From assembly GCF_003425985.1 (NCBI RefSeq), contig NZ_CP022985.1, forward strand, positions 3,704,001 to 3,768,000: a DNA stretch of 64,000 nt. Direction: 5' to 3'. The translations under genes and the position numbers were made by a program. Shown piece after piece: positions 1-64,000 of this stretch. The notes under the pieces were generated by a model. That model did not search any database, had not been told where the DNA came from, and was given only the letters and a program-made list of their open reading frames with translations. How positions within the stretch are numbered: the first letter of the stretch is position 1; every line of letters starts with the position of its first letter. This stretch comes from Mariniflexile sp. TRM1-10 (GTDB lineage Bacteria; Bacteroidota; Bacteroidia; Flavobacteriales; Flavobacteriaceae).

Positions 1-2
1 CA

Positions 3-356
3 AATAAACAATTTGAAAAATGGTTTGATTCCAATATCAAACAAGCCGAATCCGAAGCAGACAAAAATACAAAACAACGCATTCTTATTAATACATGTTA
101 TAGAGTGGCTACAGACTCCATCTTTGAACCAAACAATGAGATATGCAACAAAGCCATACATGCAATCGAAAAATTAAAAGCTGATAACAAAGATTTTCTA
201 GCCTCTTATTATTGTCTGGCTACATTATATAAAAAAGCAGGAAATAAAGAGAGCGCTTTAATAAATATCAATGATTATGCAAGGAAATGTGAAGAACAAG
301 ATGTAGAGATTAGTAGTCGAGCTAAAGATTTAAAATCTGAAATAGAAAAAATATAA
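3..356 (+). CDS. C-terminal fragment of a TPR-like protein (cut by window edge)
   Basis: The reading frame is open from the left edge (first complete codon at 3) to the TAA at 354-356, so the start lies outside the window. An in-frame GTG at 105 is probably internal, because the frame upstream still reads as good protein. The visible 117 residues are helical and charged. The stretch around LASYYCLATLYKKAGNKESA resembles one TPR helix pair. The next gene, a TlpA/ResA-type lipoprotein, starts 25 bases downstream, so the fragment may be the tail of a related envelope protein, but no catalytic domain is visible. Function unknown. Confidence 0.7.
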   Translation, partial: NKQFEKWFDSNIKQAESEADKNTKQRILINTCYRVATDSIFEPNNEICNKAIHAIEKLKADNKDFLASYYCLATLYKKAGNKESALININDYARKCEEQDVEISSRAKDLKSEIEKI

Positions 357-381
357 TTAATTAATCTAAAAAAAATTACTA

Positions 382-1593
382 ATGAAGAAAATCATAACAC
401 TTGTAGCAGTTTGCATTGCCGTATTAGCGTGTAAACAAGAGAAGCCTTTAGAGGATGGAAACTATCGCATTAATGGCACCGTAACCGGATTGGAGAATGG
501 TGAAGTTTACTTAATAAATTATCCTGATGTAGATACGGTAATAGTAAAAAATGGAAAATTTACCATAGAGAATAATATTAAAGAAAAAGTACAGGCTTTA
601 TATATGGCCAAAAGTCCCAATTTACAACAAATGAAAAGGGAGGAAGTTGCCTCTTTATTAATTGAACCTAAAATCATGGATCTGGATTTAAACTATCAAG
701 ATTTTTCTAAATCTAAATTAACAGGGTCAATTTCGCAAGATGATCAATATAGATTAGATAAGATAAGAATCGAAATTGCTGATAATTATAAAGAGGAACA
801 AAATTATTTTGATTCTGTTAGAGAAAAATATAGCGAGGCTGCAAAAGCAGGTGCAAGTGAAGAAGAGTTGGAAGCGATTAAATATGAAGACAATGACGCA
901 AGAGGCAAACTGGAACCCATGTGGGAAAAACAAAAAGAGGCCACCTTGCAATTTATTAAAGACAACCCCAAATCGTATGTAAGCCTTCAATCATTAAGGT
1001 ATCAAATTAGTGATTTGAAGTATAATGAGGCTAAAGCTATATTGGAACAACTTAATCCAGCTTACTTAAAAACAGAATTGGGAAAGGGAATTATCAATGA
1101 TATTGAAAAGTTGCGAATAGGTATACCGGGTGCCAAAGCAGCTAATTTTGAAACGGTTGATATTAATGGAGATTCTTTAAAGCTTGATGATTTTAAAGGA
1201 AAATATGTGTTAATAGATTTTTGGGCTTCTTGGTGTGTGCCTTGTAGAAAAGGCAATCCACACTTAATTAGCTTGTATAATAAATACCATCCAAAAGGAT
1301 TGGAGATCCTTGGGGTATCAGATGACGACCGCGCTCACGATAAATGGAAAAAAGCTGTTGAGAAAGATGGTATAGGTATATGGCACCATGTACTACGTGG
1401 TTTGGAATATAAAAAAGGCACTTATGAGCGAATTAATATGGATAAAGATATCAGCGATAGCTATAACATCCATACGTTACCAACAAAAATACTTGTTGGT
1501 CCAGATGGTATTATTGTTGGACGCTATGGTGGCGGTGGAGAAGACGATGCTGCGATGGACGCTAAGTTAGCAGAACTGTTCGAGACAAACTAA
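382..1593 (+). CDS. TlpA/ResA-type thioredoxin lipoprotein with DUF4369-like N-domain
   Basis: This is a predicted lipoprotein with lipobox V-L-A-C (Cys17). Residues about 27-110 look like a DUF4369-type beta domain, followed by a charged helical linker. The C-terminal thioredoxin fold (about 250-403) carries DFWASWCVPC with active-site Cys285 and Cys288 and a cis-Pro loop (TLPTKI). TlpA/ResA proteins of this build are envelope thiol-disulfide oxidoreductases; in Bacteroidota they are abundant and their substrates are mostly unknown. It lies 14 bases before the M28 peptidase gene, and a paralogue of the same architecture follows at 3193. A full-length DsbD at 9999 could supply electrons to it; that link is inferred. 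Confidence 0.9.
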   Translation: MKKIITLVAVCIAVLACKQEKPLEDGNYRINGTVTGLENGEVYLINYPDVDTVIVKNGKFTIENNIKEKVQALYMAKSPNLQQMKREEVASLLIEPKIMDLDLNYQDFSKSKLTGSISQDDQYRLDKIRIEIADNYKEEQNYFDSVREKYSEAAKAGASEEELEAIKYEDNDARGKLEPMWEKQKEATLQFIKDNPKSYVSLQSLRYQISDLKYNEAKAILEQLNPAYLKTELGKGIINDIEKLRIGIPGAKAANFETVDINGDSLKLDDFKGKYVLIDFWASWCVPCRKGNPHLISLYNKYHPKGLEILGVSDDDRAHDKWKKAVEKDGIGIWHHVLRGLEYKKGTYERINMDKDISDSYNIHTLPTKILVGPDGIIVGRYGGGGEDDAAMDAKLAELFETN

Positions 1594-1606
1594 AAAGCAA
1601 AATCAA

Positions 1607-3133
1607 ATGACCTTTTATACCAAATCAATGAGACTTTTCAGTTTGGCAACTTTGCTTATATCATCAATGTTGTTTGCCCAGCAGGTTGAAAAAAGTAAAA
1701 TAGCCATAAAATATGCAGAAACCATTACGGTTGATGATTTAAGGGATAACCTAAATATTCTAGCGTCAGATGCTTTGGAAGGACGTGAAACAGGAACACG
1801 AGGCCAAAAAATGGCAGCTGCTTTTATAAGCAGCGATTTTGAATCCAATGGCTTACTTGCCCCAGTGGATAGAGAAATAAATGATTCTTATTTTCAGACT
1901 TTTAAACTCTTTGCATCATCGCCGGCAGAGGGTTATATAAGAATAAACGATAAGACCTATACGGCTAATACCGATTTCTTTTACTCAGGGAATCCTATAA
2001 ATATGGAAGAATTGGAGTCTAAGCTCGTTTTCTTAGGAACAGGGGAAAGGGAAGATTTTCTTAAACAGGACCTAAGAGGGAAATCCGTGTTTGTTTTAAA
2101 CAAAGATATGCAAAAAATGAGGGGTATACTGCATTTGGCGGATAGCCTTAGTATAAATGCTATTTTCACGCCTTTAGCCCAAACGGAAAGTGAGTTTCAA
2201 AATATAACCACAAGAGTGAAGGGCTTTTTTGAACAAACTCAAATCACACTATCAGATCCGGCCCAAGTTAAAACACCCACTATTGGTTCGGTGTATTTAT
2301 CACCACAGTTAACCGAGTTTCTTCTGGGTAAATCCATAAGTGAATTACAGGCATGGATAGATAGTAAAAAAAGTTATAAAAGCATAAAAGCAAAACCCTT
2401 TAAATATAAGATCAATAAGAAAGTAAAAACCATTGAATCCGAAAATGTATTGGGAATGATCGAAGGTACCGACCTAAAAGATGAGGTAATAGTCATTTCC
2501 TGCCATTACGACCACATAGGTATTACAAATGGAGAAATCAACAATGGAGCCGATGATGATGGTTCAGGAACTTCTGCCATTATGGAAATGTCTGAAGCAT
2601 TTGCACAAGCCGTCAAAGATGGTAACGGACCAAGAAGAACTTTGTTGTTTATAGCATTTACAGGAGAGGAAAAGGGTTTGTTAGGTTCAGAACATTATGC
2701 GGACCATCCTATTATACCCTTGGAAAATACTATTGTGAATTTGAATATCGACATGATTGGTAGAAAAGATGATCCACATCCCAACAATGACAATTATGTG
2801 TATTTGGTGGGGTCGGACAAGCTTTCCGGTCAACTCCATAACATCAGCGAAGCAGTTAATAGCGCCTATTTCAATTTAGATTTGGATTATACCTATAATG
2901 ACGAAAATCATCCAGATCGTATTTATTACAGATCCGATCATTGGAATTTTGCCAAAAACAACATTCCCGTTATTTTCTATACCAATGGATTTCATCCAGA
3001 TTATCATAAACCAACCGATACCGTCGATAAAATTGAATTTGAATTGTTAAAGAAAAGAACCCAGCTTGTATTTTATACGGCTTGGGAATTGGCGAATAGA
3101 AATGATAGACCCCTAGTGGACAAAAAGAACTAG
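1607..3133 (+). CDS. Secreted M28-family zinc aminopeptidase
   Basis: This is a secreted metallopeptidase of family M28 (508 codons from this ATG). An in-frame ATG at 1628 gives a more compact signal peptide starting MRLFSLATLL; both starts remain possible. The two-zinc site is intact in family order: His300 in CHYDHIG, bridging Asp316 in NNGADDDGSG, Glu354/Glu355 in TGEEKGLLGS, Asp382 in NIDMIGR and His467 in FHPDYHKPTDT. Residues about 110-270 form the inserted PA-like region common in longer M28 proteins. The family removes N-terminal amino acids from peptides, here probably in the periplasm or outside the cell. It sits between two thioredoxin lipoproteins, probably in one operon. The exact specificity cannot be read from the sequence. 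Confidence 0.92.
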   Translation: MTFYTKSMRLFSLATLLISSMLFAQQVEKSKIAIKYAETITVDDLRDNLNILASDALEGRETGTRGQKMAAAFISSDFESNGLLAPVDREINDSYFQTFKLFASSPAEGYIRINDKTYTANTDFFYSGNPINMEELESKLVFLGTGEREDFLKQDLRGKSVFVLNKDMQKMRGILHLADSLSINAIFTPLAQTESEFQNITTRVKGFFEQTQITLSDPAQVKTPTIGSVYLSPQLTEFLLGKSISELQAWIDSKKSYKSIKAKPFKYKINKKVKTIESENVLGMIEGTDLKDEVIVISCHYDHIGITNGEINNGADDDGSGTSAIMEMSEAFAQAVKDGNGPRRTLLFIAFTGEEKGLLGSEHYADHPIIPLENTIVNLNIDMIGRKDDPHPNNDNYVYLVGSDKLSGQLHNISEAVNSAYFNLDLDYTYNDENHPDRIYYRSDHWNFAKNNIPVIFYTNGFHPDYHKPTDTVDKIEFELLKKRTQLVFYTAWELANRNDRPLVDKKN

Positions 3134-3192
3134 CATGGAAAATACGCTTACCTTAAAAAGCCAAATCATATAAAATAATTAAAAAGATTAAA

Positions 3193-4395
3193 ATGAAAAA
3201 AATACGTATTCATACATTCATAATGTTAATGGCAATGTCATTCTTGTATAACTGCAACGGTAAACAAGATAAAACAAACCGCCAACAAAACGATGGCTAT
3301 AGTGTTCACGGAACCATCAAAGGGCTACAAGATGGAAAAATTTATCTAAATCACAACGATGTTGTTTCTAGAACTTCAAAGGTATTGGACAGTGCATCAA
3401 TAAAAGATGGGAAATTTACTTTTACGGGATTTATAGACCATCCAGATCAAGTGACTTTAGTAAGTGGCGATAAGTATATAAGATTCTTTTTAGAGAATAC
3501 TGAAATTGAAATTTTTGCAGATGTGACGATACCTGTTGAAAGATATGAAGGAATAAAAGCTACAATAAAAGGTTCCAAGTTAAATGATTTATATCAAGAG
3601 CAGCAGGCCAAGGAAAAAGCTATAGTGGAACAGGAAAAATACGCTGAACTATCAAAACTGGAAAAAGCATATCAAAAGGCGCAACAAGAGAGAGACAGGG
3701 AAGAAGGTAAGAAAATTTATGAAGCTTTAGAAAAGTTTAAAGATCTATCCAGTGAACGTTCCAAAGAACTGATGAACTCCAAAGTCAAATTTATTGACAA
3801 GCATCCAAATTCACCTGTTGCACCTGAAGTACTGGGTTATATGTTTTCAGAAAGTTCTTTATCCAGAAATCAAATGGATGATATTATGGGTAAATTATCA
3901 GGAGATGCCAAGAATACCAGTATGTACCATTATTTTGATGACGAATACCAAGCTATTAAACGTACAAGTCCCGGAGAAAAAGCACCTGAATTCACGCTCA
4001 AAACACCTAATGGAGAAGACTTTTCTTTGTCTGATATTAAAGATAAATACATATTGATCGATTTTTGGGCATCATGGTGCAAGCCATGTCGCGCATCTTA
4101 TCCCCATTTAAAGAAAGTGTATTCAAAATATAAAGACAAGGGGTTTGAAGTGTTAGCGGTATCTACAGACAGTGATCACGAAGCATGGAAAAAAGCCATT
4201 AAAGAAGACCAAACTACTTGGATTCATGTGGTAGATACTTTTAACCGTCCCGGATTTCCATCAGACACAGGTACGCTTTATGCGGTTCCTTTTTTACCAA
4301 CAACCTATTTGTTAGATAAAAATGGTGTGATTTTAGCCAAAAATTTATCACCAGATGAGTTGGATCAAAAAATGAAAGAATTGTTCGGTTATTAA
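3193..4395 (+). CDS. TlpA/ResA-type thioredoxin lipoprotein (second copy)
   Basis: This has the same architecture as the product of 382-1593. The lipoprotein signal has Cys21 (L-Y-N-C). A DUF4369-like beta domain (about 35-125) is followed by a Glu/Lys/Gln-rich helical segment (about 133-185, likely coiled coil). The C-terminal thioredoxin domain carries WCKPC with Cys296 and Cys299 and a cis-Pro loop (FLPTTYL). It is probably tethered to a membrane facing the periplasm and acts in disulfide reduction. It shares the CxxC and both flanking domains with its neighbour but differs clearly in sequence, so it is an old paralogue rather than a fresh duplicate. It is followed 22 bases later by an uncharacterised secreted protein. 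Confidence 0.9.
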   Translation: MKKIRIHTFIMLMAMSFLYNCNGKQDKTNRQQNDGYSVHGTIKGLQDGKIYLNHNDVVSRTSKVLDSASIKDGKFTFTGFIDHPDQVTLVSGDKYIRFFLENTEIEIFADVTIPVERYEGIKATIKGSKLNDLYQEQQAKEKAIVEQEKYAELSKLEKAYQKAQQERDREEGKKIYEALEKFKDLSSERSKELMNSKVKFIDKHPNSPVAPEVLGYMFSESSLSRNQMDDIMGKLSGDAKNTSMYHYFDDEYQAIKRTSPGEKAPEFTLKTPNGEDFSLSDIKDKYILIDFWASWCKPCRASYPHLKKVYSKYKDKGFEVLAVSTDSDHEAWKKAIKEDQTTWIHVVDTFNRPGFPSDTGTLYAVPFLPTTYLLDKNGVILAKNLSPDELDQKMKELFGY

Positions 4396-4417
4396 AATTC
4401 AATTAAAACATATTACA

Positions 4418-5923
4418 ATGAAAAACTTAAGAGAAAAAATGACACTGTTTTTATTATTGCTTGCCCTAGGGCTTACTTATGGTCAACAAAAACAAGACGT
4501 AAGTGTGTTATATGTTGGGTTTGATCCAAGTATACCGTTTCCTGAAGAATTGATAAATAGCGTAACACAAAATGGAGGTATGACCCCAGAGCGGTTTAGG
4601 GAAGATTATAAAACCAGATTGCCTGAATTTAAAAAATACCTTCAGGATTATTTTGAAGTTGTAAAAACGATTGATGCCAGAAACTATAAAACGGAAATGT
4701 CAGCAGATTATGATGTCACTATTTTTGATCAGACTATAGAACCATGGAAACCTAAAGTAAGCGAAATGGTTGATGGTAATATGAAGTATGAACCGGCTAA
4801 ATACTTAACCGAAGATTTTGATCATGCAACGATTTTTATAGGCCACACGTCACCAGTTATGGGTCAAAGTGTAGGTACGAAACTAGATTGGTTATGCTTA
4901 TGCTTAGATGCAGATGCACACCATTTAAAGACAGATCATCCCATATTTAAAGGGCCTTTTCCTGTAGAATTGACTTTTGAAACCAAACCTACTCCAGAAG
5001 GTATTTTTCATTATCCATCAGGAAAGCATGTACCAAAAGAAATCCCTATGTGGCGTGTGCAAAAAGAAGGTTATATAGAAGGTAAAGGTTACCGAGTAGG
5101 AATGGTATCGCGTGGCGATGGTTTTTTTGATTCTCCTGATGCCGAGTATATTTCTAGTGGAGTAAATACTAAAGATGTTGGAGCTGTCGCTATAGGTCGC
5201 CATGGTAATTTCTTTATGTGGGGGTTTTCAGGTTCCCCGGATTATATGACAGACGAAGCAAAACAAGTGTTTGCCAATGCCGTAGTGTACATGAAACAAT
5301 TTAAAGGACAAAAACCGATTGCTAGAAAATACAATGACCGGATTGCTACCAAAGATTATATTGATGATATGATAGAGAGGTTAGACAAAGATTCCTTTGA
5401 AGACACCAGATTATATTATGAAGATATGAATAAACAAATGGCACAAACAGTTGAAACCCTTAAAAAAAAGAAGGAAAAAGGGGAACAGCTTACCGAAATG
5501 GATGAAATGATCATAAAAGCACAGTCAAAACCAATGCCTATACCCAATTGGGAGCAATATGTACAACAAGTTTCAAGAGAGTTTTTTAAACCAGAATATG
5601 TTGATAATGTTGAAGCATTGAAACAATTCTTAAGCGACAATAGAAAATATATGTATTCTGAACCCGATGCTTTTTATTCATTACAAATTGATGAGGATCT
5701 AAAAAAGTTAGGAGTTGGTAATGACGAAAAAACGATGTTTCCTATGTGTATTGATCTACTGAAAGACGCTGGTAAATCTGAAATGTCCAAGCGTATCCTT
5801 AAGCGCTATACAGGTATGGAGAAAACCCAAAAGGAATGGAACCATTGGTATGTCAACAATCAGGACAAATTGTTTTTTACAGAAGCAGGTGGGTATAAAT
5901 GGTTAATAGATACTACAAAATGA
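4418..5923 (+). CDS. Secreted protein with probable ThuA/GATase1-like domain, function unknown
   Basis: A clear signal peptide ends near TYGQQ. After it come an alpha/beta start (SVLYVGFDPSIPF) and, around residues 170-290, features seen in ThuA/type-1 glutamine-amidotransferase-like folds: HPIFKGPF, a GRHGNFFMWGFSG segment and a terminal DEAKQVFANAVVYM helix. I see no convincing Cys-His-Glu catalytic triad. The C-terminal third (about 310-501) is helical and charged. An alternative ATG at 4439 would shorten the signal peptide. The stop overlaps the next start (ATGA at 5920-5923), so it is translationally coupled to the DsbD-alpha-like gene. The fold assignment is an inference; no function is proposed. 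Confidence 0.6.
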   Translation: MKNLREKMTLFLLLLALGLTYGQQKQDVSVLYVGFDPSIPFPEELINSVTQNGGMTPERFREDYKTRLPEFKKYLQDYFEVVKTIDARNYKTEMSADYDVTIFDQTIEPWKPKVSEMVDGNMKYEPAKYLTEDFDHATIFIGHTSPVMGQSVGTKLDWLCLCLDADAHHLKTDHPIFKGPFPVELTFETKPTPEGIFHYPSGKHVPKEIPMWRVQKEGYIEGKGYRVGMVSRGDGFFDSPDAEYISSGVNTKDVGAVAIGRHGNFFMWGFSGSPDYMTDEAKQVFANAVVYMKQFKGQKPIARKYNDRIATKDYIDDMIERLDKDSFEDTRLYYEDMNKQMAQTVETLKKKKEKGEQLTEMDEMIIKAQSKPMPIPNWEQYVQQVSREFFKPEYVDNVEALKQFLSDNRKYMYSEPDAFYSLQIDEDLKKLGVGNDEKTMFPMCIDLLKDAGKSEMSKRILKRYTGMEKTQKEWNHWYVNNQDKLFFTEAGGYKWLIDTTK

Positions 5924-6438
5924 GAAAAACTATTAAGATTAGTTTCATTCTGGTTTGCAGCCTAATTTCTACTTTGACTTTTTCACAAAACCAAATGGAT
6001 GATGGTTTTAAGCAATTAGTAAATGAAGCATCTAATAAATTAGGGGTAAGTCAGCCAAATATGTCAGATCCTGTTACAGTAAATGCAGTGGTTGTTTGGA
6101 ACAAAGCAAAGGACAAAATTGCTGTCGTTGTAAAGGCATCTATACTATATGGATGGCATATATATGCATTTGTGCCAAAAACAGCCCCTTATTTAAAATC
6201 AAAACTAGTTCTTGAAATACCTGACAATGTAATTCCAATATCTGATTGGCAAAAACCGGCAACTTTTTTAATGGAGAATAATATGTATGTGTATAAGGGT
6301 GATATTGTATTTACAAGATATTTTTCTGTTCATAGAAAAATGAAAGGAGTGGCAATAAATACAGGTCTTTTTTATCAAACTTGTGATTTAAAACAATGTT
6401 TGCCTCCACAATCTAAAACACTAACATTAAGTCTATGA
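5920..6438 (+). CDS. Stand-alone DsbD N-terminal (alpha) domain-like secreted protein
   Basis: I chose the ATG at 5920 because it overlaps the preceding stop (ATGA) and opens directly on a signal peptide (MRKTIKISFILVCSLIS); the in-frame ATG at 5899 lies inside the upstream gene. The mature 150 residues resemble the periplasmic alpha domain of DsbD: a VVWNKAKDKIAVVVKASIL strand pair, GWHIYAF, and the redox pair Cys155/Cys160 in TCDLKQCLPPQ, which matches the VCDD(S/T)RCLPP of the two proteins downstream. It has no membrane or thioredoxin part. It may be a mobile electron acceptor for DsbD or a partner for the TlpA-type lipoproteins just upstream. The fold is fairly sure, the role is inferred. 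Confidence 0.75.
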   Translation: MRKTIKISFILVCSLISTLTFSQNQMDDGFKQLVNEASNKLGVSQPNMSDPVTVNAVVVWNKAKDKIAVVVKASILYGWHIYAFVPKTAPYLKSKLVLEIPDNVIPISDWQKPATFLMENNMYVYKGDIVFTRYFSVHRKMKGVAINTGLFYQTCDLKQCLPPQSKTLTLSL

Positions 6439-6539
6439 TTTTAGTCTCACTATAAGAGTAACTATTTTATAAACAATAGCCTCGAAGAATTATTTGAGAT
6501 TTTAACATTTCCTTAATAGGTGTAGTCCTGTCTATAAGC

Positions 6540-6585
6540 GTCTATATAATATAATCAAACAAGTCTATATAATATAATCAAACAA
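6540..6585 (+). repeat. Perfect tandem duplication of a 23-base unit in the M16 gene leader
   Basis: Bases 6540-6562 and 6563-6585 are the same 23-mer, which begins GTCTATATAATATAATC. The second copy ends 7 bases before the ATG at 6593, so the duplication lies in the leader or promoter of the M16 peptidase gene. The unit is very AT-rich and contains a TATAATATAAT core. Confidence 0.9.
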
Positions 6586-6592
6586 TAAATTT

Positions 6593-9391
6593 ATGAAATC
6601 AAATACCTATTTAAAAGCCCTTTTGTTTTTGTCCCTAATGGCATTTGCCATAGGAAAGACAAATGCCCAAGATCACATTTCTAAGTTCAGCAAAGTCCAG
6701 GAGTTGGGAGGCATAGAAGAATACCTATACGCCCCCAATGGCATGAACCTATTATTGGTTCAGGACAATTCGGCACCAGTAGTAACGGTACAGATAGTAT
6801 ATCGTGTTGGCTCGAAGCACGAAGTAACGGGTAATACGGGTTCTACCCATCTGTTGGAACATCTCATGTTTAAAGGCACACCAACTTTTAATAAACGGAA
6901 TGGTAACTCGATATTTAATGTATTGCAAGGCATTGGTGCCCAAATGAATGCCACAACATGGAACGATAGGACAAACTACTACGAAACCATCCCGAGCGAC
7001 AAGATAGAAACGGCACTTCATATAGAAGCAGATAGAATGCGTAATTCTTTATTACTTAAAGAAGATAAGGATGCCGAAATGACCGTAGTAAGGAATGAAT
7101 TTGAACGTGGAGAAAATAATCCGAATCAAGTTTTAAGTAAAGAAATATGGGCAACGGCCTACATGGCACACCCATATCACCACAGTACTATTGGATGGCG
7201 TTCAGATATTGAAAATATGCCCATAGAAGTATTACAGGATTTTTACAATACATATTACTGGCCAGACAATGCAACCCTAACAATTATCGGCGATTTTCAA
7301 AAGGAAAATCTATTCAAACTTGTAGATAAATATTTTGGTAACATTACCAAAGCGCCACATAACATGCCTCAGCCATATACAGAAGAGCCAGAGCAATTGG
7401 GTCCAAGAAGAGTCACGGTTAAAAAACCGGGGCAACAAGCCATTGTTACCATGGGTTATAAAATTCCAGGAATGTTACATGAAGATTTACCGGCTTTGAA
7501 TGTTTTAAGCCAAATAATAGGAAGCGGCACGTCATCCATAATAAACAAAACATTTGTGGACAACGGTACCGCACTTTACGGTTATGCAAGTGCATCTCAA
7601 TTTAAAGAAGTTGGTCTGTTTACCATATCACTAGGGTTTGCTCCAGAAAAAAAACATGAAGATATCAATGCGGACATGCTGGACATGGTAGAAAAAGTCA
7701 AAAAAGAAGGAGTGCTGCAAGAAGATGTGGACCGTATCGTAGCAAAGTTAAGTGCACAGACCATTCTGTCCAGGGACGGTTCCGGTAGCATTGCGGGCCA
7801 ACTTACCGAAGCTATAGCAGGAGGCGATTGGAAAGACTATATTACGGGAACTGAAAGGTTAAGTAAAGTAAGCGCAGAAGATGTAAAACGTGTAGCCAAT
7901 ACGTATTTAAAAGAAGACCAAAGTACCACAGGCTATTTTGTGCCCCAAATACCAGGGTCAAATAACCAAAACGATGCACAGCCTGTTCAGTTTACACCAC
8001 AAGAAGGTAAATATTTCTTCAGAGCCCCTAGTTTACAGAACCACGAAGAAAAAACTGGAACACCTTATATGGCATTAGCGGAAACAAGCCCTGCTTATGA
8101 AACCCTGGAAGTTTCAGATAAAGGAAATAAGTTCGAAAGAGAACAAGTCGCTGGAATTGATGTAATCTCAGCCAAAACAGGCGCTAAAGACTTTGTAACG
8201 GTAAGTGCCAGTTTTCCAATAGGAAATTATCTAAACACAGGCAAAAACGAAGAAATACCGAGCCTAACAGCCCAAATGTTGAGTAAGGGCACACTAAAGA
8301 ATGACAAGTTTAAATTCTCTGAAAAACTTGAAAAACTGGGAGTGTCCCTAAACGTAAACGCATCAACATATACCATTAACATCAGTTTTAAAAGCCTAAA
8401 AAAAGATGTGCACACGGTAATGACATTATTGGCAGAAGAACTCAGGTACCCATTGTTCGATGCCAAGGAATTTGATTTATTAAAAACACAGCGTATCAAC
8501 AGTTTAAAACAAAGCCTTACAGACCCAGAAACTCAAGGGAACATTGCGCTGTTACAGGCCATGTACCCAAAAGGACACCCCAACTATCAAGCAGATACGG
8601 AAACAACCATCAAAAATATAGAGGCCGTTACTTTGGAAGATTTAAAAACGTTCCATAAAACCTATTTTGGACCAGCGGGAATGCATTTGGTAGCCGTGGG
8701 CGATGTGGACACAAAGCAGCTTTATGCCTCCATAAACAACGCCTTTAAAGGATGGAAAGGCGGTGTAACAACCAAAGCAGTCGTTACAGAGCCCAGTAAG
8801 GCAAATGCAGTTACAAAAGTTATAACAATACCACAAAAGCCCAGTGCAAATATGTACATAGGCCAATATACGGGCATTGAGAGAAACCATAAGAATTTCA
8901 TACCCTTTTATATCGGGACAAATATTTTAGGAGGCGGTTTTTCGGGAAGATTAATGCAGACCGTAAGGGATAGGGATGGCCTCACTTATGGAATCTATGC
9001 GAGCCATTCCGGCCATACCAATGCAGGCGGTTATTGGAACGTAGAAGCAACGTTTAACCCTTCCCTGTTCCAGAAAGGATTGGATGCCACTATGATTGAG
9101 ATAAAAAAATGGGTAAAAGATGGAGTTACCGAAAAAGAATTGGCAATCACAAAAACAAACCTAACGGGAAGCTTTAAGGTAGGTATGGCAACAACGGCAG
9201 GATTATCAAGAACCATATTGAGTTTTGTTGAGCGAGGGCTGGAACCAAGTTATATGGACCAGTACCCTAAAGATATCGAAGCGGCCACTTTAGAGCAAGT
9301 GAATGATGCCATTAAAAAGTACATTGATCTGGATAAGTTGATCCTAATAAAATCAGGTTCCTTGGATGAAAACGGCCAGCCACTGGAATAA
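6593..9391 (+). CDS. Secreted M16-family zinc metallopeptidase (two fused halves)
   Basis: This is a 932-residue pitrilysin-type peptidase with signal peptide (MKSNTYLKALLFLSLMAFA). The inverted zinc motif HxxEH is present as HLLEH (His86 to His90), and the third ligand is probably Glu169 in VVRNEFER, followed by GENNP. The C-terminal half (about 510-932) repeats the M16 fold without zinc ligands and has the usual RDRDGLTYGIYA substrate-binding signature. The length fits two M16 units in one chain, as in other bacterial two-domain members. It would degrade peptides in the periplasm. It is transcribed separately or from its own leader (155 bases, with a tandem duplication) and followed by a hairpin at 9451. 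Confidence 0.93.
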   Translation: MKSNTYLKALLFLSLMAFAIGKTNAQDHISKFSKVQELGGIEEYLYAPNGMNLLLVQDNSAPVVTVQIVYRVGSKHEVTGNTGSTHLLEHLMFKGTPTFNKRNGNSIFNVLQGIGAQMNATTWNDRTNYYETIPSDKIETALHIEADRMRNSLLLKEDKDAEMTVVRNEFERGENNPNQVLSKEIWATAYMAHPYHHSTIGWRSDIENMPIEVLQDFYNTYYWPDNATLTIIGDFQKENLFKLVDKYFGNITKAPHNMPQPYTEEPEQLGPRRVTVKKPGQQAIVTMGYKIPGMLHEDLPALNVLSQIIGSGTSSIINKTFVDNGTALYGYASASQFKEVGLFTISLGFAPEKKHEDINADMLDMVEKVKKEGVLQEDVDRIVAKLSAQTILSRDGSGSIAGQLTEAIAGGDWKDYITGTERLSKVSAEDVKRVANTYLKEDQSTTGYFVPQIPGSNNQNDAQPVQFTPQEGKYFFRAPSLQNHEEKTGTPYMALAETSPAYETLEVSDKGNKFEREQVAGIDVISAKTGAKDFVTVSASFPIGNYLNTGKNEEIPSLTAQMLSKGTLKNDKFKFSEKLEKLGVSLNVNASTYTINISFKSLKKDVHTVMTLLAEELRYPLFDAKEFDLLKTQRINSLKQSLTDPETQGNIALLQAMYPKGHPNYQADTETTIKNIEAVTLEDLKTFHKTYFGPAGMHLVAVGDVDTKQLYASINNAFKGWKGGVTTKAVVTEPSKANAVTKVITIPQKPSANMYIGQYTGIERNHKNFIPFYIGTNILGGGFSGRLMQTVRDRDGLTYGIYASHSGHTNAGGYWNVEATFNPSLFQKGLDATMIEIKKWVKDGVTEKELAITKTNLTGSFKVGMATTAGLSRTILSFVERGLEPSYMDQYPKDIEAATLEQVNDAIKKYIDLDKLILIKSGSLDENGQPLE

Positions 9392-9450
9392 AATGCCATG
9401 TTGGTCAATTAATAACTTTGTTTGGATTAGTCAATTCAAAGCGGTTATTG

Positions 9451-9477
9451 GATAGGGTCGTTAACGGCCCTATCTTT
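9451..9477 (+). terminator. Hairpin after the M16 peptidase gene
   Basis: GATAGGG (9451-9457) pairs with CCCTATC (9468-9474). The inside continues through a T-G wobble into the palindrome CGTTAACG. Only a short T run follows (TTTAAT), so termination may be partial. It lies 60 bases after the stop at 9391 and 65 bases before the next gene. Confidence 0.55.
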
Positions 9478-9538
9478 AATAAACCTTAAAGAAGGGATTA
9501 ATAAGATCAATAACAAGAACGCAAACCAAGCACCCATT

Positions 9539-9985
9539 ATGAAAAAAGCAATCATCTTCATTACACTATTAATTTATGCCACAGGTAGCGCCCAAATCCT
9601 TGAGCCGGTAAAATGGACCACCTCGGTAACCAAAATTTCGAATACGGAGTATGAACTAGTGGCCATGGCCACCATAGAAAAAAATTGGCACCTGTATTCA
9701 CAAACGGTTCCGGATGATGGCCCCATACCCACAAACTTCACCTTTGAGGGCAGTGGCAATTACCTAAAAAAGGGAAATACCACTGAAGAGAAAGGGCATA
9801 CCATAGACGACCCCATATTTGATATGAAGATCACATATTTTGAGAACAAGGCTTCCTTTAAACAACGCATAAAGCTCAAGGAAAAAGTCCCATTTAAGGT
9901 AAACGCAACGGTCGAGTTTATGGTTTGTGACGACAGTAGGTGCTTGCCGCCTACCGAAGTAGATCTAGTGTTCAATATAAAATAA
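9539..9985 (+). CDS. Stand-alone DsbD-alpha domain, tandem duplicate of the DsbD N-terminus
   Basis: The product is a secreted 148-residue protein (signal peptide to about GSAQ). It matches the first about 150 residues of the DsbD encoded 13 bases downstream almost position by position: ILEPVKW, EYELVAMATIE, WHLYSQTVP, GNTTEEKGHT, DDPIFDMKI, FMVCDDSRCLPPTEVDLVFN. The redox pair is Cys130/Cys135. There is no membrane part. It is therefore a domain-sized tandem duplication kept as a separate gene. It probably accepts electrons from the DsbD membrane domain or competes with its own alpha domain. A second, more diverged stand-alone copy lies at 5920. Confidence 0.88.
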   Translation: MKKAIIFITLLIYATGSAQILEPVKWTTSVTKISNTEYELVAMATIEKNWHLYSQTVPDDGPIPTNFTFEGSGNYLKKGNTTEEKGHTIDDPIFDMKITYFENKASFKQRIKLKEKVPFKVNATVEFMVCDDSRCLPPTEVDLVFNIK

Positions 9986-9998
9986 ATATTACCATAAA

Positions 9999-11960
9999 AT
10001 GAAAAGACTTTTATTGACACTAAGTGTTTTGTTGTTATCCATAACAAGCAATTCACAAATCCTTAATCCCGTAAAATGGGCGACTTCAGTAGTGAAATTA
10101 TCAGACACGGAATATGAACTGATCTCTACGGCCACCATAGAACCTGGTTGGCATTTATATTCGCAAGCCGTACCTGAAAATGGCCCCATAGCGACAACAT
10201 TTACGTATGATGATAGCGAAGGGAATTTTAAAACAATGGGAAATACTACAGAAGAAGCAGGGCATACCGTAGATGATCCCGTTTTTGAAATGAAGATCAA
10301 GTATTTCGAAAATACGGCCGTCTTCAAGCAAAAAATAGAACTGTTAAAAGAAGTAAGTACGGTTACGGCATTTGTGGAATTCATGGTCTGCGACGATACT
10401 AGGTGTTTGCCGCCAACAGAGATTGACCTCGTATTCAACCTATCCGATAAAACACCCACAGGAACAGAAAGAACACCAACAGAAACCAAGGTTTCAAAAG
10501 AAGGGAAAGGCACGGATCCAGCGTCAAACAAAGGGCTTTGGTCCATATTTTTTATAGCCTTTTTATCAGGCTTTGCAGCCTTGTTGACACCATGCGTGTT
10601 CCCCATGATCCCCATGACGGTAAGCTTCTTTACCAAGCAGAGCAAAACCAAAGCAGCAGGAATAAAAAACGCCATTATTTATGGCATCTGTATTATTGTA
10701 ATCTATGTCCTGTTGGGAACGGCCGTCACAGGCATCTTCGGTGCCGATGCCCTGAATGCCCTAGCAACCAATGTATGGTTTAATATCATATTCTTTTTGT
10801 TATTGGTTGTTTTTGCAGTATCCTTTTTAGGAGCTTTTGAAATTATGCTGCCCAACTCTTGGGCAAATAAAGTGGATTCACAAGCAGACCGTGGCGGACT
10901 CATAGGCATCTTTTTTATGGCATTGGCATTGGCCATCGTGTCATTTTCCTGTACAGGACCCATTGTTGGTACCTTATTGGTGGAAGCAGCCTCCAAGGGC
11001 GGACTAGCGCCTATTATAGGGATGTTGGGTTTCTCATTAGCCATTGCGTTACCGTTTGCTTTGTTTGCCGCTTTTCCTGGATGGTTAAACTCGTTACCGA
11101 AATCTGGTGGTTGGCTAAATACCGTTAAGGTCGTACTCGGATTTTTAGAATTAGCCTTAGCGTTTAAGTTTTTATCACAAGCTGATTTAGTACTGCAAGC
11201 CCATTTGTTGGAACGTGAAGTTTTTATTTCAATATGGATCGCAATCTTCGGAGCCTTGGCCTTTTATCTATTTGGTAAAATAAAGCTCCCACATGATTCC
11301 CCATTGACCCATATTTCAGTGGGAAGATTAAGTTTGGGGTTAGTGGTGCTATCTTTCACGGTGTATATGATACCCGGTCTGTGGGGGGCGCCCCTCAATT
11401 TAATAAGTGCCTTCCCGCCACCACTTGAATATAGTGAATCCCCTTATGGCGTTGGCTTTTCCAAAATGGGCACCGCCTCTGTTCTGGAAAACCATGAAGG
11501 TTTGCCGGATGGTGGGCATTTGTTGGCTCCTCATGATATTTTGGCATTTAACGATTACGATAAAGGTTTGGCGTACGCCAAAAAAGTGGGTAAACCCGTT
11601 ATGATAGATTTTACAGGTTGGGCCTGTGTGAATTGTAGAAAAATGGAACAGAACGTTTGGCCAAAACCGGAAATACTAAACATCCTGAAAAATGAAGTGG
11701 TGTTGATTTCATTATACGTGGACGATAAGCGCCCATTAGAAGACCACGAAATAGTCGAATCCCAATTGCGCCCTGGCAAAAAACTTAAATACATTGGGCA
11801 AAAGTGGAGTGAATTGCAAACAGTGGAATATAAAGCAAATTCACAACCTTTTTACGTCTTGATGGATCATGATGAAGAAAATTTGATAGACCCAGTGGGC
11901 TATACACCTGATGTAGAGGAATATCATGCTTGGTTAAAACAGGGATTGTCAAATTTTTAA
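9999..11960 (+). CDS. dsbD: Thiol:disulfide interchange protein DsbD
   Basis: This is a complete three-domain DsbD (653 residues). The periplasmic alpha domain has the pair Cys131/Cys136 (VCDDTRCLPP). A linker is followed from about residue 180 by a polytopic membrane domain whose two electron-carrying cysteines are visible in LLTPCVFPM and SFSCTGPIVGT. The C-terminal thioredoxin-like gamma domain has CVNC (Cys543/Cys546) after FTGWA. DsbD carries reducing power from cytoplasmic thioredoxin across the inner membrane to periplasmic acceptors. The gene cluster around it encodes likely acceptors: two TlpA/ResA lipoproteins and two free alpha domains. All redox cysteines are present, so the protein looks functional. 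Confidence 0.96.
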   Translation: MKRLLLTLSVLLLSITSNSQILNPVKWATSVVKLSDTEYELISTATIEPGWHLYSQAVPENGPIATTFTYDDSEGNFKTMGNTTEEAGHTVDDPVFEMKIKYFENTAVFKQKIELLKEVSTVTAFVEFMVCDDTRCLPPTEIDLVFNLSDKTPTGTERTPTETKVSKEGKGTDPASNKGLWSIFFIAFLSGFAALLTPCVFPMIPMTVSFFTKQSKTKAAGIKNAIIYGICIIVIYVLLGTAVTGIFGADALNALATNVWFNIIFFLLLVVFAVSFLGAFEIMLPNSWANKVDSQADRGGLIGIFFMALALAIVSFSCTGPIVGTLLVEAASKGGLAPIIGMLGFSLAIALPFALFAAFPGWLNSLPKSGGWLNTVKVVLGFLELALAFKFLSQADLVLQAHLLEREVFISIWIAIFGALAFYLFGKIKLPHDSPLTHISVGRLSLGLVVLSFTVYMIPGLWGAPLNLISAFPPPLEYSESPYGVGFSKMGTASVLENHEGLPDGGHLLAPHDILAFNDYDKGLAYAKKVGKPVMIDFTGWACVNCRKMEQNVWPKPEILNILKNEVVLISLYVDDKRPLEDHEIVESQLRPGKKLKYIGQKWSELQTVEYKANSQPFYVLMDHDEENLIDPVGYTPDVEEYHAWLKQGLSNF

Positions 11961-12003
11961 ACAAAAGTCCTAGTAAGTAGTTCGTTAACAAAAAATAGAA
12001 AAG

Positions 12004-12765
12004 ATGAAATACAAGTTGACAATTTTTTTGATACTCTTTATGAGTATGCTATCGTTTGCCACAGAAACTCAAATTATTGTTAGGGTAAAGGCTAAAGACG
12101 CAAAATTTATTGGTTCATCAATAGGAGGTGCGTATGTAGTTATTAGAAATAAACTAACTAATGAAATTTTAGCTAAAGGAAAAACAGAAGGATCAACGGG
12201 AGATACCGACTTAATTATGAAAACCCCACGAGAAAGAGGGAGTAATATTTCAGATCAGATGACGGCCAAATTCGTGGCTATTATAGACATAGATGAGCCT
12301 GTGTTTATTTCAATTGAAGTTGACTCCCCTATAAGTAACAAACAAGCTCGGATACATGCGAGTACAGAGTTGTGGCTGATTCCTGGAAAACATATTCTTG
12401 GCGATGGTGTTATAATTGAAATATCTGGATTTATTGTGGATATTTTAGAACCAAGAACCCATCAATATATTCCTTTGGCATCAATAGAGAACAAATCTTT
12501 TAAGCTTAAAGCAAATGTGGTGATGATGTGTGGCTGTACAATAAACAAAAATGGTATTTGGGATTCCGAAAAAATGGAAGTAAGAGCAATAATTAAATTA
12601 AATGATAGTAAGCTCGAGGAAGTTCCATTAAGTTTTGTCTCTACAAATTTATTTGAAGGAGAATTTATGATTGAAAAACCGGGGGACTATGAAGTTATAA
12701 TTTATGCCTATGATAGTCTGTCAGGAAATACAGGAGTTGACAAAGTAAATTATATAATTTATTAA
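12004..12765 (+). CDS. Secreted protein of unknown function
   Basis: This is a 253-residue protein with signal peptide (MKYKLTIFLILFMSMLSFA). The mature part looks all-beta: an N-terminal domain starting TQIIVRVKAKDAKFIGSS, and a C-terminal domain after about residue 155 with KANVVMMCGCTINKNGIWDS and a terminal Ig-like strand pattern ending GDYEVIIYAYDSLSGNTG. The three-residue CGC motif is the only striking feature. I do not recognise the family. It follows dsbD by 43 bases and may belong to that operon, so CGC could be a client of the thiol relay; that is speculation. Two hairpins follow it. Confidence 0.7.
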   Translation: MKYKLTIFLILFMSMLSFATETQIIVRVKAKDAKFIGSSIGGAYVVIRNKLTNEILAKGKTEGSTGDTDLIMKTPRERGSNISDQMTAKFVAIIDIDEPVFISIEVDSPISNKQARIHASTELWLIPGKHILGDGVIIEISGFIVDILEPRTHQYIPLASIENKSFKLKANVVMMCGCTINKNGIWDSEKMEVRAIIKLNDSKLEEVPLSFVSTNLFEGEFMIEKPGDYEVIIYAYDSLSGNTGVDKVNYIIY

Positions 12766-12831
12766 TAAACTCAAATGGCTGTTAATAGGTTGTTGTTTCA
12801 AATGGAAATAAAGTGGTAGCTAAGAAAGCAC

Positions 12832-12884
12832 ACAACCGTTAATTAATTTGTTAGTATTAGGAATTTTAATAGCGGTTGTTTTTG
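12832..12884 (+). terminator. Long-loop hairpin with T run after the unknown secreted protein
   Basis: ACAACCG (12832-12838) pairs with CGGTTGT (12873-12879), extended inward by three weaker pairs and closing a 28-base loop. TTTTT runs to 12883. It fits an intrinsic terminator for the gene ending at 12765. Confidence 0.5.
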
Positions 12885-12893
12885 ATTGATTGG

Positions 12894-12928
12894 AATCACT
12901 CCGGCTAATTTACCGGAGTGATTGTTTT
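12894..12928 (+). terminator. Strong 11-bp hairpin just before the PLP enzyme start
   Basis: AATCACTCCGG (12894-12904) and CCGGAGTGATT (12913-12923) form a perfect stem over the loop CTAATTTA, followed by GTTTT. The structure ends 17 bases before the ATG at 12941. It is either a second terminator for the upstream operon, or an attenuator or translation-blocking hairpin in the leader of the next gene. The sequence alone does not decide. Confidence 0.6.
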
Positions 12929-12940
12929 ACACTATTTTAA

Positions 12941-14431
12941 ATGAATTTTATCAAAAAAGAAAATAAGAATAAAAAGTTGGAAGAATTCTTTCAACAGTTC
13001 AGAAAGGAAATCGTTGGTGTAGATCAAGAGTTTGAATCGCCTTACGGCAGAAAGAAAATTATCTATGCCGATTGGACAGCAAGTGGCCGATTGTACAGGC
13101 CCATTGAGGAAAAACTTCTAAACGATATCGGGCCATTTGTGGCCAACACGCACACCGAAACCTCAATTACAGGAAGTGTGATGACACATGCCTATCATGA
13201 TGCAAGAAACATCATTAAAAAACACGTGAATGCATCAAAAGACGATGTGCTGATTACCGTTGGGACAGGTATGACTGGAGCCATTAATAAGTTTCAACGT
13301 ATTCTTGGTATCAAGCTTAACGAAAATTTAAAGGACCATACAAAGGTTCCAGTAGAAAAGCGTCCCATTATTTTTGTTTCGCACATGGAGCACCACTCCA
13401 ACCAAACCTCTTGGTTGGAAACCATTGCCAAAGTGGTTGTCATACCATCAAACACCAATGGTTTGCCATGTCTGGAAAGTCTGGAAAGTCTATTGGTAGA
13501 ATACGGAGATGTACCAATAAAAATAGCGGCCATAACAGGCTGTTCCAATGTTACGGGCATCAGAACCAATTACCATGACATTGCAAAGGTAATGCATCAA
13601 AATAACGGGTTGTGCTTTGTGGATTTTGCCTGCTCAGCACCTTATGTGGAAATTAACATGCACCCAGATGATGAAGAGCAGTATTTGGATGCCATTACGT
13701 TTTCGCCACATAAGTTTTTGGGAGGGCCGGGCACTTCGGGCGTTTTGATTTTCAATAAAAAATTATATAAAAATCTGGTACCGGACAACCCGGGCGGAGG
13801 TACCGTAAGTTACACCAATCCTTGGGGCGACCATGACTATATTGATGATATAGAAACCCGTGAGGATGGAGGTACCCCTGGTTTTTTACAAGCAATTAGA
13901 ATAGCACTTTCCATTCAGCTAAAAGAAAACATGGGCATTCAGAATATTTTGGATAGGGAACATGAGCTAAATGCTATTATTTTTGAACATTTAACTAAAA
14001 TCGACAACCTTAAAATCCTAGCACCTGACCATACGGATAGGTTAGGGGTTTTTTCATTTTACATAGAAGGTGCACACTATAACCTAATAGTCAAATTGCT
14101 GAACGACCGTTTTGGTGTCCAGACCAGAGGTGGTTGTTCCTGTGCGGGAACCTATGGTCATTATCTGTTGAATGTAGACGAGCCTACTTCTAAATCTATC
14201 GAAAAGAAAATATTGGAAGGCTGTTTAATGGAGCGTCCGGGATGGATCCGTATGTCTATACACCCAACCATGACAAACGCTGAAGTCGAGTTTATTTGCC
14301 ATGCCATAAAAGAGGTTGCAATAAATTTTAAAGATTGGGAAGAAGATTATAGTTATAATGTTATTAAGAATGAATTTATTCATAAAAGTAATGTTTCTGT
14401 TGAAAAAGAAATTACCAAAAGTTGGTTTTAA
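12941..14431 (+). CDS. Class V aminotransferase-fold PLP enzyme (cysteine desulfurase/selenocysteine lyase-like)
   Basis: This is a 496-residue cytoplasmic enzyme of the aminotransferase class V fold. Motifs in order: IIYADWTASGRLYRPIE at the N-terminus, the cofactor-stacking SHMEHHSNQTSW, GCSNVTG, VDFACSAPY, and the Schiff-base lysine Lys258 in SPHKFLGGPGTSG. Near the C-terminus QTRGGCSCAGTYGHYLL offers a Cys-rich loop where desulfurases keep their active cysteine. It is longer than SufS (about 400 residues). Members remove sulfur from cysteine and release alanine, or act on related substrates. The next gene encodes alanine dehydrogenase, which would consume that alanine; this pairing is suggestive, not proof. 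Exact substrate unknown. Confidence 0.85.
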   Translation: MNFIKKENKNKKLEEFFQQFRKEIVGVDQEFESPYGRKKIIYADWTASGRLYRPIEEKLLNDIGPFVANTHTETSITGSVMTHAYHDARNIIKKHVNASKDDVLITVGTGMTGAINKFQRILGIKLNENLKDHTKVPVEKRPIIFVSHMEHHSNQTSWLETIAKVVVIPSNTNGLPCLESLESLLVEYGDVPIKIAAITGCSNVTGIRTNYHDIAKVMHQNNGLCFVDFACSAPYVEINMHPDDEEQYLDAITFSPHKFLGGPGTSGVLIFNKKLYKNLVPDNPGGGTVSYTNPWGDHDYIDDIETREDGGTPGFLQAIRIALSIQLKENMGIQNILDREHELNAIIFEHLTKIDNLKILAPDHTDRLGVFSFYIEGAHYNLIVKLLNDRFGVQTRGGCSCAGTYGHYLLNVDEPTSKSIEKKILEGCLMERPGWIRMSIHPTMTNAEVEFICHAIKEVAINFKDWEEDYSYNVIKNEFIHKSNVSVEKEITKSWF

Positions 14432-14545
14432 TGTTTGGAGACCAGTATGTTGCTTTCTTTGAAATAGGTATTATAAAAAACTAAGATACAGATTTTCTGT
14501 ATTTCAATATTTACAAAAAGAAACTTTTAAAAAAATATAATAATT

Positions 14546-15616
14546 ATGAAAGTTGGTATTCCCATAGAAATAAAGAACAATGAAAACAGAGTTGGTATGA
14601 CACCATCTGGTGTGTTTGAACTTACCAAGAGAAATCACACGGTTTATGTCCAAAAAAGCGCAGGTTTTGGAAGCGGTTTCCTTGATAAGGATTATATGGA
14701 AGCTGGAGCCATTCTTCTTGATACCATTGAGGAAGTCTACACTACAGCAGAAATGGTAGTTAAAGTTAAAGAACCTATTGAGCAGGAGTATGATTTGATA
14801 AAACCGCATCACGTGGTATTTACTTATTTTCATTTCGCTTCAAGTGAACCACTTACAAAAGCGATGATAAAAAGTGGAGCCGTTTGTATAGCCTACGAGA
14901 CCGTCGAAGATTCAGATGGTTCTCTGCCATTGTTAATCCCCATGTCAGAGGTTGCAGGACGTATGTCCATTCAACAAGGTGCTAAGTATCTAGAAAAGCC
15001 AATTAAAGGTAGAGGGATTTTATTAGGAGGTGTTCCTGGGGTACCACCCGCCAAAGTATTAATTTTAGGCGCTGGGGTTGTGGGTTTGCAAGCTGCTAAA
15101 ATGGCGGCAGGATTAGGAGCTATAGTTATTATTATGGATGTAAACATGAAACAATTACGGTATGTTAGTGATATAATGCCTAAGAATGTAATCACAGAGT
15201 TTTCAAACGAATACAATATTAGAAAACATATCAAGGATTCCGATTTAATTATTGGGGGTGTTTTATTAAAAGGAGCCAAAGCACCAAAATTAATAACAAA
15301 GGATATGCTTAAAGACATGCGTCCAGGAACTGTAATCGTTGATGTAGCTGTAGACCAAGGGGGATGTTTTGAAACCACCAGACCAACAACACATCAAGAC
15401 CCAACTTATATTATTGATGATGTGGTGCATTACTGTGTTGCTAATATGCCTGGAGCAGTTCCTTACACATCGACCGTAGCTTTAACCAACGTAACCTTGC
15501 CTTATATTATTAAATTAGCAAATGACGGTTGGGAAAAGGCTTGTGAAAATAGTGGACCACTAGCAAAAGGTTTAAATATTGTGAAAGGGGAAATAATTTA
15601 TAAAGAAATAGAATAA
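14546..15616 (+). CDS. ald: Alanine dehydrogenase
   Basis: This is a clear alanine dehydrogenase (L-alanine + NAD to pyruvate + ammonia + NADH), 356 residues and thus close to the usual 360-375. Visible signatures are MKVGIPIEIKNNENRVG at the N-terminus, the substrate lysine region MVVKVKEP, the catalytic histidine in FTYFHFAS, the Rossmann motif LILGAGVVG, and DVAVDQGGCFET with the catalytic Asp. It follows the class V PLP enzyme by 114 bases on the same strand and is followed by a strong terminator at 15727, so it probably ends this transcription unit. Confidence 0.95.
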   Translation: MKVGIPIEIKNNENRVGMTPSGVFELTKRNHTVYVQKSAGFGSGFLDKDYMEAGAILLDTIEEVYTTAEMVVKVKEPIEQEYDLIKPHHVVFTYFHFASSEPLTKAMIKSGAVCIAYETVEDSDGSLPLLIPMSEVAGRMSIQQGAKYLEKPIKGRGILLGGVPGVPPAKVLILGAGVVGLQAAKMAAGLGAIVIIMDVNMKQLRYVSDIMPKNVITEFSNEYNIRKHIKDSDLIIGGVLLKGAKAPKLITKDMLKDMRPGTVIVDVAVDQGGCFETTRPTTHQDPTYIIDDVVHYCVANMPGAVPYTSTVALTNVTLPYIIKLANDGWEKACENSGPLAKGLNIVKGEIIYKEIE

Positions 15617-15726
15617 GCCTATTCCCAAGGTTATTTTAAAAACAACCTGTGCTATATAAGGTAATTAAATGAAAATAGCATAGTTATACAATAATTTAAA
15701 AGCAGACTAGTTTTGTAAAGTTTCAT

Positions 15727-15775
15727 AATAAGGAAAGAAACCAATGTTTCTTTCCTTATTCATATTTTGTTTTAT
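15727..15775 (+). terminator. Strong intrinsic terminator after ald
   Basis: AATAAGGAAAGAAA (15727-15740) pairs perfectly with TTTCTTTCCTTATT (15747-15760), a 14-bp stem over the loop CCAATG, followed by a T-rich tail. The strand-symmetric A/T flanks could let it work in both directions. Confidence 0.85.
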
Positions 15776-16028
15776 TTGGTACGTCTTTTTCAAGACCCTT
15801 TTTTATTTTAAATAAATTCCAAATGAAATGAAAATTGTATGAATTTGATTCAACTTGGTTTTTCAATTTTATTTATGTTTGTGTAATATAAAGTAAGTAT
15901 AATCAAAGCAAAAGTTACCTATTCGGTTACCTGTTTTGAAAAAAAATAAAGTAACTTTCTGACTATTAATTGGATGTGTAGAGTTCAATAGTTCTGTCAT
16001 CCCGACGAACCTAAGAATAGGAAATATC

Positions 16029-16071
16029 AAAACACTGTTAACTGTATGTTAGCAGTGTTTTTTGTTTTTAG
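16029..16071 (+). terminator. Orphan intrinsic terminator without an upstream gene
   Basis: AAAACACTG (16029-16037) pairs with CAGTGTTTT (16053-16061). The stem continues inward with TTAAC/GTTAG (one wobble) to a 5-base loop TGTAT, and TTTGTTTTT follows. It lies 413 bases after the ald stop, beyond ald's own terminator, so it may end a small RNA transcribed from about 15.8-16.0 kb. Confidence 0.75.
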
Positions 16072-16287
16072 GCATTTAGACAGTCTCTTAAGTTTAAAAT
16101 CACTTCACAATTACAACTGTTCGGAAACTTACCAAATAACAGCAAAACAAGAACAAGTAGATAATTTTCATATTCGAATATTTAAAAACCATTCTTAAGT
16201 ATAGAGACTACTCTAGCTTAGGTACAAAACTATTAACGAATTTGAAATGGAAATTTATGACCAATGTGACCGATTTGATATCGTAAT

Positions 16288-16312
16288 TAATCTAAATAAT
16301 TCCCCGAAGGCT
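16288..16312 (+). repeat. 25-bp dispersed repeat, inverted copy at 59151-59175
   Basis: The 25 bases starting TAATCTAAATAATTCC and ending CGAAGGCT recur exactly on the opposite strand at 59151-59175. The right flank of the 59 kb copy (GGCTCTGCC...AGGATAGTC) reappears here only at about 16471-16491. The unit looks split by about 160 bases of other repeat sequence. Confidence 0.85.
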
Positions 16313-16613
16313 TGCCTTGGGGTATCCAATTCATCTCTCCTTTGGAGAGGTCAGAATTGCCTTTTCGGGCAGTTCTGGGTGAGGTAAAATACAAAATTTC
16401 GGTTTTTGACCCTGAGGTCAAAATGACATAGGCGAAACCTGTACTGAGCCTAGTCGAAGTATACCTCTATGGCTCTGCCTCAAGGATAGTCTGTTTCAAG
16501 AAATTTTTTATTGCAAGTCCAGTTATAAAACGCTCAAATACAAGTAGTAGAAAGAAGAAATAGTTAAGATTGTATATATTTTATTCCACTTTTTATAAAA
16601 AATCCTTAAAGGA

Positions 16614-16640
16614 GTTAATATAGTATTACTTTCTGCTAAT
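16614..16640 (+). promoter_or_regulatory. Candidate operator, copy 1 (before susC/D)
   Basis: TTAATATAGTATTAC then TTTCTGCTAAT: the inverted repeat TAATA-TAG-TATTA (16616-16628) is followed by the GCTAA box 9 bases after the second half-site. The same arrangement stands at 35980, 42884 and 55583. It lies about 430 bases before the first susC. Confidence 0.65.
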
Positions 16641-17070
16641 TATTATACTTTATAAAAAAACTAACATTTTAATTTTACCAAATGACAATATAATTAAGCC
16701 TAAACGAAGTAATTGATCAAAAAAGCTTAAAAGCAATTAACAGAAACTAAAAACTAAACCAATCACTATGAAGAAAACTTTTACTAAAATCAGTGTAGAA
16801 TTATTATAGCTACAAAACAATAGTAATTCTTTAAATTTTATCAAATCGAATTTATTATTCTATAATTTATTCAACAATCCTCTTACTCTTATTCAACATA
16901 AACAAGTAAGTCCATAATAGTTTTTGTGGGGCTAGTATGATATTGTGTTAAGTGCAGAATCGTATTAATATGCTAAGCATTAAAACTTATTAAAATGAAA
17001 ATTAAATATGAATAAATCCTACCTGCTTTGTCTAGTGGTTTAGGACATAAAACTTGAAAATCAAAAATTT

Positions 17071-20000
17071 ATGAAAAAAATGAACTTTATACCTCTTAGA
17101 GGAGTTCCAAGTAAAAACAATTTACTTTGTTACGGGATAGCATTCCTTTTCATGTTCCTTTTCAGTTTAAAGGCGGAAGCCCAAACAAAAAGCGTTTCTG
17201 GAAAAATACTTGATTCTGATGGAATACCTGCATCTGGAGCTACCATTGTAGTAAAGGGGACCAGTCGAGGAGTAACGACAGATTTCGATGGGAATTATTC
17301 TATTAAAACAGCTCCAAATGAAATCTTGGTTTTTTCTTATATAGGATTTAAAACCCAAGAAATTGCCGTTAAGGAAAAAACAGTCATTAATGTAACACTT
17401 GTTCCCGATCAAGAAGTTTTAGAAGATGTTGTGGTAGTCGCCTTTGGTAAAGTGCAAAAGCAAGAATCTGTTGTGGGTGCTATATCCAAAATATCAGGCG
17501 ATAAGCTTATGTCTGTTAGAATGGGGAGTAGTGTTGAAAATAGTTTACAGGGCAGGCTGCCAGGTTTAACGGTTATTATGACAGACCCTACACCTGGAGA
17601 AGAAGCCTTAGGTGGTTATTATGCCGCTTCACCTATACAAATGTCCATTCGTGGTAACTCATCTATGGGTAATAACACACCTTTATTTATTGTTGATGGT
17701 GTGGAAAGACCATTTTCAAACTTAGACCCTAACGATATTGAATCCATTTCCATCCTTAAAGATGCTTCTGCTACAGCTGTTTATGGTGTAAAAGGTGCAA
17801 ATGGGGTTATTATCGTAACAACCAAAAGAGGTCGAAGAGGTTCTCTTGAACTAGATTTTTCTACCAGTCTTTCTATGAAAACGGCGGCCATTCTTCCAGA
17901 ATACATGAATGCCTACGAAACTATGAAGTTAAGAAATGAGGCATGGGCAAATGATGGTAAGTGGGATTTAATAGTATCAGATGAAATTTTAGAACATTAT
18001 AGAACTCAAGATCTTCCTTACTTGTATTCTAATACAGACTGGATGGATTATTATTTTGAACCTGGTTTCGATCAAACTTACAATCTTAATGCCAGCGGTG
18101 GCAGTAATTTTGTGCAATACTATGCTTCTATTGGCTTTCTTAAAGAAGGAGACATTTGGGCTGTTGGTGATCAATTCCCATATGACTACGACAGTCAAAA
18201 TGCCCATTATGGAAGTACGCGATATAATTTTAAAAACAACCTTGATTTTAATATTTCTAAAACCACCAAGTTATCCGTTAATCTAGGTGGTAATGTTAAA
18301 GCTTGGGGAAAACCAGAAGATACATTTACCCAACCCATATGGTATGAGCCAGTAACATCAATGCCTTTTTATCCTGCTGAAGCTTTAGCTCAATACCCAG
18401 ATAATGTAATTCCTTATAACCAAACAGGACCCAGACCATATATTAACCCTGCACAAGGTGAGGTTGAAATGAACTGGTTAGGAGCGCAAGGTTTTAATAG
18501 ATTTAAAGCAAATGAACTTAATGTTGATATTAAGTTTGACCAAAAGCTTGATTTTATTACTGAAGGGTTGTCAACAAACTTTTTATACTCTTATAACTCC
18601 AACGTAATTTATCGAAAAAATTATTGGTTACCTCAATATTTTGGATACTATTTAGACCCAGACACCCAAGAATGGTCTAGGTTTGACAATTTTGGTGGGT
18701 TAGATTTAGATACGCCACAACCATCTCTGCAAGTGAATGGTTCTGAAAACATTTTTAAAGGCTGGAGAAGCCATTACCTTCAATATGCTCTAGCTTACAA
18801 TCGTTCTTTTGATAAACATACAGTGTCTGGATTGGGTCTTTTTAGCCGTAGAAAATCAGTTGGAGATCAATTATACTTCTTTCCTAGTTACGAAGAAAAC
18901 TGGGTAGGTAATATTAATTACAATTATGATAATCGCTTTTTCTTAGAAGCCAGTGTGGCACATACAGGATCGGAAAAATTTGCTCCAGGACTTCGTTTTG
19001 GCACATTCCCAGCAGCTGCGGGTGGTTGGGTTATCTCTAACGAAACGTTTTTTGGTAACCTTAAGGAATCTATTAATATGTTAAAAATTAAATATTCTTA
19101 TGGTGTAGTAGGTAGTGATGCTGGGATTGACAGATGGTTATATCTTTCTGATTTTACTGCTAGTGGAGGAACTTCATTTGGATATCCACAACAAGGGTAT
19201 GGTTATATTAACGAAGGTCGTCTTCCAATACTAAATGCTACTTGGGAGAAAGCATATAAACAAAATTTAGGTTTTGAATTTGGTTTTTTCCATAATCTAG
19301 TAACGCTTAACGTGGATTTATTTGATGAACGTAGGGAGGATATGCTGCAAGCAAGACAAAGGGTTCCTGCCTGGGCAGGTGTACCAGCTATACAAGCGAA
19401 CATAGGATCTTCTAAAAGTCATGGTTTTGAAATTGAATTGGGTATTAACAAAGCGTTTAAAGATGGTTCTTACATCATATTTACCGGTAATGTATCTGCA
19501 TCAGAAAACAGAATGGTTTATTACGATGAATCGGACAATATCCCCTTTAACTTAAAAGCTGAAGGAAAACCGGTAGATATTGCTAGAAGAATGGGATCTT
19601 ATACACCGGCTACAGGAATAGTGACACAAGGTTTTTATCAAAGTTTCGATGACTTGTTTTTATATCCTACAGTAGGAGGAGGCAATCCAATTGTTGGAGA
19701 TTTTAAGTTTCTTGATTTTAACGGTGATGGTACTGTAGATGGTCAAGATCGTGTGGTTGCAGAAAGTCCTTCAATTCCAAATGTAACTTGGAACGGTACA
19801 TTAGGTGGTGGTTATAAAAATTTGTCAGTAGAGTTAAATTTCTATGGTATTAGCAGTGTGCAAACGCCTATGAGACAAGGCGGATTATTCTACTTATATC
19901 CGTTTACAGAAAATAAGGATAATGCTTATACCGCTCATGCAAACCATTGGACGCCTACAAACACGAATCCTGAGTTCCCAGCCGTCCATGCTGAGGCTAG

Positions 20001-20274
20001 TAAGCAATACAATTATCAAATTAGCGACTTTTCAATGGTTGAAGGGCAGTATATACGCTTAAGAAGTGTTAACCTTCGTTATGCTATTCAATCTGAAAGT
20101 ATAAAAAAAGCAACAGGCATTAAAAGTTTAGAATTGGGTGTCATAGGAACAAATCTATGGACTTGGAGAAAACGTAAATGGGGTGGTGATCCAGAAGGGT
20201 CAAATTTTGGAGTTGATTTTGGCGCATATCCTCAAATGAAAAGATACACCTTAGAACTTCGTGCAAAATTCTAA
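17071..20274 (+). CDS. SusC-like TonB-dependent outer-membrane transporter (pair 1)
   Basis: This 1067-residue protein is the outer-membrane channel of a SusC/SusD glycan uptake pair. A long signal peptide (to about AEAQ, residue 38) is followed by a carboxypeptidase-regulatory-like domain (about 41-115: SVSGKILDSDGIPASGATIV) and the plug with the SusC signature (FIVDGVERPF, ISILKDASATAVYG, GANGVIIVTTKRG). The beta-barrel ends in the aromatic-rich RYTLELRAKF. Energy comes from TonB in the inner membrane. It is followed by its SusD partner after 16 bases. It is the first gene of the locus and is preceded by a long leader carrying the shared regulatory motif. The substrate is not evident from sequence; the downstream enzymes suggest arabinosylated or galactosylated glycopeptides. 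Confidence 0.95.
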   Translation: MKKMNFIPLRGVPSKNNLLCYGIAFLFMFLFSLKAEAQTKSVSGKILDSDGIPASGATIVVKGTSRGVTTDFDGNYSIKTAPNEILVFSYIGFKTQEIAVKEKTVINVTLVPDQEVLEDVVVVAFGKVQKQESVVGAISKISGDKLMSVRMGSSVENSLQGRLPGLTVIMTDPTPGEEALGGYYAASPIQMSIRGNSSMGNNTPLFIVDGVERPFSNLDPNDIESISILKDASATAVYGVKGANGVIIVTTKRGRRGSLELDFSTSLSMKTAAILPEYMNAYETMKLRNEAWANDGKWDLIVSDEILEHYRTQDLPYLYSNTDWMDYYFEPGFDQTYNLNASGGSNFVQYYASIGFLKEGDIWAVGDQFPYDYDSQNAHYGSTRYNFKNNLDFNISKTTKLSVNLGGNVKAWGKPEDTFTQPIWYEPVTSMPFYPAEALAQYPDNVIPYNQTGPRPYINPAQGEVEMNWLGAQGFNRFKANELNVDIKFDQKLDFITEGLSTNFLYSYNSNVIYRKNYWLPQYFGYYLDPDTQEWSRFDNFGGLDLDTPQPSLQVNGSENIFKGWRSHYLQYALAYNRSFDKHTVSGLGLFSRRKSVGDQLYFFPSYEENWVGNINYNYDNRFFLEASVAHTGSEKFAPGLRFGTFPAAAGGWVISNETFFGNLKESINMLKIKYSYGVVGSDAGIDRWLYLSDFTASGGTSFGYPQQGYGYINEGRLPILNATWEKAYKQNLGFEFGFFHNLVTLNVDLFDERREDMLQARQRVPAWAGVPAIQANIGSSKSHGFEIELGINKAFKDGSYIIFTGNVSASENRMVYYDESDNIPFNLKAEGKPVDIARRMGSYTPATGIVTQGFYQSFDDLFLYPTVGGGNPIVGDFKFLDFNGDGTVDGQDRVVAESPSIPNVTWNGTLGGGYKNLSVELNFYGISSVQTPMRQGGLFYLYPFTENKDNAYTAHANHWTPTNTNPEFPAVHAEASKQYNYQISDFSMVEGQYIRLRSVNLRYAIQSESIKKATGIKSLELGVIGTNLWTWRKRKWGGDPEGSNFGVDFGAYPQMKRYTLELRAKF

Positions 20275-20290
20275 TAAAAAAATCAGAAAC

Positions 20291-22063
20291 ATGAAAAGAG
20301 CAATAAATTATTTATCAATTATAATAGGTTTTTCTGCATTAATGAGTCTTACTGGTTGTGAAGAATACCTTGATAAAGTTCAGGAATCTTCTGGAATCCC
20401 GGAAGAGGACTTGCTGCAAGACTACTTTAAGTTTAGACAGTATGAAGATGGTATGTATAGACATTTACTAAACTATCTAAGTGCTGGAGATTATAGCTAT
20501 ATAGCAGCACTAAGCGATGAAGGCTATGTGAATTCAATTAATTGGGAAACCATGCCTATTGCACAAAGTGGCGATTGGTTAAGATCTTATGATACAGGTC
20601 AAGCACTACAGTTTTATGGTGTATGGAATGCTTGGTCAAGTATACGTATAGCGAACAAAGCACTTGAATACCTTCCCCGATTAGAAGGTGCCACACAGGC
20701 AGAATTAGATGAGTTAAAAGGTCAGGCCCATTTTATGAGAGCGTGGTATTACTACGAAATGCTCAAACGTCAAGGTGGCATGCCATATATTACAAAATCT
20801 TTCAATGCATCAGATAATTTTGAACTGCCTCGCCTTTCTTACCATGAGACAGCATTAAAAATTGCTGCAGACTGCGATTCTGCTGCCGTATTGCTGCCTG
20901 AAAGATGGGATATACAAAATCTAGGTCGACCAGAAAAAGGAGCTGCATTGGCTGTTAAAGCCTCTGCACTTTTATTTAGTGCGAGCCCAAGTAATAACCC
21001 AACAAACGATGTTGCTAAATGGGAACTTGCAGCAGAAGCATCATGGGACTTATTATCTAAATTGGGACCATTTGGTAATAATAGATATAAATTAATACAA
21101 TCTAAAGGAAACGATAAAGTAACGTACAAAATACCGTCGGGAGGTATTGAAACCATTGAATATGCGGCTAGTTTTGATAGTATTTTTATGTACCAACCCT
21201 ATCACGATGAGATTATTTGGGAAAACTATGCTGTAATGAATGGTGCCAACAATGCATATGCCGTATTAACAACAACTAGTATTCAAGGCAAGAATGTCAC
21301 CCAAGGATTTACGCCGTCTGCTAACTTTGTAGATAGATTTGAAACTTTAAATGGGTTATCTATAAAAGACGACCCTAGCTTCGACCCTCAAAATCCTTTT
21401 GTAAATCGGGACCCTAGATTTTATCATTCTATTTTATTTAATGGAGAGCGATGGACAAGTCAATCTGGTAAATATCTAGAATTATACCAAGGAGGATCTG
21501 AAAGAAACAGTCAACCAGGTGATGCACATTTAGGTTATATGGCTAGAAAATTTTGGGGTAAAAATGTAGACCAGTGGTCTGGAGCAGCGCCTCCATTTAC
21601 ACATGTTATTTATTTTAGATTAGCAGATATTCTTTTACAATACGCCGAGGCTGCAAATGAGATTGGAGGACCAAGCTACACCTTACCGGGAGCTTCCATT
21701 AGTGCCGTTGAAGCGGTTAACGTGGTAAGAGCTCGTGTTAAAATGCCTCCAATAAATGCTATGTACCTAGCAAGCAAAGAGACCTTCAGAAATCGTATTA
21801 AAAATGAAAGAGCTGTAGAACTTTATTTAGAAGGAAAACGCTTTTTTGATCTTTCTAGATGGGGAGATGCCAGCAAAATGGAATACAAACAATATTTTGC
21901 AGATAATTTCACAGAAGATCCTGCTGCCCCTACTGGCTATACCATCGAAAGAGCTACTGAACCTTATTTTACAAGAACATTCGATCAAAAACATTACAAA
22001 TGGCCTATTCCTTTAAGCGATGCTCTCATGTTTGAAGCGTTTAAACAAAACCCAGGATGGTAA
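20291..22063 (+). CDS. SusD-like surface glycan-binding lipoprotein (pair 1)
   Basis: I start at the ATG at 20291, which opens directly on the lipoprotein signal MKRAINYLSIIIGFSALMSL with lipobox S-L-T-G-C. The frame also contains an ATG at 20261 inside the end of susC, which would add ten polar residues ahead of the signal. The rest is a typical RagB/SusD protein of 590 residues: N-terminal SusD_3-like TPR part (QAHFMRAWYYYEMLKRQGG) and the C-terminal hallmark INAMYLASKETFRNRIKNER...ERAVELYLEGKRFFDLSRWG given here in two pieces, ending HYKWPIPLSDALMFE and NPGW. It binds substrate at the cell surface as the lid of the SusC pore. Confidence 0.94.
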   Translation: MKRAINYLSIIIGFSALMSLTGCEEYLDKVQESSGIPEEDLLQDYFKFRQYEDGMYRHLLNYLSAGDYSYIAALSDEGYVNSINWETMPIAQSGDWLRSYDTGQALQFYGVWNAWSSIRIANKALEYLPRLEGATQAELDELKGQAHFMRAWYYYEMLKRQGGMPYITKSFNASDNFELPRLSYHETALKIAADCDSAAVLLPERWDIQNLGRPEKGAALAVKASALLFSASPSNNPTNDVAKWELAAEASWDLLSKLGPFGNNRYKLIQSKGNDKVTYKIPSGGIETIEYAASFDSIFMYQPYHDEIIWENYAVMNGANNAYAVLTTTSIQGKNVTQGFTPSANFVDRFETLNGLSIKDDPSFDPQNPFVNRDPRFYHSILFNGERWTSQSGKYLELYQGGSERNSQPGDAHLGYMARKFWGKNVDQWSGAAPPFTHVIYFRLADILLQYAEAANEIGGPSYTLPGASISAVEAVNVVRARVKMPPINAMYLASKETFRNRIKNERAVELYLEGKRFFDLSRWGDASKMEYKQYFADNFTEDPAAPTGYTIERATEPYFTRTFDQKHYKWPIPLSDALMFEAFKQNPGW

Positions 22064-22095
22064 AATTATTATTAACACGAAAAAATAAAACAATT

Positions 22096-25000
22096 ATGTA
22101 TAGAAAAATCGTAAATATGTTGATGTTTTTTGCAGCCATCGGGATATTCGGTTCCACATCTTTACAAGCGCAAGAAGATACTATGCTATCCCTTGTTACG
22201 GGTAAGGTTGTGAACAGTGATGGGCTACCTATTTCAAATGTACTAGTAAAATCATTTGAAGCAAAAGACAAAAGTATCACAAATAAGGATGGTGTTTTTT
22301 CATTAGAAGTTTCTTCAGAAAAAGATCAACTTATTATTGATGAGAAAGGTTATTTTTTGAACGTAAGTGAAATAATAGATGGTAAACTTGAAGATCCAAA
22401 TATTATATTAATTAATTCTGGGTATATGGAAAAAGGCATGGTAAAATTACCTTACCAGACGTTTTCTAATAATAGAAGTGTTTCTTCAACCTTTACAGTT
22501 ACGGGAGATGAGCTAGCCTCTTACCCAGCAGGCACCTTTCTAGAAACATTATCTGGAAGAATTCCAGGTTTAGAAATTAACACCTATGGCAATAATCCTA
22601 CAGGAGAATCCGTTTTTGCTACATTACGAAATCAAGGCGTCTCTTTTTATATTGATGGCATATTAAGAGACCCATCAGATCTAACGGTTTATGAAGTAGA
22701 AACAGTTCAAGTTATTAAAGACTTGGCTGGAAGGGCAGCTTTAGGGCTATCTGGTATTAATCCAGTAATTTGGATCACTACCAAAACGGGTAAAAAGTAT
22801 AAAAGAGATATATCTATAACAACAGAGAGTGGCTTTAGTTCACCTACAGCCCAACCTGAATATTTAGATGCTTATAATTATGCTACTTTATATAACGAAG
22901 CATTAGTAAATGATGGTTTATCACCGCTATATGCTTCTTCTGCACTTGCGGCCTATCAAAATGGCTCAAACCCATTATATTATCCTAATGTAGATTATTA
23001 TAATAATTATGTTAAAAAATCTGCAACCTTTAGAAGAGCTAATCTTAATTTTAGCGGTGGTGACGACAAGGTTAACTATTTTTCACTTTTGGATTATGTT
23101 CAAACCAAAGGTTTAGAAAAAATTGGTGATGAAACAGCATCAAACCGTTTTAAAGTTAGAGGTGGTGTCAATATTAAATTAACGGATAAAATTCAGTTTA
23201 ACGTTAATTTATCTGGAACCTATCAGGAACTGGATTATCCAGGTTCCAATGGTAATTTTAATTTATTTAATTACATTTCAAATACACCTTCTAATGCGCA
23301 TGCCATTTCTTATGATGGAAAATATATTGTAAGCAACGATTTCCCTACAAATATTGAAAATAGCATGTTATCCAGTGGTTATGCAGAAGGTGCTAATCTT
23401 AATTCACAAAATACAGCGACTTTATTGCTAGATTTAGAATCGCTCCTACAAGGGCTTACGTTTACTGGAACTGCAGCTTTCGATATTTATAGCAACGTTC
23501 GTAATGGTAAAGGAGGTACAGCTGAGCTTTACAGATTATTACCTAACAACGAGTTAGAGAGAACTCAAGAAGAAGTCATTGTTCCCAATCTAAGTGCTCT
23601 TAATGATAATTTTACTAGAAGTACTACAGCCCTTTTGAGTTTTAATTATGATAGGGTTTTTGGTAAACACGCATTAACAATGAATGCATCCTATTACAGT
23701 GCCCTTGTTGAAACACGCGGATTTGCAAATTACCAACCAGTGAAAAAACAAGATTTTAGTTACAGGGCAAACTATGCGTATGATGATACCTATGTATTAC
23801 AACTTGACTTAGCATATTCTGGAAGCATGAAACTACCTGATGGAGATAGATACCATGTTTATCCAACAATAGGAGCTGCTTGGGTTGCTAGTAACGAATC
23901 TTTCTTAAAAAATAGCACGGTTGTGGACTATTTAAAACTTTATGGCTCTTATGGCATGGTTGGTAACGAAAACTTCAGCACATTCTTTGCTGATTCTTTT
24001 GGTGATTCAGCAACCTATAACCCATATTATCTGGGCACAACCCTTTGGCAAAATGTTGGTGCGTGGCAGTCTGGTATTGAAGGTTCAAGAGGTAGTGTCG
24101 TTAATATTTATAACATTCAACAAGAGGGTAGCACAAACTATGAACTTCCTAAAATGAGCAATTTAAATATAGGCTTACAAGGAGAATTACTAAATAAAAC
24201 CGTATCGTTCGAGGCTAACTACTACATGCGTAGAAATTATGACCAGATTTCACAGAGAAGTTCTTTAACACCATCGCTTTTTGGCTCAGGAGGCTTCCTG
24301 CCCTTAACGAATTATGGTGAAACAAAGCAATGGGGTCTTGAAGGTTACCTACAATACAAAAATAATATTGGCGACTTAAACTATAGTTTTGGTGGAAATA
24401 TGATGTATAATAGATCTAAATATGTAGACGTTGATGAACCAGCAGCTCTTGATGATTATAGAAAATTAGCAGGTACAGATACCGATTTAATTAGAGCCTA
24501 CGTTTCTGAGGGTTTATACCAATCTGAAAGTGAAATAACCTCCAGAGGTGTTACTCAAAGTTGGGGCGATGTGCAGCCAGGCGATATTAGATATCAAGAT
24601 TATAATGAAGATGGTGTGGTCGATGAAAAAGATATCCACATTACAGGAGACCATGCACCACGAATCTATTATGCCGCTAACCTAAATTTAAAATATAAAG
24701 GTTTTGGTCTTTATATTGTTGGGCAAGGTATCGCAGATGGTGTGAGATCTTTAAATACAAGATATTTTAATGGAGCTAATCCACGATCTAATTATTCAGA
24801 AGTCATGTTAAACAGATACCCTGTTACTAACGACATACCAAGATTAACCACACAATCTCAAAACAACTACCAAAATTCAACATTTTGGTTAGAGAGTGCG
24901 GCTTACTTTAGTATAAAGAATATAGAACTTAGTTACACCATGCCAAAGGCTGCAGATACTAACTTTATGTTGCCTAATTTAAAATTCTTTGTTAGAGGTA

Positions 25001-25122
25001 AAAACATAGCGTCTTTCTCTAAACTATCAAAATACAACTTAGATCCAGAGAATTTAAGCGCAGGTGTAAATAGTTTTCCAATATACAGAACCTTTACGTT
25101 AGGGGTGTCATGCAAATTTTAA
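22096..25122 (+). CDS. SusC-like TonB-dependent transporter (pair 2, diverged plug)
   Basis: I place the start at ATG 22096 (MYRKIVNMLMFFAAIGIFG, a good signal peptide); a possible ATG at 22057 overlaps the end of susD. The 1008-residue protein has a carboxypeptidase-regulatory-like domain (VTGKVVNSDGLPISNVLV), a plug and a beta-barrel ending TFTLGVSCKF. The plug signature is diverged: SFYIDGILRDPSDLTVYEVE, VIKDLAGRAALGLSG and INPVIWITTKTG, instead of the usual ILKDASA-ALYG-GANGVI. Such diverged second SusC proteins often accompany a standard pair. The susD partner follows after a 182-base gap that holds short tandem repeats. Confidence 0.93.
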   Translation: MYRKIVNMLMFFAAIGIFGSTSLQAQEDTMLSLVTGKVVNSDGLPISNVLVKSFEAKDKSITNKDGVFSLEVSSEKDQLIIDEKGYFLNVSEIIDGKLEDPNIILINSGYMEKGMVKLPYQTFSNNRSVSSTFTVTGDELASYPAGTFLETLSGRIPGLEINTYGNNPTGESVFATLRNQGVSFYIDGILRDPSDLTVYEVETVQVIKDLAGRAALGLSGINPVIWITTKTGKKYKRDISITTESGFSSPTAQPEYLDAYNYATLYNEALVNDGLSPLYASSALAAYQNGSNPLYYPNVDYYNNYVKKSATFRRANLNFSGGDDKVNYFSLLDYVQTKGLEKIGDETASNRFKVRGGVNIKLTDKIQFNVNLSGTYQELDYPGSNGNFNLFNYISNTPSNAHAISYDGKYIVSNDFPTNIENSMLSSGYAEGANLNSQNTATLLLDLESLLQGLTFTGTAAFDIYSNVRNGKGGTAELYRLLPNNELERTQEEVIVPNLSALNDNFTRSTTALLSFNYDRVFGKHALTMNASYYSALVETRGFANYQPVKKQDFSYRANYAYDDTYVLQLDLAYSGSMKLPDGDRYHVYPTIGAAWVASNESFLKNSTVVDYLKLYGSYGMVGNENFSTFFADSFGDSATYNPYYLGTTLWQNVGAWQSGIEGSRGSVVNIYNIQQEGSTNYELPKMSNLNIGLQGELLNKTVSFEANYYMRRNYDQISQRSSLTPSLFGSGGFLPLTNYGETKQWGLEGYLQYKNNIGDLNYSFGGNMMYNRSKYVDVDEPAALDDYRKLAGTDTDLIRAYVSEGLYQSESEITSRGVTQSWGDVQPGDIRYQDYNEDGVVDEKDIHITGDHAPRIYYAANLNLKYKGFGLYIVGQGIADGVRSLNTRYFNGANPRSNYSEVMLNRYPVTNDIPRLTTQSQNNYQNSTFWLESAAYFSIKNIELSYTMPKAADTNFMLPNLKFFVRGKNIASFSKLSKYNLDPENLSAGVNSFPIYRTFTLGVSCKF

Positions 25123-25239
25123 TCAATAACAACAAGATTATGAAATCGCCATGATTTGGAAACCCAATTGATAATCATTGATCACCGATGAAAATAAAAT
25201 TTGTGAGATAAACACCAATGAAAATAAAGCGATACCATA

Positions 25240-25295
25240 TTCTGAATTCTGAATTCAGAATAAACAAATAAACGAATAAACGAATAAACGAATAA
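25240..25295 (+). repeat. Palindrome and AATAAACG tandem repeat before susD 2
   Basis: TTCTGAATTC overlaps the palindrome TTCTGAATTCAGAA (to 25260). An imperfect run of AATAAACG units follows (25259-25291, about four copies). No gene fits the 25123-25304 gap. A related AATAAAC run recurs at 53330-53360. Confidence 0.75.
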
Positions 25296-25304
25296 TATTT
25301 ACAT

Positions 25305-26990
25305 ATGAAACATAAAATATATTATTATTTAATTTTCGGTATCTTCTTGACCTCTTGTCAAATTGATCCCCTTCCAATACAGGATCAAACAACAGAAGAT
25401 CTTTGGAGCCACTCAACCTATGGCGAAGGTATTCTAGCAAATGCCTATGATGGTTTGAATACGGTATATCCTGTTACCATGGATTATTATACAGACAATG
25501 CCGTACCATCACAGCCAGGAACTAATTCACTGGCATTAGGAAGCTGGAATGTAGAAAGCAGCCCTATAGGAAATTGGGCCTATACTTATGATAAGATTAA
25601 ATACCTTAATTTATACATCGAAAATGGTGCAGATTTAATTTATAGTGTATCCGATAAAGTTAGAGACTCTACATTGAAATCTAACAGAATGGGAGAGGCC
25701 TATTTTTTAAGAGCTTGGTACCAAGCTGAATTATTAAAAAACTATGCCGGTAAACCTGAAGCTGGCGGATCTGAAGTCCTTGGATTCCCTATTGTAACAA
25801 CCGTTTTGGAGCAAGGAGATGATTTAGATCTTCCAAGAAACACCTATGAGGAATGTGTTGCTCAAATTGTACAAGATTGTGATGCTGCAATTGCGGTGCT
25901 TCCATTAAAATACAATGGCGGTTCCGATGTTTTTACTGGTTTAAGTAATAGAGGAAGAGCTTCTGGTCTGGCAGCCATGGCATTGAAAGCTAGAGTGTAT
26001 TTAAATGCGGCAAGTCCAGCTTATGGTCCGTCCACCCAAGCATTATGGGAACGCGCTGCAACCGCTGCTGCTGAAGCTATTGATGCTTCTGGTGGATTAA
26101 CAGATTTGGCGCCTTATAATAACTTTAACGATGCCACGAGTTTTGATAATATCTGGATACAGCCAACATACCAAGGAACTGGTTTAGAAAGCACATACTA
26201 TCCGCCTTCTTTATATGGCAGTGGGTCTTGTAATCCATCTCAAAATTTAGTGAGTATATTTCCCGCAGCTGACGGGTATCCTGTAGAATCAAGTTCTTTA
26301 TATGATCCAGAAGATCCCTATTTAAATCGCGATGAACGCTTTTATAGATTTATTTTCTTTAATGGTGATGTATATAATGGTACTACTATAAAAACATACA
26401 TTGGGGGGGCAGATGCTCCAGGTGGTTTAAGTCAGCAAGGTACGAGAACGGGATATTACATGAAAAAATTGTTAAGTAAAAACGTGAAATTAGATCCAAG
26501 TAACGCGACTGCTGATATCAAATTTTATGTTTACCTTGGTAAAACTGAGCTGTATCTTAATTTTGCCGAAGCAGCTAACGAAGCTTATGGTCCAGATGGT
26601 AATGCATTAGGTTACTCTGCCGCAGATGTTATGGCAAGAGTAAGAATGCGTGCAGGCATAGATTCAAACACGGTTACTCCTGAATATGATGATCAATACA
26701 TGCTAGACCAAGCAAGTGCTGGTACAGAAACATTTAGGGAATTTATTCAAAATAACAGACGTATCGAATTGTGTTTTGAAGGCTTCAGGTTTTGGGATAT
26801 CCGCAGATGGAATAAAGCACTAAATCATACTATAGAAGGTGTTCAGATTACTCGTGACTTGGTAAATGGTGATACCTATAACTATTTTAATGTAGAAAAC
26901 CATACCTATCAAGATTATATGAGGTACGCACCACTGCCTTACTCACAAACATTGATAATGAGTAATCTTAAACAAAATGCGGGATGGTAA
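25305..26990 (+). CDS. SusD-like surface glycan-binding lipoprotein (pair 2)
   Basis: This is a 561-residue RagB/SusD lipoprotein with lipobox L-T-S-C (signal MKHKIYYYLIFGIFLTSC). Family features are GEAYFLRAWYQAELLKNYAG in the N-terminal TPR part, RASGLAAMALKARVYL, the late segment FREFIQNNRRIELCFEGFRF followed by WDIRRW, and the terminal YAPLPYSQTLIMSNLKQNAGW. It partners the diverged SusC upstream. The second pair may take a different glycan or glycopeptide from pair 1, but the sequence does not say which. Confidence 0.94.
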   Translation: MKHKIYYYLIFGIFLTSCQIDPLPIQDQTTEDLWSHSTYGEGILANAYDGLNTVYPVTMDYYTDNAVPSQPGTNSLALGSWNVESSPIGNWAYTYDKIKYLNLYIENGADLIYSVSDKVRDSTLKSNRMGEAYFLRAWYQAELLKNYAGKPEAGGSEVLGFPIVTTVLEQGDDLDLPRNTYEECVAQIVQDCDAAIAVLPLKYNGGSDVFTGLSNRGRASGLAAMALKARVYLNAASPAYGPSTQALWERAATAAAEAIDASGGLTDLAPYNNFNDATSFDNIWIQPTYQGTGLESTYYPPSLYGSGSCNPSQNLVSIFPAADGYPVESSSLYDPEDPYLNRDERFYRFIFFNGDVYNGTTIKTYIGGADAPGGLSQQGTRTGYYMKKLLSKNVKLDPSNATADIKFYVYLGKTELYLNFAEAANEAYGPDGNALGYSAADVMARVRMRAGIDSNTVTPEYDDQYMLDQASAGTETFREFIQNNRRIELCFEGFRFWDIRRWNKALNHTIEGVQITRDLVNGDTYNYFNVENHTYQDYMRYAPLPYSQTLIMSNLKQNAGW

Positions 26991-27015
26991 TTCTTAAAAC
27001 AATAAAAATAAACAT

Positions 27016-28467
27016 ATGAAAAAAGTATTAATATTTTTAGTATTCATTAGCGTTTTAACAAGCTGCTATGACGAATTTAGACTGGATAATGAGTTTTCTT
27101 CGGTAGCTTTTTCAAGTGCAGATGGTGGCTCTAATCAACCGGGAGTTCTTTGGAGAACGGTTGTTAAAGGCGAAGGACTTAAACTTGATGCTGGTATTTA
27201 TTTAGCTGGTATCTTAGATAATTCAAAAGAAAGATGGGCGGATTATGAATTGGATCCAAGCCTTCTTGTAGGAACTGATTATACCATGCTTCCTTCAGAT
27301 TATTATACGTTGAGTAATTCAAGCAGATTTGTAATTCCATCTGGAGAAACTGTTGGTAAAATATCGATTGTTTTAGATTCCATTAAATTTTTGAATGATC
27401 CACTAACAACAAAAATGAATTATGCCATACCTTTTAAATTAATTGAAACTTCAGAAGATAGCATTTTGAGTACTCAAAATACGCAAATACTTGTTTTAAA
27501 GTACATTAATAAGTATGAGGGTTTTTATAATCAAAAAGGGACTTTTCAAACCGTTGCTCCAAATGGAGAAACTTTAAATAGTGGTACTATTAACAATGTA
27601 ATTAGTGGAACCTCTATATTTTTAGATTCTCTTGAAATGAATGGTTCTATGAATTTAATAGGCGCAGATTATAAAATGAAATTACATGTGAATCCAGATA
27701 ATACGGTATCACTGGAATACAGTCCAAACTTAAATGCAGACAATTCACCAAAAAATATTGCGTTGGATGCCACTCCAAACGCTCCAAATGTATCCCCTTG
27801 GGAAAACGTTGATGGTGTAAACGATGGCGGAGATCCTACCTCATCAAATGATAGAGGTGCTAGCGGATTGGCCTTCGGTAACTGGCCTTTATTCGATACT
27901 TGGGATTATGTTGAATACACTTTTGATGGGGAGTATTTTATTACTCAATCGGATGTTTATTGGTTTGCAGATAGTAATCCTAATGATGGTGGCGTTTCAA
28001 AACCATACAATACCTATCTTCAGTATTTTGATTCTGAATCTGGAGCATGGAAAATTCTATATAATAATAATGTTGTTAACGGCACACCTATATCCGAAGC
28101 AAATTATGCCATATTAGATGGAACGTATACTTCAGATAATCCAGCTCCAGGGACAAGTTTAGATCAATATAATGTGACGTCTTTTGATGCTATTAGAACA
28201 AGTAAAGTTAGAATCAATTTTAAAGCGGTGGATGCATCAGGTATTTTGGAATGGAAAGTTTGGGGAGTTCCTGCGCCTGTAGGGTATGAAGCAGCGGCTA
28301 TTGCTAGTATAACAGAAAATGGTACTAATACTTACGATCCGGCTACAGGAACCCTCATTTTAAACTATACAGTAAATTACGCTTTAGAAGAATACACAAC
28401 GAATGTTTCAACTGAAATGGTTTGGCGAAATAGAATTAGGGATGGTGTAAACGAATGGAGACGTTGA
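27016..28467 (+). CDS. Surface lipoprotein, DUF1735-like plus discoidin-like module
   Basis: The lipoprotein signal ends at LTSC (Cys17). The N-terminal half (about 25-160) resembles the DUF1735 domain of SusE/F-position proteins (YTMLPSDYYTLSN, FVIPSGETVGKISIVLD, KMNYAIPFKLIE). A beta-rich middle follows. From about residue 240 a discoidin-like module begins NIALDATPNA and runs through WDYVEYTF, DVYWFAD and ASGILEWKVWG. That module recurs in the BNR protein at 55855-59082. Position directly after susC/D and the domain types suggest a surface glycan-binding protein. The gene is followed by a terminator at 28513. Confidence 0.8.
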   Translation: MKKVLIFLVFISVLTSCYDEFRLDNEFSSVAFSSADGGSNQPGVLWRTVVKGEGLKLDAGIYLAGILDNSKERWADYELDPSLLVGTDYTMLPSDYYTLSNSSRFVIPSGETVGKISIVLDSIKFLNDPLTTKMNYAIPFKLIETSEDSILSTQNTQILVLKYINKYEGFYNQKGTFQTVAPNGETLNSGTINNVISGTSIFLDSLEMNGSMNLIGADYKMKLHVNPDNTVSLEYSPNLNADNSPKNIALDATPNAPNVSPWENVDGVNDGGDPTSSNDRGASGLAFGNWPLFDTWDYVEYTFDGEYFITQSDVYWFADSNPNDGGVSKPYNTYLQYFDSESGAWKILYNNNVVNGTPISEANYAILDGTYTSDNPAPGTSLDQYNVTSFDAIRTSKVRINFKAVDASGILEWKVWGVPAPVGYEAAAIASITENGTNTYDPATGTLILNYTVNYALEEYTTNVSTEMVWRNRIRDGVNEWRR

Positions 28468-28512
28468 AGTTTATCATAATTAAAAATTCAATTTTATATT
28501 GAAAACTAAATG

Positions 28513-28555
28513 TCCCCGATACAAACCAAATTTAATGGCTATATCGGGGATTTTT
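28513..28555 (+). terminator. Terminator closing the susC/D-lipoprotein operon
   Basis: TCCCCGATA (28513-28521) pairs with TATCGGGGA (28542-28550), a 9-bp stem over a 20-base loop, followed immediately by TTTTT (28551-28555). It lies 46 bases after the stop at 28467 and before the true start of the next gene. Confidence 0.85.
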
Positions 28556-28605
28556 ATAACTATGGATTTTTTAATAATTCTACGCTTCAAATAATTTTCG
28601 CATCA

Positions 28606-31600
28606 ATGAAAAAATATATTGCATTCATATTATTTTGTTTTTTGTTCTCTTTAAACAATCATTTAAAGGCACAGAGTTTTAGTAGAATTGAAACGTTTGC
28701 TAATCTAAATAAATTAGAAGAAAATAACGGTGTAGCTATTGCCGATTACAACAAAGATGGCTATCCAGACCTTTTCGTTGTTGCGGCTCTTAAAGATGAA
28801 AACGGTGTAGATAAAAGTCATAGTAGATTATATAAAAACAACAATGATGGTACCTTTTTAGATATTACCGAAAGTGCAGGATTATTAAAAGACTTTTTTC
28901 CTGTTACAGACCCAGGTATTACACCAGAGGAAGCTCTAAAGGGAGCAAAATTTGGAGCTTTTTGGGGCGATTATGACAATGATGGATTCCCTGACTTGTT
29001 TCTGACTAATATATACAAGCTATACCTTTTTCATAACAAAGGTGACGGCACTTTTGAAGATGTTACAAAACAAGCAGGAATACTTGAAACCAGTGAATGT
29101 GTTTACACAGACGCCACTTGGTTTGACTATAATAAAGATGGATTATTAGATCTATATGTCTCCGACTGGGCGGGATGCAATTCAAATAGTTTTTATGTAA
29201 ACAATGGTAACGGAACTTTCACAAACAAAATAGAGTTATTTGCAGATACAGGAAATAAACATTCATTCATGAGTTTGCCATTTGATTTTAACAATGATGG
29301 CTGGCAAGATTTGTATGTAGCAAATGATGTCCCAGGACAAACATGTGATTTGTTTATAAATCAAAATGGCAAAGGTTTTACGGAAGAAACAGAATCATAT
29401 GGACTACATTTTAATCAAAATGCCATGGGACTTGCCTTAGGTGATTACAATCTTGATGGTTATTTTGATTTATACATAACCAATATTGATAAAAATGTTC
29501 TTTTTGAAAATAATGGCAAAAACACCTATTACAACGAAACATCAACTGTTCAAGGTGTAAAATATACCGAATGGGCATGGGATGCTGTTTTTGCAGATTT
29601 TGATTTAGACGCAGACGAAGATCTCTTTGTTGTTAATGGTTTTAATTATAAAAGTAATGGTGCAGAAAAAAACATCTATTTTCAAAATTTACATGCCAAT
29701 GGAGGTTCTAAATTCATTAATAAATCTGAAGCCTCAAACTTAGGAGACCTGACCATAAGTGTTGGAGCAGGGGTTTTTGACTTTGATAATGATGGCGACT
29801 TAGATGTATTTGTAACAAATAGTGATAGACCTTCCTATTTTTATGAGAATAAAACCACCGACTTTACTAATAAAAATGAAAATTTACATTGGCTTAAAAT
29901 TTCTTTAGAAGGTACGATCTCAAATAGAGATGCCATTGGAACAAAAATTCAAGTAAAAACAGATAAAAATACCCTTATTAGATATTTTACAGGTAAAGGG
30001 TTTTTATCTCAAAACTCAGTTCCAGTTCATTTTGGTTTAGCAAACGCTACAAAAATTGAAGCGCTAAAGATAACATGGCCCTCTGGTTTGGTTGAAACAT
30101 ACAACAACCTTCCTATGGACAAAACGTTTCACTTTAAAGAAAATTCATTTTATGAAATTTCCAATGTTGAACCAAGTATAAAAATGTATGGTTGTATGGA
30201 TCCTGACTCCTGCAACTACAATCCAAATGCAACGATAAATTCTGATGGCTGTATTTATTTAAATACTCAATCTACTATCTATGGAAGTAGTCACGTACTG
30301 CAATCTAGCACAGAATCTTATTCTTACCCACCACAATCTGGAAATACCATTATATGGCGTGTTGTAGGAGGTACCATCATAGAAGGAGAAAACACGAACA
30401 CTATAAAAATAAAGTGGGGTACGGATGCAGCAGGCACCGTAAGTATTATTGAAAAAAATGATTATTGCTCTAGCCAAAGTGTGAGCCTCAATGTTTTAAT
30501 TAGAAATTCATCAGATCCCATACCAACTATACATAAAAAATCTGTTGCCAGATTATGGAATGAAGCTTTGCTAGAAGCCATAAGAAAAGACTATGCAAGA
30601 CCAACAGTACACGCTAGAAATCTTTTTCACACAAGTATAGCTATGTATGATGCATGGTCAATATATGATGATAATGCAAAGCCATATCTTTTAGGAAATA
30701 CTGTTCATGAATTTACAAATGATTTTGAAGGGTTTGAGACAACAGAATCAATAGAGACAGCAAGAGATAAAACAATTAGTTACGCAGTATATAGACTTTT
30801 AAAGCATAGGTTTCAACACTCACCAAATCTTGAGGAAACCATGGCGTATTTTGATGGTTTAATGTTAGAGTTAGGATACGATACCGCTTATACATCAATA
30901 GATTACAAATCTGGAGACCCCATGGCTTTAGGGAATTATATAGCAAAAACCATTATAGATTATGGGTATACAGATGGTTCAAATGAAATGAACCAATATA
31001 AAAATAGTTATTACGAACCTGTTAATCCACCAATACTACTTAATAATCCAGATATAAACGAAAATGCTTTGTTGTACCCCAACAGATGGCAGCCCTTAAG
31101 TTTCAATACGTTTATAGACCAAAGCGGAAATTTAATAGAAGGTTCTACACCAAATTTTTTAGGCCCAGAGTGGGGTCGTGTAAAACCTTTTAATTTACAG
31201 AGTTCCGAAAGAACGGTTTATAGTAGGGCAGGACATGATTATATTGTTTACGACGATCCTGGATTACCGCCTCAACTCAATTTAGAAAAAAACACCCCTT
31301 CAAGCGATGCATATAAATGGAGTTTTTCTTTAGTGTCTGTTTGGAGTTCACATCTCAGTCCTTATGACACTATTATGTGGGATATATCCCCAAAGTCTAT
31401 TGGAAATATAGATTTTGATCTATTCCCAAATTCTGTAGATAGCTATAAAGATTTTTATAATTTAGAAAACGGAGGGGATATTAGTAAAGGACACCATATT
31501 AATCCTCGTACAAATGCTGCATATACAGAACAAATAGTACCAAGAGGTGATTATACGAGAGTTCTAGCCGAATTTTGGGCAGATGGTCCAGATTCAGAAA

Positions 31601-32658
31601 CACCACCAGGACATTGGTTTACTATATTGAATTATGTTAGTGACCATGAACTATTCAGTAAAAAATTTAACGGTACCGGAGCATCCTTAAATAATTTGGA
31701 ATGGGACGTTAAATCCTATTTTGTTTTAGGAGGCGCCATGCACGATTGTGCGATTGCTGCATGGAGTATTAAAGGGTGGTATGATTATATAAGACCTATT
31801 TCGGCCATTCGATTTATGGCAGAAAAAGGTCAAAGTTCAGACCCTTCAAAATCTAATTATCATGTAGCAGGTATTCCTTTAAAAGAGGGATTTATTGAAA
31901 CAGTAGAAACAGGGGATCCTTTAGCTGGAAATTCCAACGAAAATGTAGGTGAAATTAAAGTGTATGCATGGAAAGGACATGACTATATTCAAGATGCCAA
32001 TACAGACGAATCTGGAGTAGGTTGGATTTTAGCAAAAAACTGGTGGCCCTATCAACGCCCTTCTTTCGTTACCCCACCTTTTGCGGGTTATATTTCAGGA
32101 CATTCTACGTTCTCTAGGGCAGCCGCTGAGGTGATGACCCTGCTAACAGGAGACGAATATTTTCCTGGAGGCATAGGAGAGTTTAAAGCAAAAAGGAATG
32201 AATTTTTGGTTTTCGAAAAAGGGCCTTCGGTAGACGTAACATTACAATGGGCGACTTACCGTGATGCATCAGATCAATGTAGCCTTTCTAGAATATGGGG
32301 CGGAATACATCCACCTGCAGATGATATTCCAGGAAGGGTAATTGGGAAAACAATTGGTCAAAATGCATTTTATCATGCTGTCGATTATTTTAATGAAAAT
32401 ACTGATTCTATCAATCAAAAGCATTCTGTTTTTCCGAATCCTATAAAGGTGTTTAGTGAGGAATTAACTGTAACAAATACAAACCATACAGACACTTTCA
32501 ACCTTTTTGATATGAATGGCAGGTACATAAAATTGTTGGTTAGCAATTACTTAAGAACCAACCGAAAAACAATTTTGAAACTTCCTAGATCACTAACTAC
32601 TGGAATTTATATTCTGAAAATAAATAACAAAACCTATAAGATGGTTGTTCAAAAATAA
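28606..32658 (+). CDS. FG-GAP/ASPIC and vanadium-haloperoxidase-like fusion with type IX sorting domain
   Basis: The start at 28606 gives a clean signal peptide (MKKYIAFILFCFLFSLNNHL); the frame is open upstream but that part overlaps a terminator. Order of domains in the 1350 residues: seven FG-GAP/VCBS calcium-loop repeats (D-x-D/N-x-DG, about 38-420), ASPIC/UnbV (about 425-500), a Cys-rich GCMDPDSCNYNPNAT motif, a PKD-like strand region, then a PAP2/vanadium-dependent haloperoxidase domain (about 645-1265). The vanadate/phosphate site is complete: K-x6-RP (Lys1144, Arg1151), SGHS (His1166) and SR-x5-H-x3-D (Arg1229, His1235). A type IX secretion domain (VFPNP...) ends the chain. It could be a haloperoxidase or an acid phosphatase; the sequence does not separate them. 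Confidence 0.88.
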   Translation: MKKYIAFILFCFLFSLNNHLKAQSFSRIETFANLNKLEENNGVAIADYNKDGYPDLFVVAALKDENGVDKSHSRLYKNNNDGTFLDITESAGLLKDFFPVTDPGITPEEALKGAKFGAFWGDYDNDGFPDLFLTNIYKLYLFHNKGDGTFEDVTKQAGILETSECVYTDATWFDYNKDGLLDLYVSDWAGCNSNSFYVNNGNGTFTNKIELFADTGNKHSFMSLPFDFNNDGWQDLYVANDVPGQTCDLFINQNGKGFTEETESYGLHFNQNAMGLALGDYNLDGYFDLYITNIDKNVLFENNGKNTYYNETSTVQGVKYTEWAWDAVFADFDLDADEDLFVVNGFNYKSNGAEKNIYFQNLHANGGSKFINKSEASNLGDLTISVGAGVFDFDNDGDLDVFVTNSDRPSYFYENKTTDFTNKNENLHWLKISLEGTISNRDAIGTKIQVKTDKNTLIRYFTGKGFLSQNSVPVHFGLANATKIEALKITWPSGLVETYNNLPMDKTFHFKENSFYEISNVEPSIKMYGCMDPDSCNYNPNATINSDGCIYLNTQSTIYGSSHVLQSSTESYSYPPQSGNTIIWRVVGGTIIEGENTNTIKIKWGTDAAGTVSIIEKNDYCSSQSVSLNVLIRNSSDPIPTIHKKSVARLWNEALLEAIRKDYARPTVHARNLFHTSIAMYDAWSIYDDNAKPYLLGNTVHEFTNDFEGFETTESIETARDKTISYAVYRLLKHRFQHSPNLEETMAYFDGLMLELGYDTAYTSIDYKSGDPMALGNYIAKTIIDYGYTDGSNEMNQYKNSYYEPVNPPILLNNPDINENALLYPNRWQPLSFNTFIDQSGNLIEGSTPNFLGPEWGRVKPFNLQSSERTVYSRAGHDYIVYDDPGLPPQLNLEKNTPSSDAYKWSFSLVSVWSSHLSPYDTIMWDISPKSIGNIDFDLFPNSVDSYKDFYNLENGGDISKGHHINPRTNAAYTEQIVPRGDYTRVLAEFWADGPDSETPPGHWFTILNYVSDHELFSKKFNGTGASLNNLEWDVKSYFVLGGAMHDCAIAAWSIKGWYDYIRPISAIRFMAEKGQSSDPSKSNYHVAGIPLKEGFIETVETGDPLAGNSNENVGEIKVYAWKGHDYIQDANTDESGVGWILAKNWWPYQRPSFVTPPFAGYISGHSTFSRAAAEVMTLLTGDEYFPGGIGEFKAKRNEFLVFEKGPSVDVTLQWATYRDASDQCSLSRIWGGIHPPADDIPGRVIGKTIGQNAFYHAVDYFNENTDSINQKHSVFPNPIKVFSEELTVTNTNHTDTFNLFDMNGRYIKLLVSNYLRTNRKTILKLPRSLTTGIYILKINNKTYKMVVQK

Positions 32659-33254
32659 TTAGTGTCCGAAAAGATAATAGAATATAGACTAAAGAATATA
32701 GCACCGAAGTCAGATTGTTAGAAGGTTAGATTTCTAGACGATTAGATAGCTGTTTCTAAAACGATGACAAGATACCATTTCCGAATCACCTTTCACGATT
32801 CACGATTTGAATCTCCCTGATTAGGGTTGACCGATTCACCAAACCCCAGAACCATAGACTAAATGACAGCAAATAACAATGTTCAAAAATATTGAAGCCG
32901 TTTAAACTTTTCACAATTAGCTAAAAAATTGAGGATTAAATAGCGAAGAAAACACAATGTCAATTAAAACAGGATAATATAATATAGTTTTTTGATAATA
33001 ATACATCGTTCTTAAAATCTTAAGATGATACCTTTATCTCATAAAGTACAATATGTTTTAGTTGAATATATAGATTAAAAACTAGATAGTTTATGATGTT
33101 AAGTTTGAATTAGTTTGTTTTTCTTGGAAAACCAAAGAAGACTATTTTTTCTTCTTTGGTTTTATTTATAATTAAACTAGATATCTACACTTAGAACGTA
33201 AGGTGTTCAATTCGTGTTCAAACTTGTCTTAAAGTAAATATAAAAAATACAGCC
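32659..33254 (+). other. 596-base gap with low-complexity repeats, weak motif copy and an internal terminator
   Basis: No convincing gene. The first 200 bases are text-like repeats (GATTAGATAG- and GATTCACGATT-type). AGGATAATATAATATAG at 32971-32987 is a weak relative of the shared operator motif. A strong terminator stands at 33128. The following gene begins 92 bases after that terminator. Confidence 0.65.
33128..33168 (+). terminator. Intrinsic terminator inside the leader of the first HExxH gene
   Basis: AAAACCAAAGAAG (33128-33140) pairs perfectly with CTTCTTTGGTTTT (33151-33163) over the loop ACTATTTTTT, followed by ATTTAT. It lies 470 bases downstream of the previous stop, so it either ends a small RNA or attenuates transcription into the gene at 33255. 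Confidence 0.75.
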
Positions 33255-34679
33255 ATGAAAAATCGAGTGTTATTAAAAACTGTTTTCGCACTATGTTTAT
33301 TTTTATTGTTAGCGTGTTCTTCCAATGGGCCTTCACAAGAAGAACAAATTGAAGAAAATCCAGAGACCCCGGAAAACCCAACAGATACAGGAATAACGCC
33401 TCCGGATGATTTTGACTATATTTTTGCAAAAAAACCAACTGACGGTAAAGCTGTTTATACACCAATAGAGTTAAAGGACAACGATTTCGATTCTAATGAT
33501 AGTAAATGGAGTTATCAAAGAAGTGCCTCGTCTGACAATGTTATTGTTTTTTGGGAGAAAGGATTTGGTCAATATCCAAGTAAGACTTCAAGACTCAACC
33601 TTCGTGTTGATATCAATAATCTATTAAAAATGGCGGAGGAATTTTATGTATATTATCGTGATGTCATGAAGTTTGTAGTAAAAGGAAATTCCAAAACAGA
33701 TAATTATAGAATGATAATACAATTATTTTATCAAGAAGAATGGTTGGCCACAGGAGCAGGTTATGATAATATTATAGGAGCCTTATGGATTAGTCCTGCA
33801 ACTACAAAAGGGGGAGCAGTTATAGCTCACGAGTTTGGACACTCTTTTCAATACCAAGTGCATTGTGATGGAAATTATGGATTTAGAGATCAACCATATG
33901 TCGGATCATTTTGGGAGCAATGTGCACAATTCATGTCTTGGCAACAAAATAATGAAGATTATGTAGGCGAACTACCTTATTTATTGGATAATATCCATAA
34001 AAACTTTTCGCATGAAGATATTAGATATCAATCCATGTATTTACAGGAATATTGGAAAGAAAAACACGGAGCGGATTTTTTAGGAAAACTTTGGAGAGGA
34101 GCATTAACACCAGAGCATCCCATTCAAGCCTACAAAAGAATCACCGAAATATCCCAAGAAAAATTTAATGATGAAGTTTTTGTATATGCTTCTAAAAATA
34201 TGACTTGGGATTACCCCTTAGGTATTTATAACAGAGATTATATAAAAAACTTATCTGCATCAGACTATATAAATTATAAACATGCAACAACTTTAGAACC
34301 TATTGCTGACGGGTATTATCAAATTTCCAGTAATCAAAGTCCACAACCTTATGGTTATAATGCCATAGAACTGAGTGTTCCTGTAGTAGGAACAACTGTT
34401 TCTGTAGATTTTGTAGGGTTAGATGGGGGCTATGCTAATGTAGAAGGATGGCGTTATGGTTTTGTGGCTGTAAAAGATGATAACACACCCGTGTATGGCG
34501 CTATGGAAAAAACTAAAGAAGGAGTAGCTTCTATAATAATACCAGCAAGTATAAAAACATTATGGCTAATTGTAACTGGAGCGCCTACAGAACATGTAAA
34601 CCACATTTGGGATGATGTTTCAACTAATGATCAGAACTTTCCATATAAAGTCAAGTTTACAAATACAGCTATTGAATAA
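33255..34679 (+). CDS. Predicted zinc metallopeptidase lipoprotein (DUF6055-like), copy 1
   Basis: The protein is a lipoprotein (lipobox LLLAC, Cys21) with a Pro/Glu/Thr-rich spacer (about 25-50). The central domain carries AHEFGHSFQ (His192, Glu193, His196) and 25 residues later SFWEQCAQFMSWQ with Glu221. This HExxH plus downstream Glu is a gluzincin-like zinc site. The C-terminal part (about 330-474) is a beta domain with GWRYGFVAVKDDNTPVYG. The whole chain is paralogous to the product of 61183-62523 in order and motifs. It resembles DUF6055 proteins. A role in cleaving glycosylated protein at the cell surface is inferred from the motif and from the surrounding glycosidase and prolyl peptidase genes. 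Confidence 0.78.
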   Translation: MKNRVLLKTVFALCLFLLLACSSNGPSQEEQIEENPETPENPTDTGITPPDDFDYIFAKKPTDGKAVYTPIELKDNDFDSNDSKWSYQRSASSDNVIVFWEKGFGQYPSKTSRLNLRVDINNLLKMAEEFYVYYRDVMKFVVKGNSKTDNYRMIIQLFYQEEWLATGAGYDNIIGALWISPATTKGGAVIAHEFGHSFQYQVHCDGNYGFRDQPYVGSFWEQCAQFMSWQQNNEDYVGELPYLLDNIHKNFSHEDIRYQSMYLQEYWKEKHGADFLGKLWRGALTPEHPIQAYKRITEISQEKFNDEVFVYASKNMTWDYPLGIYNRDYIKNLSASDYINYKHATTLEPIADGYYQISSNQSPQPYGYNAIELSVPVVGTTVSVDFVGLDGGYANVEGWRYGFVAVKDDNTPVYGAMEKTKEGVASIIIPASIKTLWLIVTGAPTEHVNHIWDDVSTNDQNFPYKVKFTNTAIE

Positions 34680-34691
34680 ACGATAATCATC

Positions 34692-34754
34692 AAAAAGCAA
34701 TATAAAATGACGTTTAGTTTGTCAGACAGACTTGTCGAAGCTCTAATTTTAAAA
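34692..34754 (+). repeat. 63-bp dispersed repeat, direct copy at 50275-50338
   Basis: The segment from AAAAAGCAATATAAAATGAC to CTAATTTTAAAA matches 50275-50338 with few changes, including the common core GACGTTTAGTTTGTCAGAC and CTTGTCGAAG. It starts 13 bases after the stop of the HExxH gene. Confidence 0.85.
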
Positions 34755-34866
34755 AACATCATTGCTAGCGTAGTCGAAAAGCCTTGACAATTTAATTAAT
34801 AAGGTTTTAGACTTTAGTTTGTCTTGAGGAAAGTCGAAATCAAACTGACATTAAAATTCACTTTAT

Positions 34867-35712
34867 TTAAAATCTTTCCAGTCTATAATGCGATGGAGTA
34901 ACACCTTTAATCTCTTTAAATTTTCTGTTGAAATTTGCCGTATTTTGAAAACCACATTGTTCTGAAATATACGAAATAGAATAATCTGGGTAATTATGAA
35001 TGAGTTTACAGGCATTTTCAATTCTTATTTCTATTAAAAACTGAAAAAACGTTTTGTTTGTACGTTTTTTAAAATAGCGGCAAAAAGCATTTTTACTCAT
35101 ATTTGCTATTTCCGAAATCTCTTCTAAGGTTATAGGTTCGGAGTAATTTTCCATGGCATAATTAAACACATCATTCATACGCTTTCCCTCGTCATCTGTA
35201 TATTTCTTTTTATAAACAAATGAGGAAAGTGCTATTTTTTCAGCCTTAATGATATGGTCTATGATTTTTATAAGTGTAGCTATACGTTGTACTTTGTTTT
35301 GATATTTTAACTTATGAAACTGCTTAATAAGTTTCTTTTTTCTTGATAAAACCCTTATGCCATAATCGGACTGATTAAAGAAATCATGAAAGCTTTCAAA
35401 GTCAGCGAGTCCAAAAAAGTCTTTGCCAAATGAATTTTTATCAAAAAATAAAGTATATACGTCTGTTATTTCAGAGAAATTAATATCGCTTCTAAACACA
35501 TGGGGTACATAGCCACCTAACACTAAAATATCGTTCGGCATAAAATCACTAATAGTATCTCCAACTAGTAATGTGCCTGCACCTTGTTCAACATAACTAA
35601 TTTGTATTTCACTATGTTGGTGAAACTGATCATATAGTACACTTAAGTGTTCTTCTTGATAAACTAATGCCTCATTTTCAGGCTTCGGAATTTTAAATGG
35701 AAGTACTTTCAT
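34867..35712 (-). CDS. AraC-family transcriptional regulator
   Basis: This is the only reverse-strand gene. Its 281 residues comprise an N-terminal cupin-like sensor domain (HQHSEIQISYVEQGAGTLLV, DILVLGGYVPHVF) and a C-terminal AraC/XylS DNA-binding domain with two helix-turn-helix motifs (about 185-281: ITLEEISEIANMSKNAFCRY, ISYISEQCGFQNTANFNRKF, GVTPSHYR). It is transcribed away from the hydroxyproline catabolic genes across a 355-base gap that holds a copy of the shared inverted-repeat motif. Local regulation of those genes is therefore likely. The effector could be hydroxyproline, a peptide or a sugar; that is not readable from the sequence. Confidence 0.92.
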   Translation of the reverse strand: MKVLPFKIPKPENEALVYQEEHLSVLYDQFHQHSEIQISYVEQGAGTLLVGDTISDFMPNDILVLGGYVPHVFRSDINFSEITDVYTLFFDKNSFGKDFFGLADFESFHDFFNQSDYGIRVLSRKKKLIKQFHKLKYQNKVQRIATLIKIIDHIIKAEKIALSSFVYKKKYTDDEGKRMNDVFNYAMENYSEPITLEEISEIANMSKNAFCRYFKKRTNKTFFQFLIEIRIENACKLIHNYPDYSISYISEQCGFQNTANFNRKFKEIKGVTPSHYRLERF

Positions 35713-35979
35713 CTGTTTATATTTAGCCCCCTAACCCCCGAAAGGGGAATTCATACTAGTTCTAAGGGTTCTTTTTGTTATTTTAATCTTAACCCTTGGT
35801 TAGACTCTTAACCCATAATTCAAAACTCATAACTCATAATTCAATAACTCTTCCGTCAGATGTTACATCCATAATCATGTTCCTGTCTGTAAAAAGCGTT
35901 TTTAGCATGGATGTTTCATAACGACATGACTAGTTTTTTTGCTAATATTACTAAAAAAACAAAAACAAACCTATTTGTA

Positions 35980-36007
35980 GGGTAATATAGTATTACAATA
36001 GGCTAAT
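35980..36007 (+). promoter_or_regulatory. Candidate operator, copy 2 (before the hydroxyproline operon)
   Basis: GGGTAATATAGTATTAC then AATAGGCTAAT: the perfect inverted repeat GTAATA-TAG-TATTAC (35982-35996) is followed by GGCTAA. It ends about 31 bases upstream of the -7 box at 36038, a normal activator position, and lies in the gap shared with the divergent AraC gene. Confidence 0.7.
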
Positions 36008-36037
36008 AATTGTAATAAATTTTGTTATAGCAAGGTT

Positions 36038-36045
36038 TAAATTTG
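36038..36045 (+). promoter_or_regulatory. Bacteroidota -7 promoter box for the hydroxyproline operon
   Basis: TAAATTTG is an exact match to TAnnTTTG, 22 bases before the ATG at 36068. I find no -33 TTTG at the ideal distance, which would fit an activator-dependent promoter. Confidence 0.5.
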
Positions 36046-36067
36046 CATTTCTAAATTTATATATACA

Positions 36068-36982
36068 ATGATAAAATGGGAAGGCGTTATGCCAGCAGTC
36101 ACCACTAAGTTTACGAGTGACGATAAATTAGACCTTTTTATGTTTGAAAAAAACATTAAAGCTCAAATGGAATCAGGTGTACATGGAATTATTCTTGGAG
36201 GTACTCTGGGTGAAGCAAGTACACTTACACAAAATGAAAAGGAGATTTTAATTAAAGAGACATTATTAATTACAGACGGTAAAATTCCAGTAATTATTAA
36301 TATAGCTGAGCAAAGTACTGCAGATGCCATTGCTGTTGCTAGACATGCTGAATCTGTTGGCGCCCAAGGCCTCATGATTTTGCCTCCTATGCGTTATAAA
36401 GCAACAGATTTTGAAACTGTAACCTATTTTAAAGCCATAGCAAATAGTACGTCGTTGCCTATTATGATTTACAATAATCCCATAGATTATAAAATTGAAG
36501 TAACTTTGGATATGTTTGAAGACATGGCGGTTTGTGAAAACATTCAAGCAATAAAAGAATCAACTAGAGACATTACCAATGTCATTCGTTTAAAAAATAA
36601 ATTCGGTAATCGCTATAAAATTTTTACAGGAGTTGATACACTTGGTTTGGAAAGTTTAGTCATTGGTGCCGATGGATGGGTTGCAGGATTGGTATGCGCG
36701 TATCCCGCAGAAACAGTTGCTATTTACGAACTTGTTAAGGTGGGGAAAATTAAAGAGGCCATGGAGATCTATAGTTGGTTTATGCCATTATTGGAATTAG
36801 ATATTAGTCCACAATTAGTACAAAATATTAAATTAGCAGAAGTTGCTACTGGCATAGGAACTGAAAACGTAAGAGCACCCAGATTACCTTTACAAGGTGC
36901 GGAGAGAGCGCGTGTTTTAAATATAATTGAAACAGCTATGAAAAACAGACCTATATTACCAGATTACAAAAACTTAAAATAA
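36068..36982 (+). CDS. DHDPS/NAL-family lyase, probable pyrroline-4-hydroxy-2-carboxylate deaminase
   Basis: This is a 304-residue (beta/alpha)8 enzyme of the dihydrodipicolinate synthase family. The Schiff-base lysine is Lys163 in IQAIKESTRD, the conserved tyrosine lies in IMIYNNP, and the substrate-carboxylate loop is GGTLGEAST. Four genes on from here an aldehyde dehydrogenase, a hydroxyproline-type epimerase and a DadA-like oxidase complete the hydroxyproline pathway. The best fit is therefore conversion of 1-pyrroline-4-hydroxy-2-carboxylate to 2-oxoglutarate semialdehyde. An alternative in the same family is 2-keto-3-deoxy-L-arabonate dehydratase, which yields the same product from arabinose. 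A lysine-biosynthetic role is unlikely in this context. The next gene starts 2 bases after the stop. Confidence 0.85.
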   Translation: MIKWEGVMPAVTTKFTSDDKLDLFMFEKNIKAQMESGVHGIILGGTLGEASTLTQNEKEILIKETLLITDGKIPVIINIAEQSTADAIAVARHAESVGAQGLMILPPMRYKATDFETVTYFKAIANSTSLPIMIYNNPIDYKIEVTLDMFEDMAVCENIQAIKESTRDITNVIRLKNKFGNRYKIFTGVDTLGLESLVIGADGWVAGLVCAYPAETVAIYELVKVGKIKEAMEIYSWFMPLLELDISPQLVQNIKLAEVATGIGTENVRAPRLPLQGAERARVLNIIETAMKNRPILPDYKNLK

Positions 36983-36984
36983 AA

Positions 36985-38511
36985 ATGATTACAGGCAAAA
37001 ATTATATTGGAAACAAACCCAGTGCAAAAGGGAGTATTAGTCACAAAACTATAAATCCCATGCTAAATATTGAAAATTCAGTAGCCTTTGTTGAAGCACT
37101 TCCAGAAGAAATTGAGGAAGCTGTTCAACTAGCTACGCAGGCTTTTAAAACATTTAGAAAAGCATCTGGAAAACAAAGAGCTGAATTTCTAAATGCCATT
37201 GCAGATGAAATTTTAGCCTTGGACCAAGAGTTAATCGATGCCTATACAACAGAATCTGGCTTACCTGAAGGACGAGCCATAGGTGAACGAGGAAGAACCA
37301 TCATGCAATTAAAATCGTTTGCCGACTTGATCTCAAACGAAGATTGGAAAGCTAATACGTTTGACGCTGCCATACCCGATAGAACGCCGTTACCTAAAGA
37401 AGATTTAAGAAAAACGGTGATTCCCATAGGACCCGTGGTAGTATTTGGAGCAAGTAATTTCCCCTTTGCTTTTTCTACCGCTGGTGGTGATACCGCTAGT
37501 GCCTTAGCAGCAGGATGTCCTGTTATTGTAAAAGCACATGAAATGCATTCTGGTACATCTGAATTAGTAGCTACAGCCATTATTAAAGCTGCCGAAAAAA
37601 CAGGCATGCCAAATGGTGTGTTTTCACATCTTTTTGGTCGTGGGCCAGTGGTCGGTTCAGCATTGATTAACCACCCGAAAATTAAAGCAGTTGGCTTTAC
37701 GGGAAGCTTTGGAGCAGGTAGGGCCATTATGGATGCGGCTTCAAAACGCGAAGAACCCATTCCTGTTTATGCCGAAATGGGTAGTGTAAACCCCGTGGTT
37801 ATTACACCAAAAGCTATTGAAACCCGCGGTGAAGCCATTGCTAGTAGGTATGCAGGTTCCATTACTTTAGGAACGGGGCAATTTTGTACCAATCCGGGGT
37901 TATTATTAACCATTGCAAGTCATAAAACCGATGCTTTTGTTGAAGATTTAGCTAAAAAAACAATTGCTATTGAAGCCCAATGCATGTTGCATCCTAACAT
38001 TAAGGTAGGATTTGATAAAAATGGCGCTAGTGTAACTAATCAAGAAGGCGTAGAAACTGTGGCTAAAATTGGAGGTGAATTAAAGGATAATTTTGCTGCC
38101 TCACAAATTGTGACGGTTTCGGGAGCAGACTTTCTAGCAAACCCTAAAATCCACCAAGAAGTTTTTGGTCCGTTTTCTTTAGTTGTAAAAAGTAAGGATG
38201 AAGCACAATTGATTGAAATAATTGAAGCTTTGGAAGGCCAATTAACAGGAACAATAATAGCGGAAGAAAGTGACATTTCTAATTTAGAAGCTATAGCCGA
38301 TGCTTTAGCAAATCGTGTTGGTCGTGTTATTTTTAATGGTGTGCCAACAGGTGTAGAAGTTTGTCCTTCTATGCATCATGGAGGCCCTTACCCTGCATCA
38401 TCAAACCCCAAGTACACATCGGTAGGAACACATGCCATAAACAGATGGGTTAGGCCAATAAGTTATCAGTCGTTCCCTAAGGAATTACTCCCTGAATCGT
38501 TAAAAAGTTAA
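36985..38511 (+). CDS. 2-oxoglutarate semialdehyde dehydrogenase (NADP-type ALDH)
   Basis: This is a 508-residue aldehyde dehydrogenase of the ketoglutarate-semialdehyde group. The nucleophile is Cys301 in GTGQFCTNPGLL, the general base glutamate lies in YAEMGSVNP, the cofactor loop is GFTGSFGAGRAI, and VVFGASNFPFAFSTAGGDTA matches this subgroup rather than ordinary acetaldehyde dehydrogenases. The reaction is 2-oxoglutarate semialdehyde to 2-oxoglutarate, the last step of hydroxyproline catabolism and also of oxidative L-arabinose catabolism. It is almost fused to the DHDPS-family gene (2-base gap), which makes the semialdehyde. It is cytoplasmic. The following 322-base gap is filled with repeats. 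Confidence 0.9.
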   Translation: MITGKNYIGNKPSAKGSISHKTINPMLNIENSVAFVEALPEEIEEAVQLATQAFKTFRKASGKQRAEFLNAIADEILALDQELIDAYTTESGLPEGRAIGERGRTIMQLKSFADLISNEDWKANTFDAAIPDRTPLPKEDLRKTVIPIGPVVVFGASNFPFAFSTAGGDTASALAAGCPVIVKAHEMHSGTSELVATAIIKAAEKTGMPNGVFSHLFGRGPVVGSALINHPKIKAVGFTGSFGAGRAIMDAASKREEPIPVYAEMGSVNPVVITPKAIETRGEAIASRYAGSITLGTGQFCTNPGLLLTIASHKTDAFVEDLAKKTIAIEAQCMLHPNIKVGFDKNGASVTNQEGVETVAKIGGELKDNFAASQIVTVSGADFLANPKIHQEVFGPFSLVVKSKDEAQLIEIIEALEGQLTGTIIAEESDISNLEAIADALANRVGRVIFNGVPTGVEVCPSMHHGGPYPASSNPKYTSVGTHAINRWVRPISYQSFPKELLPESLKS

Positions 38512-38832
38512 AAAGTTATATAGTTAAAAAGTTATATAGTTATAAAGTTATAAAGTTATAAAGTTAGAAAGTTAAAAGGTTAAAAAGAGAAACAAGAGGC
38601 AATAGACAATAGACAAGAGAAGCAAGGACTTAGAAACTCTGAAACACAGAATATAAGAGGCTCAGAAACTCAGAAATTCAGAAACTTTGAAGCTCTGCAA
38701 CTTAGAAGCTTTGAAACTCTGTAACTCTGAAACTTTACAACTTTAAAACTTTAGTAAATAGTCATAATAACAGTTAAACTCATAAACAAATAAACCCATA
38801 ACCCCATAAACTCATAAACTCACAAAACAGCC
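38504..38832 (+). repeat. Text-like composite repeat, locus 1
   Basis: The gap between the ALDH and epimerase genes has three parts in order: GTTAAAAAGTTATATA-type units (38504-38586), AAACTCTGAAACTTTGCAAC-type units (about 38632-38752), and CATAAACAAATAAACCC-type units (38774-38830). The 27 bases at 38753-38779, from AGTAAATAGTC to CAGTTAAAC, are identical to 40099-40125. No gene or strong hairpin seen. Confidence 0.85.
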
Positions 38833-38833
38833 C

Positions 38834-39841
38834 ATGGCAAGAAAAACTTTTTTTTGTGTAGATGCTCACACGTGCGGAAATCCCGTGCGTGTTATTGCTG
38901 GTGGTGGTCCCAACCTTATTGGAAATACCATGAGTGAAAAACGCCAACATTTCCTTAAAGAATTCGATTGGATTCGTAAAGGATTGATGTTCGAACCGCG
39001 TGGGCATGACATGATGAGTGGCAGTATTTTATATCCACCACATCATCCTGAAAATGATTTTGCAATTCTATTCATAGAAACATCGGGGTGTTTGCCTATG
39101 TGTGGGCATGGAACCATAGGGACTATTACAATTGCTATTGAAGAAGGTCTAATTTCACCAAAAATACCTGGTAAAATAAAAATGGAAGCCCCTGCAGGAT
39201 TGGTAGAAATTGAATACCAACAAACAGGTAAAAAAGTAGATTGGGTTAAATTAGTAAACGTAAAATCCTATTTAGCTGCCGAAAAATTATCAGTTGAGTG
39301 CCCAGAACTTGGAGAAATATATTTTGATGTCTCTTATGGAGGCAATTACTATGCTATTGTAGATCCACAAAAAAACTTCAGTGGCATACAGGATTTTACA
39401 GCAGGCAAAATTGTACAATATTCGCAAATAGTAAGAACACGTATAAACGAAAAATACCCTGATATGTTTATTCATCCAGAAAATGATACCATTCGGGATG
39501 TAAGCCATATGCTATGGACAGGAGATTCTATAGACCCAACGTCGTCTGGAAGAAATGCCGTGTTTTATGGTGAAAAAGCTATAGACCGTTCACCTTGCGG
39601 AACAGGAACTTCTGCAAGAATGGCACAATTACATGCCCAAGGGAAACTAAAACTGGGTGAACCTTTTATTCATGAAAGTTTTATAGGCAGTAAATTCATT
39701 GGTAAAGTTGAAGCAGAAACAACTTTAGATGGTAAAAATGCCATAATTCCAAGTATTCAAGGTTGGGCTCAAGTGACTGGTTACAATACTATTATTATTG
39801 ACGACGACGATCCTTATGCATACGGGTTTCAAGTTGTTTAA
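38834..39841 (+). CDS. 4-hydroxyproline 2-epimerase (proline racemase family)
   Basis: The product is 335 residues, the usual size for the family. Both catalytic cysteines are present: Cys90 in PMCGHGTIG and Cys255 in RSPCGTGTSARMA. Two cysteines indicate a racemase or epimerase; trans-3-hydroxyproline dehydratases of the same family replace the second one with Thr. The N-terminus (FFCVDAHTCGNPVRVI) is also typical. The reaction is trans-4-hydroxy-L-proline to cis-4-hydroxy-D-proline, the entry step of the pathway encoded by its neighbours. Proline racemase activity cannot be excluded, but the context argues for hydroxyproline. It is cytoplasmic and flanked on both sides by text-like repeats. 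Confidence 0.92.
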   Translation: MARKTFFCVDAHTCGNPVRVIAGGGPNLIGNTMSEKRQHFLKEFDWIRKGLMFEPRGHDMMSGSILYPPHHPENDFAILFIETSGCLPMCGHGTIGTITIAIEEGLISPKIPGKIKMEAPAGLVEIEYQQTGKKVDWVKLVNVKSYLAAEKLSVECPELGEIYFDVSYGGNYYAIVDPQKNFSGIQDFTAGKIVQYSQIVRTRINEKYPDMFIHPENDTIRDVSHMLWTGDSIDPTSSGRNAVFYGEKAIDRSPCGTGTSARMAQLHAQGKLKLGEPFIHESFIGSKFIGKVEAETTLDGKNAIIPSIQGWAQVTGYNTIIIDDDDPYAYGFQVV

Positions 39842-40152
39842 TATAAAAAAGTTAAGAAGTTATAAAGTTAAAAGGTTATGAGGTTAAAAGGTTATGAGGT
39901 TAGAAGGTTGTAAAGTTAAAAGAGAAGTAAGATGCAAGACACAAGACACAAGAGTTAAGAGTTATGAGTTAAGAGTTATGGACTTTGCAGCTTAGTAGCT
40001 TTGCAACTTTGAAACTCAGAAACTCTGAAGCTCTGCAACTCTGAAGCTTTGTAACTTTGCAGCTTTGCAACTTTGAAACTTTGCAACTTTACAACTTCAG
40101 TAAATAGTCATAATAACAGTTAAACCCATAACCTCATAAACAAAAAAAGACA
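39842..40152 (+). repeat. Text-like composite repeat, locus 2
   Basis: The gap has the same three-part order as locus 1: GTTATAAAGTTAAAAGGTTA-type units (39848-39920), AAACTCTGAAGCTCTGCAACT-type units written here in 20 bases or fewer as CTCTGAAGCTCTGCAACT (about 39980-40098), then CATAACCTCATAAAC (to 40140). The 27-base exact match to locus 1 is at 40099-40125. No gene seen. Confidence 0.85.
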
Positions 40153-40153
40153 C

Positions 40154-41398
40154 ATGAAAAAAGTAGTTATAGTTGGTGGTGGCATTTCAGGTTTATGTAG
40201 TGCTTATTATTTAGTTAAGGAAGGACACTCTGTAACCGTTATAGATCAAAGCGATATAACTGCTGGCGCTTCATTTATTAATGCGGGTTATTTAACACCC
40301 AGTCATTTTATTCCGCTAGCAGCACCAGGTATTATTACCCAAGGTTTAAAGTGGATGTTAAATAGCTCGAGCCCCTTTTATATAAAACCACGTTTGGATT
40401 TTGATTTTTTTAAATGGGCATTATATTTTAAAAAATCAGCTACTAAAAATAATGTTGAAAAATCCATTCCTATTTTAAAGGAATTAAATTTAAAAAGTCA
40501 GCATCTATTTGAGGGCATGTTAGCATCTTTGGATTTTAATTTTCATTACGAAAAAAAAGGAATTCTCATGGCGTATAGCTCATCTAAAAATGAGGCAGAA
40601 GAGCATGAAATTGCAGAACGAGCTATTAAAGAAGGTTTAGATGTAACATGTTTAAATAAAGAAGAATTACACAAAATCCAACCGGTGCTTTCAGATCATG
40701 TCATTGGAGCTATTCACTATAAATGTGATTCGCATATGACGCCGAATCATTTTATGCTTACCATGAAAACATGGTTAGAAAATAATGGCGTCAAGTTTCA
40801 TACCAATCAAATAGTTGAAGATTTTACCATAAAAAATGATAAAATAGTGGCTGTAAAATCCGAAAACATTAATTTTATAGCAGATGAATTTGTTTTAGCT
40901 ATTGGAAGTTGGACATCAGCATTGGTATCAAAATTAAAGCTAAACATTCCCATTCAAGCAGGAAAAGGTTATAGTATGGATGTACACAGACCAACGGGTA
41001 TTACCATACCAACGATATTGATTGAAGCTAAAACTGCCATAACACCCATGGATAATTTTACCCGATTTGCTGGAACTATGGAGTTTTCCGGGAATAACAC
41101 CATCGTTAGAAAAGAACGCGTTGAAGCTTTGGCAAATGCCGTAAAAACATTTTATAAAGATATTGAAATTAATAACGAAGAGAAGGCAAAAGCGACTTCT
41201 GGATTAAGACCAGTATCTCCAGATGGGTTGCCTTTTATTGGCAAAACAAGTAAATACACCAACCTAACCATAGCAGCAGGGCACGCTATGATGGGTTGGA
41301 GCTTAGGCGCCATTACAGGACAGCTTGTTGCAGAGTTAGTTGATGGCAAAAAACCTTCAATAAATCTAGGTCCGCTTGCCCCAGAGCGTTTCAAATAA
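40154..41398 (+). CDS. DadA-like FAD oxidoreductase, probable cis-4-hydroxy-D-proline dehydrogenase
   Basis: This is a 414-residue FAD-dependent D-amino acid oxidase/dehydrogenase-type protein. The dinucleotide-binding motif is VVIVGGGISGLCSAYYLVK at the N-terminus, followed by SFINAGYLTPSH at the flavin site. GLRPVSPDGLPFIGKT and AAGHAMMGWSLGAITGQLVA near the C-terminus are typical of DadA and glycine-oxidase relatives. Between epimerase and peptidase genes it fits oxidation of cis-4-hydroxy-D-proline to 1-pyrroline-4-hydroxy-2-carboxylate, the substrate of the product of 36068-36982. D-proline or D-alanine remain possible alternative substrates. The next gene starts 18 bases later. Confidence 0.88.
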   Translation: MKKVVIVGGGISGLCSAYYLVKEGHSVTVIDQSDITAGASFINAGYLTPSHFIPLAAPGIITQGLKWMLNSSSPFYIKPRLDFDFFKWALYFKKSATKNNVEKSIPILKELNLKSQHLFEGMLASLDFNFHYEKKGILMAYSSSKNEAEEHEIAERAIKEGLDVTCLNKEELHKIQPVLSDHVIGAIHYKCDSHMTPNHFMLTMKTWLENNGVKFHTNQIVEDFTIKNDKIVAVKSENINFIADEFVLAIGSWTSALVSKLKLNIPIQAGKGYSMDVHRPTGITIPTILIEAKTAITPMDNFTRFAGTMEFSGNNTIVRKERVEALANAVKTFYKDIEINNEEKAKATSGLRPVSPDGLPFIGKTSKYTNLTIAAGHAMMGWSLGAITGQLVAELVDGKKPSINLGPLAPERFK

Positions 41399-41416
41399 AT
41401 ATAAAATTTTAAAAAT

Positions 41417-42628
41417 ATGAGTAAATTCGGAATAGGAGGTTCAACCATAGAAGCAGAATTAAATGCTATAAAACCAGTCGCACATGTAATAAAACCTATT
41501 CAAGAAGCAGAATACAAAAGCAGAATACAAAAGGCATGCGAACTTATGAAACTGCAAAATGCCCAAGCTATGTATTTAAATGCGGGAACAAATTTACTTT
41601 ACTTTACAGGAACACATTGGCATGCTAGCGAACGTATGGTAGGTGCCATTTTATTACCTAATGGCGATTTGCATTACATCGTTCCTAGCTTTGAAAAAGG
41701 CACCCTTTTAGATTTCATGGCCATAGAAGGTGAAATTCATTGCTGGGAAGAACATGAAAGTCCGTATCTGCTTTTGAACAATATACTTAAAGAAAACAAC
41801 ATATTAGAAGGTGATATTTTAATTGACGAAAGCACGCCTTTCTTTGTTTATGAGGGCATTTCTAAAGCTACAGGTTTAAATATTGAAAACGCACATACAG
41901 TAATTTCAGAATGTCGAATGATTAAATCTGAAGCTGAAATAGCCATTATTAAAGCCCTCATGGATATTACTTTAGAAGTTCACAAAGCTACCGCAAGAAT
42001 TTTAAAAGTAGGCATCACAACTAAAGAAATTGAAGATTTTATTAATGAAGCCCACAAACGTTACGGTATGATCTCTGGTTCTTATTTTTGTATTGTTTTA
42101 TTCGGAAAAGACGCCTCGTTTCCACATGGTGTTAAAACCCCAAAACCACTGGAATTAAACGATATCGTTTTGGTAGATACAGGTTGTTCGTTTCACGATT
42201 ATATTTCAGATATTACCAGAACCTATATTTTTGGTGAGGCCAACGATTACCAACAAAAAATTTGGAACATCGAAAAAGAAGCACAATTAGCTGCTTTTAC
42301 GGCATCACAAATGGGGCTTACCTGTGGTGATGTAGATCTGGCTGCAAGAGAAAAAATAGCATCTTACGGTCTTGGACCAGATTATAATCTTCCGGGATTA
42401 CCACATCGAACAGGTCATGGCATAGGTTTGGATATTCATGAGTATCCTTATATCTTAAAAGGAAATAAAACTATTTTAAAACCAGGTATGTGTTATAGTA
42501 TTGAACCCATGATTTGTGTGCCATCCGAATTTGGTATTCGTTTGGAAGACCATGTTTACATAACTAAAGATGGTCCAAAATGGTTTACGGAACCAGCACA
42601 TTCTATCGAAAACCCATTTGGTAATTGA
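41417..42628 (+). CDS. M24-family peptidase, Xaa-Pro dipeptidase (prolidase)-like
   Basis: This is a 403-residue cytoplasmic enzyme of the M24 pita-bread fold without a signal peptide. An N-terminal creatinase-like domain (about 30-170) precedes the catalytic half. The dinuclear metal ligands are readable in order: Asp in VLVDTGCSFHDY, Asp in ISDITRTY, His in HRTGHGIGLDIHE, Glu in YSIEPMICV and Glu in GIRLEDHVY. M24B enzymes cut dipeptides or peptides with proline (or hydroxyproline) in the second position. It stands between the hydroxyproline oxidase and a DPP-IV-type peptidase, so it probably releases free hydroxyproline or proline from imported dipeptides. Confidence 0.88.
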   Translation: MSKFGIGGSTIEAELNAIKPVAHVIKPIQEAEYKSRIQKACELMKLQNAQAMYLNAGTNLLYFTGTHWHASERMVGAILLPNGDLHYIVPSFEKGTLLDFMAIEGEIHCWEEHESPYLLLNNILKENNILEGDILIDESTPFFVYEGISKATGLNIENAHTVISECRMIKSEAEIAIIKALMDITLEVHKATARILKVGITTKEIEDFINEAHKRYGMISGSYFCIVLFGKDASFPHGVKTPKPLELNDIVLVDTGCSFHDYISDITRTYIFGEANDYQQKIWNIEKEAQLAAFTASQMGLTCGDVDLAAREKIASYGLGPDYNLPGLPHRTGHGIGLDIHEYPYILKGNKTILKPGMCYSIEPMICVPSEFGIRLEDHVYITKDGPKWFTEPAHSIENPFGN

Positions 42629-42952
42629 ATCTTCGTTTTAGCTTCTAGGTGTTTAAATAGTTAAATAAAAAAAAGATAACATTGCAAAGCCTTAGTTTCA
42701 AACTTTGAACTTTGAACATCAAACCCACGTTTAAAGGGCTTTTTAGACAGTCTCATAAATTTGCTGTCATTGAGTCTATATTCTATTTTCTTTATTCTAT
42801 TTTCTTTTAGAATACGGTCTAGAATCTTTTTCAAGGAGGTTTATATTAAAATTACACATAATCACACGTTAATATGCTGTTAAGGGTAATATACTATTAC
42901 TTTCGGCTAACTTTAAACCATAACTGTTTGTAGATAATATTTATTTTTATAA
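42629..42952 (+). other. 324-base gap with promoter region of the S9 peptidase gene
   Basis: No gene seen. The first 200 bases are low-complexity (AAACTTTGAACTTTGAAC and TTCTATTTTC-type runs). A weak AAAGCC/GGCTTT hairpin with T tail (about 42687-42746) may terminate the upstream operon. The shared operator motif is at 42884. Confidence 0.55.
42884..42911 (+). promoter_or_regulatory. Candidate operator, copy 3 (before the S9 peptidase gene)
   Basis: GGGTAATATACTATTAC then TTTCGGCTAA: inverted repeat GTAATA-TAC-TATTAC (42886-42900) with GGCTAA downstream, 42 bases before the ATG at 42953. TAACTTTA overlapping the end resembles a -7 box. Confidence 0.7.
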
Positions 42953-45244
42953 ATGAAAGATATTATCAAACAAATGACCAACAAAATACTTGCTATTTTA
43001 GTATGTCTTTGCTGTATTTCAATGTATAGCCAAGGTACTTTAGAAGAATATAAAAAAGCACTTGCTGTAGATTCTTTATTTAAAGATAAAGTTTTTAATT
43101 CACCATCAGGATTTTACTGGCTACCAAATAATAAACTTTGGTATGTTAATAATTCAAAATCGGGTAAAGAATATATTTTGGTTGATGTTGAACAAAAAAC
43201 ACAAAACCCTTTTTTCAATCATGATAAATTTGCTAAAGCATTGGCAAAACAAACCAATGAAACTATTCATGCGAACGCTATAGATATTAACAAGTTAGCG
43301 TATCACCAAGATAAAAATGAATTGGATTTTACCTATAAAAATACCGTTTTTACTTGCAATCTCAATAACTACACACTAACCTTTAATAAAACAGCTAAAG
43401 GCTGGCGAAATAAGGATGGAGATTATTGGGGAAATCGGTTTGACGAAACTAAAAAGCCACCAGTAACATCGCCAGATTCCTCTGCAATAGCATTTATTAA
43501 AAACTACAATCTTTATATAAAAAACATCAAAACTGAAGAAGAGAGTCAGTTAAGTTATGATGGTTCCAAAGGCAATTATTATTCCTCCTACATACAATGG
43601 TCGCCCGATGGTGAAAAAATAATGGCGTATAAGGTTAGACCCGGAGAAGAACATAAAATTTATTTCGTAGAGTCAAGCCCGAAAGACCAGTTACAACCTA
43701 AATTACAGTCCAGGGATTACCTAAAGCCAGGTGATCAATTGCCATTTAAAAGTCCGCAATTATTTATTGTGGAATCTAAAACAAAAATAGAGATTCCTAC
43801 CAATGAATTTAATAGCCAATACAGCCTTTCGGATATAAAATGGCGTAAAGATAGCAGGGCCTTTACTTTTGAGTATAACCAACGTGGACACCAGGTTTAT
43901 AAGGTTATTGAAGTCAACGCAACAACAGGAAAAGTAAACGTTTTAATAAACGAAACAAGCAACACGTTTATAGATTACAGTAATAAAAAATACCGACATG
44001 ACATTGAAGATGGAAAAGCGATTTTATGGACTTCCGAACGCGATGGATGGAACCACCTGTATCTATACCATGGTGATGGGACCCTTAAAAAACAACTGAC
44101 TAAAGGAGAATGGGTGGTTAGAAAAGTAATCCATGTAGATGAAGAAAACAAAGAAATTTATTTTACGGCGAGTGGTTTGGATAAAAAACAAGACCCTTAT
44201 TTTATACACTATTTTAAAATAGATTTTGAAGGTAAAAACATGAAACGCTTAACGTCTGAAAATGGAAACCACAAACTAACCTTTTCAGAAGATTACAACT
44301 ATTATGTCGATCAATATTCCCGTGTCGATTTACCTCCTGTAACGCTTTTAAAAACAACAGAAGATGCCAAAACGATTTTAGAGCTACAAACGGCAAATCA
44401 TGCCGCTTTATTAAAAGAAGGGTGGATGGCACCAGAGGTATTTACCGCAAAAGGGAGAGATGGCATCACCGATATTTGGGGTATTATTGTAAGGCCCACA
44501 ACGTTTGATCCCAATAGAAATTATCCAATAATAGAATACATTTATGCAGGTCCGCATGATTCGTTTGTCCCTAAAGAGTTTCATGCCTATTATTGGTCTA
44601 TGTCTGCTTTAGCGGAACTTGGTTTTATTGTAGTGCAAATAGATGGTATGGGGACTTCAAACCGCTCTAAAGCCTTTCATGATGTTTGTTGGCAAAACCT
44701 AAAAGATGGTGGTTTCCCAGATAGAAAATTATGGATGAAAGCCGCTGCTAAAAAATACCCGTACATGAATATCGATAAAGTGGGGATCCATGGAACTTCT
44801 GCTGGCGGACAAAATGCTGGAGCTGCTTTGGTATTCAATTCAGATTTCTATGACGTGGCGGTGTCTTCTTGTGGCTGTCACGATAACAGAATGGATAAAA
44901 TGTGGTGGAACGAACAATTTATGGGTTACCCTATTGGTCCACATTATGCCGCGTGTTCCAACATTGAAAATGCGGCTCAGTTGGAAGGAAACCTGATGTT
45001 AATTTTAGGAGAAGTTGATGATAACGTAGATCCATCTTCAACCATGCAATTTGCTGATGCGCTTATAAAAGCCAATAAAGATTTTGAATTAGTCACCATT
45101 CCCGGAATGGGACACTCCTCTGGAGGCGCCTTTGGGGAGCGTAAACGAAAAGATTTTTTTGTAAAACATTTACTAAATGTAACACCACCCACATGGAATG
45201 AAATTTACAATGAGGGCACGCCCAAAAAGAATATAAATAGATAA
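42953..45244 (+). CDS. Secreted S9-family prolyl peptidase, DPP-IV-like
   Basis: This is a 763-residue protein with an N-terminal signal (from 42953, or from the inner ATG at 42974, MTNKILAILVCLCC). A DPP-IV-type beta-propeller (about 60-480, with IQWSPDGEKIM and WTSERDGWNHLYLY) precedes the alpha/beta hydrolase domain. The triad is Ser616 in HGTSAGGQN, Asp689 or Asp690 in GEVDDNVDP, and His721 in GMGHSSGG. The family releases X-Pro dipeptides from peptide N-termini, which the M24 enzyme upstream could then split. It has its own copy of the shared motif 42 bases before the start. It would act in the periplasm. Confidence 0.93.
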   Translation: MKDIIKQMTNKILAILVCLCCISMYSQGTLEEYKKALAVDSLFKDKVFNSPSGFYWLPNNKLWYVNNSKSGKEYILVDVEQKTQNPFFNHDKFAKALAKQTNETIHANAIDINKLAYHQDKNELDFTYKNTVFTCNLNNYTLTFNKTAKGWRNKDGDYWGNRFDETKKPPVTSPDSSAIAFIKNYNLYIKNIKTEEESQLSYDGSKGNYYSSYIQWSPDGEKIMAYKVRPGEEHKIYFVESSPKDQLQPKLQSRDYLKPGDQLPFKSPQLFIVESKTKIEIPTNEFNSQYSLSDIKWRKDSRAFTFEYNQRGHQVYKVIEVNATTGKVNVLINETSNTFIDYSNKKYRHDIEDGKAILWTSERDGWNHLYLYHGDGTLKKQLTKGEWVVRKVIHVDEENKEIYFTASGLDKKQDPYFIHYFKIDFEGKNMKRLTSENGNHKLTFSEDYNYYVDQYSRVDLPPVTLLKTTEDAKTILELQTANHAALLKEGWMAPEVFTAKGRDGITDIWGIIVRPTTFDPNRNYPIIEYIYAGPHDSFVPKEFHAYYWSMSALAELGFIVVQIDGMGTSNRSKAFHDVCWQNLKDGGFPDRKLWMKAAAKKYPYMNIDKVGIHGTSAGGQNAGAALVFNSDFYDVAVSSCGCHDNRMDKMWWNEQFMGYPIGPHYAACSNIENAAQLEGNLMLILGEVDDNVDPSSTMQFADALIKANKDFELVTIPGMGHSSGGAFGERKRKDFFVKHLLNVTPPTWNEIYNEGTPKKNINR

Positions 45245-45430
45245 GTTAAAAGTTAAAAGTTAAAAGTTGAAAGTTGAAAGTTAAAAGTTAAAACAAGAAA
45301 AGAGAAACTTTTCAACTTATAAAGAGACAAAGTGGCAAAGTAGCAAAGCGAAAAGTAACTAACTAAAAAACTCAGAAACTTTGAAGCTCTGAAACTCTGA
45401 AACTCTGAAACTTAAAAAAAAAACAAACAC
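45241..45430 (+). repeat. Text-like composite repeat, locus 3
   Basis: After the S9 gene: AAGTTAAAAGTTAAAAGTTG-type units (45244-45290), then AAGTGGCAAAGTAGCAAAG, then AAACTTTGAAGCTCTGAAAC-type units (45367-45412) up to the GH127 start. This is the same order and orientation as the repeats at 38504 and 39842, without the third part. Confidence 0.8.
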
Positions 45431-48400
45431 ATGAAAATCCATAAATCACTCATTTATACACTACTAACTGTTCTACCTGTGATGACAACAAATTTACAGG
45501 CACAAAATGGAGATCAAATTTTAGACGGTATTGGCGAAACAGGATTAATTGCTCGCTATTTGTTTGATGGTGATGCGAAGGATTGGTCACGAAACAATCT
45601 ACATGGCAAGCTAAATGATTCGAAAGCTAATTTTGTTGATGACGACCTGTTTGGCACAGTGCTTTCTTTGCCAGCAGATAGTAACGCTTTTGTTATTTTA
45701 CCAGGAGAAGCAGTCACCGGAGAAGAATCACTTAGTATAACAGGGTGGATTTATTTGCTTTCTGATCGTCAGGGGCAACATTTTTTTGATTTTGGAAAAA
45801 ACACCAAATCCCATTTTTTTGTCGCTCCCATGGGAACTAACGAAAAACAAGGATATCAGGCAGGAATCGTTACTGAAGCAGGGGATAAGTACCAAACAGA
45901 TCCATCAGCTATAGAAGCCAATAGATGGAACCATTTAGCTATTGTTATCAATGTGCCTTCAAAATCCCTCAGCACGTATGTTAATGGTAAACTCGTTAGT
46001 GAAACCAAAAACGTAGAGCTGGATTTAGAACATGTATTCGATAAGAATTCTAGCACCAAGAATATGCTCTATATAGGGAAGTCACTTTTATCTAACAACG
46101 CTTATCTCCATGCCAAATTACATGATTTTAGAATCTATCGAATCCCTTTGAGTGAAAAGCAAATCGCCAGAATTCACCATAATGCTTTGAGCGGTGAGGA
46201 GACGGTTGTAAATGAAACGAAAGATGTTGCAGACGACCTGCCTATGTTTTCCAAAACAAGTCCCCAACTTTATAACGAATACGTGACCAGCGTACCAAAC
46301 GTTGAAATAGAAACAGTAGTAGGATATCTTCCTCGCTTACCGCGCTACGTAAAAGGCATTTATCGCAATGGCATGGAAGGTCCAGACGTCCGCGTACTAT
46401 GGCCAGCACCAAAAGATAACAGTAACGTACGCACAGCAGGTCAATATACCATAACAGGAAGTATCGCTGGTACTGACTTAAAACCCAAAGCAGTTATAAC
46501 AGTCAAAGAGGTCAAGGAAAACGCGACGCCAACCCGAAAACTAGAAGTTTTTAATCTGGATGAAGTTTCATTAAACCCAGATCTTCATGGGCATAACACA
46601 AAATTTATTGAGAACCGTGATAAGTTCATAACCACCCTTGCCAAAACAAACCCAGACGATTTCCTGTATATGTTTCGCAATGCCTTTGGACAGGAACAAC
46701 CTCAAGGCGCAGAACCGTTAGGGGTATGGGACACTCAGGAAACCAAATTACGCGGTCATGCCACGGGACATTATCTAACAGCGATTGCACAAGCCTATGC
46801 GAGTACGGGTTATGATAAGGCACTCCAAGCTAATTTTGCTAATAAGATGGAATCTATGGTCAATACGCTATACGGGTTATCGCAAATGTCTGGGCAACCA
46901 CGGGAAACAGGAGGAGCGCACGTATCAGATCCAACCGCTGTACCCATAGGCGTAGGGAAAACAAACTATGACTCAGATTTGAGTATAGACGGTATTCGTA
47001 CCGATTATTGGAATTGGGGAAAAGGGTTCATTAGTGCCTATCCACCAGATCAATTCATTATGCTAGAAAATGGCGCCACCTATGGCGGGCAGAAAACCCA
47101 AATTTGGGCACCCTACTATACACTACATAAAATCCTTGCAGGATTGATGGATATATATGAAGTCAGTGGTAATGAAAAAGCCCTTGAAGTTGCTAAGGGA
47201 ATGGGTGACTGGGTACATGCCCGTTTGAGTCAGTTGCCAACCGAAGCACTTATCAGTATGTGGAACAGGTATATAGCTGGAGAATTTGGCGGTATGAATG
47301 AAGCCATGGCGCGACTGTCTCGAATAACGAATGAGCACCGTTACCTAGAAGTTGCTCAATTATTCGATAACATCAACATGTTTTTTGGTGACGCTGAACA
47401 TTCACATGGATTAGCGAAGAATGTAGATACCTTCCGTGGGTTACATGCCAATCAACACATTCCTCAAATTATGGGAGCACTCGAAACCTATCGTGATTCC
47501 AATACTCCGGACTATTACCGTATAGCCGATAATTTCTGGTATAAAACCACCAATGATTATATGTACAGCATTGGAGGCGTTGCGGGAGCCCGTAATCCTG
47601 CCAACGCGGAATGTTTTATCAGTCAGCCAGCAACAATCTATGAAAATGGTTTGTCCGCTGGTGGGCAGAATGAAACCTGTGCGACCTACAACATGCTTAA
47701 GCTAACCAGAAATTTATTTCTTTATGAACAGCGTGCCGAACTCATGGATTATTATGAACGGGGTCTTTATAACCATATCCTAGCTTCTGTGGCAGAAGAT
47801 AGCCCTGCGAATACGTATCATGTGCCGTTGAGACCGGGCTCCATAAAACATTTTGGCAATGCGGACATGAAAGGATTCACTTGCTGTAATGGGACAGCTT
47901 TAGAAAGTAGTACCAAGCTTCAGAATTCAATTTATTTTAAAAGTATGGATAACCATGCACTTTATGTCAATCTGTATGTGCCTTCAACATTACACTGGAC
48001 TGAAAAAAATATAACTTTAGTGCAAACAACTGCTTTTCCAAATGAAGACCATACGAAGTTAACCATTAAAGGAAGTGGGAAGTTTGATGTTAATGTTCGC
48101 GTACCGCATTGGGCGACCCAAGGATTTTCCGTAAAGATAAATGGCAAAAAAGAAAAAGTGGCTGCCACACCGGGAAGCTATCTTAAATTGAGCCGTAAAT
48201 GGAAAAATGGAGATACCATAGAACTGCACATGCCATTTCAATTTCATTTAGACCCCATAATGGATCAGCAAAATATAGCGAGTTTGTTTTATGGCCCCAT
48301 TTTACTGGCAGCACAGGAGTCCGAACCACGAAAAGACTGGCGGAAAGTAACTTTAGATGCTCAGGATATTAGCAAGTCCATAGAAGGAAATCCAAAGACT

Positions 48401-48490
48401 TTGGAGTTTAATATAGACGGCGTTGTTTTCAAACCTTTTTATGAAACTTATGGGAGACATTCGGTTTATCTAGACGTTACCCTTAAATAA
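45431..48490 (+). CDS. GH127-family beta-L-arabinofuranosidase with LamG-like domain
   Basis: This is a 1019-residue secreted protein (signal to about LQAQ). Residues about 38-255 form a concanavalin/LamG-like domain (GLIARYLFDGDAKDWSRNN, SITGWIYL, DFRIYRIPLSEKQIARIH). An Ig-like stretch follows, then the GH127 (DUF1680) alpha/alpha barrel (about 380-1000). The zinc-thiolate site of GH127 is intact: Glu748 and Cys750 in NETCATYN and the pair Cys818/Cys819 in FTCCNGT, of which the first should be the nucleophile. Glu727 (AECF) is the acid/base candidate. Characterised members remove beta-L-arabinofuranose, including from hydroxyproline-linked arabino-oligosaccharides. This is the strongest link between the glycosidases and the hydroxyproline genes. 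Confidence 0.92.
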   Translation: MKIHKSLIYTLLTVLPVMTTNLQAQNGDQILDGIGETGLIARYLFDGDAKDWSRNNLHGKLNDSKANFVDDDLFGTVLSLPADSNAFVILPGEAVTGEESLSITGWIYLLSDRQGQHFFDFGKNTKSHFFVAPMGTNEKQGYQAGIVTEAGDKYQTDPSAIEANRWNHLAIVINVPSKSLSTYVNGKLVSETKNVELDLEHVFDKNSSTKNMLYIGKSLLSNNAYLHAKLHDFRIYRIPLSEKQIARIHHNALSGEETVVNETKDVADDLPMFSKTSPQLYNEYVTSVPNVEIETVVGYLPRLPRYVKGIYRNGMEGPDVRVLWPAPKDNSNVRTAGQYTITGSIAGTDLKPKAVITVKEVKENATPTRKLEVFNLDEVSLNPDLHGHNTKFIENRDKFITTLAKTNPDDFLYMFRNAFGQEQPQGAEPLGVWDTQETKLRGHATGHYLTAIAQAYASTGYDKALQANFANKMESMVNTLYGLSQMSGQPRETGGAHVSDPTAVPIGVGKTNYDSDLSIDGIRTDYWNWGKGFISAYPPDQFIMLENGATYGGQKTQIWAPYYTLHKILAGLMDIYEVSGNEKALEVAKGMGDWVHARLSQLPTEALISMWNRYIAGEFGGMNEAMARLSRITNEHRYLEVAQLFDNINMFFGDAEHSHGLAKNVDTFRGLHANQHIPQIMGALETYRDSNTPDYYRIADNFWYKTTNDYMYSIGGVAGARNPANAECFISQPATIYENGLSAGGQNETCATYNMLKLTRNLFLYEQRAELMDYYERGLYNHILASVAEDSPANTYHVPLRPGSIKHFGNADMKGFTCCNGTALESSTKLQNSIYFKSMDNHALYVNLYVPSTLHWTEKNITLVQTTAFPNEDHTKLTIKGSGKFDVNVRVPHWATQGFSVKINGKKEKVAATPGSYLKLSRKWKNGDTIELHMPFQFHLDPIMDQQNIASLFYGPILLAAQESEPRKDWRKVTLDAQDISKSIEGNPKTLEFNIDGVVFKPFYETYGRHSVYLDVTLK

Positions 48491-48497
48491 TTCGACC

Positions 48498-50204
48498 ATG
48501 AACTATACATCTTTAAAAACATACCATTTCTTAATTATATTCTTTCTAACCATGATGGTAACCGCACAAAGCAACCTTATAGATTTGGTAAACTCATATA
48601 GTGCCGATAAACGTGCTTTAAATAAATTTTATACCCATAGTGAATCTGAAGAATACTATCAGCGGTTTATGACCTTATATGCTAACTGGCAAAATAAAAT
48701 GGAAGCCCTGGATTTTGATGCTTTAAACCAACAGGAAAAAGTAGATTACCTCCTTTTAAAGAACTTGATTGAAAAAGAAACTTACTTTTTCAATTTAGAT
48801 TATATAGCGTTTAAAGAGGTGGCTTCCGTATCGGATTTTGCTAAAGATATAGTTCCTTTCATTAAAGAAAGAAGACGGGGTAAAAAACCAGATGCCCAGG
48901 CACTGGCAAAAATTTTACACGATGCCAGCTCGAAAATTGATGCTGAAATAAAGACACTTAACGAGCAGCTTTTTAAAGATTGGCTAATGGCAGAAAAGGC
49001 TTCTAAAGTAATCGTGTCTTTCCAAAAATCATTAGAAGAAGCCTATTCTTTTTATTGCGGTTACGACCCTAGTTTTACCTGGTGGGTTGAAAAACCATTC
49101 GAACACATATCCGCTAAACTTTCTGAATATGCTAATCTACTTAAAGAAAACTATTCTAAAACCAGTATAAAAGACGATGGTAGTGGTATTATCGGAAAAC
49201 CAATTGGAAGAGAGGCGCTCATTGAAAGTTTAAATTTTGAATTTATTCCGTACACACCGGAACAAATGATTAAAACTGCCGAAAATCAGTTTAACTGGTG
49301 CAAGGAGGAAATGATAAAAGCATCGAAAGATTTAGGTTATGGAACCGACTGGAAAGCTGCCTTGGAGCATGTGAAAAATACCTATGTGCCTGCTGGCGAA
49401 CAACCTCAAGTTATCACAGATCTTTATAATCAATCTGTCGATTTTATTGAAGCACGCGATTTGATAACATTTCCGGAATTGGCAAAAGAAACTTGGGGCA
49501 TGATTATGATGACACCAGAGCGTCAAAAAGTAAATCCATTCTTTACAGGTGGTTGGGAAATTAGTATTTCTTATCCTACCCAAGATATGAGTGAGGCCGA
49601 TAAATTAATGAGCATGCGTGGAAACAATCCTAATTTTTCCAGAGCGACCGTACAACATGAATTATTGCCGGGGCATAATCTTCAATATTTTATGAATGCC
49701 CGCCATAAAAGTTACCGCAATGCATTCGACACCCCTTTTTGGATGGAAGGATGGGCACTTTATTGGGAAATAAACTTATGGAATAAAGAATTCCCCCAAA
49801 CACCTGAACAAAAATTAGGGATGCTATTTTGGAGAATCCATAGATGTGCACGCATTATTTTCTCTTTAAAATATCATTTAGGAGACATGACACCCCAGCA
49901 GTGTATTGATATGCTTGTAAACGAAGTTGGTCACGAATACGCCAATGCCGAAGCAGAAGTCAGACGTTCTTTTGCTACAAGCTATACCCCACCATTATAT
50001 CAAATGGCTTATATGACGGGAGGTTTGCAATTTTATGCCTTACGGAATGAAATGTTGGAAAAAGGGTGGACAGAAAAACAATTCCATGATCGTGTTTTAC
50101 AAGAAAACATGATGCCCATCGAGCTTCTAAGAAGTCTGATACAAGATTTACCATTAAAGAAAAACCATAAAACGCATTGGAAATTCTCAACGGAATTCAA
50201 ATGA
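48498..50204 (+). CDS. DUF885-family predicted metallopeptidase
   Basis: This is a 568-residue secreted protein (MNYTSLKTYHFLIIFFLTMM signal). It has the DUF885 hallmark HELLPGH (His387, Glu388, His393) in ATVQHELLPGHNLQYF, followed by FWMEGWALYWE, which would supply a further glutamate. The rest is helical, as in M32-like peptidases. DUF885 proteins are taken to be zinc peptidases, but few have known substrates. It starts 7 bases after the GH127 stop, so the two are very probably co-translated. That fits processing of the same arabinosylated protein substrate. Confidence 0.85.
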   Translation: MNYTSLKTYHFLIIFFLTMMVTAQSNLIDLVNSYSADKRALNKFYTHSESEEYYQRFMTLYANWQNKMEALDFDALNQQEKVDYLLLKNLIEKETYFFNLDYIAFKEVASVSDFAKDIVPFIKERRRGKKPDAQALAKILHDASSKIDAEIKTLNEQLFKDWLMAEKASKVIVSFQKSLEEAYSFYCGYDPSFTWWVEKPFEHISAKLSEYANLLKENYSKTSIKDDGSGIIGKPIGREALIESLNFEFIPYTPEQMIKTAENQFNWCKEEMIKASKDLGYGTDWKAALEHVKNTYVPAGEQPQVITDLYNQSVDFIEARDLITFPELAKETWGMIMMTPERQKVNPFFTGGWEISISYPTQDMSEADKLMSMRGNNPNFSRATVQHELLPGHNLQYFMNARHKSYRNAFDTPFWMEGWALYWEINLWNKEFPQTPEQKLGMLFWRIHRCARIIFSLKYHLGDMTPQQCIDMLVNEVGHEYANAEAEVRRSFATSYTPPLYQMAYMTGGLQFYALRNEMLEKGWTEKQFHDRVLQENMMPIELLRSLIQDLPLKKNHKTHWKFSTEFK

Positions 50205-50274
50205 AAATTTTTTAATACATGACAAAAATCCAAATATATTCAGATGTCAGACTGAGGTATCATTTTTATTCTAA

Positions 50275-50338
50275 AAAAAGCAACATAAAATGACGTTTAG
50301 TTTGTCAGACTGAGCTTGTCGAAGTCCTAATTTTAAAA
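50275..50338 (+). repeat. 64-bp dispersed repeat, direct copy of 34692-34754
   Basis: This is near-identical to the copy at 34692, with the core GACGTTTAGTTTGTCAGAC followed by TGAGCTTGTCGAAGTC. It begins 70 bases after the DUF885 stop. Both copies lie 3' of a predicted metallopeptidase gene on the same strand. Confidence 0.85.
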
Positions 50339-50427
50339 GTCCAAGACATTGGAAGTATTGCTTTTAATAGCATTTCGACATTTTTGTTATGTACTAATAT
50401 TAAAAAAAACTACTAAATCAAAAAATA

Positions 50428-53115
50428 ATGAACCACCTAAAATTAAAGTTTAGTTTCCTATTATTAATAATAACCGGCTTGGGTGTTCAAGCACAGGGCT
50501 ATTGGAGCCGACTGGAGGATAAAGAGCCGACTTTGGGAATTGCTGAGGTCTATCAAAAGTTTAATACACCCCATTTTCAACTAAAACTTGTAAAAGCATC
50601 CCAAACCGTTGCGGGTTTAAAACCAATAAAGAATTTAAATTTCGATTTCACCCCAAGCGATCGTTTGGAAATTAGGGACAAAGACGGTTTATACCATTTA
50701 GGTGACATCAATTTAAGAATTAAAGAAAGGGATTTCGAATGGAAAAGTTACTCCACTGCTGCCAAGCGTGCTGCTGTTACAGCGTTGGAAGTATCAGGGG
50801 CTGTTATCGCTGGTGCAGACTTAGCCAATACCTTACCAAGTGATATTCCTGTTACCATAAAACGTTTTTACGAAATAGATAACGACCATTTGGTGATGCG
50901 GTTTGAAATCACAAACAAATCGGCAACCGACATAGAAATAGGCGCTTTAGGCATTCCTATGATTTTTAATAATATTTTAGAAGGAAAGTCGCTAAATGAA
51001 ACCCATGCTCAAAATGTGTTTTTCGATCCGTATATAGGGCTGGATGCAGGCTATTTAGAAGTAAAAAGACTTAGCGGTCGTGGTTCTGCGCTATTAGTGC
51101 TGCCAAAGGAAAACATGCCTTTTGAAGCCTATCGTCCGCTGTTAGACGACCCAACACCGAGAAGTATTGTTTTTGAAGGCTTTCATGAGTGGATGGCATA
51201 TAGCAAAGCATACGCAGAAAACGAATGGAAAGAGGCAACCCCATGGAACAAACCAACATCATTAATCTTAAAACCAAATGCATCTAAAAATTTTGCCTTA
51301 AAGTTTGTGCTTTCAGAAGGTATAGAAGACATTCAACAGACTCTTATTAAAGAAGAACAACCTGTGGCAACAAGCATCCCTGGTTATGTCATTCCGCAAG
51401 ATATTAAATCGCAGTTATTCTTAAATTACAAAAGCCATGTAAGCGCCTTTACTATAGAACCCAAAGGAAGTATTCAAATAGAGGAAGATGGCACAACCAA
51501 TAAAGGTCTAAAAAAATACACCGTTCGCGGAAAAAAATGGGGACGTTCTAGGCTAACCATAACGTATGATGATGGTGTAAAACAAACGATAAACTATAAA
51601 ATAATTAAACCTGAAACCGATGTTGTAAAAGACTTTGGACATTTCCTAACAACAGCACAGTGGTTTGATGAACCTAACGATTTATTCGGTAGGAATCCCT
51701 CTGTAATTAGTTATGATTATGAAACTAAAAAACAGTTAACCGAGGACAGTCGTGCATGGGTTGCTGGTTTGAGTGATGAAGGTGGTGCAGGGGGTTGGTT
51801 AGCTGCTATTATGAAACAGCATATTCAACCAGACAAAGAAGAAATTAAAAAACTACAACGCTTTATAGATGAAACGCTTTGGGGTAACATTCAATATAGC
51901 GAAGGTAAAAACAAATACGGTGTAAAAAAGAGTGTGTTTTACTATGAGCCTGACTCTTTGCCAAAGGGCACATATAGTGACAGCATAAACTATAAAACCT
52001 GGGCTGCTTGGGACCATAAACATGCAAACGATCCGGGTAGATCCTATAATTATCCACACGTGGCTGCCGCTTATTGGACCATGTACCGCTTGGCAAGATA
52101 TCATGACGGCTTGGTGGATAATAGAACTTGGGATTGGTACTTAAAACAAGCCTATCACACGACGATTGCCATGACTGAATTAGCACCTTATTATGCACAA
52201 TTCGGACAAATGGAAGGCTCTGTATTTTTATATATTTTGGAAGACCTAAAAGTTGAAGGATATGAAGATATGTCTGCCGATTTAGAAGCGAAAATGAAAA
52301 ATAGGGCAGACCATTGGGAAGCTTTGGAATACCCTTTTGGAAGTGAAATGCCTTGGGATTCCACAGGACAAGAAGAAGTGTATATGTGGTCCGATTATTT
52401 TGGATACCATCATAAAGCAAATGTCACACTCAACGCCATTTTAGCTTATATGCCTACAATGCCCCATTGGGCTTACAATGGAAACGCACGTAGATATTGG
52501 GACTTCCTTTATGGTGGGAAATTATCAAGAGTTGAGCGTCAAATCCATCATTACGGCTCGTCCTTAAATGCGATTCCTGTGCTGACACAATACAGAAAAA
52601 CCGCCGATAATTTATATTTATTAAAAGTAGGTTATGGTGGTTTATTAGGAGGCATATCAAATATTACTGAAGACGGATTTGGTCCAGCGGCATTCCATTC
52701 ATATCCTACCGAATTAAGAATCGATTATTTATCTGGGGATTATGGCTCTGGGTTTTATGGCTATGCTGTTAATACCGCGACTTATATAACCAAGGATGAC
52801 GATTTAGGATGGCTGGCCTTTGGCGGCAATGTGACAACAAAAGGTGATTTGATTGAGGTTGAAATAACAACTGCAGCAAAATCGAAAGTGTTTGTTGCTC
52901 CTAAAAAAATGTGGCTCACATTAGATGCCGGTACCTTTGAAAAAATAACCTATAATACCAAAACGGATCGCATAGAAATCACCTTAAATGGCAAAGATGA
53001 GTTTACGCCAAACGCCTATTTAAGAGTGAATGATGACATGGAGTTACCATATACAAAAGTAAGAGGTGCTTACCAAATACCCCTGCAAAAAAAGCCCCTT
53101 CAAATAAAGTTATAA
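50428..53115 (+). CDS. Putative glycoside hydrolase, DUF5695-like (six-hairpin type)
   Basis: This is an 895-residue secreted protein (signal to about VQAQ). The N-terminal half (about 20-340) is beta-sandwich-like (FYEIDNDHLVMRFEITNK, IGALGIPMIFNN). A small Ig-like unit with GLKKYTVRGKKWGRSRLTI follows at about 345-395. The C-terminal half (about 410-800) is helical and rich in aromatic and acidic residues (AWVAGLSDEGGAGGWLAA, DPGRSYNYPHVAAAYWTMYR, EEVYMWSDYFGYHHKANVTL), as in (alpha/alpha)6 glycosidases. I believe it belongs to the DUF5695 group; its substrate is unknown. The catalytic acid cannot be fixed by eye. It sits between DUF885 and GH43 genes. Confidence 0.65.
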   Translation: MNHLKLKFSFLLLIITGLGVQAQGYWSRLEDKEPTLGIAEVYQKFNTPHFQLKLVKASQTVAGLKPIKNLNFDFTPSDRLEIRDKDGLYHLGDINLRIKERDFEWKSYSTAAKRAAVTALEVSGAVIAGADLANTLPSDIPVTIKRFYEIDNDHLVMRFEITNKSATDIEIGALGIPMIFNNILEGKSLNETHAQNVFFDPYIGLDAGYLEVKRLSGRGSALLVLPKENMPFEAYRPLLDDPTPRSIVFEGFHEWMAYSKAYAENEWKEATPWNKPTSLILKPNASKNFALKFVLSEGIEDIQQTLIKEEQPVATSIPGYVIPQDIKSQLFLNYKSHVSAFTIEPKGSIQIEEDGTTNKGLKKYTVRGKKWGRSRLTITYDDGVKQTINYKIIKPETDVVKDFGHFLTTAQWFDEPNDLFGRNPSVISYDYETKKQLTEDSRAWVAGLSDEGGAGGWLAAIMKQHIQPDKEEIKKLQRFIDETLWGNIQYSEGKNKYGVKKSVFYYEPDSLPKGTYSDSINYKTWAAWDHKHANDPGRSYNYPHVAAAYWTMYRLARYHDGLVDNRTWDWYLKQAYHTTIAMTELAPYYAQFGQMEGSVFLYILEDLKVEGYEDMSADLEAKMKNRADHWEALEYPFGSEMPWDSTGQEEVYMWSDYFGYHHKANVTLNAILAYMPTMPHWAYNGNARRYWDFLYGGKLSRVERQIHHYGSSLNAIPVLTQYRKTADNLYLLKVGYGGLLGGISNITEDGFGPAAFHSYPTELRIDYLSGDYGSGFYGYAVNTATYITKDDDLGWLAFGGNVTTKGDLIEVEITTAAKSKVFVAPKKMWLTLDAGTFEKITYNTKTDRIEITLNGKDEFTPNAYLRVNDDMELPYTKVRGAYQIPLQKKPLQIKL

Positions 53116-53368
53116 AATTTGATGCTGGAAATTGCAGTATTCAGTATTCAGTGGACAGTAGCAGTAGGCAGTAGCAGTATTCAGTGGTCAGTATTCAGTA
53201 AGCAGTAATTTATGATTAACTATCAATTCAACAATTAAACGATTCAACGAATAAACAATAGTCAATAGTCAGTGGACAGTATTCAGTAGCAGTATTCAGT
53301 AGTTAGTTGTTAATAACCGAATAAACAATAAACAATAAACAATAAACAATAATCAATAATAAGATAGA
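53116..53368 (+). repeat. Text-like repeat, locus 4 (CAGTATTCAGT and AATAAAC units)
   Basis: Degenerate CAGTATTCAGTGGACAGTAG units run at 53136-53210 and again at about 53250-53310, each followed by AATAAACAATAAACAAT-type runs (about 53225-53360). The paired order suggests an internal duplication. No gene or terminator seen in this gap. Confidence 0.8.
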
Positions 53369-55537
53369 ATGCCAACAAAAAAAACACAACGTTACCTTTC
53401 TTATATCTTGATAGTTGCTTTCTTATCGTGTGCTCAAAAAGGACAAGTAAAAACAAATACTTCCGAGGTCAAACATCATCATTCACTATATACTGGAAAT
53501 CCTATATTACCGGGGTACTATGCAGATCCTACAATAAAAAAGTTCGGGGATATATATTATATATATGCTACTACGGACAATGAAATGTTAGCATCTGGCG
53601 CACCAACGGTTTGGTACAGTAAGGATTTTCAAAATTGGTATAATTACACCATGGAAATTCCTTCGTTATCTTCAGTTAACTTAAGAAATTTTTGGGCACC
53701 AGATATTATAGAAGGTAAGGATGGTAAGTATTACTTGTATTTTGGCAACTGTCAAGCAGGATGTAACATTTATGGCTATGTTTCGGACACACCTACGGGG
53801 CCATGGACGAAACTAAATGAAGACGACACACCTGTTATTGCACATAACTATCCAAGACCAGGTTTTCCGTCTTTAGATGCACAGTTTTTTACAGATACCG
53901 ATGGGAAAGTGTATGCCTATTGGGGAACGTGGGTGCATTACAATGGTGGGTATGCTGTTGGTGAACTGGATACGAAGACCATGAAAGATATGGTGAATTC
54001 TACTAATATTCCGTTAGAACAAACCCCAGATCCTTTTGAAGCTGCCTACATGATGAAAAAAGGGGATAAATATATTTTAATGTATTCTGGCGATTCTTGT
54101 CATGATGAAACTTATAACGTACGGTATGCTTACTCAAACAGCCCGTATGGTCCTTTTACGCCTGGTGAAAACAACCCCATTTTAAGCACAAATGAAGACA
54201 AGACCGTTCATGGACCTGGTCATCACTCCGTTTTACAAGATGGGGATGATGATTATATTGTTTACCATAGACATGATTACCCTATGACCCGTGGAGGACT
54301 TTCAAGGCAAGTATGCATTGATAAAATGATTTTTGAAAACGATTCCGTTATAAAAGCAGTAGTGCCTTCCCATACAGGTATTGTATCTATAGAAAAATCG
54401 GATGTTCCCGAAGATATTGCTTTTAACAAAAATACATCAGCGTCATCAACCTATCATCTAAAATCTTTAGAATACGATTATAAATATGAACCGGCATTTG
54501 CCACGGATAACAACAATGCTACGATGTGGAAAGCTGCCAACAATACGTTCCCACAAGATTTAACGATCGATTTAGGAAAAGTGACCGCAGTAAAGCGTGT
54601 GATGACACAATTTGAATTTGCTAGTTATTATTATCAATATACTTTAGAATACTCCAAAGATGGAAAAACGTGGCACATGTTTGCCGATAAATCTAAAAAC
54701 CAAACCTCTGGCAGCCCCATGATTGATGATCATGATGTTATGGCACGTTACATCAAACTGACTGTTTTAGCAACAGAAAAAGTAGGACTTCTGGCTGCCG
54801 TTTGGAATATAAAAGTGTATAGCGATTTATTTGAAATTCCACTTCAGTTAAAAAACAAAGCATCAAATGAACCTCCAGCGGCAGTAAGCACACATAAAAA
54901 AATAATAGATATAGCTGCCGAAGATGTGAACACCGATGTTTTAGCAAAAGTGGTAAACAAAGGATCTATTTCTGGCATATTTTCTAAAGTGGGAGATGTT
55001 TCAGTTTCAACAGATAAAGACACAGGCAAAAAAGTTTTTGAATTTAAAAAAGGCGCTTTGGTATGGGATCAACCTGTTCCTAAAAATCTGGCATGGAACG
55101 GTTCTTTTACCGTGGCGACATGGGTGAAAAACCCAAAAATAAGTCAGGAAGGAGAATTTTTAGTTTCATGGTGTGACAGACATGCGTTTAATTTAGCAAA
55201 TTCATATAATGCCTTAGCATATAATAGCGGACATTACGGCGCCGTTGCACATTTAGATGGTCATTTTGATATGCGCTATAAAACGTTGCCCCAAGCAAAT
55301 GAATGGCATCATATTGTGGTAACTTTTGATGGCGTGGTCGAAAAAATCTATGTGGATGGTGTTTTAGATAATTCACAGAATATGTTACTGTCCTCAGCAA
55401 TTGATAATGCTAAAATAATTATTGGCGCTTCGGATATTGGAGAACATTATTCGGGATTTATGGCATCTTTACAAATGTATGATTATGCGCTGAACCAAGA
55501 TGAGTTAAATAAACTTATGCAAGAAACAAAACCTTAA
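53369..55537 (+). CDS. GH43-family glycosidase lipoprotein with discoidin-like and LamG-like domains
   Basis: The lipoprotein signal ends FLSC (Cys21). The five-bladed GH43 propeller (about 40-345) shows the three acidic residues: Asp53 in YYADPTI, Asp170 in LDAQFFTDTDG and Glu224 in DPFEAAYMMKKGDKY. A discoidin/F5-8C-like domain (about 350-490: EPAFATDNNNATMWKA, DLTIDLGKVTAVKRV) and a LamG-like domain (about 520-720) follow. GH43 includes alpha-L-arabinofuranosidases, xylosidases and exo-galactanases, and I cannot assign the subfamily. Next to GH127 and GH97 an arabinofuranosidase or beta-1,3-galactanase role on a plant- or alga-type glycoprotein is plausible. It is probably exposed at the cell surface. 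Confidence 0.9.
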   Translation: MPTKKTQRYLSYILIVAFLSCAQKGQVKTNTSEVKHHHSLYTGNPILPGYYADPTIKKFGDIYYIYATTDNEMLASGAPTVWYSKDFQNWYNYTMEIPSLSSVNLRNFWAPDIIEGKDGKYYLYFGNCQAGCNIYGYVSDTPTGPWTKLNEDDTPVIAHNYPRPGFPSLDAQFFTDTDGKVYAYWGTWVHYNGGYAVGELDTKTMKDMVNSTNIPLEQTPDPFEAAYMMKKGDKYILMYSGDSCHDETYNVRYAYSNSPYGPFTPGENNPILSTNEDKTVHGPGHHSVLQDGDDDYIVYHRHDYPMTRGGLSRQVCIDKMIFENDSVIKAVVPSHTGIVSIEKSDVPEDIAFNKNTSASSTYHLKSLEYDYKYEPAFATDNNNATMWKAANNTFPQDLTIDLGKVTAVKRVMTQFEFASYYYQYTLEYSKDGKTWHMFADKSKNQTSGSPMIDDHDVMARYIKLTVLATEKVGLLAAVWNIKVYSDLFEIPLQLKNKASNEPPAAVSTHKKIIDIAAEDVNTDVLAKVVNKGSISGIFSKVGDVSVSTDKDTGKKVFEFKKGALVWDQPVPKNLAWNGSFTVATWVKNPKISQEGEFLVSWCDRHAFNLANSYNALAYNSGHYGAVAHLDGHFDMRYKTLPQANEWHHIVVTFDGVVEKIYVDGVLDNSQNMLLSSAIDNAKIIIGASDIGEHYSGFMASLQMYDYALNQDELNKLMQETKP

Positions 55538-55854
55538 AAAGAAAACCCATACAGAACATATTTTATAGCGCTTTTAAATTTAGGTTAATATAATATCAAT
55601 ATCGGCTAATTTATAATAACCTAAAAGCTTATATAATTAGTAAACTTGTATAAAATGTTTGAAAAGTCTTATATAAAAATGACCTATACAAATTGCTTTC
55701 GATATTTAAATTCGAATAAATTATCAAAACACGTAGGGTAATCAGATTACAAATCATCGTAAAAATAATTTTAGGATGTTTTTACTCCTAACTGGGCTTT
55801 AACTTTTCATTGCATAAACATTTAACAATAAGAATAAATTTAAACGAAAAAATT
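55538..55854 (+). other. 317-base gap, promoter region of the BNR-repeat gene
   Basis: No gene or strong hairpin seen. It contains the fourth copy of the shared motif (55583) and then about 245 AT-rich bases of leader. The reading frame of the next gene is open back to a TTG at 55810, but the ATG at 55855 opens on the hydrophobic signal. Confidence 0.6.
55583..55610 (+). promoter_or_regulatory. Candidate operator, copy 4 (before the BNR-repeat gene)
   Basis: GGTTAATATAATATCAATATCGGCTAAT begins with TAATA-TAA-TATCA (55586-55598), one mismatch from the inverted repeat of the other copies, with GGCTAA at the same distance. The sequence is given here only in parts: GGTTAATATAATATC and ATCGGCTAAT. 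Confidence 0.6.
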
Positions 55855-58800
55855 ATGCCAAAATCAGTAGCAAAAATAATATTGTTTTTAGTAATCAGTA
55901 TCTCAGTTTTTTTATGGCTAAAACCATTTGAAAATGAAATCAGTATGAAAAATGAACGCCGAGAAACCGGTGGAAAAGAAGCCCAGGAATTTTTTGAGCA
56001 AATGATCCGTAACCCTAAAACCGGAAAAATACCTATAGAGAGTTTGGTAAGCATAAGCAATAAAATGCAGAAGGATGCTCGCTCTAGCAGAAAAGCAAAT
56101 TTGTCAAAAGGCGTGGCTACAACTATTTGGCAAGAAAGAGGGGGTTCCAATATTCAAGGGCGTTTAAAATGTATCATGATAGATAAGCGAGATGCAACAG
56201 GAAACACATTAATAGTGGGTAGTGATACAGGAGGGTTATGGAAAACCACTAATGCCATGAGCAATGATCCTACATGGCATCCCATTAATGATTTTATGAG
56301 TTTTCTTCATACACAAAGTGTCTTTCAGAATCCTGCTAATTTAAATGAAATATACTGCACTACAGGAAACATCAGCTGGGTTAGTCCTGAAACTGCTGGA
56401 GTTGGGCTTTATAAATCAACAGATGGCGGTGACACATGGAATCATTTAGCTGCTACCAATAATGGAAATTTCAAACATTCAGGGAACGTTGTGGTAAATT
56501 CCTCAGGAATAATTTTTGTTGCTACCCATGAAGGTGGCGTACAACGTTCTTCTAATGGAGGCTTAACATGGAGTAAGGTATTAGGAAGTGGCGTAGGTGG
56601 CGGAACTACAAATCAAATACTAGATTTAGATTTAGCAACAAACGGAACGCTTTATGCTACAGCTAAGGACAAAAAAGTATATAAATCATCGGATAACGGT
56701 AATAGCTGGACCAATATATCCATTCCTGGATTAACAACAAACGATTATTTAATAAGGCTTGCCGTAGCACCTTCAGACCCTAATAAAGTATATGCATTTG
56801 TAGAATGGTCAAAAAACTTCCTTTCCACCAATGGCGGTGTCAGTTGGACTAGAGTCGGCGATATGAGTATTAATACCTATGGAAGCTCAGATGGATGTAT
56901 TACTATGGAGGTGGACCCGAACAATTCCAATAGAATTTATGCTGGTGGCATTAACTACAATGCTTCAAGTGATTCTGGTACTAGCTGGTCTAGAATTACA
57001 GGTTACGAAGTGCATGTTGATGCACATGCCATCACCTTCTTAAATTCCAATGTCGCATTTATAGGTAATGATGGAGGGATTTATAGAACGGATAACGCTT
57101 CATCAACCAACCCAACTTTTAAGTTTATTGGTAACGGTTTGAATACGCTTCAATATTATAATATTGATATTCACCCTGAAACCTATAAAGATTATTTCTT
57201 GGGTGGCACCCAAGACAATGGCACCCAAAGATCTATAGGTGCTGGTATTACCTCATCTGAAAATGTTTTAGGTGGAGATGGTGGCTTTGCTTTTATTGAT
57301 GAAGACCAACCAAATATTCAGATAGCAGCATACCAAAATGAAGGAGGAGCATACACAACAGATAATTGGAATTCATCTAAATATGTAGGTTATGCTCCTG
57401 TAAATCAAGCTTATTTTATAACACCTAAAGATTATGATGATGTAAACAACAGATTGTATACCTGTATGAGTATTGCAAATTCATATTCAGTTACCACTGG
57501 CATTGGCATTGTAGACCCTGTTACTGTTTCCACTAAAACCATTAATGCAATGAATGGAGGAAGTGCCACATGCGCCATGGTATCACCAAATGATCCAAAC
57601 ATTGTTTATTTTGGTTGTGGTAACGGAGCATTGGTTAAGGTCGTCAATCCAACTGCAACAACGCCAACTGCGACAAGAATAATGGATGGTGCCTATGGAT
57701 GGATATCCAGTATAGCTGTAGAGCCAGGAAATGAAAACCATATTATTGCCACCTATAGCAGTTTTGGTGTCAATCATATTGTTGAAACAAAAAATGGAGG
57801 AAATAGCTGGATGAATATTTCTAATAATTTTCCTGATATGCCTGTTTATAATGGTATTTTTGCTCCAAACGATACTAATAAGTTTATTCTTGCTACCCAT
57901 CTTGGGGTATGGATGACTGAAAATCTTAACGGTGCCAATACAAATTGGGTATCTTTTAATGATGGGTTGTCCAATGTTATCGTTCGTATGGTAAAAGCAA
58001 GAAAATCTGATGGTGTGGTGGTAGCAGGAACCCATGGTCGAGGACTATTCACTACCAATTATTTTTTACAGTCAGATATTGCTCCTTCTACTCCAGGTAC
58101 CGTATTTGCTACAAATGCAACCAGTACAATTCTTTCATTAACATGGGAAGCTTCTATTGATGATCTTGCTGTTACAGGATATGATGTCTATGACGGCACC
58201 ACTCTTTTAGCCTCTGTGAACACCAATTCTGCTGAAATAACAGGATTATCCCCAGATACAACTTACTCGTTAACTGTTAAGGCCAAAGATGGTCAAGGCA
58301 ATATTTCCAGTCCAAGTTCGCCAGCTTTGATAACAACTGCAGCAACAAATAGCATGTCATCCAATATTGCTTTAAAAGCTTCAAACGTAACAACTTCATT
58401 TGTGTCTGGATGGGAGTCCCTAGCAGCCGTTAATGATGGATTTACGCCTACAAATTCAGGAGATAGAACCCATAGCGTCTATGGGAATTGGGATACCCAC
58501 AATACGTTTCAATGGGTTCAATATGACTGGTCTCAAAACTATGAAATAACATCTGTTGAATTATACTGGTTTACGGATAATGGTGGGATTTTAATTCCTA
58601 CAGAAGCTTTTGTTGAATATTATAATGGCTCTGCTTGGGTAAAACTTGCTGATGTTACTTTAAACGCCAACCAATTTAACATAGCAACTTTTAATACGAT
58701 AACTGCAAGTAATATGAGGGTGTCTATGAAAAATACGACGCAGTCTACTGGGATTATAGAATTTAGGGTTATTGGCAAGATAGCGTCTGGTAATATGTTA

Positions 58801-59082
58801 TCTAAACTAAGTTTGTCTAAAAAATTAACAAAATCAGTTTCGGTTTATCCCAATCCTACCAGCGATAAAATTACACTAAGACTTGGTGACCTTGCTACTT
58901 CAGGGCAATTAAATTTAAGCATTTTAGATGTGTCTGGGAAATTGATTTGGTCTAAAAAAACAGAAGGGAAAAACGAAATATCATTGTATACACAAGACAT
59001 GAAATTAAGTAAGGGTATTTATTTACTTCGAGTTAGTAACACAGAAGTGGTTCAAACTATTAAAATTGTAATTTCTAGGTAA
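55855..59082 (+). CDS. BNR/sortilin-type propeller protein with FnIII, discoidin-like and type IX domains
   Basis: This is a 1075-residue protein that starts with a hydrophobic signal (MPKSVAKIILFLVISISVFL). Residues about 95-735 are a propeller with at least seven Asp-box/BNR motifs (STDGGDTWNHL, SSNGGLTWSKV, SSDNGNSWTNI, STNGGVSWTRV, TKNGGNSWMNI), as in sortilin-type and GH74-like proteins. FnIII (about 739-830) and the discoidin-like module (about 835-973, WVQYDWSQNYEITSVELYWF) follow, then a type IX sorting domain (VYPNPTSDKITLRLGDL). It may be a glycosidase or a binding protein; no catalytic acids can be assigned. It shares the discoidin-like module with the surface lipoprotein at 27016. 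Confidence 0.85.
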   Translation: MPKSVAKIILFLVISISVFLWLKPFENEISMKNERRETGGKEAQEFFEQMIRNPKTGKIPIESLVSISNKMQKDARSSRKANLSKGVATTIWQERGGSNIQGRLKCIMIDKRDATGNTLIVGSDTGGLWKTTNAMSNDPTWHPINDFMSFLHTQSVFQNPANLNEIYCTTGNISWVSPETAGVGLYKSTDGGDTWNHLAATNNGNFKHSGNVVVNSSGIIFVATHEGGVQRSSNGGLTWSKVLGSGVGGGTTNQILDLDLATNGTLYATAKDKKVYKSSDNGNSWTNISIPGLTTNDYLIRLAVAPSDPNKVYAFVEWSKNFLSTNGGVSWTRVGDMSINTYGSSDGCITMEVDPNNSNRIYAGGINYNASSDSGTSWSRITGYEVHVDAHAITFLNSNVAFIGNDGGIYRTDNASSTNPTFKFIGNGLNTLQYYNIDIHPETYKDYFLGGTQDNGTQRSIGAGITSSENVLGGDGGFAFIDEDQPNIQIAAYQNEGGAYTTDNWNSSKYVGYAPVNQAYFITPKDYDDVNNRLYTCMSIANSYSVTTGIGIVDPVTVSTKTINAMNGGSATCAMVSPNDPNIVYFGCGNGALVKVVNPTATTPTATRIMDGAYGWISSIAVEPGNENHIIATYSSFGVNHIVETKNGGNSWMNISNNFPDMPVYNGIFAPNDTNKFILATHLGVWMTENLNGANTNWVSFNDGLSNVIVRMVKARKSDGVVVAGTHGRGLFTTNYFLQSDIAPSTPGTVFATNATSTILSLTWEASIDDLAVTGYDVYDGTTLLASVNTNSAEITGLSPDTTYSLTVKAKDGQGNISSPSSPALITTAATNSMSSNIALKASNVTTSFVSGWESLAAVNDGFTPTNSGDRTHSVYGNWDTHNTFQWVQYDWSQNYEITSVELYWFTDNGGILIPTEAFVEYYNGSAWVKLADVTLNANQFNIATFNTITASNMRVSMKNTTQSTGIIEFRVIGKIASGNMLSKLSLSKKLTKSVSVYPNPTSDKITLRLGDLATSGQLNLSILDVSGKLIWSKKTEGKNEISLYTQDMKLSKGIYLLRVSNTEVVQTIKIVISR

Positions 59083-59150
59083 ATCAAATGAATGCCTAAT
59101 TAAATAATGAAACAACTTGATTGTCGAGAAGCAATGACTATCCTCGGCAG

Positions 59151-59175
59151 AGCCTTCGGGGAATTATTTAGATTA
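59151..59175 (-). repeat. 25-bp dispersed repeat, inverted copy of 16288-16312
   Basis: This is an exact reverse complement of 16288-16312, in the 133-base gap before the GH97 gene. Its flank GGCTCTGCC/AGGATAGTC (reverse strand) is contiguous here but separated by about 160 bases at the 16 kb copy. Confidence 0.85.
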
Positions 59176-59215
59176 AAACTAAAATATTTAAATTCATGAC
59201 ATTAAAAAGACTAAA

Positions 59216-61177
59216 ATGAAAACAATACCATGCTTCTGTATCTCTATTTTATTAGTAATTGTTCACCAGGTATCAGCGCAACACTATGACATCAAATCTC
59301 CAGATGGTAACATACAAATAAGGGTTGATAATTCAGATACGATTCTGTGGTCTGCTTCCCTAAACGGAAACACTATTATTGAGAAAGCAGAAATGGGTAT
59401 GGATTTTTCTTCCCATACGGATTTCGGAACAAATCCAAATGTCAAGAAACATACTATTAAAAGTGTCTCCGAAACCATATATCCTGTAGTTTCCCATAAA
59501 GATTCTAAAATAAAAGACGAATACACAGAACTGTCAATAACCTATCGCGGGCATTACAAACTCAACTTTCGCGCCTATAATGATGGTGTGGCTTATCAAT
59601 TTATAGATGAAGCAAAAGCAAAACGACAGGTCATTTCAGAAAACGTATCACTGAGGTTTCCCGAAGGTACCAAATCACTCTTTCCTCAAGAGGAATCTAT
59701 GTATTCCCACAACGAACGCTTGTATTTAGATAAATCCCTACCCGAAATTGCTCCCAATGAGTTTTGTAGCCTTCCCGTTTTATTTATAACAGACAAGGTA
59801 AAGGTGTTATTTACGGAAACAGCGCTTCACGATTATCCCGGTCTGTTTTTAAAAGGTAGCGGAAGTACGACTTTAAATGCGGTATTTCCAAAATACGTAT
59901 TGGAAGCTGTTGATAAAGATGGTCGTTCAGACCGTGTGCAAACTATTACTAAGGAAGCAGATTATATTGCAGAAGTTTCAGGAAACAGAGACTATCCATG
60001 GCGTGTTTTTGTTATTACGGACGACGATCGGAAATTGGTAGAAAGCAATTTAACCTATCAGTTAGCGAAACCCAATGTTCTAAAAAATACAGACTGGATA
60101 AAACCCGGTAAAGTCGCTTGGGATTGGTACAATGCCAACAACATTTACGGTGTCGATTTTAAAGCAGGCTTAAATACCGCTACTTATAAGTATTACATAG
60201 ATTTTGCTTCAAAAAACAACATAGAATATGTTATTCTGGATGAAGGCTGGACAAAATCGACCACCGATATCCTTCATTTTAATCCCGATATGGATATCAA
60301 GGAATTAATAAAATACGGTGAGGAAAAAGGTGTTGGTATCATCCTTTGGGTACTTTGGAAACCACTTGACGAAAACCTTATGGAAATTCTTGAAACCTAT
60401 AAAAGTTGGGGTGCAAAAGGTATTAAAATTGATTTTATGCAACGCAATGATCAATACATGGTAAACTCTTACGAGCAAATTGCAAAAGCCTGTGCTGAAC
60501 TTGAGCTATTGGTAGATTTCCATGGTGCGTTTAAACCTTCAGGATTACGACGTATGTATCCAAATGTGGTTAATTATGAAGGCGTAAGAGGCAATGAAAA
60601 CAACAAATGGAGTGAAGACATTACGCCCGAACATACCGTGACCATTCCTTTTATTCGTATGGTTGCTGGTCCTATGGACTTTACGCCCGGTGCAATGATA
60701 AATAAACAAGCAAAAAATTATGCCATTAGTTTTGAGCGCCCCATGAGTTTAGGTACTAGAGCCCATCAAGTTGCCATGTATGTGGTGTACGAAGCACCGT
60801 TGCAGATGCTATGCGAATCGCCATCAACTTATTACAAAGAGCAGGAAACGGTAGATTTTATAACCCAAATTCCAACCACTTGGGACGAAACGATAGTGCT
60901 TCATGGCTCTGTAGGCAATTATATCGTGGTCGCCAGAAGACATGGGGATATTTGGTATGTTGGGGGAATGACCGATGCCGATGCAAGGGCCTTACCAATT
61001 GATTTAGCATTCTTAGGAGAGGGCTCTTTTAATATGGAACTATTTAAGGATGGTGCCAATGTAGATAGATTTGCCCAGGACTATAGCATAGAAACAGTAT
61101 CTGTAAATAAAAACACAAAAGTTACAGCAAATATGGCTTCAGGTGGCGGATGGTCTGCCATAATTACTAAAAAGTAG
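59216..61177 (+). CDS. GH97-family glycosidase (retaining type: alpha-galactosidase or beta-L-arabinopyranosidase)
   Basis: This is a 653-residue secreted enzyme (signal to about VSAQ). The GH97 N-terminal beta domain (about 20-280, SPDGNIQIRVDN, PWRVFVITDDDRKLVES), the barrel (about 290-560, WDWYNANN, YVILDEGW) and a C-terminal beta domain are all present. Asp406 in GIKIDFMQ corresponds to the nucleophile of retaining GH97 enzymes, and Glu455/Glu461 in NYEGVRGNE are acid/base candidates. The presence of that Asp points away from the inverting SusB type. Known retaining members are alpha-galactosidases and beta-L-arabinopyranosidases. In extensins serine carries alpha-galactose, so an alpha-galactosidase would fit the locus. 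The HExxH gene follows after 5 bases. Confidence 0.92.
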   Translation: MKTIPCFCISILLVIVHQVSAQHYDIKSPDGNIQIRVDNSDTILWSASLNGNTIIEKAEMGMDFSSHTDFGTNPNVKKHTIKSVSETIYPVVSHKDSKIKDEYTELSITYRGHYKLNFRAYNDGVAYQFIDEAKAKRQVISENVSLRFPEGTKSLFPQEESMYSHNERLYLDKSLPEIAPNEFCSLPVLFITDKVKVLFTETALHDYPGLFLKGSGSTTLNAVFPKYVLEAVDKDGRSDRVQTITKEADYIAEVSGNRDYPWRVFVITDDDRKLVESNLTYQLAKPNVLKNTDWIKPGKVAWDWYNANNIYGVDFKAGLNTATYKYYIDFASKNNIEYVILDEGWTKSTTDILHFNPDMDIKELIKYGEEKGVGIILWVLWKPLDENLMEILETYKSWGAKGIKIDFMQRNDQYMVNSYEQIAKACAELELLVDFHGAFKPSGLRRMYPNVVNYEGVRGNENNKWSEDITPEHTVTIPFIRMVAGPMDFTPGAMINKQAKNYAISFERPMSLGTRAHQVAMYVVYEAPLQMLCESPSTYYKEQETVDFITQIPTTWDETIVLHGSVGNYIVVARRHGDIWYVGGMTDADARALPIDLAFLGEGSFNMELFKDGANVDRFAQDYSIETVSVNKNTKVTANMASGGGWSAIITKK

Positions 61178-61182
61178 AAACT

Positions 61183-62523
61183 ATGGAAACCATTGTAAAA
61201 GCCTGTATGGTTTTTTTCTTAGCAATTATTGGTATGTATGCACAAGAAGAAAATGATAAGAAAGCATTATACATTCCTGCTAAGGTTTGGCGTGTTCCAG
61301 AAAATAATAATTATGATAGTGCTGAAAGCGCTTATAGCTACAGCCGTATGGTGGAATCAGAAAATATAGCCATGTTTTGGCATAAAGAGTATGGTGAGCA
61401 TCCTATGGCTAATATAGACACGACCCGACGTTTTGACCCTGAAACAGCACTCATAGAATGTGAGCGCTTTTATAACTTTTACGTCAATGATTTAAAATTG
61501 GTAGAAAAAGGGCATTCCATAAGTGATAGATACAAATTACTGATATATGTTTTTGGAGGGGATGAAAACACCGCTTTTGGAGGTGGCGAGGAAGAAAAAG
61601 TCGGTATTTTATGGACCCCTGCAACACGAATAAACAAACCCCCTTATGGAGCATTAGCTCATGAAATTGGTCACTCATTTCAATACATGAGTCGTGTTGA
61701 TAGTAAAACGGGACCTAGAGGGCCGGTTATGGAAATGTCTGCACAATATATGTTATGGCAGGTATACCCAGAATGGATGACTTTTGAAAATTATCATCTC
61801 AAGGATTTTCTAAAAGGCACACATTATGCATTTTTACATCCTGCAAATATGTATCATGCCCCTTATGTGCTTGAATATTGGTCCCATAAATATGGGATAG
61901 AATTCTGGGGTAAATTAAGCAGATCAACCCAAGAAGGTGAAGATGCCGTTACCACTTATAAGCGCATCAATAACTTAACACAAGAACAATTTAATGACGA
62001 CATGTTTGATGCTTCCCGAAAATTTATTACTTGGGATTTAAAACGAATAGAAGAGGTAGCTAAGCCATATGCCAATCAGCATATAAGCCAATTTAATGAT
62101 GTGGGAGATGGTTGGTATCAAATAGACGCTAGCAATTGCCCTCAAAACTATGGGTATAATGGTATAAAACTGCATGTGCCAAAAGCAGGAACCAACATCC
62201 AATTACGTTTTAAAAGCATTTTAGACGCTAAAGGTTACAACGTAGTTAGAGCAGATAGTGCTGGATGGCGTTACGGCTTTTTAGCCTCTTTAAAGGATGG
62301 TACTAGAATTTACGGAGATGTTCATAAAGACCCAGAAGGTGTTGTGGAATTTAAAGTCCCGGAAAACACGGCGTATTTATGGTTGGTTGTTATGGGAGCA
62401 CCTAAAGAACACTGGGTGTTGCCGGCACGCTGGGGAGAACACAAATCTGAAGAGCCTGATGCTCAATGGCCTTATAAAATTAAATTGGTGGGTACGGCAT
62501 TAGATGCTTCTAGCTTGAAATAA
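61183..62523 (+). CDS. Predicted secreted zinc metallopeptidase (DUF6055-like), copy 2
   Basis: This is a 446-residue paralogue of the product of 33255-34679, but with an ordinary signal peptide (to about MYAQ) instead of a lipobox. The site is AHEIGHSFQYM (His160, Glu161, His164) with Glu184 in PVMEMSAQYMLWQ 20 residues later. Shared segments with copy 1 include YKRINNLTQEQFNDDMF, AGWRYGFLASLKDGTRIYG, LWLVVMGAPKEH and WPYKIKLVGTA. It starts 5 bases after the GH97 stop, so it is co-expressed with a glycosidase. One copy anchored and one soluble suggests division of labour at surface and periplasm. Peptidase activity is predicted only from the motif. Confidence 0.8.
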   Translation: METIVKACMVFFLAIIGMYAQEENDKKALYIPAKVWRVPENNNYDSAESAYSYSRMVESENIAMFWHKEYGEHPMANIDTTRRFDPETALIECERFYNFYVNDLKLVEKGHSISDRYKLLIYVFGGDENTAFGGGEEEKVGILWTPATRINKPPYGALAHEIGHSFQYMSRVDSKTGPRGPVMEMSAQYMLWQVYPEWMTFENYHLKDFLKGTHYAFLHPANMYHAPYVLEYWSHKYGIEFWGKLSRSTQEGEDAVTTYKRINNLTQEQFNDDMFDASRKFITWDLKRIEEVAKPYANQHISQFNDVGDGWYQIDASNCPQNYGYNGIKLHVPKAGTNIQLRFKSILDAKGYNVVRADSAGWRYGFLASLKDGTRIYGDVHKDPEGVVEFKVPENTAYLWLVVMGAPKEHWVLPARWGEHKSEEPDAQWPYKIKLVGTALDASSLK

Positions 62524-62688
62524 TACATAAATATTTTTTTGCTTAATAACTTATTCTAAATTTTTGAAATACGCACTAGTTAAATGGTATATAGCACTAT
62601 TTAATTGATAGAGTTCTTATTTTTCTTTTTTACGCACTTTTATACGGGTGGTTATATCTAATTTTAAATAAACTTAAATAAGAGAATT

Positions 62689-62808
62689 ATGAACACTAAA
62701 GAAAACAAAGAAACCCAAAAAAGAGAGGATAGAAAAGAGGACAAAAAAGGTACTCCAAAAAAATCGCCTACTACTCAAAAATCAGCGAATCCTCCAAAGA
62801 AAAAATAA
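62689..62808 (+). CDS. 39-residue lysine-rich small protein
   Basis: ATG at 62689 preceded by AATAAGAGAATT, stop TAA at 62806. The product is highly charged and repetitive in Lys, Glu, Pro and Thr (MNTKENKETQKREDRKEDKK, then a Pro/Ser/Thr/Lys tail ending PPKKK) with no hydrophobic core, so it should be disordered. A strong terminator follows 16 bases after the stop, and the ORF stands alone between two unrelated units, which supports a real transcript. Function unknown; nucleic-acid binding would suit the charge pattern but is not shown. Confidence 0.6.
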   Translation: MNTKENKETQKREDRKEDKKGTPKKSPTTQKSANPPKKK

Positions 62809-62824
62809 TCGATTTTTTTTCTGC

Positions 62825-62866
62825 AAAAAAGCTTCTGGCAACGACATGTGGCCAGAAGCTTTTTTT
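62825..62866 (+). terminator. Strong, probably bidirectional terminator
   Basis: AAAAAAGCTTCTGGC (62825-62839) and GCCAGAAGCTTTTTT (62851-62865) form a perfect 15-bp stem over an 11-base loop, with A and T runs at the ends. It serves the small ORF at 62689 and could also stop transcription coming from the right. Confidence 0.92.
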
Positions 62867-62869
62867 AAT

Positions 62870-63112
62870 TTAACGTGAGTTCGATTTATTCTTGTCTGAT
62901 AATCAATTATTGGTATTAACACTGTCTGGTCGAGCGCAGTCGAGACCTCATTTAAAGGTATCAAAGTCTAAAAACCTCTCGTAAGCTGCGCTTTTATCTT
63001 CAAATAAAAATGTATTTTCATTTTCAATAATGCTCGAGGTGACAGAAATACTATTCTTTAATCATATAATAATCAATAATTTGCATATCGTTTTATATCG
63101 AACTCACGTTAA
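62870..63112 (+). mobile_element. 243-bp MITE-like element with 16-bp terminal inverted repeats
   Basis: TTAACGTGAGTTCGAT (62870-62885) is the exact reverse complement of ATCGAACTCACGTTAA (63097-63112). Both ends are flanked by TTAATTTAA (overlapping the ends), a possible target-site duplication. The inside has no gene and contains a GGTCGAGCGCAGTCGAGACC-type hairpin and a GCTCGAGGTGACAG segment, elements that look like common flavobacterial intergenic repeats. No transposase is present in the window. Confidence 0.6.
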
Positions 63113-63256
63113 TTTAAAGTTTATAGGCATTTTGTCCTGCTTGGACATCTACTTTGTTGCTATTACATAAAGAAAACAATAATTCTACTGATGATTGGAT
63201 TTTGAAAGAAGTGTAATGATAACAGGCATCGATTTAAAAAATTAAATGATCATTTT

Positions 63257-63925
63257 ATGACTCCACAGAATCCAGATACAATTGAACTAGAATATCGAAA
63301 TTTTATAATTAAACAAAAACATCCTTGTATCATGGCAAATACGGTTTTTGCTATGTATAATTATCATATAAAAATTTATGAGGATATGACATCTGATAAG
63401 ATCATAATTCCCATCCTTTTGGATATAGAAAACTATTTAAATCAGTATGATTATGAGTCTAACCACTTTGAATCTTTAATGATTTGTTTTAAAAATAATA
63501 CCTTTAAATCAGAAATGCAGTTTGAAAATGCGCTGTGGACATTTTTACAAAGGCTTCATGATCATGATGATGTAGTATGGGATTCCAATGTAAGTCAAAA
63601 CCCCAATGAGTCAAATTTCAGTTTTAGTATTAAGGGAAAAGCTTTTTATGTATTGGGCATGCATCCACAAAGTTCAAGAATAGCAAGAAAAGCGCCTTAT
63701 TGTACCATCGTTTTTAATTTACATTGGCAATTTGAAAAATTGAGGGAGATGGGAACCTATCAAAGTGTTAAAAAAAGAATACGTAGACGCGATAAGAAAT
63801 TACAAGGAAGTATTAACCCTGTATTACGTGATTTTGGTTCAGATACAGAGACTAAACAATATAGTGGAAGGGCAGTGGGGCATGAGTGGGAATGCCCTTT
63901 TAAACCTAAAAATAAAAATTTATGA
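63257..63925 (+). CDS. YqcI/YcgG-family protein
   Basis: This is a 222-residue cytoplasmic protein with the motifs of the YqcI/YcgG family: ALWTFLQRLHDHD, FSIKGKAFYVLGMHPQSSR, IARKAPYCTIVFNLHWQFEK, VKKRIRRRDKKLQGSINPVL, and the terminal QYSGRAVGHEWECPF. One characterised relative (GntA) is a haem-dependent N-hydroxylase acting on an arginine-derived substrate; the conserved HP(Q)SSR and Cys-Pro-Phe ends are kept here. The substrate in this organism is unknown. Its stop overlaps the next start (ATGA at 63922-63925), so it is translationally coupled to the DUF1989-like gene. Confidence 0.88.
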   Translation: MTPQNPDTIELEYRNFIIKQKHPCIMANTVFAMYNYHIKIYEDMTSDKIIIPILLDIENYLNQYDYESNHFESLMICFKNNTFKSEMQFENALWTFLQRLHDHDDVVWDSNVSQNPNESNFSFSIKGKAFYVLGMHPQSSRIARKAPYCTIVFNLHWQFEKLREMGTYQSVKKRIRRRDKKLQGSINPVLRDFGSDTETKQYSGRAVGHEWECPFKPKNKNL

Positions 63926-64000
63926 GTGTAGTACATATTATAGCGCCTCAATCTGGTGCAGCATTTGAAATGAATAAAGGCGATATGCTTACTGTTATCG
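63922..64000 (+). CDS. N-terminus of a DUF1989 (urea-carboxylase-associated) family protein, cut by window edge
   Basis: Only 26 codons are visible (MSVVHIIAPQSGAAFEMNKG, then DMLTVI). The pattern (I)APQSGAAF-x-(M)-x-KGDMLTVI matches the beginning of DUF1989 proteins, which are found next to urea/guanidine-related carboxylases and next to YqcI/YcgG genes. The ATG overlaps the upstream stop by four bases. The rest lies outside the window. Confidence 0.6.
   Translation, partial: MSVVHIIAPQSGAAFEMNKGDMLTVI

What the first reader, a model, noticed from the sequence alone, without database searches (positions are those of the whole stretch)
33255..62523. Candidate utilisation locus for hydroxyproline-rich glycoproteins: sugars and backbone handled together
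Within 29 kb lie GH127 (Hyp-linked beta-L-arabinofuranose in characterised members), retaining GH97 (alpha-galactosidase or beta-L-arabinopyranosidase), GH43, a DUF5695-like protein, three predicted metallopeptidases, a DPP-IV-like and a prolidase-like enzyme, and four enzymes taking hydroxyproline to 2-oxoglutarate. Extensins carry Hyp-O-arabinosides and Ser-O-alpha-galactose, and this gene set matches each bond. Ordinary PULs degrade polysaccharides and do not include amino acid catabolism of a glycoprotein backbone. Individual families are established knowledge; the combined function is inference.
Basis: partly seen in the sequence, partly recalled or inferred. Interest (0 to 1): 0.88.

Follow-up and report, generated by a model that had tools for sequence, protein, structure and literature searches.

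The report
Regulon for eating hydroxyproline-rich glycoproteins
A flavobacterium carries one gene cluster, apparently wired to one shared DNA switch, that seems to strip arabinose sugars off plant or algal hydroxyproline-rich wall proteins, cut up the protein and burn its hydroxyproline, so that sugars and protein backbone are used as one food.

Summary
The gene set is real and conserved. Corrections: the "GH127" is closer to GH146; two peptidases are DUF6055, the family of Svx, shown in print (2026) to cut extensin; SusC/SusD genes extend the locus to about 16.6-62.5 kb. In 397 Flavobacteriaceae genomes the GH146 orthologue lies within 10 kb of 4-hydroxyproline epimerase in 10 of the 17 that have both (9 genera), and all 10 genomes with strong DUF6055 have it. 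New: a 35-bp operator beside the AraC gene, at five window sites, before SusC, DUF6055a, the hydroxyproline operon, DPP-IV–GH146 and VPS10–GH97–DUF6055b; 5 of 6 genome-wide matches of a pattern fitted to them lie here; in 80 related loci 83 of 85 sites are within 300 bp upstream of locus genes. So sugar removal, uptake, proteolysis and hydroxyproline catabolism look like one regulon. The substrate is inferred: extensin-type HRGP favoured; arabinogalactan-protein or algal HRGP open. Nearest published parallel: the Colwellia collagen cluster. No expression or enzyme data. New variant of a known kind.

The parts
16613..16647 (+). operator site 2 (35 bp), upstream of the SusC/SusD operon (423 bp before the annotated SusC start)
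   Evidence: PWM trained without the window 28.8; exact pattern match; distance
17071..20274 (+). SusC1, TonB-dependent receptor
   Evidence: Pfam Plug, TonB barrel, CarbopepD_reg_2; 88% in G206, 60% in G438 in the same locus
20261..22063 (+). SusD1
   Evidence: Pfam SusD; 90% in G206
22057..25122 (+). SusC2-like TonB-dependent receptor
   Evidence: weak Plug match below cut-off (20.8 of 23.9 bits); position and 84% orthologue in G206
25305..26990 (+). SusD2
   Evidence: Pfam SusD; 91% in G206
27016..28467 (+). BT_3987-like surface lipoprotein
   Evidence: Pfam PF08522
28510..32658 (+). T9SS-secreted FG-GAP / vanadium-chloroperoxidase-like protein, role unknown
   Evidence: Pfam; 71% in G206
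32972..33006 (+). operator site 3, upstream of DUF6055a
   Evidence: PWM 21.3; same site before DUF6055a in G206 and L138
33255..34679 (+). DUF6055a, Svx-related gluzincin peptidase; LLLAC lipobox-like N-terminus
34867..35712 (-). AraC-family regulator, proposed regulator of the regulon
   Evidence: Pfam; divergent neighbour in the 11 other linked genomes compared
35980..36014 (+). operator site 1, between AraC and the hydroxyproline operon
   Evidence: PWM 39.6 trained without the window
36068..36982 (+). DHDPS-family protein: Pyr4H2C deaminase (inferred)
   Evidence: Pfam 193.6 bits; 4HypE neighbourhood rule of PMC4113996 (passages)
36985..38511 (+). aldehyde dehydrogenase: alpha-ketoglutarate semialdehyde dehydrogenase (inferred)
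   Evidence: Pfam; best NCBIfam hits 2,5-dioxovalerate / alpha-KGSA dehydrogenase, far below cut-off
38834..39841 (+). 4-hydroxyproline 2-epimerase
   Evidence: NF010578 589 bits over cut-off 376; Cys90 and Cys255
40154..41398 (+). FAD oxidoreductase: cis-4-hydroxy-D-proline dehydrogenase (inferred)
   Evidence: Pfam DAO 198 bits
41417..42628 (+). M24 prolidase-like peptidase, no signal peptide seen by eye
   Evidence: Pfam 190.6 bits; N-terminus
42884..42918 (+). operator site 4, upstream of DPP-IV-GH146-DUF885
   Evidence: PWM 20.7; site before DPP-IV in 9 of 10 other linked genomes that have the gene and in 31 of 80 named loci
42953..45244 (+). DPP-IV/S9 dipeptidyl peptidase
   Evidence: Pfam
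45431..48490 (+). GH146-type beta-L-arabinofuranosidase with LamG and Big_4 N-terminal domains
   Evidence: Zn ligands E748, C750, C818, C819 invariant in 15 sequences
48498..50204 (+). DUF885 metallopeptidase-like protein (HELLPGH)
   Evidence: Pfam 167.9 bits; motif at 387
50428..53115 (+). DUF5695, proposed carbohydrate-active enzyme with PL27-like fold
53369..55537 (+). GH43 with F5/8C and LamG domains (alpha-L-arabinofuranosidase inferred)
   Evidence: Pfam; PDB 5msx E 1.5e-39
55583..55617 (+). operator site 5, upstream of VPS10-GH97-DUF6055b
   Evidence: PWM 21.3
55810..59082 (+). VPS10/sortilin-like propeller, fn3, F5/8C, T9SS tail; role unknown
   Evidence: Pfam/NCBIfam; 74% in G365
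59216..61177 (+). GH97, closest to retaining alpha-galactosidases
61183..62523 (+). DUF6055b, Svx-related gluzincin peptidase
   Evidence: Pfam 451 bits; HEIGH 160-164, E184

Best explanation
The 16.6-62.5 kb region is a utilisation regulon for beta-L-arabinosylated, hydroxyproline-rich glycoproteins (extensin-type proteins of plants or green algae). Proposed course: surface SusC/SusD proteins and secreted or lipoprotein DUF6055 (Svx-related) peptidases capture and cut the glycoprotein; GH43 removes alpha-Araf, GH146 beta-L-Araf, GH97 alpha-Gal, DUF5695 a further linkage; DPP-IV, DUF885 and a cytoplasmic prolidase reduce Hyp peptides to free hydroxyproline; epimerase, D-Hyp dehydrogenase, deaminase and semialdehyde dehydrogenase take it to 2-oxoglutarate; arabinose goes to a pathway elsewhere in the genome. 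The divergent AraC regulator, probably responding to hydroxyproline or a derivative, switches on the units through one operator. Shown here: gene content, conserved linkage and co-occurrence, and one shared sequence motif before five transcription units. Inferred: substrate, enzyme specificities, effector, that AraC binds the motif, direction of regulation.
For: Conserved order AraC-DHDPS-ALDH-HypE-DAO-(M24)-DPP4-GH146-DUF885-DUF5695-GH43 in other genera. GH146-HypE gap under 10 kb in 10 of 17 genomes, 9 genera. The 10 genomes with DUF6055 at E<1e-100 are all among the 18 of 397 with the GH146 orthologue (Fisher 1.8e-15). Different families fill the same predicted step: GH97 or GH36 for alpha-galactosidase, GH43 or an alpha-L-AF_C (GH51-type) enzyme for arabinofuranosidase. 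Proteins matching most of the Svx model (213-217 bits) lie in the homologous loci of G002 and G365. Operator: five window sites score 20.7-39.6, next 12.8; null maxima 20.0 and 20.8; 5 of 6 genome-wide pattern matches are here; 83 of 85 sites in 80 named loci within 300 bp upstream of locus genes, 12 column-permuted decoys 0-6 hits; in G515 and G434 the site is before loci on separate contigs. GH146 W559, invariant, aligns with I522 of the beta1,3-specific enzyme and with a Trp of 5opj. An L-arabinose isomerase gene is present. In G519 the locus is followed by arabinofuranosidase-type, GH43, GH127 and GH97 genes and a FGGY kinase.
Against: Window DUF6055 proteins match only the peptidase part of the Svx model (89.6 and 55.4 bits, cut-off 625) and lack the domain reported as necessary for extensin cleavage. 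Hyp operons are common without these genes (HypE in 214 of 397), and 6 of 17 genomes keep GH146 apart from HypE. 45 of 80 named GH146 loci show no HypE in the flank (15 of the 80 have incomplete flanks). The operator is also before 4 of 16 plain Hyp operons at 15 or more (two more at 13), so it may be an older Hyp operator. It is missing (below 15) at the GH146 genes of G285, G464 and G095 and in four of six Svx-like loci (L075-L078). With up to 3 mismatches the consensus pattern has 11 genome matches, 3 of them here, against 5 for the reversed control. Sister loci also hold beta-galactosidases (GH2 in G206, G284, G438; GH42 in G002) and GH30 (G519), and DUF5695's nearest fold acts on arabinogalactan protein, which point beyond extensin. 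No expression, binding or enzyme data.
Confidence: 0.75

Rival explanations
1. The regulon serves another HRGP class: arabinogalactan proteins or green-algal HRGPs, with extensin not the main food. Same logic, different glycans.
Against: In the window locus itself no GH30, GH16 or GH2 was found; GH146 has the Trp rather than the Ile of the beta1,3-specific, AGP-active enzyme; the peptidases are Svx-related.
Confidence: 0.3
2. The peptidases and Hyp catabolism serve collagen/gelatin or free hydroxyproline, and a pectic-arabinan PUL lies beside them by chance.
For: HypE is widespread (214 of 397); a Colwellia collagen cluster has a similar back half (PMC7883544, passages); BT0349 acts on arabinan-derived sugars (PMC10850190).
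Against: Recurrent adjacency in 9 genera; shared operator across both halves; DUF6055-GH146 co-occurrence 10 of 10; no M9 match in the genome (but no control genome rang).
Confidence: 0.1
3. The motif is an ancestral hydroxyproline-operon site and its other matches are general promoter elements of AT-rich Flavobacteria, so there is no joint regulon.
For: Sites precede the DHDPS gene in 4 of 16 plain Hyp operons; the motif is A+T rich; the weakest window site (20.7) is within the range of the null maxima (20.0, 20.8).
Against: 5 of 6 matches of the short pattern in the whole genome are in this locus; 0 in 100 dinucleotide shuffles; 83 of 85 sites upstream of locus genes, decoys 0-6.
Confidence: 0.06

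Closest known systems
Colwellia collagen-utilisation gene cluster (PMC7883544; passages seen)
   Same: Extracellular protease, TonB receptor, Pro/Hyp dipeptidase and 4-Hyp catabolism in one cluster for a Hyp-rich protein
   Different: Collagen; M9 collagenase; no glycosidases or SusD in the passages seen; no shared operator described there
Bifidobacterium longum / Xanthomonas HypAA-HypBA1-HypBA2 HRGP arabinoside system (PMC6085000, passages; PMC7263609, search listing only)
   Same: GH43 and GH127/GH146 enzymes for Hyp-linked arabino-oligosaccharides; Xanthomonas has an adjacent (broken) prolyl oligopeptidase gene
   Different: Uses GH121; only use of the sugars is described in what I saw; no Hyp catabolism or Svx-type peptidase
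Svx peptidase of Pectobacterium (PMC9266454, PMC13164431; passages; PMC10815107, outline and abstract)
   Same: Gluzincin peptidase related to DUF6055; cleaves extensin
   Different: Single virulence factor, not a nutrient locus; has a C-terminal acyltransferase-like domain absent in the window copies
Bacteroidota polysaccharide utilisation locus (PUL; definition recalled)
   Same: SusC/SusD pairs, CAZymes, nearby regulator
   Different: Regulator is an AraC-family protein; regulon includes peptidases and amino acid catabolism
Latescibacteria HRGP degradation, in silico (PMC4454575; passages)
   Same: Proposes bacterial use of algal HRGPs with GH127
   Different: Genome-wide inventory; no locus, operator or Hyp pathway in the passages seen

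Membership tests
GH146 (clan GH-P beta-L-arabinofuranosidase) | Zn site E-x-C ... CC (E723, C725, C804, C805 of Bll3HypBA1) | tested here: met
   E748, C750, C818, C819 invariant in 15 sequences; residues from PMC10850190
GH146 (clan GH-P beta-L-arabinofuranosidase) | Closer to GH146 than to GH127 structures | tested here: met
   218 and 132 bits against 40 bits for HypBA1; that 5opj is BT0349 is recalled
GH146 (clan GH-P beta-L-arabinofuranosidase) | Hydrolyses beta-L-Araf | not testable with these tools
   needs assay
Svx extensin peptidase (NF040510) | Gluzincin motif HExxH...E | tested here: met
   HEFGH 192-196/E221 and HEIGH 160-164/E184
Svx extensin peptidase (NF040510) | Score over the curated cut-off (625 bits) | tested here: not met
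   89.6 and 55.4 bits; not filed as Svx, only as a DUF6055 relative
Svx extensin peptidase (NF040510) | C-terminal acyltransferase-like domain | tested here: not met
   window copies end with the peptidase part (best stretch reaches 445 and 419 of 601); proteins in the homologous loci of G002 and G365 match to 557 and 532
4-hydroxyproline epimerase | Equivalog score and two active-site Cys | tested here: met
   589 bits over 376; Cys90, Cys255
GH97 retaining alpha-galactosidase (NF053844) | Curated cut-off 800 bits | tested here: not met
   735.2 bits; nearest structures are alpha-galactosidases
PL27 | Fold: beta-sandwich plus (alpha/alpha)6 barrel | tested here: inconclusive
Polysaccharide utilisation locus | SusC/SusD pair with co-located CAZymes | tested here: met
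   second SusC only weakly matched (20.8 bits, cut-off 23.9)
Collagen-utilisation cluster | M9 collagenase | tested here: inconclusive
   no match in G000, but no control genome rang

The most novel reading that the evidence does not exclude
A backbone-sensing glycoprotein utilisation regulon: one AraC protein senses hydroxyproline (or a Hyp derivative) released from the protein and through one operator induces the SusCD importers, the Svx-related peptidases and the arabinosidases as well as hydroxyproline catabolism. DUF5695 would be an unrecognised carbohydrate-active enzyme family dedicated to HRGP glycans. The system would be spread over Bacteroidota, from Flavobacterium strains with plant-root names to Allomuricauda, also as loci scattered over a genome but tied by the operator.
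Probability: 0.4. Interest if true: 0.85.

Novelty: new variant of a known kind. Interest (0 to 1): 0.74.

Why it matters
Extensins and other HRGPs are a large, cross-linked part of plant and green-algal walls (general knowledge), and in the ten literature searches made here I found no description of a bacterial locus using both their sugars and their hydroxyproline. If true, these loci give markers for HRGP turnover in nature, a nutritional setting for relatives of Svx, which is known from plant disease, a candidate new enzyme family (DUF5695), and a case in which the amino acid of a glycoprotein, not its sugar, would be the signal for glycan enzymes. The operator makes this directly testable by transcription or footprinting.

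Tried and rejected

Considered and rejected: chance neighbourhood (linkage and operator); plain collagen locus; ordinary arabinan PUL. The HypE tree (60 rows, 44 linked and 16 unlinked) needs four changes of the label (at least three forced by starred branches), so linkage was gained or lost several times; gain and loss cannot be told apart, and all named rows were linked by design.

Caveats on counts: DUF6055 "strong" (E<1e-100, 10 genomes) was chosen after seeing the list; 13 of 397 pass the cut-off and 23 match at E<=0.001. G143 comes from the order-level search (3 of 148 over the cut-off) and is not in the 397. G438 linkage is inferred across a contig break and not counted among the 10. 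The p-values treat genomes as independent, which they are not. Operator training used 20 AraC-side sites without window, G206 and L138; the training held the DHDPS site of 8 of the 11 linked genomes and of 11 of the 29 named loci counted, and the DPP-IV sites of u176 and L157; the other DPP-IV, the GH146, SusC and DUF6055 sites were not in it. The short exact pattern was written after seeing the five window sites. On rechecking I added the beta-galactosidases and GH30 of sister loci, which I had left out, and raised the AGP/algal rival from 0.25 to 0.3 for that reason.
Full report
What is there. The window lies in a 4.86-Mb single-contig genome. Its family is Flavobacteriaceae by inference: G365, of the same family code, has a contig of the same length (65,630 bases) as the Wenyingzhuangia marina record of L167. 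Every gene named in the finding is present and intact. The finding calls the beta-arabinofuranosidase GH127; its best structural relatives are 5opj (218 bits; BT0349, recalled) and the GH146 enzyme Bll3HypBA1 (8k7y, 132 bits), with GH127 HypBA1 at 40 bits. The Zn ligands described for Bll3HypBA1 (PMC10850190, passages) are E748, C750, C818 and C819 here and invariant in 15 sequences. With the 378-residue offset fixed by E723, I522 of the beta1,3-specific Bll3HypBA1 aligns with W559, invariant here; 5opj has a Trp at that place, most likely the W162 named in the paper. This favours a BT0349-like, beta1,2-type site over a beta1,3 one, as an inference. The same paper says that the Xanthomonas GH146 enzyme mainly cleaves Araf-beta-Hyp.

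The peptidases. Two of the metallopeptidases are DUF6055, related to Svx. Published work: Svx is a gluzincin (PMC9266454, passages) and cleaves carrot extensin but not mucin or concanavalin A, and loses this when its C-terminal acyltransferase-like domain is removed (PMC13164431, passages). The window proteins keep HExxH...E and DUF6055a models as a gluzincin fold, but they match only positions 66-445 or less of the 601-position Svx model. In the homologous loci of G002 and G365 the DUF6055-containing protein scores 213 and 217 bits over 39-557 and 64-532 and has a T9SS tail; the G365 protein also matches acyltransferase models such as GlmU, the G002 protein a YdcK model. That is consistent with the Svx architecture.

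Conservation. In 397 Flavobacteriaceae genomes 4-hydroxyproline epimerase occurs in 214, the GH146 orthologue (E<=1e-100) in 18, DUF6055 over cut-off in 13 and at E<1e-100 in 10. All 10 are among the 18 (Fisher 1.8e-15; 9 of 9 genera). 17 of the 18 have HypE; in 10 of those 17 the two genes are under 10 kb apart on one contig, in 9 genera; in 6 they are apart, and in G438 a contig break falls between DPP-IV and GH146. Gene order is kept: AraC(-), DHDPS, ALDH, HypE, DAO, (M24), DPP-IV, GH146, DUF885, DUF5695, GH43, with gaps in single genomes. The window's SusC/D pairs are in the same locus in G206 and G438; most others have a different SusCD pair there. A collection scan with the GH146 alignment kept the best 80 of 353 named loci: HypE lies in the flank in 35 of 80 (32 of the 65 with full flanks), in Flavobacterium (11), Allomuricauda (11), Flagellimonas (4), Wenyingzhuangia (2), Salegentibacter (2), and one each of Confluentibacter, Sinomicrobium, Pedobacter, Sphingobacterium and Flavisolibacter; all four Hyp enzymes in 25. 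Pedobacter antarcticus, Sphingobacterium olei and the Flavisolibacter MAG have other gene orders. Functional swaps are seen: GH36 (G002, G143) instead of GH97, an alpha-L-AF_C enzyme (GH51-type, my label; G245, G262) instead of GH43, and an amino acid permease beside the Hyp genes in G002 and G143. In G519 the locus runs on into arabinofuranosidase-type, GH43, GH30, GH127 and GH97 genes and a FGGY kinase. Alpha-galactosidase is not universal: GH97 or GH36 was seen in 5 of the 11 other linked genomes (GH97 in G206, G438, G262; GH36 in G002, G143), a 26%-identical GH97 in G519, and none was recognised in the other five, where not every unmatched ORF was scanned. Sister loci also hold beta-galactosidases: GH2 in G206, G284 and G438, GH42 in G002.

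The operator. The AraC-DHDPS intergenic regions share a 35-bp motif, gGgTAATATAGTATtAtaaTaaGcTAATAAttAta. A matrix trained on 20 sites without the window and two near relatives (G206, L138) finds, as the five best places in 64 kb on both strands, 35980 (39.6), 16613 (28.8), 55583 (21.3), 32972 (21.3) and 42884 (20.7), all on + and all between genes, before DHDPS, SusC1, VPS10, DUF6055a and DPP-IV; the next score is 12.8. Maxima of 200 first-order and 60 third-order simulated windows were 20.0 and 20.8, so the weakest site alone is at the edge of chance; the set of five is not. The short pattern TAATATANTATN8GNTAA, written after seeing these sites, has five matches in the window and none in 100 shuffles, and six in the whole genome, five of them here; the sixth is inside an ORF. 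A longer consensus pattern with up to 2 mismatches gives four genome matches, three here; with up to 3 mismatches 11, three here, against 5 for the reversed control. In the 11 other linked genomes sites lie before DHDPS in 11, before DPP-IV in 9 of the 10 that have it next to GH146, before SusC in 8, before a DUF6055 gene in 2 and before a GH2 gene in G206. In the 80 named loci 85 sites score 15 or more, 83 within 300 bp upstream of DHDPS (29 loci), DPP-IV (31), GH146 (13), SusC (4) or DUF6055a (1); 12 column-permuted matrices gave 0-6 hits. Flavobacterium clusters without Hyp genes in the flank (L139, L149, L152, L160) have the site before GH146. G515 has it before its Svx-like/SusCD locus (26.4), its GH146 (21.4) and its Hyp operon (24.6), on three contigs; G434 before an Svx-like/DUF5695/SusCD locus (26.8) and its Hyp locus on another contig. 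Against: of 16 plain Hyp operons 4 have it before DHDPS at 15 or more and two at 13; the GH146 loci of G285, G464 and G095 and the Svx-like loci L075-L078 do not have it.

Mechanism. The regulon is best read as HRGP use: capture and proteolysis at the surface, glycan trimming, peptide reduction, Hyp catabolism by the pathway of PMC4113996 (4HypE, DAAO, DHDPS and ALDH families; passages), arabinose use elsewhere (isomerase at 981690). Because the regulator and its site also occur at plain Hyp operons, the simplest inference is that hydroxyproline or a derivative is the signal; this is not shown.

Known or new. Ten literature searches found the parts but, among the listings and passages seen, no paper describing HRGP glycosidases, Svx-type peptidases and Hyp catabolism in one locus or regulon; the library lacks most subscription papers. 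The nearest published parallel is the Colwellia collagen cluster (PMC7883544, passages). I rate it a new variant of a known kind.

Noticed in passing
window 63257-63925: YqcI/YcgG protein matching GntA (pre-guanitoxin N-hydroxylase, 283.7 bits, cut-off 145), next to the locus but with no operator site before it among the five found.
   Followed up: no
window 28510-32658: T9SS protein fusing FG-GAP repeats, ASPIC/UnbV and a vanadium-chloroperoxidase-like region, 42 bp after the last SusCD-operon gene and conserved in G206; role unknown.
   Followed up: partly
L065 12535-13488 (G438): DUF6055b copy that ends at an in-frame TAG, apparently broken.
   Followed up: no
window 1607-9391: Upstream M28 and M16 peptidases with thioredoxin-like DUF4369 proteins; an M28 relative (41-44%) lies near 6 of the 16 plain Hyp operons in other genomes.
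   Followed up: no
L064 10165-11115 and the corresponding gene of L070 (G206, G365): The DHDPS-family enzyme of the Hyp operon is replaced by a different subtype (28-29% identity to the window's) at the same place.
   Followed up: no
G275, G458 (same genus as the window genome): Both same-genus genomes in the 397 lack HypE, GH146 (E<=1e-100) and DUF6055 matches, so the locus is patchy within the genus.
   Followed up: no
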